A stretch of 38,074 nt of DNA, from assembly GCA_028291365.1 (NCBI GenBank), contig JAQGIE010000104.1, forward strand, positions 1 to 38,074. The letters are read 5' to 3'. This DNA is from Rhodospirillales bacterium. Lineage in GTDB: Bacteria > Pseudomonadota > Alphaproteobacteria > BOG-932 > Roseiterribacteraceae. Of this stretch, positions 1-38,074 are shown piece after piece (positions within the stretch are counted from its first letter, which is position 1; every line of letters starts with the position of its first letter). The translations under genes and the position numbers were made by a program. A model generated the notes under the pieces. That model ran no database searches, was not told where the DNA came from, and worked only from the letters and a program-made list of their open reading frames with translations.

Positions 1-795
1 CGCGGCATCGGCAACGGCATTTCGCTGATCATTTTCGCCGGCATCGTCGCCGAGCTGCCCCGGGCCCTGGTGCAGGCGCTCGAGCTCGGCCGCACCGGTG
101 CGTTGTCGGGTTTCGCGATCCTGCTGATGTTCGTGATGGCGGTCGCCGTCATCATGTTCATCGTGTTCATGGAGCGCGCCCAGCGGCGCATCGTGGTCCA
201 GTACCCCAAGCGCCAGGTCGGCAATCGCATGTTCGGCGGCGAATCGAGCCATCTGCCGCTCAAGCTCAACACGTCCGGCGTCATCCCGCCGATCTTCGCC
301 TCGTCGCTGCTGCTGCTGCCGCTGACCATCGTCGGCTTCATGGGCGCCCGCGGCGACACCGGCTGGCTGGGCTGGTTCTCGCAACAGATCGGTCACGGCC
401 GGCCGCTCTACATCGTGCTCTACGCCGCGCTGATCGTGTTCTTCTGCTTCTTCTACACGGCGATCGTCTTCAACCCGACCGAGACGGCCGACAATCTGCG
501 CAAATATGGCGGCTTCGTTCCCGGCATCCGTCCGGGCAAGAACACGGCCGACTATTTCGACTATGAGCTGACCCGAATCACGGTGATCGGGGCGGGGTAT
601 CTCTGCGTCGTGTGTCTGATCCCCGAGATCCTGATCAGCGAATACAGCCTGCCCTTCTATTTCGGCGGCACCTCGCTGCTGATCGTCGTGTCGGTGACGA
701 TGGATACGGTCGCCCAGATCCATAGCCACTTGCTCGCGCATCAGTACGAAGGTCTGATCAAGAAAGCGAAACTGCGCGGAGCCCGAGCTCGGTGA
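1..795 (+). CDS. secY: Protein translocase subunit SecY (3' part)
   Basis: The frame is open from the first base, so this is the last 264 residues of SecY, the central channel subunit of the SecYEG translocon in the inner membrane. The fragment opens with RGIGNGISLIIFAGI, a very conserved SecY segment, and continues with several long hydrophobic stretches. Between them lie the cytoplasmic-loop signatures QRRIVVQYPKR, NTSGVIPPIFASS and NPTETADNLRKYGGFVPGIRPG. It ends in a basic tail. The start lies upstream of the window. The stop codon overlaps the GTG start of adk by four bases (GTGA), so the two genes are probably translationally coupled. Confidence 0.97.
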   Translation, partial: RGIGNGISLIIFAGIVAELPRALVQALELGRTGALSGFAILLMFVMAVAVIMFIVFMERAQRRIVVQYPKRQVGNRMFGGESSHLPLKLNTSGVIPPIFASSLLLLPLTIVGFMGARGDTGWLGWFSQQIGHGRPLYIVLYAALIVFFCFFYTAIVFNPTETADNLRKYGGFVPGIRPGKNTADYFDYELTRITVIGAGYLCVVCLIPEILISEYSLPFYFGGTSLLIVVSVTMDTVAQIHSHLLAHQYEGLIKKAKLRGARAR

Positions 796-1457
796 ACATC
801 ATCCTGTTGGGCCCGCCAGGGGCGGGGAAGGGCACACAGGCAAAGCTTCTCGAACAGAAGCGCGGCATGGTGCAGCTCTCGACTGGGGACATGCTGCGCG
901 GCCACGTGAAGGCCGGTGACGAGCTTGGCCAAAAGGCGAAGGCCATCATGGATGCCGGACAGCTCGTCCCCGACGACCTGATGATCGCCATGATCTCGAA
1001 CCGGATCGACCAGCCGGACGCCCGCAAGGGCTTCATCCTGGACGGCTTCCCGCGCACCACGCCGCAGGCCGAGGCGCTGGACCGGATGCTGGATGAGAAG
1101 GGCCTCAAGCTCGACGCGGTGATCGAGATGAAGGTGGACGAGCCCGAGCTCATCCGCCGGGTTGCCGGTCGCTATACCTGCGCGAAATGCGGCACGGGCT
1201 ACCACGACACGCTGAACCCGCCGCGGGTAGCCGGGGTCTGCGACAATTGCGGCTCCACCGAGTTCATTCGGCGCCCGGACGACAATGCCGAGACCGTGAA
1301 GGGCCGCCTGGACGTGTTTCGCAAGCAGACGGCACCGATTCTGCCCTACTACCGGGACAAGGGCGTTCTCGAGTCGGTCGACGGCATGGCCGCGATCGAT
1401 GAGGTCGAGCGCCAGATCGAGGCACTGCTAAAGGCGCACTTGAGCCTTAAAACCTAG
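792..1457 (+). CDS. adk: Adenylate kinase, zinc-type LID
   Basis: Adenylate kinase interconverts ATP + AMP and 2 ADP in the cytoplasm. The 221-residue protein has the P-loop [10 protein letters not shown] at residues 7-16, the AMP-binding segment TGDMLRG and the DGFPRT motif. The LID domain carries four cysteines (C130, C133, C150, C153) as two CxxC pairs, the zinc-binding form of the LID. GTG is the start because it gives the exact family N-terminus [10 protein letters not shown] and overlaps the secY stop by four bases. The secY-adk-rpsM order is common in alphaproteobacteria. No rpmJ lies between adk and rpsM, where some bacteria have it. Confidence 0.97.
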
Positions 1458-1464
1458 GAGGGCT

Positions 1465-1505
1465 GCGGCATTTGGGGCGGGACCAAAAGTTCCCCCGAAT
1501 GCCGC
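1465..1505 (+). terminator. Hairpin after adk, possible attenuator or terminator
   Basis: GCGGCATTTGGGG (1465-1477) pairs with the right arm ending CGAATGCCGC (to 1505), leaving a loop of about 14 bases. It starts seven bases after the adk stop. No run of T follows, so factor-independent termination is doubtful. Its position between the secY-adk end of one transcript and a promoter-like sequence for rpsM suggests it separates the two or stabilises the upstream 3' end. Confidence 0.45.
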
Positions 1506-1512
1506 CGCCGGC

Positions 1513-1541
1513 TTGACTCTGGACGGCGCGAACCATATTTT
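1513..1541 (+). promoter_or_regulatory. Predicted sigma-70 promoter for rpsM-rpsK-rpoA-rplQ
   Basis: TTGACT (1513-1518), preceded by GC as in the typical alphaproteobacterial -35 (CTTGAC), is followed after exactly 17 bases by TATTTT (1536-1541). Transcription would start near 1548, leaving a leader of about 100 bases before rpsM. This is a prediction from sequence only. Confidence 0.55.
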
Positions 1542-1582
1542 CGCGGCCTTCCGGAGTTTAGGACGACCGGCCGGTTTTGCGC

Positions 1583-1599
1583 GCCCCCAGTTCGGGGGC
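1583..1599 (+). other. Leader hairpin upstream of rpsM
   Basis: GCCCCC (1583-1588), loop AGTTC, GGGGGC (1594-1599) forms a strong six-pair stem in the predicted 5' leader. Ribosomal-protein operons of this type are often autoregulated by a product binding the leader (S4 in E. coli). rpsD is not in this cluster, so any such role here is speculative. Confidence 0.35.
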
Positions 1600-1647
1600 C
1601 GCTTGCGTTCGATGTGGCCCGCCAACCAGGGCCGAAGGAGAGGGTTC

Positions 1648-2028
1648 GTGGCGCGTATTGCTGGTGTGAATATCCCCGCGCAGAAGCGGGTCGAGATCGC
1701 GCTTCGCTACATCTACGGGATCGGCCCGCAGAACGCGAAAGTGATCTGCAAGGCCGTGGGCATCCCGGCCGAACGTCGCGTCAATCAGTTGACCGACGAC
1801 GAGATCTTCCGCATCCGCGAAGTGATCGACCAGGACTACAAAGTCGAAGGCGATCTCCGCCGCGAAGTCTCGATCAACATCAAGCGCCTGATGGATCTGG
1901 GCTGCTATCGCGGTCTGCGTCACCGCAAGAGCCTGCCGGTTCGCGGCCAGCGCACGCACACCAACGCGCGCACCCGCAAGGGTCCGGCCAAGCCGATCGC
2001 CGGTAAGAAGAAGGCGACCAAGAAGTAA
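1648..2028 (+). CDS. rpsM: 30S ribosomal protein S13
   Basis: S13 sits in the head of the 30S subunit and contacts the 50S subunit and the P-site tRNA. The 126-residue product starts [21 protein letters not shown], followed by the helix-hairpin-helix IYGIG and the conserved [26 protein letters not shown]-terminal region, ending in a lysine-rich tail. The frame is open from 1513, but the GTG at 1648 gives the family N-terminus and has the ribosome-binding site GAAGGAG (1634-1640) at a good distance. It is the first gene of the rpsM-rpsK-rpoA-rplQ group. Confidence 0.97.
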
Positions 2029-2085
2029 TTCGCGACCGACGCTGCTACTGGCGCCGACGAAATCCGAGACAGGATCATATTCGAT

Positions 2086-2481
2086 ATGGCTAAACCCGCT
2101 GCCGCAGGCCGTCTGCGCCGCAAAGAGCGCAAGAACATCACGTCGGGCGTCGCCCACGTGAATGCGTCGTTCAACAACACGATCATCACGATCACCGACG
2201 CGCAGGGCAACGCGATCGCTTGGGCTTCGTCCGGTAGCCAGGATTTCAAGGGCAGCCGCAAATCCACGCCGTATGCGGCGCAGGTCGCTGCCGAAGCTGC
2301 CGGCCGCAAGGCGCAGGAGCACGGCATGAAGACGCTGGAAGTCGAAGTGAAAGGTCCCGGTTCGGGCCGCGAGTCGGCGCTGCGCGCGCTGCAGGCGGTC
2401 GGTTTCTCGATCACCGCGATCCGCGACATCACGCCAGTGCCGCATAACGGCGTTCGCCCGCCGAAGCGCCGCCGGGTCTAA
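2086..2481 (+). CDS. rpsK: 30S ribosomal protein S11
   Basis: S11 lies on the platform of the 30S subunit near the mRNA exit. The 131-residue product has the S11 core signatures [36 protein letters not shown] and the C-terminal [20 protein letters not shown]. The length is normal for the family. ATG at 2086 gives the expected N-terminus with its basic arm ([10 protein letters not shown]). It follows rpsM after 57 bases without a separate promoter that I can see. The ribosome-binding site is weak (AGGA about 13 bases upstream). Confidence 0.97.
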
Positions 2482-2568
2482 CCCCGGCAGCGACAAAGTT
2501 TTCGGTGCGGCGCCGCCCGTATGGGCATTGGCGCCGCGCTTCGTTTCTCCCTCACCGCAGGGGATAGA

Positions 2569-3582
2569 ATGCAGAAGAATTGGCAAGAACTAATCAAGCC
2601 GTCGAAGCTCGACGTAAAAGCGGGCGATGACGCGCGTCGCGTCGGCAACATCGTCGCCGAACCGCTCGAGCGCGGTTACGGTCTGACGCTGGGCAACGCG
2701 TTGCGCCGCATCCTGTTGTCGTCGCTGCAAGGTGCAGCGGTGACGGCGCTCCAGATCGACGGCGTGTTGCACGAATTTTCGTCGATCCCGGGTGTCCGCG
2801 AAGACGTCACCGACGTCGTGCTCAACATCAAGACGCTGGCGCTGCGCATGCACGCCGAAGGCCCGAAGCGCATGCGTCTGCGTGCCGAAGGCCCCGGTGA
2901 AGTGCGCGCTTCGCAGATCGAAACCGGTTCCGACATCGAGATCATGAATCCCGATCTCGTGATCTGCACGCTCGATCGCGAGGCCAAGCTGAACATGGAA
3001 CTGACGGTGCAGACGGGCAAAGGCTATCGCCCCGCCCAGCTCAACCGTCCGGAAGACGCGCCGATCGGGTTCATCCCGGTCGACAGCGTGTTCAGCCCGG
3101 TTCGCAAAGTGTCGTACAAGGTCGACAACACGCGTGTCGGCCAGATCACCGACTATGACAAGCTGACGATGACGGTCGAGACGACCGGCGCCGTGAGCCC
3201 TGAGGACGCCGTCGCGTACGCTGCGCGCATCCTGCAGGACCAGCTCGCGATCTTCGTCAACTTCTCGGAGCCGACCAGCGAGCGCGGCGAAGATCACCAC
3301 AGCGATCTTCCCTTCAACAAGAACCTGTTGCGCAAGGTCGATGAGTTGGAGCTGTCGGTTCGTTCGGCGAACTGCCTGAAGAACGACAACATCATCTATA
3401 TCGGCGACCTGGTGCAGAAGTCGGAAGGCGAAATGCTTCGCACCCCGAACTTCGGCCGCAAGTCGCTGAACGAGATCAAGGAAGTTCTCGCGACCATGGG
3501 CCTGCATCTCGGCATGCAGGTGCCGGGCTGGCCGCCGGAGAACATCGAAGATCTCGCCAAGAAGCTGGACGAGCCGTTCTAA
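2569..3582 (+). CDS. rpoA: DNA-directed RNA polymerase subunit alpha
   Basis: The alpha subunit nucleates RNA polymerase assembly and contacts promoter UP elements and activators. The 337-residue product has the N-terminal dimerisation domain ([21 protein letters not shown] near residues 31-51) and a C-terminal domain from about residue 250 with the helix-hairpin-helix region [19 protein letters not shown] and [12 protein letters not shown]. The frame is open from 2521. ATG at 2569 is preferred because it gives the known [11 protein letters not shown]-type N-terminus and has AGGGGA just upstream. The stop codon lies inside a long perfect palindrome (3575-3609). Confidence 0.97.
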
Positions 3583-3609
3583 AGCGACGCAACGCGTCGC
3601 TTTAGAACG
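3575..3609. repeat. 35-bp perfect palindrome across the rpoA stop
   Basis: CGTTCTAAAGCGACGC (3575-3590) and its exact reverse complement (3594-3609) are separated by AAC. The rpoA stop (3580-3582) is inside the left arm. Sixteen perfect pairs with a three-base loop make a very stable hairpin in both strands. No T tract follows, so it is more likely an mRNA 3'-end stabiliser or a repeat than a classic terminator. Confidence 0.7.
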
Positions 3610-3681
3610 CCCCGGCGAAAGCCGGGGCCCATCGGGCCGTAGGCGGACTGGTGGGGAGATGGGCCCCGGCCTTCGCCGGGG
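3610..3681. repeat. Interspersed palindromic repeat between rpoA and rplQ
   Basis: A 24-bp arm (3610-3633, core CCCCGGCGAAAGCCGGGG) is matched by its reverse complement at 3658-3681 with one mismatch, around a 24-base centre. Each arm is also a small hairpin itself. This two-arm layout recalls the interspersed extragenic repeats common in alphaproteobacterial genomes. A related, diverged unit occurs at 31801-31884. It directly follows the palindrome on the rpoA stop, so the 191-base rpoA-rplQ gap is mostly repeat DNA. Confidence 0.75.
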
Positions 3682-3773
3682 TGACAAGTTGAGAAGAACC
3701 AGCCGTTCACGGAAGCGGCGGCTGGCCCCGCAATCGGACCCGCGCGTCGGGCCACACATGAAGGAGAACCGCA

Positions 3774-4196
3774 ATGCGTCACGGTATGGCCGGTCGTAAG
3801 CTCAATCGTACGTCGACCCATCGCAAAGCGATGTTCGCCAACATGGCCAACGCGCTGATCAAGCACGAGCAGATCAAGACCACGCTGCCCAAGGCGAAGG
3901 ATCTTCGCCCGATCGTCGAAAAGCTGATCACGCTGGGCAAGAAGGGCGGTCTCGCCAATCGCCGTCTGGCCTTCGCGCAGCTGCGCGACGACACCATGGT
4001 CAAGAAGCTGTTCGACACGCTGGGGCCGCGCTACGGCACTCGTTCGGGCGGCTATGCCCGCGTGCTGAAGGCGGGCTTCCGCTATGGCGACGCGGCGCCG
4101 ATGGCGATCATCGAACTGGTCGATCGCGACCTCGCCGCCAAGGGCCAGGATTCGGGTCCGGTGCAGGTCGCCGACGACGAAGGTGACCAGGCATAA
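3774..4196 (+). CDS. rplQ: 50S ribosomal protein L17
   Basis: L17 is a 50S protein near the peptide exit tunnel. The 140-residue product starts [20 protein letters not shown], the family hallmark, and continues with the core [21 protein letters not shown] and the [27 protein letters not shown] segment. Beyond the core there is a short acidic C-terminal tail. The ribosome-binding site AAGGAGA (3761-3767) lies in front of the ATG. It closes the ribosomal-protein group and is followed within 30 bases by a strong terminator. Confidence 0.97.
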
Positions 4197-4221
4197 GCCG
4201 GTCGAATTCGGGCACGAAATC

Positions 4222-4260
4222 GGGCGCGCTCCTGCCAGGGGGCGCGCCCTTTTCGTTTCT
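4222..4260 (+). terminator. Rho-independent terminator after rplQ
   Basis: GGGCGCGC (4222-4229) pairs with GCGCGCCC (4242-4249) around a 12-base loop, followed directly by TTTTCGTTTCT. It is placed 25 bases after the rplQ stop and marks the end of the ribosomal-protein transcript. Confidence 0.85.
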
Positions 4261-4351
4261 ACGGGCCGGGACCAGATTTCTGGCTCGATCGTTCGCTGGA
4301 TACGCTCCCGGGCGTGCCCAGCTATCCTGCAAGCTGGACTGACCTCTGGTC

Positions 4352-4377
4352 GGTCTTCGGGTGGAAGACCAAGGAAG
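4352..4377 (+). promoter_or_regulatory. Hairpin next to the protease ribosome-binding site
   Basis: GGTCTTC (4352-4358) pairs with GAAGACC (4364-4370), ending one base before the ribosome-binding site AAGGAAG (4371-4377) of the Deg-type protease. The same left arm could pair instead with GGAAGA inside the ribosome-binding site, giving a competing structure. Regulation is only a possibility. Confidence 0.3.
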
Positions 4378-4381
4378 AACC

Positions 4382-5755
4382 ATGACCCGCGCTCTCCATG
4401 TTGCCGTTGCCCTGTTGCTGCTGGCCGCCGGTCCCGCCGCCGCACAGCAGCGCGAGATGCCGCAATCGCGCCAGCAGATCGAGCTCAGCTTCGCGCCGTT
4501 GGTGAAACAGGCCGCGCCCGCGGTGGTGAACGTCTTCGCTGAAAAGCGTCCGCAACAGGTCAACAGCCCGCTGCTCAACGACCCGGTGCTGCGCCGCTTC
4601 TTCGGCGACCAGCTGCAGCGCCGCGCCCGCCCGATGATGTCGCTGGGCTCGGGCGTCATCGTGCGGCCCGACGGCTACATCATCACCAACGCGCACGTCA
4701 TTCGCGACGCCGACGACATCAATGTCGTGCTCAACGACAAGCGCGAATTCACTGCCAAAGTCGTGCTGCGCGATGACCGGGTGGATCTGGCGCTGCTCAA
4801 GATCGATGCGAGCGGTCTTCACGCGCTGCAGTTGAAGGATTCCGACCAGGTCGAAACCGGCGACATGGTGCTCGCCATCGGCAATCCGTTCGGCGTCGGC
4901 CAGACGGTGACCAGCGGCATCGTTTCGGCGGCCGCGCGCAGCGCCGCCGGCATCGGTGATTTCGGCTTCTTCATCCAGACCGACGCGGCGATCAATCCCG
5001 GCAATTCGGGCGGCGCGCTGCTCGGCATGGACGGCACGCTGGTCGGCATCAACACCGCGATCTTCAGCCAGTCGGGCGGTTCGATCGGCATCGGCTTCGC
5101 CATTCCGTCGAACATCGTGCGCACCGTGATCGACGCGGGCGAGAAGGGGGCCAAGCAGGTCGTGCGCCCGTTCCTCGGCGTCTCCGGCCAGCCGGTGACC
5201 AACGACATCGCGCAGTCGCTGAACCTGCCGCATCCGGGCGGCATTCTCGTCGACAGCGTCACGCCCGGCGGCGCCGCCGCCGAGGCGGGTTTGAAGCGCG
5301 GCGACGTCATCGTCCAGATCAACGGCAAGGATGTCGGCGACGCGGGCGAGCTGCGCTATCGCGTGACGCTGATTCCGGTCGGTGAGAAAGGCCAGATGAC
5401 GATCGTGCGCAACGGCAAGACCGAAAATCTGACCTTCACCGCCAAGCCCGAGGTGCTGCCGCAGGACGAGGTCGAGGTTCGCCAGGGCCCGCTCGCCGGC
5501 GTCACCGTCGCGAGTCTCACGCCCGGTCTCGCCGACCAGCATGGGCAGCGCGTGAAAGAAGGCGTGCTGGTGCTCGACGTCGCCGACGGATCGCCGGCCG
5601 ATCAGCTCGGCCTGCAAAAGGACGACGTCATCCTGCGCGCCAATGGCGCGCCGGTGAACTCGAGCAAGGCGCTGTCCGCCACGCTGCAGAAATCGCGCGC
5701 CATCTCGCTGACGGTGCAGCGCGGCGATCAGGTGTTCCAGGCGGTCGCGCGCTGA
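4382..5755 (+). CDS. Deg/HtrA family periplasmic serine protease
   Basis: This is a DegP/DegQ-type protease that degrades or refolds damaged proteins in the periplasm. ATG at 4382 (457 residues) has AAGGAAG upstream and opens with a clean signal peptide: a short basic start, a hydrophobic core, then GPAAAQQ as a likely cleavage region. The trypsin-like domain carries the triad H105 (ITNAHVI), D135 (DRVDLALL) and S209 (NPGNSGGAL). Two PDZ domains follow, roughly residues 255-345 and 365-455, with the first containing RPFLGVSGQPV. It is transcribed after the rplQ terminator, so it probably has its own promoter. A frame open from GTG 4361 would bury the signal peptide and is rejected. Confidence 0.93.
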   Translation: MTRALHVAVALLLLAAGPAAAQQREMPQSRQQIELSFAPLVKQAAPAVVNVFAEKRPQQVNSPLLNDPVLRRFFGDQLQRRARPMMSLGSGVIVRPDGYIITNAHVIRDADDINVVLNDKREFTAKVVLRDDRVDLALLKIDASGLHALQLKDSDQVETGDMVLAIGNPFGVGQTVTSGIVSAAARSAAGIGDFGFFIQTDAAINPGNSGGALLGMDGTLVGINTAIFSQSGGSIGIGFAIPSNIVRTVIDAGEKGAKQVVRPFLGVSGQPVTNDIAQSLNLPHPGGILVDSVTPGGAAAEAGLKRGDVIVQINGKDVGDAGELRYRVTLIPVGEKGQMTIVRNGKTENLTFTAKPEVLPQDEVEVRQGPLAGVTVASLTPGLADQHGQRVKEGVLVLDVADGSPADQLGLQKDDVILRANGAPVNSSKALSATLQKSRAISLTVQRGDQVFQAVAR

Positions 5756-5777
5756 TGGAGCCGTCGGACACCGCCGC

Positions 5778-7082
5778 ATGACTTCGCTGTTCGAGGCATC
5801 GGCCCCACGGCCGCTCGCCGATCGGCTGCGGCCGACCAAGCTCGACGAGGTCATCGGCCAGGATCACCTGCTCAAAGGCGACGGTCCGCTCGCACGCATG
5901 GCGGCGAGCGGACGGCTTGCCTCGCTGATCCTGTGGGGCCCGCCCGGCTGCGGCAAGACGACGATCGCGCGGCTGCTGGCCGAGACGACCGATCTCGCCT
6001 TCGAACCGCTATCGGCGGTGTTCTCGGGGGTCGCCGATCTGCGCCGCGTGTTCGACACCGCGAAGAAGCGGCGCGCGGCAGGCCAGGGCACGCTGCTGTT
6101 CGTCGACGAGATCCATCGCTTCAATCGCGCGCAGCAGGACGGGTTCCTGCCCTACGTGGAAGACGGCACCGTCGTGCTGGTCGGCGCCACCACTGAAAAT
6201 CCCAGTTTCGAGTTGAACGCGGCGTTGCTGTCACGGGCCCAGGTGATGATCCTGCACCGGCTCGACGCGGCGGCGCTGGAGCAGCTGCTCGAACGCGCCG
6301 AAGGCGCTGAAGGTTGCAAGCTGCCGCTCGACGACGACGCGCGCATCGCGCTGCTCGACATGGCCGACGGCGACGGGCGTTTTCTGCTCAATCTCGCGGA
6401 AGAGCTGTTTCGCTTTCCCGCAGACAAGCCGCTCGATCGGGCGCGCCTGACGCAGGTCGTGCAGCGCCGCGCGCCGCTGTACGACAAAAGCCAGGAAGGC
6501 CACTACAACCTGATCTCGGCGCTGCACAAGTCGGTGCGCGGCAGCGACGCCGACGCGTCGCTCTATTGGCTGGCGCGTATGTTCGACGGTGGCGAGGATC
6601 CGCGCTATGTCGCGCGCCGGGTCGTGCGCATGGCGATCGAAGATATCGGCCTCGCCGATCCGCAGGCGCTGCCGCAAGCGCTCGCCGCGTGGGAGACCTA
6701 TGAGCGGCTGGGCTCGCCCGAGGGCGAGCTCGCCATCGCGCAGGCGGTGCTCTATTGCGCCACGGCACCGAAATCGAACGCGGCCTACGGCGCCTTCGGC
6801 GAGGCCAAGCGCGCCGCCAAGGCGAGCGGCAGCGTGATGCCGCCCAAGCACATCCTCAACGCGCCGACCAAGCTGATGAAAGAGGTCGGCTATGGCAGCG
6901 GCTACGATTACGACCACAACGCGCCCGACGCATTCTCGGGCCAGAATTATTTTCCCGACGGGATGAAACGGCCGCAATTCTACCAGCCGGTCGATCGCGG
7001 TTTCGAACGCGAACTCGGCAAGCGGCTCGACCACTGGGCGCGCTTGCGCGAGGAACGCAAGCGCGAGCGTGGCGAAGAATGA
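5778..7082 (+). CDS. rarA: Replication-associated recombination protein RarA (AAA+ ATPase)
   Basis: RarA (MgsA) is a clamp-loader-like AAA+ ATPase acting at stalled replication forks. The 434-residue product starts with PLADRLRPTKLDEVIGQDHLL, then Walker A GPPGCGKTT, Walker B LLFVDEIHRFN, sensor 1 GATTENPSFELN and the arginine-finger region ALLSRAQV. The C-terminal half has the family segment DADASLYWLARMFDGGEDPRYVARR and ends in a basic tail. Length is normal for the family. It follows the protease by 22 bases and overlaps the next gene by four bases, so it is probably cotranscribed with both. Confidence 0.95.
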   Translation: MTSLFEASAPRPLADRLRPTKLDEVIGQDHLLKGDGPLARMAASGRLASLILWGPPGCGKTTIARLLAETTDLAFEPLSAVFSGVADLRRVFDTAKKRRAAGQGTLLFVDEIHRFNRAQQDGFLPYVEDGTVVLVGATTENPSFELNAALLSRAQVMILHRLDAAALEQLLERAEGAEGCKLPLDDDARIALLDMADGDGRFLLNLAEELFRFPADKPLDRARLTQVVQRRAPLYDKSQEGHYNLISALHKSVRGSDADASLYWLARMFDGGEDPRYVARRVVRMAIEDIGLADPQALPQALAAWETYERLGSPEGELAIAQAVLYCATAPKSNAAYGAFGEAKRAAKASGSVMPPKHILNAPTKLMKEVGYGSGYDYDHNAPDAFSGQNYFPDGMKRPQFYQPVDRGFERELGKRLDHWARLREERKRERGEE

Positions 7083-7318
7083 GAGCGCTGGCGCTTGCGC
7101 GGCACGCGACGTTGCTCAAGCGTGCGTTGATGGACCGCCGTAGCCCGCTCCGTGCGCGCCTGCTCGTGGTGGCGATGATCGCCTATGTCCTGAGTCCGAT
7201 CGACCTGATCAGCGATTTCATCCCGATCATCGGCTGGATCGACGACGCGGCTTTTGTGGCGCTGGGCACCTGGCTGGTCGAGCGCTGGTTGCCCGCCGCG
7301 CTACGCGGCCCGGCGTGA
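7079..7318 (+). CDS. DUF1232 (YkvA-like) small membrane protein
   Basis: A 79-residue protein of unknown function. Its centre, VAMIAYVLSPIDLISDFIPI followed by IGWIDDAAFV, is the DUF1232 signature and probably forms a membrane hairpin, with a basic N-terminal part. The ATG at 7079 overlaps the rarA stop as ATGA, which fixes the start; the longer open frame upstream is only a shadow of rarA. Its job cannot be told from the context. Confidence 0.8.
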   Translation: MRALALARHATLLKRALMDRRSPLRARLLVVAMIAYVLSPIDLISDFIPIIGWIDDAAFVALGTWLVERWLPAALRGPA

Positions 7319-7395
7319 GCTGCCCGGTCAGCGCCGGGCTGCAACGACAGCAAATCAGAACTAAGCCGCGCTGATTGGCGTAGGACCTGTCTGTA

Positions 7396-8706
7396 ATGCG
7401 CCCGCTCGATCGTCTGTGGCTGACCATTCTCGTCCGGGGCCGGCGCTTTGTTCGCACCGACGCGAACTTCCTGCTGATTCTTGCGGCCCTGGTCGGCGCA
7501 GCCGCGGCCATGACGGTGATCGGCTTTCGCGCCGCCGCGGCGACCATTCGCGCCTCGCTGTGGGGTTGGCCGACCGATCTCGCCGAACATGCGGCGAGCG
7601 TGCCGTGGTGGCATCTGCTGGGCTTCCTCACGCTTGGCGGTGCGCTGGTCGGCTGGCTGGTCGAGCGCGCGCTGAAGGGCCGCGTCTATGGCGTGATCCA
7701 CGTGGTCCAGGCCGCCGCCGACCCCAAAGCGCGACTCCATTCGCGACCGGCGCTGCTCACTGCGCTTGGCGGTGCGATCTCGATCGGCACCGGCGCCTCG
7801 ATCGGACGCGAAGGCGTGCTGGTGCAGTTGGGCGCGGCAATGACCGTTTCGCTGTGCCGGCGACTGCGCCTGACGCCGGCGCTGTCGCGCACCATGATGG
7901 GCGCGGGCGTCGCGGCGGTGATGGCGGCGCAGTTCAACGCGCCGCTCGCCGGCACTTTCTTCGCGCTCGAACTGGTGCTGGGCGAGCATGTCATTCATTC
8001 GCTGGCACCCACCGTCGTCGCGGCAGTCGTCGGCACCGCGATCAGCCGATATTGGTACGGCGACTTTCCCGCCTTCGTGGTGGCGCGTTCGTCGCTGCAT
8101 GCGGGCTGGGAATTTCCGCTCTTCGCGCTGCTGGGAATCGTCGCCGCCGTCGTCGCGCTCGGCTTCATGCGCAACGCCGATCTCGCGGCTTCGTGGTTTC
8201 ACCGGAAGTTCCCGGCACGTCCGCTGCGCACGGCGTTCGGCGGCTTCTGCGTCGGGCTGTTGGGCCTGGCGCTGCCCAACGTGCTCGGCACCGGCTATCC
8301 GACCATCAGCCAGGTGCTGGCGGGCGAAGGAACGGTGCCGTTCCTGCTGGCGCTGGTGCTGGCCAAGTCGATGGCGACGTCGATTTCGGTCGGGTCGGGA
8401 TTCATCGGCGGCGATTTCAGCGCGTCGTTGTTGCTGGGCTCGGCGACCGGCGCGGTGTTCGGCACCGCGGTGCATGCGCTGCTGCCGGGTGCGTCCGACG
8501 TGCAGCTCTACGCGCTGATCGGGATGGGCGCGGTTGCCGCGTCGGTCATGGGCGCACCGATGACGACGATCCTGATCATCTCGGAACTGACTGCCGATTA
8601 TTCGATCACCATCGCGGTGATGATCGCGGTCGTCATCGCGACAACCGTGGTGCAGAACGTCTATGGCCGTTCGGTCGTCGCGTGGAAGCTGGAACGGCGG
8701 ATGTAG
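7396..8706 (+). CDS. CLC-family chloride channel/transporter
   Basis: A 436-residue polytopic membrane protein of the CLC superfamily, which carries chloride or exchanges it for protons. The pore motif GREG (gating glutamate E139) sits in GTGASIGREGVLVQLGA. Downstream, FNAPLAGTFFALELVLGE and GSGFIGGDFSASLLLG match CLC helices. The motifs are divergent: the usual proline after GREG is valine, GSGIP is not recognisable (the equivalent region reads KGRVYGVIHVV), and GxFxP is GGDFSAS. There is no C-terminal CBS pair. Substrate and transport mode are therefore uncertain. A terminator follows four bases after the stop. Confidence 0.85.
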   Translation: MRPLDRLWLTILVRGRRFVRTDANFLLILAALVGAAAAMTVIGFRAAAATIRASLWGWPTDLAEHAASVPWWHLLGFLTLGGALVGWLVERALKGRVYGVIHVVQAAADPKARLHSRPALLTALGGAISIGTGASIGREGVLVQLGAAMTVSLCRRLRLTPALSRTMMGAGVAAVMAAQFNAPLAGTFFALELVLGEHVIHSLAPTVVAAVVGTAISRYWYGDFPAFVVARSSLHAGWEFPLFALLGIVAAVVALGFMRNADLAASWFHRKFPARPLRTAFGGFCVGLLGLALPNVLGTGYPTISQVLAGEGTVPFLLALVLAKSMATSISVGSGFIGGDFSASLLLGSATGAVFGTAVHALLPGASDVQLYALIGMGAVAASVMGAPMTTILIISELTADYSITIAVMIAVVIATTVVQNVYGRSVVAWKLERRM

Positions 8707-8709
8707 CTG

Positions 8710-8746
8710 GAGCGTGATCCGAATCGGATCACGCTCTCTTTCTTTT
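8710..8746 (+). terminator. Rho-independent terminator after the CLC gene
   Basis: GAGCGTGATCCG (8710-8721) and its exact reverse complement (8725-8736) surround AAT and are followed by TCTTTCTTTT. The core GATCCG...CGGATC also occurs in the palindrome at the galU stop (33271-33297), so it may be a reused repeat. Confidence 0.85.
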
Positions 8747-8758
8747 CGATTTGGCGCG

Positions 8759-9166
8759 CTAGCGACGTAGCGGTGCGCGACGCTGGCCGAAGATGCCGTC
8801 GATGCTGATGGCGCCGGCGCCGTGCATGGCGGCAAACAGCAGACCGCCCGCCATCGCGAGGTTCTTCATGAAGTTGATCATCTGCGACTGGTCGTCGAAC
8901 TGGGTGTGGAACAGCAGCGCGGCCACGATCGAGAACAGCGCCAGACCAAGCGCGGCCCAGCGCGTCGCGAGGCCGATCAAAAACAGTGTGCCGAGACCAA
9001 GTTCGGCAGCGAGCGCCAGGTAATAGGCAAATTCGGGCAACGGCACGCCTGCGGATTGGATGTACTGGATGGTCGCTGCTTTCGCCGACAGCTTGCCGAG
9101 CCCGCTCATGATGAAGATCGCGCTCAGCAATAGGCGCCCGACCAGCGGTCCGATTGTGCGATCCAT
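8759..9166 (-). CDS. DoxX-family membrane protein
   Basis: A 135-residue protein with four hydrophobic segments. The N-terminal helix LLLSAIFIMSGLGKL and the later LALAAELGLGTLFLIGLATRWAAL and FMKNLAMAGGLLFAA segments are characteristic of the DoxX family of small inner-membrane proteins, some linked to redox stress and oxidoreductases. ATG at 9166 (start MDRTIGPLVGRLLLS) is chosen over the open frame to 9235 because GGGAG lies about seven bases upstream and the extra residues look unrelated. The gene stands alone on the minus strand and its start diverges from 9298. Exact function unknown. Confidence 0.85.
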   Translation of the reverse strand: MDRTIGPLVGRLLLSAIFIMSGLGKLSAKAATIQYIQSAGVPLPEFAYYLALAAELGLGTLFLIGLATRWAALGLALFSIVAALLFHTQFDDQSQMINFMKNLAMAGGLLFAAMHGAGAISIDGIFGQRRAPLRR

Positions 9167-9297
9167 CGTGACACTCCCGAACTGTGAAATCGGCGCGAGC
9201 CTAGAGCATGACCCGCGGCAATTGAACTGGATCATGCGTCGGCCTCTGAAGCGCCGGTTTCGTTGCGCACCGCCCCGAGCGGTGCCATGCCCCTGGC

Positions 9298-10125
9298 ATG
9301 ACGTTCGACGCCTATGTCGCGCTGGATTGGTCGGGGGCCGCCGGCCGCCTCTATGCCGGCATCGCCATCGCCGAGCTCGGGTCCGGCGCGGCCACGCCGC
9401 GGCTGATCCGGCCGCCGGCCCGGCGTTGGTCGCGCGAAGCGGCGGTCGCCTGGCTCGAAGCCCGGCTGGGGCAGGGCGATCGCGTGCTGGCCGGCATCGA
9501 TTGCGCCTTTGCGCTGCCCGGCAGCACGGTCCCGGCAGCTCAGTTGTGGGCCTCGGTCGAACAGTGCTCGCTGGGGGCGGCCGACTTCCACGGCGCCCCC
9601 TACGCCGCGTCGCCCGAAACGGCGCATCTTTACTGGACCGCGGGCGCCATGCCGGCGGGCTGGGTCGACCGTCATCGCGCCACCGAACAGGCCTGTCTCG
9701 CCGCCGGGCTGGGGGCCCCGCAAAGCCCGTACAAGCTGATCGGCGCCAAACAGGTGGGAAAAGGGGCCCTGGCCGGCATGCGTGCGCTGCGGCACCTGAA
9801 GCAGCGACTCGGTGCGCGCATGACGGTATGGCCGTTCGAGCCGCTTGCGGGCGCCTCGGTCCTAGTGGAGATCTACCCGCGCCTGTTCCTTCGCCGGGTC
9901 GGTCACGGAGGCACCAAAGTCCGTACCCGCGCCGATCTCGATCGCTGCCTCGCCGCGCTCGGTTGCACCCGCTTCATCGGCCGCACCGGCTTCGACGATC
10001 ACGAAGCCGACGCGCTGGTCTCGGCGGCGGGGCTGCGCGTGCTGGCGCAAGCGCCGCAAGTATGGAAACCCAAGGCCGACGCCGCCACGCTGGCGCGCGA
10101 AGGCTGGATCTTCGGAGTGCCATGA
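9298..10125 (+). CDS. DUF429-like predicted RNase H-fold protein
   Basis: A 275-residue cytoplasmic protein without an assigned function. The first strand, YVALDWSGAAGRLYAGIAI, the central GIDCAFALPG and the late FDDHEADALVSAAGLR carry acidic residues in the pattern seen in DUF429 proteins, which are predicted to have an RNase H-like fold. This assignment is by motif resemblance only. ATG at 9298 fits the domain start, but the ribosome-binding site is poor. The stop overlaps the crcB start as ATGA. The run crcB-rluC-HAD-AsmA-ATP12 follows on the same strand. Confidence 0.65.
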   Translation: MTFDAYVALDWSGAAGRLYAGIAIAELGSGAATPRLIRPPARRWSREAAVAWLEARLGQGDRVLAGIDCAFALPGSTVPAAQLWASVEQCSLGAADFHGAPYAASPETAHLYWTAGAMPAGWVDRHRATEQACLAAGLGAPQSPYKLIGAKQVGKGALAGMRALRHLKQRLGARMTVWPFEPLAGASVLVEIYPRLFLRRVGHGGTKVRTRADLDRCLAALGCTRFIGRTGFDDHEADALVSAAGLRVLAQAPQVWKPKADAATLAREGWIFGVP

Positions 10126-10481
10126 GTCTCGCAACGTTGGGCGCCGTGTTTTTCGGCGGTGGTTTTGGTGCCGCTTTGCGCTGGATCGTTGCGGCCCTGG
10201 TCGGCGGCGGCCCCTGGGCCATCTTTCTGGTCAACGTCTCCGGTTCGATCGTGATGGGCCTGCTGGCCGGGCTGTTCGCGCAGCGCTGGCCCGCCCCGAT
10301 GGAGCTGCGCACGTTTCTCACCACCGGCATTCTCGGTGGCTACACGACCTTTTCGACCTTCTCGCTCGACGCCGTGCTGCTGATCGAGCGCGGTCAGTGG
10401 GGACAGGCGGCGTTATATGTTGTCGGGTCGGTCGTCGCCGGCATCACCGGTCTGGTTATCGCAATGAAGTTGGCAGGATGA
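10122..10481 (+). CDS. crcB: Fluoride channel CrcB/FluC
   Basis: FluC is a small dual-topology channel that exports fluoride. The 119-residue product has four hydrophobic helices and the family motifs GGGFGAALRW, NVSGSIVMG and GILGGYTTFSTFS, which includes the polar and phenylalanine positions of the pore. ATG at 10122 overlaps the upstream stop (ATGA), and the gene's own stop overlaps the rluC-type start in the same way. A longer open frame running back to 9060 is a shadow of the upstream gene. I see no fluoride riboswitch; the gene appears simply to ride in an operon. Confidence 0.93.
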   Translation: MSLATLGAVFFGGGFGAALRWIVAALVGGGPWAIFLVNVSGSIVMGLLAGLFAQRWPAPMELRTFLTTGILGGYTTFSTFSLDAVLLIERGQWGQAALYVVGSVVAGITGLVIAMKLAG

Positions 10482-11464
10482 GCAAAGTTCAAACCTTGGA
10501 AATCGGCGCCGACGACGGCGATCAGCGCTTTGACCGCTGGTTCCGGCGCATGTTTCCGCAAGTCACCCAGGGCCAGCTGCAAAAGCTGTTGCGCACGGGC
10601 CAGGTGCGTGTCGACGGCAAGCGTGTCGAGGCTTCGACGCGCGTCGAACCGGGGCAGGTGGTGCGCATACCGCCGCTGCCCGACGCGCCCGCCGAACCTT
10701 TGCCCAAGCGCGTGTCGAAGGAAGACGAATATCTCATCGCCGATCTGCGCAAAGCCATCCTGTACAAGGACGACTCCGTCATCGCGATCAACAAGCCGGC
10801 CGGCCTTGCGGTGCAGGGCGGCAGCGGCACCGACCAGCATATCGACGGCGTGCTCGACGCGTTTGCGGAAGGCGGCGAACGGCCCAAGCTGGTGCATCGT
10901 CTCGACAAGGATACGTCGGGTGTCCTGCTGCTGGCGCGCACCACCGCGGCGGCGCGCAAACTCGCCACGACCTTTCGCACCCGCGCGGCGCGCAAATATT
11001 ATTGGGCGATCACGGTCGGCGTGCCCGATCCGGTGCAAGGCCGCATCGATCTGGCGCTCGCCAAGCAAGGCGGTCCGCGCGGCGAGCGCGTCGCGGTCGA
11101 CGACGACGAGGGGCTGCACGCGATCACGCTCTACCAGGTGATCGAAACCGCGCATCGCCGCGCCGCCTGGGTCGCGATGTGGCCGCAGACGGGCCGCACG
11201 CATCAGCTGCGCGTACACATGGCGCATCTCGGCTGGCCGGTCCTGGGCGACGGGAAATATGCCGGCCAGGAGGCGTTTATCGAAGGAGCGGAACTGCCGC
11301 GCCAGCTGCATCTGCACGCGCGCCGCCTGATCATTCCGCACCCGAAAGGGCGCGGGAAGATCGACGTCACCGCACCGCTGTCACCGCACATGAAGAAGAC
11401 ATGGGATTATTTCGGATTCGACCGCAATAACGACGGCAATCCGTTCGACGTGATCGAGTCGTAA
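10478..11464 (+). CDS. RluC/RluD-type 23S rRNA pseudouridine synthase
   Basis: A 328-residue RluA-family enzyme converting uridine to pseudouridine in RNA. An N-terminal S4-like domain (residues 8-65: DQRFDRWFRRMFPQVTQGQL, then QKLLRTGQVRVDGKR) precedes the catalytic domain with HRLDKDTSGVLLLAR, where D143 is the catalytic aspartate. Further motifs are KYYWAITVG and TGRTHQLRVHMAHLGWPVLGD. The S4 domain and position suggest RluC, but RluD is not excluded. The ATG at 10478 overlaps the crcB stop. Element A follows 13 bases after the stop. Confidence 0.92.
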   Translation: MSKVQTLEIGADDGDQRFDRWFRRMFPQVTQGQLQKLLRTGQVRVDGKRVEASTRVEPGQVVRIPPLPDAPAEPLPKRVSKEDEYLIADLRKAILYKDDSVIAINKPAGLAVQGGSGTDQHIDGVLDAFAEGGERPKLVHRLDKDTSGVLLLARTTAAARKLATTFRTRAARKYYWAITVGVPDPVQGRIDLALAKQGGPRGERVAVDDDEGLHAITLYQVIETAHRRAAWVAMWPQTGRTHQLRVHMAHLGWPVLGDGKYAGQEAFIEGAELPRQLHLHARRLIIPHPKGRGKIDVTAPLSPHMKKTWDYFGFDRNNDGNPFDVIES

Positions 11465-11477
11465 ACAGCATGAACTC

Positions 11478-11624
11478 ACCACCAAGACACCAAGAGCCTG
11501 CCCCGGACTTGATCCGGGGACACCAAGAAGCACCAAGCCGCTTCCCGCGCGCGAAGCGCGTACCAGATTCTGCGATGCCGAATTTCAATGCGCGCTGCGC
11601 GCGACGGCTCGGTGTCTTGGTGGT
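11478..11624. mobile_element. Short inverted-repeat element, copy A (MITE-like)
   Basis: ACCACCAAGACACC (11478-11491) is matched by its inverse at 11611-11624. The 147-bp unit has no gene. Inside are the palindrome CCCCGGACTTGATCCGGGG (11501-11519), a 25-bp core at 11529-11553 shared with copies B and C with two mismatches each, and two GCGCGC-type hairpins. CATGA occurs just outside both ends (11470-11474 and 11630-11634), a possible 5-bp target duplication. Removing the insert would put the downstream ATG only six bases after the upstream stop, which fits insertion into a compact operon. Transposition is inferred. Confidence 0.7.
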
Positions 11625-11630
11625 TTCCTC

Positions 11631-12296
11631 ATGAGGCTCGCTCTGTTCGATTGCGACGGCACGCTCGTCGACAGCCAGGGCGCCATCGTCGCCTCCATGG
11701 CGGTGGCGTTCGGCAGTGAAGGGCTGGTTTCGCCCGATCCACATGCGGTGCGCCGCGTCGTCGGCCTGCCGCTCGAAGTCGGCATCGCGCGTCTGGCGCC
11801 GGCGGCGGATGACGCGACCGTGGCACGTCTCGACCAGGCCTATCGCGACGCCTTCTACCGTCTGCGGACCACCGAAGGTTTTCACGAGCCGATGTTCGAC
11901 GGCATCGACGAGGCGGTGGCCGAACTCGACGCCGCCGGCGTGTTGCTGGGAATCGCCACCGGCAAGGCGCGGCGCGGTCTCAACGCGACGCTCGAACGGC
12001 ACGGCCTGCTGCCGCACTTCGTGACCTTGCAGACATCGGACACCGCGCCGGGCAAGCCGCACCCCGGCATGGCGCTGCAGGCGCTGGCCGAAACCGGCGT
12101 CGCAGCGCAAGACGCGGTGATGATCGGCGACACGGTCTATGATGTCGCCATGGCGCGGGCGGCGGGGCTCAAGGCGACGATCGGCGTCGCCTGGGGCTAT
12201 CACGACGCCGACGAGTTGCGCGCGGCAGGGGCTGCGCGCATCGCGGTGACGCCACGCGAATTGCCGGCGCTGGTCGCCGAACTGCTCGAAACCTAG
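11631..12296 (+). CDS. HAD-superfamily phosphatase, phosphoglycolate-phosphatase-like
   Basis: A 221-residue HAD hydrolase. Motif I is LFDCDGTLVDS with nucleophile D7 and general acid D9. The helical cap (about residues 18-85) follows, then motif II LLGIATGK, the lysine region GKPHPGMAL, and motif IV MIGDTVYDVAMARAAG. This pattern is typical of Gph/PGP-like enzymes, but the substrate cannot be read from sequence. The ATG lies at the edge of element A, whose sequence therefore supplies the ribosome-binding region; only a weak GGTGG is seen. The next gene follows nine bases after the stop with its own AGGAGG. Confidence 0.88.
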   Translation: MRLALFDCDGTLVDSQGAIVASMAVAFGSEGLVSPDPHAVRRVVGLPLEVGIARLAPAADDATVARLDQAYRDAFYRLRTTEGFHEPMFDGIDEAVAELDAAGVLLGIATGKARRGLNATLERHGLLPHFVTLQTSDTAPGKPHPGMALQALAETGVAAQDAVMIGDTVYDVAMARAAGLKATIGVAWGYHDADELRAAGAARIAVTPRELPALVAELLET

Positions 12297-12305
12297 GAGG
12301 GCACG

Positions 12306-14345
12306 ATGTCGCCATTCCGTTGGGTGCTGCTCACGGTTGCCGTGATCTTCGTCGCGCTCGTGATCGGCGCCGTCTATGTCGTGCGCGCACTCGACGTCGA
12401 GCGGCTGCGCCCCAAGATCGAAGCGGGCGCCAGCCAAGCGTTGGGCCGCAAAGTCACGCTCGCCGGACCGATCTCGATCGAGCCGTCGCTGACGCCCAGC
12501 GTTGCGGTCACCGACGTGCGCGTCGCCAATCCCGACTGGGCCAAATCGCCCGACATGCTGCGCGCCAAGCGCGTGTCGCTGACGGTCGGTCTGCGCGCGC
12601 TCGCCGATCAGCGGATCGAGGTCAAGTCGGTGAAGATCGACGGCGCCGAGCTGGTGCTCGAACGCGGCGCCGACGGACGCACGAGCTGGGATGGGCTCGG
12701 CCGTGCCGCCAAGGCGAGCAACGACGCCGCTTCGCCCAAAGATGTTCGCGTCGAAGCCAGGCAGGACGCCAAGCTTGATATCGAGTCGGTCGAACTGGTC
12801 AACTCGACCCTGACCTATCGCGTGCCGGGTCGCGAACGCGTGCTGGCGATCAAGCGCGCCACCGCGTCGGCCGCGGTCGGTGCGCCGGTTCATCTCGACG
12901 CCGATACGACGCTCGACGGCAACGCGCTGGGCGTGAAGCTCGCGGGCGGCACGCTCGACGCGCTGCTCCACGACCAGCCCTGGCCGGTGAAGCTCGAACT
13001 GAAACTCGACGGCGCCGGCGCCACGATTGACGGTCGTGCCGACAAGCCGCTGTCGGTACAGGGACTCGGCGGCGCGGTCGCGATCGACGCCGATCGCCTG
13101 TCGCGCTTCGACATGCTCGCGGGCAGCGCTTTGCCTGGCTCCGGACCCGTGTCGCTCTCGGCGCGCATCGCGGCGACCGGACCCGGCACCTACGACGTCG
13201 ATCAGTTGAAGGCGAAGCTCGGCAACAGCGATCTCGCCGGCACGCTCAAGCTCGCGCTGGGCGGCGCCCGTCCGCGCATCGACGGCAAGCTCGATTCCGG
13301 TACGCTGCGCACCGCCGATTTCAGCGCCGCGAAAGCCGCAGCACCGGCAGCGCCTGCAACACCGGCAACGCCCGCGCCAGCCGTGCCTGCAGCGGCACCA
13401 CCAGCGCCGGCGCCGCATGCGTCGCTGATACCGATCGACGGCGAAATCGCGTTGACCGTGAAGAAGCTCGAGGGCGGTTCGCTCGAACTCGGCGACGTCA
13501 CGACCGTGCTGCATCTCGCCGACGGAAGATTGTCGGCGCAGCCGCTGTCGATGAAATTGCCGGGTGGCGCCGCGACCGGGTCGTTCGGCCTGGACGGTCG
13601 TGCTGCGCCGGCCGCCATCGCCATCAAGCTCAAGGCCGACAACATCGCGTATCACCAGTTGCTGCGCGCGCTCGGCGCCAAGCCGCCGGCCGAAGGTAAT
13701 GCCGACCTTGCCGTCGATCTCACCGCGCGTGGCACCGACGCGGCGGCGATCGAACATAGCCTGTCCGGCCGCTTCGATCTGGTCGCGGGGCAGGGGCAGC
13801 TCGCGAACGATTTCGTCGAGCGCTGGGGCGGTCAGGCGATCGTCGCGATGGTGCCTGGCGTGCCCAAGGACGCGGCCCGCCGCCTGACCTGCGCCGTGGT
13901 CGGCGCAAACTTTACCAATGGCGTCGCGCAGCTCGACCGGTTCCTCGCCGACACGGCGGCCGCGACGGTCGCGGCGACGGGCTCGATCGACCTCGCCAAT
14001 GATCGCATCGACCTGCTGCTGAAACCGCGCCCCCACACCAACGCGCTGGAGAAGATCGCGACGCCGGTGCGCGTGTCCGGTCCGTTAAGCGCGCCGTCGG
14101 TGCGGGCCGACGAAGCGGGGCTGGTCGGCACCGCGATGGCGCTGCTCGCCAAACAGAAGAACGCCGTCGCGAGCAGCGTGCCCGAGGTGCAGCCCATCGC
14201 GGGTCAGAACGCATGCGTCGTGGCGCTGGCGCGCGGCCCGGCCGCAAGCCCGCCGCAACCGCAAGCGGCGCCGCAAAGCCCGATCAATCAGGGCAAGCAG
14301 CTGTTGCAGGATCTTGGAAAGTCGCTGTTCGGCGGACGTAAATGA
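12306..14345 (+). CDS. AsmA-family protein
   Basis: A 679-residue protein with one N-terminal membrane helix ([20 protein letters not shown]) and a long periplasmic part of repeating beta-strands, as in AsmA/TamB-like proteins thought to bridge the envelope and move phospholipids. The N-terminal domain has [18 protein letters not shown] and FxVANPDWA-like features ([15 protein letters not shown]). A proline/alanine-rich linker lies near residues 345-373. The C-terminal AsmA domain includes [17 protein letters not shown] and [24 protein letters not shown] at 12295-12300 fixes the ATG. The stop overlaps the next start as ATGA. Confidence 0.88.
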
Positions 14346-15055
14346 AGCGTGTCTGGAACAAGGTCGCGATCGCCGGCGCCGGCGTCACGCTCGACGGGCG
14401 TCCGGTACGCACGCCGGGACGCCGTGCGCTCGAACTGCCGACGCCGTCGCTCACCGACGCGGTCGCGCAGGAATGGGATGCAATGGCGAAAGGCGAGGAC
14501 GTCGATCCGACCGCGATGCCGATGACGCAGCTCGCCTCGACGGCGCTCGATCGCGTTACGCCGCAGCGCGAGGAAATCATCGCCAGCCTGCTGCGCTACG
14601 CCGAAACCGATCTCGTCTGCTATCGCGCCGATGATCCGCCCGAGTTGGCGCAACGCCAGCGCGCCTCATGGCAACCGCTGCTCGACTGGCTCGATCGCCG
14701 CTACGGCGTGCGGCTGCACGTCGCCGAAGGCGTCATTCACGCGCCGCAGGATCCGGCCATGCTCGAACGGCTGACCGACATCGTACGGGGCTTCGACGAT
14801 TGGCGTCTGACGGCATTGCAGGCGGCGGCCGCGGCAACGGGATCGATCGTCGTCGCGCTGGCGCTGGTGGCGGGCCGTATCGGCGCGGCGCAGGCCTTTG
14901 CCGTCGCCGAACTCGACGAGAGTTTCCAGATCGAGCGCTGGGGTGAAGATCCGATCGCGCGCGCGCGCCGCGAAGGCGTTGCGGCCGATCTCGATGCGGC
15001 GCGCCGCTTTCTCGACCTGCTCGGCGACGCACCGTCCGGAATCGGCCGCAGTTAG
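14342..15055 (+). CDS. ATP12-family F1-ATPase assembly chaperone
   Basis: A 237-residue ATP12 homologue. In mitochondria ATP12 binds the F1 alpha subunit and prevents its aggregation; alphaproteobacteria carry the relative. The opening [23 protein letters not shown], read in two parts, the QEWDAM segment, [27 protein letters not shown] and the C-terminal [15 protein letters not shown] are family landmarks. It is the last clear gene of the 9298-15055 run, overlapping the AsmA gene by four bases. The gene supports the alphaproteobacterial assignment. Confidence 0.93.
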
Positions 15056-15077
15056 AGCGCATCGGCCGAATGCTGCG

Positions 15078-15157
15078 CGGCCGCTGCTCAAAAAGCCGTA
15101 CCGACCGAACGAATTGATCGAAACGCTGGAGGCGTTGCTGCCGGCGCCGCGACAAGC
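15078..15157 (+). pseudogene. Possible remnant of a response-regulator receiver domain (C-terminal end)
   Basis: In the frame of 15078 the bases read RPLLKKPYRPNELIETLEAL followed by LPAPRQ. The KP(Y/F)RPxEL pattern followed by a short amphipathic helix is the last part of a CheY-like receiver domain. Nothing upstream in this frame shows the phosphoacceptor half, and the segment starts just after the ATP12 gene. It runs antisense to the end of the minus-strand frame 15088-15483. It may be the stump of a deleted regulator; chance resemblance of about 26 residues is not excluded. Confidence 0.4.
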
Positions 15158-15483
15158 CCCTGGCGTCGCTGCACCACCAGCACGATGGTCCGCGGCGGCG
15201 GGTCGATCGTGACTTGCTCGACCGGCCAACCGTCGCTTTCTTCGCGCAGATGCAGCGCCTCGATCGATGCCGGGGCAGCGCGAAGGGCAAAGCGAACGCG
15301 ATGCGCGAAACCACGCAGCGCCGCGATCACCGTGCAGACTTCATCGTCCCGCGCGGCGACGAACTTCAATTCGGCATAGCCGTCGCATTCGGCTGCGTGC
15401 ACGCAGGCGAGAAGGGCGCCGTAGAAATCCGCGCCCAACTCGTCCGCGTCGGCTGCCGGCGGCCCGGCTACCGACGCCGCCAC
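15088..15483 (-). CDS. Hypothetical protein, third of a small minus-strand group
   Basis: I do not recognise this protein. The frame is open to 15807, but GTG at 15483 (131 residues) is a reasonable start because the bases further upstream code for another gene in a different frame. The middle part, from LGADFYGALLACVHAAECDG to PPPRTIVLVVQRRQGL, shows the GC-rich third codon positions of a real gene. The last 20 or so residues run antisense to the response-regulator-like stretch, so the natural C-terminus may be lost or altered. It overlaps the upstream gene by 16 bases. Confidence 0.4.
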   Translation of the reverse strand: MAASVAGPPAADADELGADFYGALLACVHAAECDGYAELKFVAARDDEVCTVIAALRGFAHRVRFALRAAPASIEALHLREESDGWPVEQVTIDPPPRTIVLVVQRRQGLVAAPAATPPAFRSIRSVGTAF

Positions 15484-15671
15484 GACACCGGCCGCCGCGC
15501 CTGGTCGACCGGCCGGCAGCCCTCCCGCAGAAGGATGTAAAGCGCCGCGCCGAGTGCGATCGCCTGCACGAACGCCCGCGGTGCGTCGGCCTGCGTCATC
15601 GCGATGAGAAACCACAGGGCGCTGCCGATCACGGCGATCGGCAGCGCTGCGCGGGAAAGGCGGACCGACAT
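15468..15671 (-). CDS. Small membrane protein of unknown function
   Basis: A 67-residue product with two hydrophobic stretches, LPIAVIGSALWFLIAM and FVQAIALGAALYILL, separated by a short loop, and a basic arginine-rich C-terminus. It starts two bases after the stop of the 62-residue gene at 15674, which suggests cotranscription. No family is recognised. The ordered hydrophobic layout favours a real gene, but the small size keeps confidence moderate. Confidence 0.55.
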   Translation of the reverse strand: MSVRLSRAALPIAVIGSALWFLIAMTQADAPRAFVQAIALGAALYILLREGCRPVDQARRPVSWRRR

Positions 15672-15673
15672 CG

Positions 15674-15862
15674 TCAGCGTCCCGGCTGCAGCCGGATGCC
15701 GGCGCCCGGATGCCGGTCGACCAGATCACCGGCAAAAGCCAGCGCTGCCTTGCAGCTTTTGAACGAACCGCCAAACAGGCCGCCGTCGAATTCGACGCTC
15801 CACACACCGTTGGTCTGCGCAGTCACCACGATTCGCTCGGCGGATTTATCAAGACGTCCCAT
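15674..15862 (-). CDS. Small hypothetical protein, DUF2188-like
   Basis: A 62-residue protein. The pattern IVVTAQTNGVWSVEFDGGLF, then a region with alternating charges and KSCKAALAFAGDLV, resembles the compact beta-beta-alpha layout of DUF2188-type proteins (a strand pair with a WxV motif, then a helix). The likeness is by eye. The ATG at 15862 has GGAA about five bases upstream. It leads the three-gene minus-strand group and faces away from the porin gene at 16183. Confidence 0.55.
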   Translation of the reverse strand: MGRLDKSAERIVVTAQTNGVWSVEFDGGLFGGSFKSCKAALAFAGDLVDRHPGAGIRLQPGR

Positions 15863-16182
15863 GTGCGTTCCAGTGTTTCGCGGCGCGCTCGCGTCCGGCT
15901 CTCCGAGCCACTTGGACGGGCGCCGCCTTCATCGACAGGACAGAATTTTGATACGACCCGCGCAGGACTCCATGCCGATCGCGTGGCTGCTGCGTTAAGG
16001 CGCCGTAAGGTGACGGCGTGCCCCGCATGGCTGTGTTGCGGCGCGGGCAAAAGCCCGCGCTGCGCCTTGGTTCTTTATGGATTTTTTATGCGGCTCGCAC
16101 CGGCATCGCATGGATCGCTCACCGGCACCGGCCCTCTCTCACGCCGTCGCCGATTTGCGGCGCGCACCGAGTCGAGGATTGC
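15863..16182. other. 320-base intergenic region with a hairpin
   Basis: This divergent region separates the minus-strand small genes from the porin. It holds a perfect hairpin GCGCGGGC-AAAA-GCCCGCGC (16041-16060) and, 13 bases later, an 11-bp-spaced direct repeat listed separately. Open frames here (for example from 16018) only extend the porin frame backwards and show no protein-like features. I see no other gene. Confidence 0.5.
16074..16090 (+). promoter_or_regulatory. TTTATG direct repeat upstream of the porin, candidate KdpE site
   Basis: TTTATG at 16074-16079 is repeated exactly at 16085-16090, an 11-bp period as used by OmpR/PhoB-type regulators, the family of KdpE. A related pair (TTCACG, TTTATG) lies at the same spacing before the kdp operon (17670-17686). 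The site is 92 bases upstream of the porin ATG. Assignment to KdpE is inferred from neighbourhood and spacing. Confidence 0.4.
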
Positions 16183-17658
16183 ATGTCACGCCGTATTTGC
16201 TCCACGCTTCGCCCTGCAGGCTCCGGGTGGCAAGCCCTCCGCAGCTTCAGCGTAGGAGGGCTGTCTGCTGCTGCTCTCCTGGCTGCCTCGAGCGCATACG
16301 CCGCCGACGGCGAGAGCTTTGCCGACCGCTTTGCGCGGATTTACGCCGATCATCTGAACGACAATGTGGAATCGGGCCCCGCGCCCGCCTATCGCGGTGC
16401 GCCGCCGCCGCTGTCGTCGCCGCCATTTCCGTTCACCAATTGGGGAATCGGTGGCACCTCGAACATTGGCTATCCCGACACGACGACGGGCCCGCTGCTG
16501 GAAACGCTGTATGGCGGACCGGGCGGCGACTGGCTGAAGGAAAGCCGCATCAAGATCTATGGCTGGTTGAACGCCGGCGGCAATGTCAGCACCTCGACCA
16601 GCAGCTTCAGCATCTCGAAGGGCATCGGCGGCAACTATCCCGCCGCCTATTCCTATCGCGCCAACCGCGTGCAGTTCGATCAGTTCGCGCTGTTCATCGA
16701 CCGCACGCCCGACACGGTCCAGACCGACCATATCGACTGGGGCTTCCGCCTCGCGAACCTGTACGGCGCCGATTACAAATACACGTTCACGCGCGGGCTC
16801 TTGAGTCAGCAATATCTCAAGAAGGCGCACCCGTACGGGTACGACCCGATGCTGATCTATTTCGACCTCTACATTCCGTATGTCGCCGAGGGGCTGAACA
16901 TTCGCGTCGGCCGCTACTTGTCGGTTCCGGACATCGAGGCGCAGCTCGCGCCCAACAACTACATGTATAGCCACTCGCTGCTGTACTCGTACGATCCGTA
17001 CACGACGACGGGCATCATCGGCTCGTTGCGGCTGACCAAGAACTGGACGGTGCAGCTTGGCTTCTCGGGTGGCCAGGACATCCTGCCGTGGGACATTTCG
17101 AACCGGAAGCCGACCGTCTACGCCTGCGTCAACTGGACCTCGGATAGTGGCAACGACAACATCTATCCCTGCATGAACGGCGTGAACGACGCCAAATACG
17201 CCTACAACAACATGAACCACTGGGTCGTGACCTGGTACCACAAGTTCAACGCCAAGTGGCACATGGCGACCGAAGCCTTCTACATGTACGAGCGCGGCGT
17301 GCCGAGCGTGAACAGCACGCTGCCGACCATCCTCGGCACCAACAGCGCGCAATGCTCGCCGGGCAAGGACCGCTGCTTCGTGTCGGAGTCGGCGATCGTG
17401 AACTACCTGAACTATCAGGTCGGCGAGAAAGACTTTCTCAGCTTCCGCAACGAGCTGGTCTACGACAAGCGCGGCCAGCGCACCTTGTACAAGACGCTCT
17501 ATTCGTCGCACACGCTGGGCTGGAATCACTGGATCGGTGACGTCATCACCTTGCGCCCCGAGCTGCGCTACGAGCGCTCCTACCAGCAGCGCGCCTATGA
17601 TTTCGGCAGGCGAAAAGAACAGCTGATGCTGGCGGGCGACATCATCGTCCATTTCTGA
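16183..17658 (+). CDS. Outer-membrane beta-barrel porin (BBP2-like) beside kdp
   Basis: A 491-residue secreted beta-barrel. The chosen ATG has GAGG upstream and gives a signal peptide with a basic start, a hydrophobic core (GGLSAAALLAASSAYA) and cleavage before ADGES. The mature part opens IKIYGWLNAGGNVSTSTSS and continues with aromatic, alternating strands such as MLIYFDLYIPYVAEGLNIRV and RVGRYLSVPDIEAQ, in the manner of the BBP2/OmpL-like porins. It ends in a terminal phenylalanine (IIVHF), a normal outer-membrane insertion signal. Directly upstream of the kdp operon on the same strand, it may give potassium entry across the outer membrane; this is inference. Confidence 0.82.
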   Translation: MSRRICSTLRPAGSGWQALRSFSVGGLSAAALLAASSAYAADGESFADRFARIYADHLNDNVESGPAPAYRGAPPPLSSPPFPFTNWGIGGTSNIGYPDTTTGPLLETLYGGPGGDWLKESRIKIYGWLNAGGNVSTSTSSFSISKGIGGNYPAAYSYRANRVQFDQFALFIDRTPDTVQTDHIDWGFRLANLYGADYKYTFTRGLLSQQYLKKAHPYGYDPMLIYFDLYIPYVAEGLNIRVGRYLSVPDIEAQLAPNNYMYSHSLLYSYDPYTTTGIIGSLRLTKNWTVQLGFSGGQDILPWDISNRKPTVYACVNWTSDSGNDNIYPCMNGVNDAKYAYNNMNHWVVTWYHKFNAKWHMATEAFYMYERGVPSVNSTLPTILGTNSAQCSPGKDRCFVSESAIVNYLNYQVGEKDFLSFRNELVYDKRGQRTLYKTLYSSHTLGWNHWIGDVITLRPELRYERSYQQRAYDFGRRKEQLMLAGDIIVHF

Positions 17659-17669
17659 GCCGCCGCATC

Positions 17670-17686
17670 TTCACGCGATCTTTATG
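17670..17686 (+). promoter_or_regulatory. Candidate KdpE site upstream of the kdp operon
   Basis: TTCACG (17670-17675) and TTTATG (17681-17686) are 11 bp apart, matching in spacing and second half-site the repeat in front of the porin. GCCGCC-type flanks on either side can pair around it as an imperfect hairpin just after the porin stop. It is about 65 bases before the first small gene of the kdp operon. Confidence 0.4.
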
Positions 17687-17749
17687 CACGGCGGCCAGAT
17701 GCGACCTCGCTCGCTCATGCCGCCGCCGCACATGAATGTGCAGGAGAAC

Positions 17750-17836
17750 ATGATGCTGGACCTATTGAGCGCCGGGCTTGTCGCCGTTTTCGTGGCAGCG
17801 GCGCTGGCCTATGTCGCGCTGTGCGAACGGATCTGA
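17750..17836 (+). CDS. 28-residue membrane peptide upstream of kdpF
   Basis: A tiny gene too short for usual calling. It encodes MMLDLLSAGLVAVFVAAALA followed by YVALCERI: one hydrophobic helix and a short charged end. AGGAGA (17742-17747) lies just before the two adjacent ATGs (17750, 17753). It ends four bases before kdpF, so it is probably translated as part of the kdp transcript. The layout is like KdpF, but the CER ending differs from the RPERF end of true KdpF. I recall similar small frames ending in (C)(E/D)R(L/I) in front of kdpF elsewhere; this should be checked. Confidence 0.6.
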   Translation: MMLDLLSAGLVAVFVAAALAYVALCERI

Positions 17837-17839
17837 CGG

Positions 17840-17929
17840 ATGTCGTTCGACTATATCCTCGCCGGCGGCGTCAGCGTCGCCCTCGTTGCCTATCTCATCT
17901 ATGCGCTGATCCGGCCGGAGCGGTTCTGA
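17840..17929 (+). CDS. kdpF: Potassium-transporting ATPase subunit KdpF
   Basis: A 29-residue single-helix peptide, [20 protein letters not shown] followed by YALIRPERF. The YLxYALxRPERF ending is the KdpF signature. KdpF binds and stabilises the KdpABC complex in the membrane. The ribosome-binding site is poor, and the start is four bases after the preceding small gene, so translation is probably coupled. The stop is one base before the kdpA ATG. Confidence 0.85.
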
Positions 17930-17930
17930 C

Positions 17931-19646
17931 ATGACTCCCAACGGCTGGCTGCAGATCGCGCTGTTCGGCGGGCTCGTCGTGCTGGTGACCAAGCCGCTCG
18001 GCGCCTGGATGCATGCGGTGTTCGAAGGACGCCGGCGCTGGCTGGGTCCGGTCGAGACGGCGATCTATCGCGCCGCCGGAATCGACGAGACCAAGGAGCA
18101 GCATTGGACCGGTTATGCGATCGGCATGCTGCTGTTCAGCGCCGTGTCGATCATCTTCCTCTACCTGCTGCAGCGCTTTCAGGGCGCGCTGCCGCTGAAC
18201 CCGATGGGGCTCGACAACAACAGCGCCGACAATTCTTTCAACACTGCGGTCAGTTTCGTCACCAACACGAACTGGCAGTCCTACACGCCCGAAACGACCA
18301 TGTCGTATCTGACGCAGATGGTCGGTCTGACAGTGCAGAATTTTGCTTCGGCTGCGGTGGGCATCGCGCTCGCCATCGCGTTGGCGCGCGGCTTTACCAG
18401 GCGGCAGTCGAAGACGATCGGCAATTTCTGGGTCGATCTGGTGCGCGGCACGCTCTACGTGCTGCTGCCGATCTCGATCGTGGTTGCGCTGCTGCTCGTC
18501 TGGCAGGGCGTGCCGCAGAATTTCTCGGCCTATGTCGACGCCACCACGCTCGAAGGTGCCACGCAGCAGATCGCGCAGGGGCCGGTCGCCAGCCAAGAGG
18601 CGATCAAGATGCTGGGCACCAATGGCGGGGGCTTCTTCAACACCAACTCGGCGCACCCGTACGAGAATCCGACGCCGCTCTCGAACTTGGCTCAGATGGT
18701 GCTGATCTTCTGCCTCGGCGCCGGCCTGACCAACACGTTCGGCCGCATGATCGGCGACCAACGCCAGGGTTGGGCCATTCTTGCGGCGATGGGCATGCTG
18801 TGGCTCGGCGGCGTGACGCTGGCCTATTGGGCCGAAGCGGCGGGGAATCCCGCCTTCACGCAGCTCGGCGTCGACCAAAGCGTCACCGCGCTGCAGAGCG
18901 GCGGCAACATGGAAGGCAAGGAAGTTCGCTTCGGCATCGCGGCCTCGGCCCTGTTCGCGACGGTGACGACCGACGCGTCGTGCGGCGCGGTCAATTCCTT
19001 CCACGACAGTTTCATGCCGCTCGGCGGCATGGTGCCGCTGATCAACATGATGCTGGGCGAGGTCATCGTCGGCGGTGTCGGTGCCGGTCTCTACGGCATG
19101 CTGCTGTTCGTGATCATCGCCATCTTCATCGCCGGGCTGATGGTTGGACGAACGCCCGAATATGTCGGCAAGAAGATCGAAGCGAAGGAGGTCAAGATGA
19201 CCATCCTCGCCATCCTCTGTCTGCCGCTGGTGATGCTCGGCTTCACCGCGATCTCGTCGGTCATCGAGCCCGGCCTCGCCGGTCTCGCCAATGCCGGGCC
19301 GCACGGCTTCACCGAGATGCTGTACGCCTACACGTCGGGTGCGGCGAACAACGGCAGCGCCTTTGCCGGCCTGTCGGCGAACACGCCCTGGTACAACTAC
19401 TCGCTCGGCGTCGCGATGTTCATCGGCCGCTTCTTCGTCATCCTGCCGATGCTTGCGATCGCGGGATCGCTCGCCGCGAAAAAGATCGTGCCGGCGTCGT
19501 CGGGCACGTTCCCGACGCACGGAACGCTGTTCGTCGTGCTGCTGGTCGGCACCATCGCGATCGTCGGCGGCCTCACCTTCTTCCCGGCGCTCGCGCTCGG
19601 CCCGATCGTCGAGCATCTCGCGATGCAGGCCGGGGCTTCGTTCTGA
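17931..19646 (+). CDS. kdpA: Potassium-transporting ATPase subunit KdpA
   Basis: KdpA is the potassium-binding and selectivity subunit of the high-affinity KdpFABC pump, related to ion channels. The 571-residue polytopic protein has the conserved loops [51 protein letters not shown], and [20 protein letters not shown], which hold the filter glycines, plus [10 protein letters not shown] and [17 protein letters not shown] near the end. Length is normal. It is one base after kdpF. Downstream, the usual close junction to kdpB is replaced by a 220-base gap with repeat element B. Confidence 0.97.
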
Positions 19647-19667
19647 TCCGCTGGATGAACAGCCATA

Positions 19668-19842
19668 ACCACCAAGACACCAAGGACGCCAAGGTGCACC
19701 AAGGCAATTCCCTGGCGCGCGCAGCGCGTAACAATCCTGCAACGGCGCAGGATCGGGTGCGCGCTACGCGCGCGGGAACCAGCTTGGTGCTTCTTCGTGT
19801 CCCCGGATCAAGTCCGGGGCAGGCTCTTGGTGTCTTGGTGGT
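19668..19842. mobile_element. Short inverted-repeat element, copy B (MITE-like), between kdpA and kdpB
   Basis: ACCACCAAGACACCAAG (19668-19684) is matched by its perfect inverse at 19826-19842. The 175-bp unit lies in the opposite orientation to copies A and C and has no gene. It holds the palindrome CCCCGGATCAAGTCCGGGG (19801-19819) and the shared 25-bp core on the minus strand (19767-19791). Its left end matches the gene-start end of copy C over 37 bases with one mismatch. CATAA occurs at 19664-19668 and 19848-19852, a possible target duplication. It splits the kdpA-kdpB junction, leaving kdpB its own AAAGGA. Confidence 0.72.
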
Positions 19843-19866
19843 TTCCTCATAAAGGACTTCTCCCAA

Positions 19867-21915
19867 ATGGCGCCCAAGCGTCGTACGTCGCTGCTCGATC
19901 CGGCCCTGCTCGGCCCCGCTGTCGGCGACTCCTTCAAGAAGCTCGATCCGCGTACCCTGGCGCGCAATCCGGTGATGTTCGTGGTCGCCGTGGTGGCGGC
20001 GCTGGCGACGGTGCTGACCGTGCGCGATGCGATTGTCGGGACCAATATCCTGTTCCAGGCGCAGCTGGTCGTATGGCTGTGGTTGACCGTGCTCTTCGCC
20101 AACTTCGCCGAAGCCGTGGCTGAAGGGCGCGGCAAGGCGCAGGCGGCGTCGTTGCGCCGGACGCGAACCGAAGCGATGGCGCGCCGTGTCCGTGACGGCG
20201 GCGACACGATCGGCGAAATGGTGGCGGCGACGCAGCTCAAGCCCGGTGATCTGGTGTTCGTGCAGGCCAGCGAGCTGATCCCGTCGGACGGCGAGATCAT
20301 CGAAGGCGTGGCGTCGGTCGACGAAAGCGCCATCACCGGCGAGTCGGCCCCGGTCATTCGTGAATCGGGCGGCGATCGATCCGCGGTCACCGGCGGCACC
20401 CGCGTGCTGTCGGATCATATTCTCGTGCGCATCACTGCGGCGCAGGGATCGACCTTCATCGACCGCATGATTGCGCTGGTCGAAGGCGCTGAACGGCAGA
20501 AGACGCCCAACGAGATCGCGCTCAATATTCTGTTGGCGGGTCTTACGCTCATTTTCGTGCTGGCGACGGTGACGATTCCCAGCTTCGCCGCCTATGCCGG
20601 CGGTTCCGTGCCGGTGATCGTGCTGGTGGCGTTGTTCGTGACCTTGATCCCGACCACGATCGGCGCGCTGCTCTCGGCCATCGGCATCGCCGGCATGGAC
20701 CGGCTGGTGCGCTTCAACGTGCTGGCGATGAGCGGCCGCGCCGTCGAAGCTGCGGGCGACGTCGACACGCTGCTGCTCGACAAGACGGGAACCATCACGC
20801 TCGGCAACCGGGTCGCGGTCGCGTTCTTGCCGGCGCCTCGCATCACCGAGGTGATGCTGGCCGACGCGGCGCAGCTCGCGTCGCTGGCGGACGAAACGCC
20901 CGAAGGCCGTTCGATCGTCGTGCTGGCCAAGGAACAGTTCGGCATTCGTGCGCGCGAGCTGTCGGCCGATACGCCGCGCTTCGTTCCCTTCACGGCGCAG
21001 ACGCGCATGAGCGGCGTCGATGTCAGCGGACGAAGGATCCGCAAGGGCGCCGCCGATGCGGTCTATGGCTGGGTGCGCTCGCTCGACGCCGGTTTCCAGC
21101 TTCCGCGCGAAGTCGAGCAGGCCGTCACCGACGTGGCGAAATCGGGCGGCACGCCGCTGGTCGTCAGCGACGAGGCGCGGGTACTCGGCGTGGTGCATCT
21201 GAAAGACGTCGTCAAAGGCGGCATCCGCGACCGTTTCGCCGAGTTGCGCCGCATGGGCATCCGCACCGTCATGATCACAGGCGACAATCCGCTGACCGCG
21301 GCAGCCATCGCCGCCGAGTCAGGTGTCGACGATTTTCTGGCCGAAGCGACGCCCGAGGCGAAGCTGGCGCTGATCCGCAAGGAGCAGGGCGAGGGCAAGC
21401 TGGTTGCGATGTGCGGCGATGGTACCAACGACGCGCCGGCGCTGGCCCAGGCCGATGTCGGCGTGGCGATGAACACGGGCACGATGGCGGCGCGCGAAGC
21501 CGGCAACATGGTCGATCTCGACAGCGACCCGACCAAGCTGATCGAAATCGTCGGCATCGGAAAACAGCTGCTGATGACCCGCGGCTCGCTGACGACGTTT
21601 TCGATCGCCAACGACGTGGCCAAGTATTTTGCCATCATCCCGGCGATGTTCGCGGTGATCTATCCACAGCTCAACACGCTGAACGTGATGCGGCTGGGCT
21701 CGCCGCAAAGCGCCATCCTGTCGGCGATCATTTTCAACGCGCTGATCATCGTCGCGCTGATTCCGCTGGCGCTGCGCGGCGTGCGCTATCACCCCACCAC
21801 CGCCGCGTCGCTGCTGACGCGCAACCTGCTCGTCTACGGTGTCGGCGGCGTCGTCGTGCCGTTCATCGGCATCAAGGCGATCGACCTGGCCGTGCGCGCC
21901 GTCGGCCTGGCGTGA
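19867..21915 (+). CDS. kdpB: Potassium-transporting ATPase ATP-binding subunit KdpB
   Basis: KdpB is the P-type ATPase subunit that powers KdpFABC. The 682-residue protein has the A-domain motif TGES (in [12 protein letters not shown]), the phosphorylation motif DKTGTITLG with D305, and the hinge motif [21 protein letters not shown]. Membrane segments flank these. The C-terminal region includes [14 protein letters not shown] and [16 protein letters not shown], the latter a typical KdpB ending. AAAGGA (19851-19856) is the ribosome-binding site, placed directly after the edge of element B, so translation can start independently of kdpA. Confidence 0.97.
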
Positions 21916-21934
21916 GAAGAACTGGACCCTCGCA

Positions 21935-22534
21935 ATGTTGAACCAACTTCGACCCGCGCTCTTCGTCTTCGTCGCGCTGACCTTGATCACCGGCGTCGCC
22001 TATCCCTACGCCGTCACCGGTGTGGCGCAGCTGGTGTTTCCGTATCAGTCGAAGGGCAGCCTGATCGAGCGCGGCGGCAAGGTGATCGGCGCCGAGATCA
22101 TCGGCCAGAATTTCGACAGCGAGCGCTATTTTCACGGCCGTCCCTCAGCGACGACCGCGACCGACCCCAACGACAGCACCAAGACGGTGCCGGCGCCCTA
22201 CAATGCCGGCAACAGCTCGGCGTCGAATGCGGGCCCGACGTCGAAAGCGCTGATCGAGCGCGTGCAGGCCGACGCGGAGAAGCTGAAAGCCGAGAATCCG
22301 AATGCGCCCGTGCCCGTTGACCTGATCACCACGACCGGCAGCGGCCTCGATCCGCACGTCACGCCGGCGGGCGCGCTGTTCCAGGTGCCGCGCGTCGCCA
22401 AAGCGCGCGGGTTGGACGAGGCGCGCCTGCGCAAGCTGGTCGAGGACTCCGTCGAGGGCCGTCTGCTGGGCCTGGTCGGCGAGCCGCGCGTCAATGTGCT
22501 CAAGCTCAATCTGGCGCTCGACGCGCTTGGCTGA
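21935..22534 (+). CDS. kdpC: Potassium-transporting ATPase subunit KdpC
   Basis: KdpC is the single-span subunit that raises the affinity of the pump for ATP. The 199-residue product starts [20 protein letters not shown] with the one membrane helix, then YPYAVTG and the family landmarks [29 protein letters not shown] and [21 protein letters not shown] at 21935, with GAGAAG upstream, lies 19 bases after the kdpB stop. The open frame back to 21839 only shadows kdpB. It is followed 12 bases later by kdpD. Confidence 0.96.
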
Positions 22535-22546
22535 TAGGCGAGGGGG

Positions 22547-25228
22547 ATGAAGGACGATCGGCGCCCGTCCCCCGACGCTCTGCTCGAACGTGCCGCGCGC
22601 GAGCGGCGCGGCAAGCTCAAGATCTATCTCGGCGCCGCGCCCGGCGTCGGCAAGACCTACGAGATGCTGGAAGACGCCTGGGCGAAGCGGCGTGACGGGC
22701 TCGACGTCGTGATCGGCATCATCGAGACGCACGGCCGCCCTGAAACCGAAGGATTGCTGCCGGGCCTCGAGATGGTGGACCGGCGGACGGTGGAACATCG
22801 CGGCGTGACGTTGAGCGAACTCGACGTTGACGCGATCCTGGAACGGCGGCCGAAGCTGGTGCTGGTCGACGAGCTGGCGCACAGCAACGCGCCCGGCAGC
22901 CGTCATCCCAAACGGTACCAGGACGTCGAAGAACTGCTGGCCGCGGATATCGACGTCTGGACCTGCATGAACATCCAGCATGTCGAGAGTCTCAACGACG
23001 TGGTGGCGTCGATCACGCATGTGCGCGTGCGCGAGACCGTTCCCGACTCGATCCTCGATCGCGCCGATGAGATCGAAGTGGTCGACCTGCCCGCCGACGA
23101 CCTCATGCAGCGGCTGCGCGAGGGCAAGGTCTATGTCGCCGATCCGGGTGGCGAGCGCGCACTGGCGAATTTCTTTCAACCCGGCAACCTCACCGCGTTG
23201 CGCGAACTCGCGTTGCGGCGCGCGGCGCAGCGCGTCGACCAGCAGATGCAAAGCTGGATGCGCGCCCACGCCGTCGACGGTCCGTGGCAGGCCGGCGAGC
23301 ATGTGCTGGTGGCGCTGTCCCCGATGCGCGATCCCGCCTCGCTGGTGCGCGCGGCGAAACGGCTCGCCGACCGGTTGCACGCACCGCTCACCGCCCTCAG
23401 CGTCGACACGCGTCGCGAGATCGGGCCCAAGGCGCGGGCCCGTCTCGACGAAGCCTTGCGTCTCGCAGAGCGTCTCGGCGGCACTGCGCTGGCGGTCCCG
23501 GGGCAAAGCGCGGTCGACGAAATCCTCGCTTATGCGCGCGACAACAACGTCACTCAGATCGTCGTCGGCACCTCGACGCGATCCCGTTGGCTCGAACGGG
23601 TGTTCGGTTCGACCGTGCTCGAACTGGTGCGCCGCGCCGGCCCGGTATCGGTTCATGTGATCGCGGCGTCGCCCGCCGACGCGGAAGAAGGCGGCGGCCG
23701 CATCCAGGTCGAGCCGCCGACGCTGGCGGGCTGGATCGCGTCGGTGTTGTTGGTCGCGGCGGCGCTCGCGGTCGGGTTGGTGATCGAGCGCTTCACCTCG
23801 GTGCTCAACGTGCCGCTCGCCTTTCTCACCGCCGTCGTCGCGGCGGCCGCGATCGGCGGACGCGGGCCGGCCTTGCTCGCCTGCGCGCTGTCGGTGGCCA
23901 GCTACAATTTCTTTTTCCTGCCGCCGGTTCACACCTTCACGATCTCGGACCCCGAAAACGTCATCGCGCTGTTCTTCTTTTCCATTGTCGCGGTGCTGGT
24001 GTCGAACCTGTCGGCGCGGCAGCGGGCGCAGGCGATCTCGGCGCGGCGGCAGGCAAAGGCGCAGGCCGAGCTCTACGCCTTCAGCCGCAAAGTCGCTGGG
24101 CTCGCCGTCCTCGACGACCTACTCTGGACCGCGTCGGTGCAGATCGCCTCGTCGCTCGAGGTGCGCGTCGTGTTCCTGCTGCCCGAGGGCGAGGGCTTGC
24201 GCGTCGCCTCCGGCTTTCCGCCTGAGGATTCGATCGATGGGGCCGACATGGCGGCGGCGCGCTGGAGCTTCGCGCATGCGCGGCCAGCCGGACGCGATGC
24301 CGACACGCTGCCGGGCGCCAAGCGCCTGTTCCTGCCGCTCATCGTCGGCGGCGCCGTGGTCGCGGTTGCCGGCCTCGACCGCGACGCGCCGGGGCCGCTG
24401 CTGACGCCCGACCGGCGGCGGTTGCTCGAAACGCTGCTCGACCAGACCGGCGTCGGGATCGAGCGCATCGCGCTGGCCGGGCGGGTCGAAGCGTCGCGCG
24501 TCGAAGCCGAGACCGAGCGGCTACGCGCGGCGCTGCTGACCTCGATCAGCCACGATCTGCGCACGCCGCTCGTGTCGATCACCGGCGCGGCGTCGGCGTT
24601 GCGCAGCTATGGCCACGCTTACGAACCGGCGCAGCGCGACGAGCTGCTGCGCACGGTCGAGGAAGAGGCGGCGCGGCTCAACCGCTTCATTTCGAACCTG
24701 CTGGCGATGACCCGGCTGGAATCCGGCACGATCGACGCGGCGCGCGAGCCGGTCGATCTGGAAGAGGTGGTCGGCACGGCGCTCGAGCGGGTGCGGCCGG
24801 TGCTGGACCCGTCGCGCATCGGATTTTCGCCCGAGGGCGATCTGCCGCCGATCCGGGGCGACTATCTGCTGCTGGAGCAGGTGCTGGTAAATCTGCTCGA
24901 CAACGCGGCCAAATACGCCGCAAGCGACGAGCAGGGCCCGCCGCTGGTGACGATCGCGGCGAGCCGGGACGGAGACTTCGTGCGTATTGACCTCCAGGAC
25001 GACGGACCCGGCATTCCGCCCGCCGATTTCGAACGCGTGTTCGACAAATTCTACCGCGTGCGGGACGGTGACCGGCGCCGCGCCGGTACCGGGCTGGGGC
25101 TCGCCATCTGCCGCGGCTTCGTCGAGGCGATGGGCGGCTCGATCGTCGCGGTTGCGTCCGAGCGCGGCGCGCATTTCGTGCTGCGCCTGCCCGTGTCGCG
25201 CCTGCCGGATCGGCCAGGAACGGCGTGA
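22547..25228 (+). CDS. kdpD: Sensor histidine kinase KdpD
   Basis: KdpD senses potassium limitation and controls kdp expression through KdpE. The 893-residue protein has the N-terminal KdpD domain with the P-loop GAAPGVGKT (29-37), a universal-stress-type domain (about 250-372, ending GTSTRSRWLERVFGSTV), four close membrane helices (about 390-490), a GAF-like linker, and a kinase core. The phosphoacceptor is H669 in SISHDLRTPL, with LLDNAAKYA, DDGPGIP and GTGLGLAICRGF in the ATPase domain. Length is normal. The stop overlaps the kdpE start. Having kdpD and kdpE directly after kdpC implies feedback within one transcript. Confidence 0.96.
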   Translation: MKDDRRPSPDALLERAARERRGKLKIYLGAAPGVGKTYEMLEDAWAKRRDGLDVVIGIIETHGRPETEGLLPGLEMVDRRTVEHRGVTLSELDVDAILERRPKLVLVDELAHSNAPGSRHPKRYQDVEELLAADIDVWTCMNIQHVESLNDVVASITHVRVRETVPDSILDRADEIEVVDLPADDLMQRLREGKVYVADPGGERALANFFQPGNLTALRELALRRAAQRVDQQMQSWMRAHAVDGPWQAGEHVLVALSPMRDPASLVRAAKRLADRLHAPLTALSVDTRREIGPKARARLDEALRLAERLGGTALAVPGQSAVDEILAYARDNNVTQIVVGTSTRSRWLERVFGSTVLELVRRAGPVSVHVIAASPADAEEGGGRIQVEPPTLAGWIASVLLVAAALAVGLVIERFTSVLNVPLAFLTAVVAAAAIGGRGPALLACALSVASYNFFFLPPVHTFTISDPENVIALFFFSIVAVLVSNLSARQRAQAISARRQAKAQAELYAFSRKVAGLAVLDDLLWTASVQIASSLEVRVVFLLPEGEGLRVASGFPPEDSIDGADMAAARWSFAHARPAGRDADTLPGAKRLFLPLIVGGAVVAVAGLDRDAPGPLLTPDRRRLLETLLDQTGVGIERIALAGRVEASRVEAETERLRAALLTSISHDLRTPLVSITGAASALRSYGHAYEPAQRDELLRTVEEEAARLNRFISNLLAMTRLESGTIDAAREPVDLEEVVGTALERVRPVLDPSRIGFSPEGDLPPIRGDYLLLEQVLVNLLDNAAKYAASDEQGPPLVTIAASRDGDFVRIDLQDDGPGIPPADFERVFDKFYRVRDGDRRRAGTGLGLAICRGFVEAMGGSIVAVASERGAHFVLRLPVSRLPDRPGTA

Positions 25229-25917
25229 TGTCGCCGCGCCCGACCAAAATTCTCGTTGTCGACGATGAGCCCGCCATCCGCCGCTTCCTGCGCACCAGCC
25301 TCACGGCGCAAGGCTATGACGTGGTCGAGGCCGACACGGCGGCGACCGCGCTCAGCGAAGCGGCACGCGAGAAGCCCGACGTGATCGTGCTCGATCTCGG
25401 CCTGCCTGATCAGGACGGGCTGGAAGTGGTGCGCCGCATCCGCGCGCAACAAACCACGCCGATCGTGGTGCTGTCGGTGCGCGACGACGAGCGCGGCAAG
25501 GTCGAGGCGCTCGATCTCGGCGCCGACGACTATGTGGTGAAGCCGTTCGGCATGGACGAGCTGATCGCGCGATTGCGCGCGGCGCTGCGCCACGGGCTGC
25601 AGGCGCAGGGAACCGCGCCCTTGTTCGAAGCGGGCGATCTCAAGATCGATCTCGTCCACCGCCATGTCTGGGCGCGCGGCGAGGAAGTGCATCTGTCGCC
25701 CAAGGAATATGACTTGCTGGCCGAGCTGGTGCGCCATGCCGGCAAGGTGCTGACGCACAAGCACCTGCTGCGCGCCGTGTGGGGCCCGGCCTATGACGAT
25801 GCGCAGTATCTGCGCGTATTCATGCGGCAGCTGCGCCGCAAGCTTGAAAGCGATCCGGCGCGGCCGGTCCACATTCTGACCGAACCGGGCGTCGGCTATC
25901 GGTTGCGCGCGCCCTGA
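25228..25917 (+). CDS. kdpE: Response regulator KdpE
   Basis: KdpE is the OmpR-type regulator that activates the kdp genes. The product (229 residues from ATG 25228; a GTG at 25225 would add one) has a receiver with the acidic pair D12/D13 (VVDDEP), the phosphoacceptor D56 (VLDLGLPDQDG) and VVKPFGMDEL, followed by a winged-helix DNA-binding domain with HVWARGEEVHLSPKEYDLLA, then ILTEPGVGYRLRAP. Its ATG overlaps the kdpD stop (TGATG). Two 11-bp-spaced direct repeats upstream (16074-16090, 17670-17686) are candidate targets. Confidence 0.95.
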   Translation: MSPRPTKILVVDDEPAIRRFLRTSLTAQGYDVVEADTAATALSEAAREKPDVIVLDLGLPDQDGLEVVRRIRAQQTTPIVVLSVRDDERGKVEALDLGADDYVVKPFGMDELIARLRAALRHGLQAQGTAPLFEAGDLKIDLVHRHVWARGEEVHLSPKEYDLLAELVRHAGKVLTHKHLLRAVWGPAYDDAQYLRVFMRQLRRKLESDPARPVHILTEPGVGYRLRAP

Positions 25918-25965
25918 TTCGGACGCGCCGATCAGGCCGCCGACGACAGCGTTCCTGGCCGTTTT

Positions 25966-26763
25966 TTAAAAGCGCCGCGAAACGCCCCAATAGACCACGA
26001 GGTCGGTGGCCGCCTTGTTCAGCGGCAGATACACGCCGGCATCGAATTGCAGGTCGGGTTGCGCCAACCAGGCGATGGCGAGGTCGAACGTCTGGATCGT
26101 CGCGCTGCGGTCGCGGAATTTACGCCCGGCGTAATGCTCAGCCGAAAGCACCAGCGTGTCGGCCATGGCGTAGCTGAGATTGACGAAACTCTGCGCGTTG
26201 AAGCGCCGCGCGTCCGGATTGGTGTCGGACGCCAGCGCATCGAGCTGGACCTGGAAGCTGATCGACCAGTCCTCGTCGAGCTTGAGCGTCGCCGGCGCGT
26301 AGACGCCGAACTCGGTGCGCTTGTTCGAAATGCCGTCGCTGCCGGTCGGCAGCTTGACGTAGGGCGCGACGCCGATCGCGAGATCGCCGTCGTCATTGCC
26401 GATCAGGTTGACCTTGCCGGTCAGCACCAGATCGCTCCAGCCTGTCGCACGCTGCGTGACGCCGGAACTGCTGCTGCGCGTCCAGACATAGGTCGGCAGC
26501 GTGAGTTCGATGTCGGTGCGGTCGGTGAGGCCCAGCTTCAGGGTCGGCAACACGGTCGAGAGCGTACGGGTGCTGTCGCTGCGATCTCGATCATGCGACC
26601 AGTTGAACAGGTCGCTTTCGACCTGCCAGTGACCTGCGTCGACCGTGGTTGCCGACGACGATTTGTTGGGCCGGTCGGTCGAAAATTCGCGCAGCTCGCC
26701 ATCGGCCGCGTGTGCGACTCCGGCCAACAGGAGACAGGCCAGCGCTGACGGCATCCGGGACAT
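25966..26763 (-). CDS. Outer-membrane protein resembling the phenol-degradation MetA-pathway family
   Basis: A 265-residue secreted protein. A signal peptide (MSRMPSALACLLLAGVAHA) precedes DGELREFSTDRPNKSSSATT. The STDRP motif near the mature start, strands such as GHWQVESDLFNW and LGLTDRTDIELTLPTYVW, and the terminal phenylalanine (WGVSRRF) match the beta-barrel proteins annotated as MetA-pathway/transporter family members. The substrate is unknown. It follows the single-domain receiver gene by eight bases and so belongs to the kinase-receiver operon. It converges with kdpE, and no clear terminator is seen in the 48-base gap. Confidence 0.72.
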   Translation of the reverse strand: MSRMPSALACLLLAGVAHAADGELREFSTDRPNKSSSATTVDAGHWQVESDLFNWSHDRDRSDSTRTLSTVLPTLKLGLTDRTDIELTLPTYVWTRSSSSGVTQRATGWSDLVLTGKVNLIGNDDGDLAIGVAPYVKLPTGSDGISNKRTEFGVYAPATLKLDEDWSISFQVQLDALASDTNPDARRFNAQSFVNLSYAMADTLVLSAEHYAGRKFRDRSATIQTFDLAIAWLAQPDLQFDAGVYLPLNKAATDLVVYWGVSRRF

Positions 26764-26771
26764 GCGGCGAC

Positions 26772-27164
26772 TCAGTTGACGTGCGAATTCCAGAGCGCCT
26801 GCAGATAGCCCGGCAGCGCCATCGCGTCGAACGGTTTCGAGATCACGTCGATGGCACCCAGCTCGCGCAGGCGCGCGACTTCCTGCGGCTGCACCTTGGC
26901 GGTGATGAAGACCACCGGCGTCGCAGCGAACATGTCCATCCGGCGCAGCGCCGCAACCGTCGCCGGGCCATCCATGCCCGGCATCATGACGTCGATCAGG
27001 ATCATGTCGGGTGTGAAGCCAGGGGCCTGCGCGACCGCGTCATGGCCGTTACTGCACACCAGCAGCTCGAAGCCGCCCAGCTTCTCCAGCGACATGCGCA
27101 TCACGGTCTGGATGTCGATTTCATCCTCGACATACAGGATCCGCTTCAATGCCCGGCCGCTCAT
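26772..27164 (-). CDS. Single-domain response regulator
   Basis: A 130-residue CheY-like receiver with no output domain. The fold is complete: acidic pocket E13/D14 (YVEDEID), phosphoacceptor D58 (LIDVMMPGMDG), VFITAKV and the SKPFDAMALPGYL end. It starts within the stop of the hybrid kinase gene (ATGA, four bases), so it is very likely its partner in a phosphorelay or acts by protein contact. The following gene is an outer-membrane protein. No DNA-binding domain means the regulated process is not visible here. Confidence 0.93.
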   Translation of the reverse strand: MSGRALKRILYVEDEIDIQTVMRMSLEKLGGFELLVCSNGHDAVAQAPGFTPDMILIDVMMPGMDGPATVAALRRMDMFAATPVVFITAKVQPQEVARLRELGAIDVISKPFDAMALPGYLQALWNSHVN

Positions 27165-29788
27165 GCCGACAGTTCCTGTTGCACGGTGCGGATCCGGCTG
27201 CCGCGTTGAATCAGCGTCTCGATGGTGCGCGCCAGCAGCTCGTTGGATGTGTGTGACTTGACCAAAGCTGCGGTCACGGCGCGGGAAATGTCGCGCGGCA
27301 TCTCGTCGGCCGAGAAGATGATGACCGGCGTCGACTCAGTGCCGCCATTCAGCAGCGGCAGCAATTCCAGCCCCGACCCGTCCCGCAGCGTGATGTCGAG
27401 CAGGACCAGGTCGTAGCGATTTGCCAGCAGCAGCGCCTTGGCCTCAGTGACGCTGGTGGCGCTGACCATGTCGGCGATGTCGCGCAGCACGACCGAGGTG
27501 ACGCGCAGAATGTCGAGATCGTCTTCGACGTGCAGGATGCGCGGCTGGCGTTCGGCTCCGAGGGTGGCGCGCCGAATGCTTTCGATCAGCCTGGGCTGGT
27601 CGATCGGCTTCTGGATCCAGTCGACGATGCCGACCACGTCGCCATTGAGCTCGTCGGCGCGCTCGGTCGCGGTGATCGACACCACGACGATCGGAATTGG
27701 CGGCCCGGTTTCGCGCGTGCGGATTTCGCGGATCAACGAGATGCCATCCTGATCGGGCAGCGCCAGATCCAGCGTCATCGCCGCGTAGCTGTACCGTTCC
27801 AGCATCGACTTGGCCTGGCTCGCCGTGCGCGCGACGTCGGCTTCGTAGCCGCCCTGCAGCAGCATCATGCGCAGCAGCGTCGCGACGTCGGCATCGTCTT
27901 CGCAGATCAGCACGCGCGGGCCGGTGGAAAGCTGCTCTGCCGCCGTCGGCGCCGTGATCGCTGCGGACAAAGCGGGCAGGGTGAAAGTGAACACCGTGCC
28001 CGCCGGCGACGTGGTAAAGCCGATCGTGCCGCCATGCCGCTCGACAATGCTCTTGGCGATCGAGAGGCCGAGGCCGGTGCCACCTTTCTGGCGCGCGTCG
28101 GAGGCATCGGCCTGGGCGAACTTGTCGAAGATGCGGTTCTGGAACTCGTGCGGGATGCCGGGGCCGCGATCGCGGACTTCGAAGCGGATCGTTTCACCCG
28201 CCTCGATCAGCGCCAGTTCGACCGCAGCGCCCGCAGGCGAGTACTTGATGGCGTTCGACAGAAGATTGGCCAGCACCTGCTGCAGCCGGTCGCCGTCGCC
28301 ATAGACTTTCCCGGTTGCGCTGCCGGCCACCAGCTCGACCGTGACTCCGTAACGTTCGGCGTAGCCGCGATTGGCGTCGGCCGCCTGCCGCGCGAGTTCA
28401 CCGACGTCGAGTTGCCGGAAGTCGAAGGCGATGTGGCCGGATTCGATCTTCTCCATGTCGAGAATGTCGTTGATCAGCCGCACCAGCCGTCGCGCGTTGT
28501 TCTGCGCGATGGTGAGCATGGTGCGGGCTTCGGTCGGGATTTCGCCGGTGACGTTACCGAGCACCAGTTCGAGCGAGCCGTTGATCGAGGTCAGCGGCGT
28601 GCGCAACTCGTGGCTGACGGTCGAGACGAATTCGTTCTTGAGCTGATCGATCCGCTTGCGCTCGGTGACATCGCGCATGATGCAGATCACGATCGGCCTT
28701 CCGTCGTCATGCACCGCGCGCTGCATCGTGATCTCGACCGGAAGGGTGGTCCCGTCGGGCCGCCGGATGGTCATTTCGCGCGGCCGGTGGCCGGGGTCGG
28801 CCAGCTGCTCGCGCACGATGACGTAGAGATGATCTTCGGTCTCGGCGAAGAAGCCGCTCGCCTTGCGTCCCGTCATCCCGGCGGCGTCGCGGCCGAAGGC
28901 GAAGGCGGCGCTCGGATTCACCTCCTGCACCATGCCGGCGCCGTCGACCGTCATGATTCCGTCGGCGGCGTTGTTGAAAATGGCGCGCGACTGGCTTTCG
29001 CGCTGTTCAAGGGCACGGCGCTGCTTCTGTACCGTGTCGGCCATGGCGTTGAACGATGTCGCGAGGTCGCTGATCTCGTCATTGCCGCGCATCGCGACGC
29101 GCTGGTCGAGTTCGCCTTGGCCGAACCGCTCGGCCGCCCGGCTCAGCTTGCCGAGGCGCCGCGTCAGCGTGCGCTGCAGGAAGAAGGCGCCGAGGGCTCC
29201 AATGACGACAATGCAGCCGATGATGCCCCAGAGAACGCGGTTTGCGGTCTGCGTCTGGCTTGCGAGCCGTGCCTCTTCGATGGTGCGGAACAGGCGCTCG
29301 CCGGTGACCAGCTCGTCGATCGCATTGTGCAGCCGTGTCATCTGCGGCGCCGCTTGGTCCCGCACCACGTCGCGCGCGGCCTCGAACCCGGCATTGCGGC
29401 GCGTTTCGACCGCACGCGTCGATTGCGCCAGCGCGAGCCCCAACAGATCGCGCACGTTCGCCAACCGCGCCGGTTGCTGCGCCGCCGGCGAGTTGAGTCG
29501 TTCCAGCTCCGCCAGATCGTCCCGGACCCGCTCGATCGCCTCGCGATACGTCGCAAGGTACGAATCGTCGCCGGTGATGACGAGGCCGCGCTGCGCGTCT
29601 TCGGTGGTGAGCAGATTGGTGCGGAAGGACGCGATCGCCCGCACGAAGTTTTCCGAGCGTTCCCGGTCGCTGGTCGCGCCGCGAGTCAGCATGTTGAAAG
29701 CAATGGCGATGGCAAAGATCAGCAGGAGCATGCCGATGAAGAAGGCATAGCCCAGCCACAATTTGCGGCCGATCGTGAAGCGCGGCAT
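27161..29788 (-). CDS. Hybrid histidine kinase: CHASE3-HAMP-PAS-HK-REC-REC
   Basis: An 875-residue membrane sensor. Order: TM1 (about 11-33), CHASE3-like sensor (about 40-180, with GLVITGDDSYLATYR), TM2 (about 186-205), HAMP (206-258), PAS (260-378), HisKA with H393 (STVSHELRTPLTSI), ATPase domain (NAIKYSPAG, DRGPGIP, GTGLGLSIAKS), then two receivers with phosphoacceptors D674 (MTLDLALPDQDG) and D798 (LLDITLRDGSG). CHASE3 domains sense unknown signals outside the inner membrane. Two receivers on the kinase plus a third encoded next door suggest a multi-step relay. The histidine phosphotransfer protein is not seen here. Confidence 0.93.
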   Translation of the reverse strand: MPRFTIGRKLWLGYAFFIGMLLLIFAIAIAFNMLTRGATSDRERSENFVRAIASFRTNLLTTEDAQRGLVITGDDSYLATYREAIERVRDDLAELERLNSPAAQQPARLANVRDLLGLALAQSTRAVETRRNAGFEAARDVVRDQAAPQMTRLHNAIDELVTGERLFRTIEEARLASQTQTANRVLWGIIGCIVVIGALGAFFLQRTLTRRLGKLSRAAERFGQGELDQRVAMRGNDEISDLATSFNAMADTVQKQRRALEQRESQSRAIFNNAADGIMTVDGAGMVQEVNPSAAFAFGRDAAGMTGRKASGFFAETEDHLYVIVREQLADPGHRPREMTIRRPDGTTLPVEITMQRAVHDDGRPIVICIMRDVTERKRIDQLKNEFVSTVSHELRTPLTSINGSLELVLGNVTGEIPTEARTMLTIAQNNARRLVRLINDILDMEKIESGHIAFDFRQLDVGELARQAADANRGYAERYGVTVELVAGSATGKVYGDGDRLQQVLANLLSNAIKYSPAGAAVELALIEAGETIRFEVRDRGPGIPHEFQNRIFDKFAQADASDARQKGGTGLGLSIAKSIVERHGGTIGFTTSPAGTVFTFTLPALSAAITAPTAAEQLSTGPRVLICEDDADVATLLRMMLLQGGYEADVARTASQAKSMLERYSYAAMTLDLALPDQDGISLIREIRTRETGPPIPIVVVSITATERADELNGDVVGIVDWIQKPIDQPRLIESIRRATLGAERQPRILHVEDDLDILRVTSVVLRDIADMVSATSVTEAKALLLANRYDLVLLDITLRDGSGLELLPLLNGGTESTPVIIFSADEMPRDISRAVTAALVKSHTSNELLARTIETLIQRGSRIRTVQQELSA

Positions 29789-29877
29789 CTGTTCTGGACT
29801 CCCGCGAGGTCTCTGTATTTCGCGGCGAGAGCCTGACGTGTGTGACGGAACTTCGCAACTCGCCCGTGCAGGGCGAT

Positions 29878-30411
29878 TCAGCCTGGCGTCTGGAGAATGA
29901 ACGCCTTGGCCTCGTCGAGCAGGCGCTTGGGATCGCCCGAACAGCCGAAATTCATGTCACTTTCACTGACGGTGCGCGGCTTGCGCCCGTCCGCACCGGT
30001 CCACGTCTTTACGATCGCGTTACCATCATTGTGGCCCAGACACACGCCGACGACACCGTGCTTGCGGTCGATCAGCACCGCGTAATTCTCGCTCGGACAG
30101 GCGTGGCGGCGGCAACCTTGGACGAGAAAGAAATCGCCGTCCCGCGCCACCGGCGACACGGTCGTCCAGCGCGTGCGCATCTTGGCCAACGGCGCCGCAC
30201 CGACCAGCTTCGTGACGCCTTGGGCGAAGCCGCGCTGCGTCAGCAGGGTGGTGGCGCCGACCTTCTCGGTCGGCGCCTTGTCCTGCCAGCGTTCGATCGT
30301 ATCCGGCCATGCGCCGGCCCGGACTTGATCCGGGCTGTGGGCCGGTGCCGCTGCCAGCAGCAGCGGCATGACCAGCAGCAGCGCAGCGAGACGAATCAGA
30401 AGCGGGTCCAT
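29878..30411 (-). CDS. Secreted protein, possibly Ivy-like, of unknown function
   Basis: A 177-residue protein with a signal peptide ([20 protein letters not shown]) and a cysteine-bearing core, FFLVQGCRRHACPSENYAVL. The CxxHxC pattern followed by strands recalls Ivy-type lysozyme inhibitors (CKPHxC), but overall similarity cannot be confirmed. A palindromic repeat, CCCGGACTTGATCCGGG, is read in-frame just after the signal peptide as part of HSPDQVRAGAWP. ATG at 30411 overlaps the stop of the upstream mutase gene by one base (TGATG), which suggests coupling. The longer open frame to 30552 shadows that gene. Confidence 0.6.
   Translation of the reverse strand: MDPLLIRLAALLLVMPLLLAAAPAHSPDQVRAGAWPDTIERWQDKAPTEKVGATTLLTQRGFAQGVTKLVGAAPLAKMRTRWTTVSPVARDGDFFLVQGCRRHACPSENYAVLIDRKHGVVGVCLGHNDGNAIVKTWTGADGRKPRTVSESDMNFGCSGDPKRLLDEAKAFILQTPG
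30318..30334. repeat. Palindromic repeat inside a coding region
   Basis: CCCGGACTTGATCCGGG, two six-base arms around CTTGA, the same sequence as in element copies A (11501-11519) and B (19801-19819). Here it is in-frame in the secreted protein gene 29878-30411, between the signal peptide and the mature core. It shows the palindrome can occur outside the larger elements. Confidence 0.65.
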
Positions 30412-31790
30412 CAGAAGGTGGTGGGCGCCTCGATGCCGCTTTGTTTCAATTGTGCAACCAGAAGCTTCTTCAACCGGCCCAGCCCTTCTTCGCTCGACGC
30501 TTCGGCGCGCGCCACCAGCACGTCCTGCGTGTTCGAAGCGCGCAGCAGCCACCAGCCGTCCGGCGTCTTCACGCGCACGCCGTCAATGTCGTTGACTTCG
30601 ATGCCGTCGGGCGACGCGGTAAGGCGCTGCTTCACTTCTTTGACGACGTCGAACTTGCGGCTCTCATCGACCTGGAAGCGGGTCTCGGGCGTATTGAATA
30701 CTTTGGGCAGCTTGTCGACGAGGTCGGCGAGCTGCTTGCCCGACTTCGACACCAGCGACAGCAGGCGCACGCCGCAATAGAGCGCGTCGTCGAAGCCGTA
30801 CCATTTGTCGCCGAAGAAGATGTGCCCCGACATTTCGCCCGCCAGCGGCGCGCCGGTCTCGGCCATCTTCGCCTTGAGCAGCGAATGGCCGGTCTTCCAC
30901 ATCACCGGCTGACCGCCGAGGCGCGCGATCTCGTCGAACAGGACCTGGCTCGCCTTGACGTCGGCGATGATCATCGCGCCGGGATGCGTGGCGAGCACTT
31001 CGCCCGCATAGATTGCCAGCAGCTGGTCGCCCCACACGACGCGGCCCTTGCCGTCGATGGCGCCGATGCGGTCGCCGTCGCCGTCGAATCCGATGCCGAG
31101 ATCGGCGCCCTTCGCCGCGACAACGCGCTTCAGGTCGACGAGATTTTCTTCGACCGTCGGATCGGGATGGTGATTGGGGAACGTGCCGTCGATATCGTCG
31201 AACAGCAGCGTGTGCGTGCCCGGCAGCTTCCTGGTCAGCCGGCGCAGAATTTCGCCGCTGGCACCGTTGCCCGCGTCCCACACGACGTTGAGATTCTTCG
31301 GGCCCTCATAGTCCTTCAGCAGGCGCTCGACATACACGTCCTGAATGTCGAGGTCTTCGATCGCGCCCTGGCCGGTCGCGTACTTGCCGCTTGACGCGAC
31401 CTTGCCCAGCGACAGGATCGCTTCGCCATACACGGGGCCCGTGTAGAGCGTCATCTTGAAGCCGTTATAGTCGGGCGGGTTGTGGCTGCCGGTCACCATG
31501 ACGCCGGCGTCGGCCTGCAGATGCTTGACCGCGAAATACAGCATCGGCGTCGGGCCCAGCCCGACGCGTTTGACGTTCACGCCGGTCGACAGCAGGCCCT
31601 CGGCAAGCGCCGCAGCGAGCGACGGCGACGACAGGCGTCCGTCGTATCCGAGACAGATCGTCTTGCCCGCCCCGCCGACCATGGTGCCGAACGCGCGACC
31701 GATCGCGGCGGCGTCTTTGACCGACAGCGTCTTGTCGACGATTCCGCGAATGTCGTACTCGCGAAGAACGGTGGAATGAAATTCGTGCAT
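30411..31790 (-). CDS. Phosphomannomutase/phosphoglucomutase
   Basis: A 459-residue alpha-D-phosphohexomutase that interconverts hexose 1- and 6-phosphates (mannose and/or glucose), supplying precursors for nucleotide sugars. Motifs: REYDIRG at the start, the phosphoserine loop [14 protein letters not shown] with S102, the metal site [10 protein letters not shown] (D236, D238, D240), the sugar-binding loop GEMSGHIFF, and the phosphate-binding end RASNTQD. The GEMSGH loop is typical of bifunctional PMM/PGM enzymes. It lies 45 bases after ugd on the same strand and near galU, which fits synthesis of glucose 1-phosphate for UDP-glucose and UDP-glucuronate. Confidence 0.94.
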
Positions 31791-31800
31791 GGTCCTAATT

Positions 31801-31884
31801 CCCCGCGAAAGCGGGGATCCATTCTTGTTTGTGAGTTATTTTACGACGCGAAGCGCGGCTGCATGGGTCCCCGCTTTTGCGGGG
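31801..31884. repeat. Two-arm palindromic repeat over the ugd 3' end
   Basis: Left arm 31801-31822 (core CCCCGCGAAAGCGGGG) and right arm 31863-31884 (core CCCCGCTTTTGCGGGG) are inverted with two mismatches around a 40-base centre. Each arm also folds alone. The ugd stop (31836-31838) is in the centre, so the repeat codes for the last residues of ugd, including PAKAGTH. The layout is like that of the unit at 3610-3681, but the sequence is diverged. Confidence 0.75.
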
Positions 31885-33197
31885 AGCGATACGGCGGGGC
31901 GGCCGATCGAGCGATAGTCGAAGCCCGCCTGCGCCATGTCGGCGAGGTTGTAGATGTTGCGCAGATCGACCAGCACGGGCTGGTTCATCAGCTGCGCCAC
32001 GCGCGGCAGCTGCAGCGCACGGAACTCGTTCCACTCGGTCAGGATGGCGGCGACGTCGGCGCCTTCCACCGCCTTGTACGCGTCGTCGACCCATTCGACG
32101 CCGGGCAGCAGCTTTTCCGCTTCGTGCATGCCGGCGGGATCGAAGGCGCGCACGCGCGCGCCGGCCGCCTGCAGCGCCGGAATGATGTCGAGCGCCGGTG
32201 CGTCGCGCATGTCGTCGGTGTTGGGCTTGAAGGTGACGCCGAGAATGCCGACCACCTTGCCGGCCAGGTTGCCACCGCCCGCTTCGATGATGCGTTCGGC
32301 CATGGCGCGCTTGCGCTTGTCGTTGATGTCGACGACGGCGGCGACGATGCGGACCGGGCTGCCGTAATCCTCGGCCGTGCGCACCAGCGCGATCGTGTCC
32401 TTGGGAAAGCACGAACCACCGTAGCCGGGACCGGCATGCAGGAACTTGCGTCCGATGCGGCCGTCGAGGCCGATGCCCCGCGCCACGTCATGCACGTCGG
32501 CGCCGACCTTTTCGCACAGATCGGCGATCTCGTTGATAAAGGTGATCTTGGTCGCGAGGAACGCGTTGGCCGCGTACTTGATCAGCTCGGCCGCTTCGAG
32601 CGTGGTGAAGACGATCGGCGTCTCGATCAGATAGAGCGGCCGGTAGAGCCGCCGCATCACTTCCTTGGCGCGGTCGCTCTGGCAGCCGATCACGACGCGA
32701 TCGGGCCGCATGAAGTCGGTGATGGCGGCGCCTTCGCGCAGGAATTCGGGGTTCGAACAGACGTCGAAATCGGCGTCGGGCCGTTCGGCGCGCACGATGC
32801 GCTCGATCTCGCGCGCGGTACCGACCGGCACCGTGCTCTTGGTCACGATCACCGTGTAGCCGGTCAGGTTGCGCGCGATGTCTTTCGCCGCGGCATAGAC
32901 ATAGCTGAGATCGGCGTGACCGTCGCCGCGGCGCGACGGCGTGCCCACCGCGATGAACACCGCCGCCGCGCCGGCCACGGCGGTGGCGATGTCGGTGGTG
33001 AAGGTGAGGCGGGCGGCCTTGGCGTTCTTGGCCACCAGATCGTCGAGCCCGGGCTCGTAGATCGGAATCTCGCCATTCTTCAGACGGTCGATCTTGCCCT
33101 GGTCAAGATCGACGCAGGTGGTCTCGGTGCCGAATTCAGAAAAGCAGGCACCCGAAACGAGGCCGACATAGCCGGTGCCGATGACGGCGATGCGCAT
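31836..33197 (-). CDS. ugd: UDP-glucose 6-dehydrogenase
   Basis: Oxidises UDP-glucose to UDP-glucuronate with NAD+, for envelope polysaccharides. The 453-residue product has the Rossmann start MRIAVIGTGYVGLVSGACFS, the KSTVPVGT segment, the catalytic-cysteine loop GYGGSCFPKDT, and the C-terminal domain with FDPAGMHEAEKL and LTEWNEFRAL. The last residues, after DYRSIGRP, come from the palindromic repeat at 31801-31884 and look like an added tail. The order galU-ugd-mutase on one strand suggests a nucleotide-sugar group. Confidence 0.95.
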   Translation of the reverse strand: MRIAVIGTGYVGLVSGACFSEFGTETTCVDLDQGKIDRLKNGEIPIYEPGLDDLVAKNAKAARLTFTTDIATAVAGAAAVFIAVGTPSRRGDGHADLSYVYAAAKDIARNLTGYTVIVTKSTVPVGTAREIERIVRAERPDADFDVCSNPEFLREGAAITDFMRPDRVVIGCQSDRAKEVMRRLYRPLYLIETPIVFTTLEAAELIKYAANAFLATKITFINEIADLCEKVGADVHDVARGIGLDGRIGRKFLHAGPGYGGSCFPKDTIALVRTAEDYGSPVRIVAAVVDINDKRKRAMAERIIEAGGGNLAGKVVGILGVTFKPNTDDMRDAPALDIIPALQAAGARVRAFDPAGMHEAEKLLPGVEWVDDAYKAVEGADVAAILTEWNEFRALQLPRVAQLMNQPVLVDLRNIYNLADMAQAGFDYRSIGRPAVSLPAKAGTHAAALRVVK

Positions 33198-33270
33198 GGC
33201 GCTTTCTCCGCTAGAGCGTTTTGCGGCCAGCTAGATGGCGCTGCCGTACAAAACGCGACCTAAGATGAGG

Positions 33271-33297
33271 AGGTCACGATCCGACGGATCGTGACCT
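33271..33297. repeat. 27-bp palindrome across the galU stop
   Basis: AGGTCACGATCCG (33271-33283) and its exact reverse complement (33285-33297) are separated by one A. The galU stop (33296-33298, minus strand) lies in it. The centre GATCCG-A-CGGATC resembles the terminator at 8710-8736. It probably acts at the 3' end of the galU message, but it lacks a clear T tract. Confidence 0.65.
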
Positions 33298-34180
33298 AAA
33301 GAAGTTGCTTCAGGCACGCGCGAAGCTTGTCCGCCATCTCGGGCCGCTTCAACGCGAACGCGATGTTGGCCTCGAGGAAGCCAATCTTGTCGCCGCAATC
33401 GAACGTCTGCCCGTCGAACTTGTATCCGTGGAAAGGCTGCTTCCCGACGAGGCGCAGCATTGCGTCCGTCAGTTGGATCTCGCCGCCGGCGCCGGCTTCC
33501 TGCCGATCGAGATGCTCGAACACCTCGCCCTGGAGAATATAGCGGCCGGTTACCGAGAGGTTCGACGGCGCTTCTTCGGGCTTGGGCTTTTCGACCAGCC
33601 CCAGCACTTCGACGGCGCGGCCCCAGGGGCCAGTCGCTTCCTTGCCGGGTTTGAGGATGCCGTAGCGGTTGGTGTGTTCGCGCGGCACTTCGTTGACCGC
33701 GATCACGTTGCCGCCCAGCTCGTCATAGGCTTCGATCATCTGCGCCAGACAGGGCTTGTCGGACAGCACGACGACGTCGGGCAGCAGCACCGCGAACGGC
33801 TCCCTGCCGATCACGTGACGGGCGCACCACACGGCGTGGCCGAGGCCCAGCGGCGCGTGCTGGCGGGTGAAATAAAGATGGCCCGAGCCGATTTCGGTGT
33901 CGGCGAGCATCGCCAGCTCGGCCGTCTTGCCGCGGCGCTGGAGGTTCTCGGTCAGCTCGGGGTGCAGGTCGAAATGGTCTTCCAGCACGTCCTTGCCGCG
34001 CGAAGTGACGAAGACGAATTCCTCGATCCCGGCGGCGCGCGCCTCTTCGACCGCGTTCTGGATCAGCGGCTTGTCGACCAGGGGCAACATCTCCTTGGGC
34101 ATCGCCTTGGTGGCGGGCAGGAAACGTGTGCCGAGGCCGGCAACGGGAAAGACGGCCTTGCGGACGGGCGGAAACTTCAT
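33296..34180 (-). CDS. galU: UTP-glucose-1-phosphate uridylyltransferase
   Basis: GalU joins UTP and glucose 1-phosphate to UDP-glucose, the substrate of Ugd. The 294-residue product starts MKFPPVRKAVFPVAGLGTRF followed by LPATKAMPKEMLPLVDKPL, the nucleotidyltransferase signature. Later motifs are FVFVTSRGK, VLLPDVVVLSDKPC and GYKFDGQTFDCGDKIG. ATG at 34180 fits the family; the longer frame to 34234 has no support. It starts 13 bases after the mipZ stop, so galU may be cotranscribed with mipZ. Confidence 0.95.
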   Translation of the reverse strand: MKFPPVRKAVFPVAGLGTRFLPATKAMPKEMLPLVDKPLIQNAVEEARAAGIEEFVFVTSRGKDVLEDHFDLHPELTENLQRRGKTAELAMLADTEIGSGHLYFTRQHAPLGLGHAVWCARHVIGREPFAVLLPDVVVLSDKPCLAQMIEAYDELGGNVIAVNEVPREHTNRYGILKPGKEATGPWGRAVEVLGLVEKPKPEEAPSNLSVTGRYILQGEVFEHLDRQEAGAGGEIQLTDAMLRLVGKQPFHGYKFDGQTFDCGDKIGFLEANIAFALKRPEMADKLRACLKQLL

Positions 34181-34193
34181 GGGAAACCTGTAT

Positions 34194-35042
34194 TTATGGG
34201 CGCGGTTGTGCCACCGGGGTCGGGCTCCGCACAAGCACGCTTCGGGGCGCCGGGGCGGCCAGGATCGCGTCGATCAACGCCCGGACCTCCTGGCGTGCGG
34301 CGACATGGCTCAAGGTCATGGAGTGGCCGGTCTCTGAACCGAGGTCGAGCAGGGTAAGGCCCTTGAGGAAGAGTTCGCGGAAAATGACGCGTTCGCCGAA
34401 GCCCGGCGCCAGGCGAAAGCCGATCCGCTTCGCGAGCGCGGCCAGAATGTCGCCGATGACGCGTTTGTTCCGGCCTTCCACGTGTCCCATGCGATTGCGC
34501 ATCACGATCCAGTCGATGGTTTGCCCATCGGCCAACGCGCGCCGCTTGCGCTGTTCCCACACCATTTCGCTGTAAAGCGACGGGCCCACGATGCGGTGCG
34601 TGTCGGGCTCGATGCGCGCCAGCAGGTCGAGATCGACGAAGCTGTCATTGATCGGCGTCACCAGCACGTCGGCGCGCGCATGGGCCAGCCGGGTCAGGTT
34701 GGAATCCGAACCGGGCGTGTCGAGCACGATGAATTCGTAGCTGCCGAAACGGCCGATCGCGGCCTCGAGCCGGCTGCGTTCGTCTTCGTTCGCGTCGGCG
34801 ACGACGGGCAGGTCGCTGCGCGTGACGGCGGCGGTGGGCGGCGTCGGCAGCGCAGCGTCGCGGCCTGCGAGATAGCGCGACAGCGATCCTTGGCGCGCAT
34901 CGAGATCGAGCGCGGCGACCCGCTTGCCGGCGCGTGCAAGCCCGACCGCGACATGCACCGCGGCCGTCGATTTGCCCGAGCCGCCTTTCTCGTTTCCGAA
35001 AACGATCAGGCGCGGGCGGCTGGCAGTGGAGGAGGCATTCAC
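34194..35042 (-). CDS. mipZ: Division-plane positioning ATPase MipZ
   Basis: MipZ is a ParA/MinD-type ATPase that forms a gradient from the chromosome origin and blocks FtsZ-ring assembly away from midcell in alphaproteobacteria. The 282-residue product has the deviant Walker A GNEKGGSGKST, the LDLDARQGS switch, FIVLDTPGSDSNL, and the MipZ-specific end ALAKRIGFRLAPGFGERVIF and RELFLKGLTLLDLG. GTG at 35042 (MNASSTASRPRLIVFGNEKG) is the best start. It lies on the edge of element C, and the frame stays open into the element to an ATG at 35102, which would add a hydrophobic leader. Confidence 0.92.
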   Translation of the reverse strand: MNASSTASRPRLIVFGNEKGGSGKSTAAVHVAVGLARAGKRVAALDLDARQGSLSRYLAGRDAALPTPPTAAVTRSDLPVVADANEDERSRLEAAIGRFGSYEFIVLDTPGSDSNLTRLAHARADVLVTPINDSFVDLDLLARIEPDTHRIVGPSLYSEMVWEQRKRRALADGQTIDWIVMRNRMGHVEGRNKRVIGDILAALAKRIGFRLAPGFGERVIFRELFLKGLTLLDLGSETGHSMTLSHVAARQEVRALIDAILAAPAPRSVLVRSPTPVAQPRP

Positions 35043-35583
35043 CACCAAGACACCAAGGACACCAAGGAGCACCAAGATGCTTCCCGCGCGCGGAGCGCGC
35101 ACTCCATCCTGCAGAAATCCCGATTTTGTTGCGCGCTTCGCGCGCTTGTATGCACCAAAGTCACAGCACGAAACGGCGAATGCCGTCCTTCAACAGGGGA
35201 ACGTTGAAGTTGATCAACAAGCCGAGACGCAATCCTGACAGCCGAAGATAGGTCAACACCTGGGCCTGGTGGACCGGCAAAAGCGCTTGAATTGCTTTCG
35301 CTTCGACCACGACCGCTTCTTCGACGACGAGATCCAGCCGTAACGCATTTGGGATGCTTCGTCCCTGATACGTGACGGCGAGCGCCTTCTGCTGCTCGAA
35401 CCGGAGCCCCCGATCCTCCAACTCGAAACCGAGACATTGCCCGTACACCGATTCGAGCAGTCCTGGACCAAACGCTTTGTGGACTGCGAGTGCGGCGTCT
35501 ACGACTTCCTTGGCAATCGCATCGACCCTGGGTCCGGGCCCAGTTTCCTTGGTGCACCTTGGTGTCCTTGGTGTCTTGGTGGT
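35041..35583. mobile_element. Inverted-repeat element, copy C, carrying a GxxExxY gene
   Basis: A 543-bp unit bounded by a perfect 27-bp inverted repeat (35041-35067 and 35557-35583) that opens ACCACCAAGACACC. It contains one minus-strand GxxExxY gene (35161 to 35592 open frame) and, at the 3' side of the gene, the 25-bp core (35068-35092) and GCGCGC-type hairpins shared with copies A and B. It lies between terC and mipZ and abuts the mipZ start. No clear target duplication is seen. This is the only copy here that could encode a protein. Confidence 0.72.
35161..35448 (-). CDS. GxxExxY-family PD-(D/E)XK nuclease-like protein
   Basis: From GTG 35448 the product has 95 residues: MYGQCLGFELEDRGLRFEQQ, a catalytic-type stretch LRLDLVVEEAVVVEAKAI (D-x9-E-x-K), then HQAQVLTYLRLSGLRLGLLI and FNVPLLKDGIRRFVL. 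This is the GxxExxY family, classed with PD-(D/E)XK nucleases. The frame stays open upstream to 35592 and encodes the missing family N-terminus, including HKAFGPGLLESVYGQ with the G-x-x-E-x-x-Y motif itself (G at 35461-35463). No ATG, GTG or TTG lies in that part, so either an unusual start (for example ATT at 35517) is used or the gene is decaying. The terminal repeat encodes TTKTPRTPRCTKE. Confidence 0.8.
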   Translation of the reverse strand: MYGQCLGFELEDRGLRFEQQKALAVTYQGRSIPNALRLDLVVEEAVVVEAKAIQALLPVHQAQVLTYLRLSGLRLGLLINFNVPLLKDGIRRFVL

Positions 35584-35625
35584 TCGGCTTTCTTACTTAC
35601 AGCCCCACCGACCTAAGCTCGACTC

Positions 35626-36249
35626 TCATCCCATGCCCAGATGCGGCGCCACTTCGCTCCAGCCGCGCCAGACCATGTCGCAGGCGACGTAGAAAATGAT
35701 CAGCAGGCCGACATAGGCCAGCCAGCGGTATTTCTGCAGCAGCCGCGAGATCAGGTTGGCGGCGACGCCCATCAGCACGACCGACAGCAGCAGGCCGATG
35801 ACCAGCACGACCTGATTGTCGCGCGCGGCGCCCGCGACGGCGAGAACGTTGTCGAGCGACATCGAGACGTCGGCCGCGGCGATCTGCACGATTGCGGCGC
35901 GAATCGTCGTGACCCTGGCCGGCGTGGCGACATTGTGCGGATCGAGTCCGGCGCGGCGTTCGGCTTCCTGGTGGCGCAATTCGCGCCAGAATTTCCAGCA
36001 CACCCACAGCAGCAGAATGCCGCCGGCAAGCGTCAGGCCGATGATCGCCAGCAACTGCACCGTCACCAGCGCGAACAGAATGCGCAGGATGACCGCGGCG
36101 CCGATGCCCCAGAAGATCACCTTTTTGCGCTGCTCGGGCGCGACCGACGCGGCGGCGAGGCCGACCACGATCGCATTGTCGCCCGCCAGCACGAGGTCGA
36201 TCATGATGACCTGGCCCAGCGCGATCAGGAACTGCGTCCAGAATTCCAT
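35626..36249 (-). CDS. TerC-family integral membrane protein
   Basis: A 207-residue membrane protein. Both family repeats are visible: IMIDLVLAGDNAIVVGLAAA near the N-terminus and AAADVSMSLDNVLAVAGAA in the middle, each with the acidic DN pair, plus ILLLWVCWKFW and LIIFYVACDMVW. TerC proteins export or handle metal ions such as manganese in some bacteria, or take part in tellurite resistance. The substrate here is not known. Its start is 16 bases after the end of the nucleoside hydrolase gene, with no room for a manganese riboswitch. Confidence 0.88.
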   Translation of the reverse strand: MEFWTQFLIALGQVIMIDLVLAGDNAIVVGLAAASVAPEQRKKVIFWGIGAAVILRILFALVTVQLLAIIGLTLAGGILLLWVCWKFWRELRHQEAERRAGLDPHNVATPARVTTIRAAIVQIAAADVSMSLDNVLAVAGAARDNQVVLVIGLLLSVVLMGVAANLISRLLQKYRWLAYVGLLIIFYVACDMVWRGWSEVAPHLGMG

Positions 36250-36265
36250 GGGCCGAGCCTCTTCG

Positions 36266-37231
36266 TTATTGAATTGCGGCGGCGAGCGCGCCGATACGTT
36301 CGAACAGCAGATCGTAGAAACCGTCGACGTCGGCGCGGTTCAGGACCATCGCGTTCGGACTCTTGCCGGTGGTGCCCCACCAATCCATCACCGTCATGCC
36401 GGGGACGAGATCGCTCTTGAGGTCGATGTCGACCGCGACGCGCTTGCCGCTGAACAGATCCGGCCGCAGCAGCCAGGCGATCACACACGGATCGTGCAGC
36501 GGTCCACCCGGCGTGCCGTATTTCTTGCGGTCATGGGCGCCGTAGAAACTCAGCCACGCCAACGCGGCGCGGCCGATGCGGCCCGGCAACTTCGCGACCC
36601 GCGCCAGCTGCGCGTCGGTGGTGAGCACGCTGTGGGTGAGGTCGAGCGGCGCCAGCGTGACGTCGAGCCCCGCCGTCATCACGACATGCGCTGCGTGCGG
36701 ATCGACCTGCATGTTGAATTCGAGCGCCGGCGCGCTGTTGCCGCCGGCGAAGAAGCTGCCCGCCATCGCGACCACCGAGCCGATATTGGCGGCGATGCGC
36801 GGCTCCTTGATCAGCGCCACGGCGAGGTTGGTCATCGGCCCCAGCAGGCACACCGTGATGCCGGGCGTGGCCAGCACCGTGTCGATCAGGAAGTCGACCG
36901 CGTGGCCGGGGCGGGGCTTCAGGGTCGGGTCGGGCAGCGGCACGTCGGCCAGCCCGTTGTCGCCGTGGACGCTCTCGGCGGTCTCGAGTTGGCGCAACAG
37001 CGGCCGGGCGCAGCCGGCATGGACCGGGATGTCGGTGCGGCCCGCCAGTTCGCAGATCTGGAGCGCGTTGCGGGTGGTGAGATCGACCGGGACGTTGCCC
37101 GCGACCGTGGTGATGCCGCGAAGATCGAGCTCGGGCGAGCCGAAGGTCAGCAGCAACGCAATGGCGTCATCGAGACCGGGATCGGTGTCGATCAGAATCG
37201 GCCGACCTGGAGAGGAACTTTGCGATGTCAT
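36266..37231 (-). CDS. Inosine-uridine-preferring type nucleoside hydrolase
   Basis: Hydrolyses the N-glycosidic bond of ribonucleosides for purine/pyrimidine salvage. The 321-residue product has the calcium-binding start ILIDTDPGLDDAIALLLTFG, then GITTVAGNVPVDLTTRNAL, the LLGPMTNLAVAL and VAMAGSFFAGGNSAPALEFN segments, and HDPCVIAWLLRPDLF near the end with its conserved H and D. ATG at 37231 gives MTSQSSSPGRPILIDTDPG; the frame back to 37270 is not supported. It probably shares a transcript with terC. Confidence 0.92.
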   Translation of the reverse strand: MTSQSSSPGRPILIDTDPGLDDAIALLLTFGSPELDLRGITTVAGNVPVDLTTRNALQICELAGRTDIPVHAGCARPLLRQLETAESVHGDNGLADVPLPDPTLKPRPGHAVDFLIDTVLATPGITVCLLGPMTNLAVALIKEPRIAANIGSVVAMAGSFFAGGNSAPALEFNMQVDPHAAHVVMTAGLDVTLAPLDLTHSVLTTDAQLARVAKLPGRIGRAALAWLSFYGAHDRKKYGTPGGPLHDPCVIAWLLRPDLFSGKRVAVDIDLKSDLVPGMTVMDWWGTTGKSPNAMVLNRADVDGFYDLLFERIGALAAAIQ

Positions 37232-37561
37232 GGAGCGCCGGGCGTAGCACCGGCCTCCAGGCAGGGGCAAGGCGGGCCCGGCCTCGGGTCAGCTTCGTCT
37301 GTGGATAAGCCTGTCGACGGATTCCGCGGCCCAATCGGAGGGCCGGGGGAACAAAAGGCCGCGGCATTTGTGCGCTGCTTCTAAGCCATTGATCCGCCAC
37401 GGCGCTTAGCGCTGAGCGCGGGCTGACCTAATCATTTCCGGAGGAAATTTAGCCTATTGGCGCGCGACAGGCGTGTGGACAGCCGCACTTGACCTTGGCT
37501 GATCCGGCTGTCATCTCAATGGGACCAATCTGGTCCTGTATGGATGGTGTCCGAGAGCAAG
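37232..37561. other. 330-base divergent intergenic region
   Basis: Between the nucleoside hydrolase (minus) and the SUF regulator (plus). It holds TGTGGATAA (37300-37308), a perfect match to the DnaA-box consensus on the minus strand, an ATTTCC-GGA-GGAAAT inverted repeat (37434-37448), a possible -35 TTGACC (37489-37494), and the operator-like dyad at 37522-37536. No gene was found. A single DnaA box without an AT-rich region does not make an origin. Confidence 0.45.
37522..37536 (+). promoter_or_regulatory. Dyad in front of the SUF regulator, candidate operator
   Basis: GGACCA-ATC-TGGTCC is a perfect inverted repeat centred 33 bases before the ATG at 37562. Rrf2/IscR-type regulators of SUF operons bind GACC/GGTC-type dyads at their own promoters, so self-repression by the Fe-S form is plausible. 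The -10 hexamer is not clear, so the exact promoter is uncertain. Confidence 0.5.
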
Positions 37562-38029
37562 ATGATCCGGCTCAGCAAGCTTACGGATTACGCCGTCGTC
37601 GTCCTGTCGCGCATGGCGCAGGACGCGGGGGCGGTGCATACCGCGCCGGCCCTGTCGCGGTCTACAGGTGTGCCCGAGCCGACGGTGCAGAAATGCCTGA
37701 AGCTGCTCGCCCGGGCCTCGCTGGTGGGCTCGCGCCGCGGCGCCGCCGGCGGGTATGCGCTGTCCCGGCCGGCCGAGGCGATCAGCGTCGCCGAGATCAT
37801 CATCGCCCTGGACGGTCCGATCGCGTTGACCGCCTGCGTCGATGGCGCCTCGGGCGGCTGCGGCGTCGAACGGGTCTGCGCCATGCGGGGTGGTTGGGAT
37901 CAGGTCAATCGCGCCATCAAAGGCGCGCTCGAAGGCGTGACGCTCGCCGACATGGCGGCGCCGAGCTGCGCGCATGCGCATACGCCAGCCGCGATGCCGG
38001 ACTTCACGCCGGCAAACGCAAGGAACTGA
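37562..38029 (+). CDS. Rrf2-family SUF-system regulator
   Basis: A 155-residue Rrf2/IscR-type repressor. The winged helix spans the start MIRLSKLTDYAVVVLSRMAQ to about residue 70, with VPEPTVQKCLKLLARASLV as recognition region and RRGAAGGYALSR as wing. Three cysteines, C92, C100 and C106, sit in the usual Fe-S ligand region; the first spacing (seven residues) is longer than in E. coli IscR (five). ATG at 37562 is chosen over 37544 because it gives the family start. It lies two bases before the sufB ATG and so probably heads the SUF operon and senses cluster supply. Confidence 0.88.
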   Translation: MIRLSKLTDYAVVVLSRMAQDAGAVHTAPALSRSTGVPEPTVQKCLKLLARASLVGSRRGAAGGYALSRPAEAISVAEIIIALDGPIALTACVDGASGGCGVERVCAMRGGWDQVNRAIKGALEGVTLADMAAPSCAHAHTPAAMPDFTPANARN

Positions 38030-38031
38030 AC

Positions 38032-38074
38032 ATGGCTGCGACGACGGATACCGCGCTTCAAGTGCAGGCGCTGG
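38032..38074 (+). CDS. sufB: Fe-S cluster assembly scaffold SufB (5' end only)
   Basis: Only the first 14 codons are in the window: MAATTDTALQVQAL. AAGGA (38020-38024) is the ribosome-binding site. Position directly after a SUF regulator is the strongest evidence; SufB is the usual first structural gene of alphaproteobacterial SUF operons. The protein itself cannot be confirmed from such a short piece. Confidence 0.6.
   Translation, partial: MAATTDTALQVQAL

Follow-up and report, generated by a model that had tools for sequence, protein, structure and literature searches.

How three related inverted-repeat elements, only one of which holds a gene, came to be scattered over 24 kb is the question raised by the window, by which we mean the whole stretch of 38,074 nucleotides of Rhodospirillales DNA analysed here. 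The first-pass annotation had described them as a three-copy family with shared terminal inverted repeats, a GxxExxY-family gene in one copy and two gene-less, MITE-like derivatives, and had proposed that the family is mobile.

Architecture of the three copies

All three copies are present where the annotation had placed them. Copy A (11478..11624, plus strand) is a gene-less element of 147 bp whose neighbours are the genes of an RluA-family pseudouridine synthase and a HAD hydrolase. Copy B (19668..19842, minus strand), also gene-less and 175 bp long, lies flipped relative to A in the interval between kdpA and kdpB, and the full-length copy C (35041..35583, minus strand; 543 bp) is flanked by a mipZ-like and a terC-like gene. 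The ends are inverted and built from iterons of about 9 bp (CACCAAG units), and ACCACCAAGACACC opens both ends of A, B and C, as expected from the terminal repeats reported earlier. In C, four CACCAAG units form the array at the low-coordinate end (35041..35076, plus strand) and four more the array at the high-coordinate end (35548..35583, minus strand), which is 97% complementary to the first. A repeat search of the window recovered these two ends (36 nt, 97%), inverted arms between A and B (97 nt, 93%) and between B and C (56 nt, 88%), and a direct repeat between A and C (56 nt, 84%); A and C therefore share one orientation and B has the opposite one, in agreement with the mixed orientation described before. 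The GCGCGC-type hairpins are likewise real: copy A with 12 bp of flank folded as DNA with a z of -7.8, and copy B, folded likewise as RNA, with a z of -9.8. The window had no match in Rfam at the gathering threshold.

The left iteron array of A is interrupted by a GC-rich palindromic insertion of 24 nt (11496..11519, plus strand), and the same 24-nt insertion is found in B (19801..19824, minus strand). Since this insertion of about 24-25 nt between iterons 2 and 3 is common to A, B and element C67 and is absent from C, a gene-less line is a likelier ancestor than C directly, and A and B more likely descend from such a line. The view of A and B as MITE-like derivatives of C therefore holds in that gene-less derivatives are dispersed genome-wide, but they are probably not simply C minus its gene.

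The GxxExxY protein

The product of copy C matches TIGR04256 with 143.8 bits (curated cut-off 35) and PF13366 with 139.2 bits (cut-off 22), in both cases over the whole model, and A and B have no such gene, as had been stated. Its open frame, counted from stop to stop, spans 35161..35592 on the minus strand, with the conserved domain at 35167-35517. The family (TIGR04256, PF13366 = PDDEXK_3) is named by its motif only. Alignment of 39 proteins, copy C included, revealed invariant residues H35, G41, E44, Y47, D84, E94xK96 and Q108, and both the GxxExxY motif and the PD-(D/E)XK residues are intact in copy C. The structure model of the protein (pLDDT 92) has as its nearest solved fold SSO0001 (Z 9.7), which we take to be a Cas4, followed by restriction enzymes, Hjc, exonucleases and AddAB (Z 6-8). 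Q-x-x-x-Y is a motif of the RecB family. A sequence-profile search of the PDB returned nothing to E 1, and PHROGs and PADLOC gave weak matches only, Cas4 among them (E 0.02-0.03). From the structural model, GxxExxY is predicted to be a minimal Cas4/RecB-like PD-(D/E)XK nuclease.

In its nearest solved fold the protein recalls the Cas4 proteins of mobile elements and casposons, and the accessible part of PMC5704561 describes Cas4-like genes from mobile elements. Its sequence similarity to Cas4 is weak, and in copy C there is no space for a further gene, such as that of a Cas1 integrase. Members of the Cas4 family bind an Fe-S cluster through four cysteines, according to the accessible part of PMC4176176; none of the cysteines in the 39 proteins is invariant, only C50 being nearly so, which places GxxExxY outside that family.

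Comparison of the gene of copy C with two copies in the congener G001 gave a dN/dS of about 0.1, pointing to purifying selection on GxxExxY. None of ATG, GTG and TTG occurs in the frame of C between the upstream stop and the conserved domain, and the lack of a start codon may leave this copy silent. GxxExxY receives a passing mention in the accessible part of PMC8934634 and is named in that of PMC12085832. In the literature searched, outside which lay subscription journals and preprints, we found no function of GxxExxY, no link to flanking iterons and no occurrence of the iteron-array strings.

Occupied and empty sites

With up to one mismatch allowed, the 17-mer ACCACCAAGACACCAAG has 32 occurrences in the 4.37-Mb source genome (G000) and 0 when the pattern is read backwards, so the repeat family is not a product of chance. 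The repeats of the supposed three-copy family are thus real, but three is an undercount. Element places were seen at 19 positions, which we count as 17-19 elements because two of them, which open contigs C252 and C254, match letter for letter the tails of two other elements lying at contig ends, and could be those copies counted twice. The contig end truncates the element on C255, and that on C80 is without most of its right array. C is the only gene-carrying copy among them; a second GxxExxY gene, on contig C159, is accompanied by arrays at the 5' side alone, in the form of a 67-bp palindrome. In the 271-contig assembly, which is broken at repeats, none of the elements seen was a transposase-bearing partner with matching ends.

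Ten elements of the source genome (A, B, C and seven more) were sought in the congener G001, leaving out those on C80 and C255 and copies nested in a larger repeat. Orthologous sites were located for nine of the ten, and eight of the nine were empty, namely those of A, B, C and the elements on C66, C94, C149, C216 and C252. The site of C176 is occupied by roughly 1 kb of different sequence, and for C69 there was no ortholog. Reciprocally, G001 has an element of its own between kdpB and kdpC, an interval of 19 bp in the source genome. In a genome of the sister genus (G002) the kdpA-kdpB interval is likewise without an array, a check of polarity for site B only. A static repeat, which would sit at the same places in close relatives, does not fit these observations; together, the empty sites and the reciprocal element indicate that the family moved, or was lost, site by site since the congeners split. 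Mobility, as first proposed, is thus well supported by the comparison, and some of the empty sites could be losses in G001, polarity resting on one site. The two congeners also differ in their array types.

No length or offset stood out as a target-site duplication in 128 elements, the ends of which are known only approximately. Identity to G001 at the flanks of the elements compared is no higher than 77-93%, too low to fix the exact ends. In the set of 128, the flanking sequence carries signal out to about 11 bp from ACC, with A-rich positions from -10 to -7 and then TTC or TGA. Three degenerate patterns run over the viral-contig elements yielded no exact empty sites in phage populations, and 20 stretches (195 kb) searched for near-identical copies in genome G128 yielded 11 arrays too unlike one another to define the ends.

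Some copies settled long ago, since four loci, from S. parapaucimobilis and from family f6 (probably Sphingomonadaceae to judge from flanks shared with S. parapaucimobilis), keep the gene at the same fabD-fabG site. This retention, the dN/dS of about 0.1 and the effect that hairpins between operon genes could have on transcripts would all suit a nuclease-palindrome system adapted to the host in repair, transcription termination or defence, immobile now and dispersed long ago. We nevertheless regard such a system as quite unlikely, given that eight of nine located sites are empty in the congener, that each of the two congeners has array types unlike the other's and that the distribution is patchy, with arrays in 74 of 398 genomes.

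Pairing of gene and arrays across bacteria and archaea

That the pairing of gene and arrays extends over many phyla could not be seen from the window sequence alone. Beside GxxExxY genes the iteron has the form C[AG]CN[AG]AG, repeated every 8-10 bp in inverted arrays. An element end consists of two to four iterons of about 8-10 bp, typically ACC and then CRCNRAG units, with a spacing of 1-3 bp; gene-bearing copies mostly measure 420-550 bp from end to end and gene-less ones 60-200 bp. In 80 loci from one scan of genome contigs, with two units taken as an array, an inverted array pair surrounded the gene in 51, and 73 had an array on one side or both. The corresponding numbers were 0 and 8 of 137 for control windows shifted by 1.5 kb at the same loci, and 5 and 11 of 80 for the pattern read backwards; outward-facing pairs occurred at 12 of the 80 loci. 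Ten of the 12 named phyla, one of them archaeal, had inverted pairs. A motif-free inverted-repeat score exceeded the 95th percentile of 277 shifted controls at 61 of 80 loci and the control maximum at 30.

Co-occurrence was scored in 398 genomes of one phylum with a strict array pattern. Gene and array were both present in 49, array only in 25, gene only in 15 and neither in 309 (odds ratio 40, p about 1e-30), which amounts to the gene in 64 genomes and arrays in 74, with up to 177 strict arrays in one genome. Family f39 contributed 44 of the 49 genomes with both, and the association held inside (p 2e-5) and outside it (p 4e-4). The 15 'gene only' genomes comprise 16 loci, of which 12 have flanking inverted repeats missed by the strict pattern, with the usual iteron unit in 11; no array was found near the gene at the other four, nor at locus L250 of an array-bearing genome. 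Among the 74 array-bearing genomes, 25 are without the gene, one of them with 139 arrays, and many of these assemblies are incomplete.

GxxExxY is present in 43 of 46 long elements, a proportion biased by the use of the gene to retrieve most of the loci; the other three show two ORFs with no Pfam match. Two of the 36 elements retrieved from viral contigs through the array alone are longer than 230 bp, and GxxExxY is in neither. GenBank phages gave no GxxExxY match with P0002, matches were found in 4 of 72,556 plasmid records, and IMG/VR contained a single gene locus, along with 57 stretches in which one form of the strict array occurs.

Iterons and protein vary together

Within 128 elements, left and right units agreed at three variable positions with frequencies of 0.89, 0.75 and 0.89, compared with 0.57, 0.44 and 0.53 after shuffling, and none of 2000 shuffles reached such agreement. 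In three mixed-type genomes, agreement at position 2 was 0.94-1.0 within arrays versus 0.48-0.62 between arrays. The source genome alone gives no concert signal, nearly all its 12 elements being of one type, and in G286 position 5 varies too little for the test. As judged from these sequence comparisons, the iterons within one element change in concert.

The iteron type also follows the protein tree. Translation of 142 loci left 131 proteins after motif-less, short and duplicate ones were dropped, of which 96, 73 and 90 had a clear iteron label at the three positions; the tree required 16, 17 and 15 changes versus about 30, 24 and 30 for shuffled labels, and 0 of 300 shuffles gave as few. Type matching between the gene and the arrays of the same genome could be compared in six of 12 searched genomes, G285 being set aside for having an array on just one side of its gene, and G116, G216, G222, G025 and G148 because their array places were not listed (27 of 29 were listed for G176, which was used). 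Gene-flanking arrays were excluded in five of the six, while the 11 arrays of G315 still include one. The mean match was 0.50 versus 0.25, with 48 of 720 permutations as good, and in G100 none of 13 other arrays was of the gene's type. Gene and array types within a genome thus do not match in every case, and the agreement over the six genomes is no more than suggestive.

Small size, terminal inverted repeats, a majority of gene-less copies and dispersal in mixed orientation are all features of MITEs mobilised by an insertion sequence. A conventional transposase elsewhere in the genome could then move the elements, with GxxExxY as a passenger or accessory; non-autonomous elements built in this way rely on a transposase that another element supplies, according to the accessible part of PMC3116915, and GxxExxY, with its nuclease fold, has no known transposase chemistry. 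We consider this unlikely, though worth keeping in mind. A small nuclease is the sole product of the gene-bearing partner here, we recognised no transposase either inside paired ends or in a partner among the elements seen, and a passenger would explain neither the presence of the same small gene with such ends in many phyla nor an iteron type that follows the GxxExxY tree.

The layout also resembles that of REPINs and their RAYT transposases, with inverted pairs that form hairpins, many small gene-less copies for few adjoining genes, and distinct repeat types associated with distinct gene copies (all from the accessible part of PMC3116915); hairpin-forming pairs with many copies per gene are found here as well. 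A RAYT or other HUH/Y1 enzyme might thus move single-stranded palindromes that GxxExxY only resolves as hairpins. We hold this to be very improbable, because the gene found at the arrays encodes a PD-(D/E)XK nuclease (TIGR04256/PF13366) and not an HUH protein. In place of the single REP palindrome of a REPIN, moreover, 8-10-bp iterons stand here in an array, usually with ACC outermost. The absence of a Y1/HUH transposase at the arrays sets the present elements apart from the REPIN/RAYT family.

A model for movement by the nuclease

The explanation that we favour, and consider probable, is that A, B and C are compact mobile elements moved by the GxxExxY nuclease acting on iteron ends; that it is the nuclease which does the moving we infer. 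Gene-bearing copies encode GxxExxY alone and gene-less copies retain the ends, and because the ends are inverted a single strand folds into one long hairpin. The nuclease would recognise the iteron arrays of its own copy and, in trans, those of gene-less copies, and would cut at the array ends, probably as hairpin or cruciform DNA. The replication and repair machinery of the host would then copy the element into new, often intergenic sites, leaving no detectable target-site duplication. Such an organisation would work like that of REPINs with RAYT, with an unrelated enzyme.

More broadly, we give an even chance to the proposal that these elements represent an undescribed and widespread class of transposable elements in many bacterial phyla and in archaea, which would encode only a Cas4/RecB-like nuclease of about 120 residues, spread gene-less copies in trans and keep their iterons alike by transposition or repair. 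The prediction is testable with one gene of about 370 bp and synthetic ends. If it is true, a protein family named by its motif and present in 64 of 398 genomes of one phylum would gain a function, and intergenic palindromes that reach 177 strict arrays in one genome would gain a cause. A lone restriction-like nuclease driving a mobile element would be an addition to the known transposition chemistries, in a system where repeat and enzyme seem to co-evolve through concerted change of short units.

Element copies in the window and in the source genome

The first-pass annotation had described three copies of an inverted-repeat element, and their coordinates and ends were borne out by the sequence. 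All three are intergenic: copy A (11478-11624) lies between genes for an RluA-family pseudouridine synthase and a HAD hydrolase, copy B (19668-19842) between kdpA and kdpB, and copy C (35041-35583, 543 bp) between a mipZ-like and a terC-like gene. The claim that A and B are gene-less and that C carries a GxxExxY gene also held (TIGR04256, 143.8 bits; PF13366, 139 bits). Each element end is an array of ~9-bp units (iterons), ACC being followed by CACCAAG units spaced by 1 or 2 bases, and the opposite end is its reverse complement; copy C has four units per end, and A and B have fewer that are clean. The ends are predicted to fold into hairpins. A 25-nt palindromic insertion is common to A, B and an element on contig C67 of the source genome (G000) and is missing from copy C, suggesting that a gene-less line itself multiplied. 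The palindrome CCCGGACTTGATCCGGG, which interrupts copies A and B, also stands alone at 30318-30334.

The 17-mer ACCACCAAGACACCAAG, with at most one mismatch, gave 32 matches in the 271-contig G000 assembly versus 0 for its backwards control. These fall in 19 places, but two of these, each opening a contig, match exactly the tails of two further ones that run to a contig end; the genome therefore has 17-19 elements. Most of the complete ones measure 106-208 bp. A broader pattern found 56 arrays (5 for its backwards control) with three main unit types, CACCAAG, CACAGAG/CGCAGAG and CGCCAAG. Two GxxExxY genes were found in G000. That of copy C has CACCAAG arrays on both sides; the other, on contig C159, is accompanied only on its 5' side, by a 67-bp palindrome made of CACAGAG units. 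A larger repeat starting near TAGGGTCCGTACTCAATTG encloses some elements on contigs C32, C39, C67 and C252 (loci L029, L031, L035 and L025). Its end in C32 and C39 is much the same sequence as its start, inverted, and it is a second inverted-repeat family in G000.

Occupied and empty sites

The dispersal proposed in the first-pass annotation gained support from the comparison of occupied with orthologous sites, since those of A, B and C are empty in the congener G001. Ten sites were sought there: the three of the window and, by searching with joined flanks, those on contigs C66, C94, C149, C216, C252, C69 and C176. Eight of the nine located were empty, including C66, C94, C149, C216 and C252 (the last with 37 bases on each side of the junction unaligned); the C176 site is occupied by ~1 kb of other sequence, and C69 has no ortholog. 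Because site B is also array-free in the sister-genus genome G002, copy B at kdpA-kdpB would most simply be a gain; at the other empty sites, loss in G001 instead of gain is possible. Reciprocally, the gap between kdpB and kdpC contains an element in G001 and measures 19 bp in G000. The family is dispersed and polymorphic; these differences in occupancy speak against a rival explanation, a settled host function of the gene and its palindromes.

Compared with the empty sites, occupied sites have some 10-40 bp extra beyond the ACC...GGT limits, so the true ends probably reach slightly further out. Pooled flanks are A-rich at -10 to -7, with TTC or TGA adjoining ACC, and no target-site duplication was detected in them. 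The elements resemble MITEs, but neither a transposase partner nor a duplication turned up among those examined; a rival view is that a conventional transposase moves them and GxxExxY is a passenger. Another rival is movement by a RAYT: the layout is like that of REPIN/RAYT systems, but the protein encoded at the repeats lacks the feature that defines them.

Association of GxxExxY with iteron arrays

The gene is bound to iteron ends across phyla. A five-protein scan of genome_contigs was performed, and the best 80 of at least 581 relatives were taken as loci. They represent 12 named phyla: Pseudomonadota, Verrucomicrobiota, Myxococcota, Thermodesulfobacteriota, Chloroflexota, Cyanobacteriota, Acidobacteriota, Planctomycetota, Bacteroidota, Ignavibacteriota, Cloacimonadota and the archaeal Methanobacteriota. 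Inverted pairs by the strict pattern occurred in 10 of the 12, including one of the two archaeal loci, and in none of the loci from Thermodesulfobacteriota (2) or Cloacimonadota (1). With the unit C[AG]CN[AG]AG required twice, 51/80 loci had an inverted pair and 73/80 at least one flanking array, versus 0/137 and 8/137 shifted windows, and 5/80 and 11/80 with the backwards pattern; outward-facing pairs were seen at 12/80. Seven loci had neither pair nor array, some having variant units (e.g. CACGACG in L106). Independently of any motif, the best inverted repeat spanning the gene was compared with 277 shifted controls: it exceeded their 95th percentile at 61 of the 80 loci and their maximum at 30. 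At L096, L160, L172, L105, L141 and L156 each flank is a palindrome of ~80-140 bp, the gene standing between two gene-less elements.

Judged by eye, arrays lie beside the gene in all four public plasmid records with GxxExxY, one of them from Sphingomonas parapaucimobilis, where fabD and fabG flank the gene. At L161 (684-1219), adjoining a GxxExxY locus, arrays surround a different ORF of ~150-165 aa, which matches no Pfam family and has a nuclease motif resembling PD...EAK. Viral contigs (L274, L278, L309, L283 and L320) carry gene-less iteron elements, sometimes several per contig and often directly before a start codon.

Among 398 genomes sampled from one phylum, the strict three-unit array was present in 74 (~1,690 matches summed, at most 177 in one genome; 6 matches for the backwards pattern) and GxxExxY above the cut-off in 64. 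Both occurred in 49 genomes, the array only in 25, the gene only in 15 and neither in 309. Family f39 (74 of the sampled genomes) supplies 44 of the 49, and the association holds inside and outside it. The 15 gene-only genomes have 16 loci, 12 of which have flanking inverted repeats missed by the strict pattern (the usual unit in 11, a CACGGACG-like unit in L245); none were found at the other four, nor at L250, whose genome has arrays in other places. Six array matches in G247 (C1:3238627-3239262), on one strand and 105-126 bp apart, look like a tandem repeat and probably do not belong to the element family.

Concerted change of the iterons

The iterons change together. In 128 elements the left and right units match at the three variable positions far more often than after shuffling of the right ends, although these elements do not form an independent sample: some genomes contribute several loci, and the viral loci were collected with a single unit type. 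The 12 elements of G000 alone, nearly all of one type, gave no such signal. In G286, G252 and G176, each with several unit types, units of one array agree at position 2 and those of different arrays do not, a pattern that base composition does not account for. At the orthologous fabD-fabG site the two arms vary between species yet resemble each other; GxxExxY is kept there in S. parapaucimobilis and three genomes of family f6 (L235, L237, L238, L264).

Unit type tracks the protein tree, with repeated switches. All 30 arrays of G001 begin with CGCCAAG (16) or CACCACG (14), and none with CACCAAG or CACAGAG; one of its GxxExxY genes lies inside a 543-bp element related to copy C and built on CACCACG units, and the other adjoins a CGCCAAG element. 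Other arrays matched the type of the gene in 11/11 cases in G315 (one flanks the gene), 16/16 in G017, 14/25 in G176, 11/36 in G286, 2/17 in G252 and 0/13 in G100; over these six genomes 48 of 720 permutations did equally well, and matching between gene and array types is at most suggestive.

The GxxExxY protein and a possible mechanism

The predicted structure, built from 39 aligned proteins, had a mean pLDDT of 92. Its closest solved fold was SSO0001, a Cas4 (Z 9.7, 100 residues, rmsd 4.3); restriction enzymes, Hjc, exonucleases and AddAB followed at Z 6-8, matches that may reflect only the common fold, and the best Foldseek E-value was 1.1e-3. H35, E44, D84, E94xK96 and Q108 are invariant in the alignment and Y112 nearly so, a pattern that fits a RecB/Cas4-type active site. 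Comparison of copy C with two G001 copies gave a dN/dS of ~0.1, at a dS close to saturation. The copy C gene has no in-frame ATG, GTG or TTG start. When 142 loci were translated, the motif was found in 134. An ATG lies within 12-45 codons upstream at 106 of these, GTG or TTG alone at 22, and no such codon at 6. At several loci the reading frame passes through the inner array, so that the protein includes iteron-encoded stretches such as TKTPR or TETQR.

We infer that GxxExxY may bind the iterons and cut the element ends, and that this cutting would set off the copying of elements to new positions, both in cis and in trans. After cutting, one array might serve as a template restoring the other, which could yield the concerted change of the iterons. 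The open-access papers searched held no link between GxxExxY and repeats, and we consider, with moderate confidence, that this element system is new.
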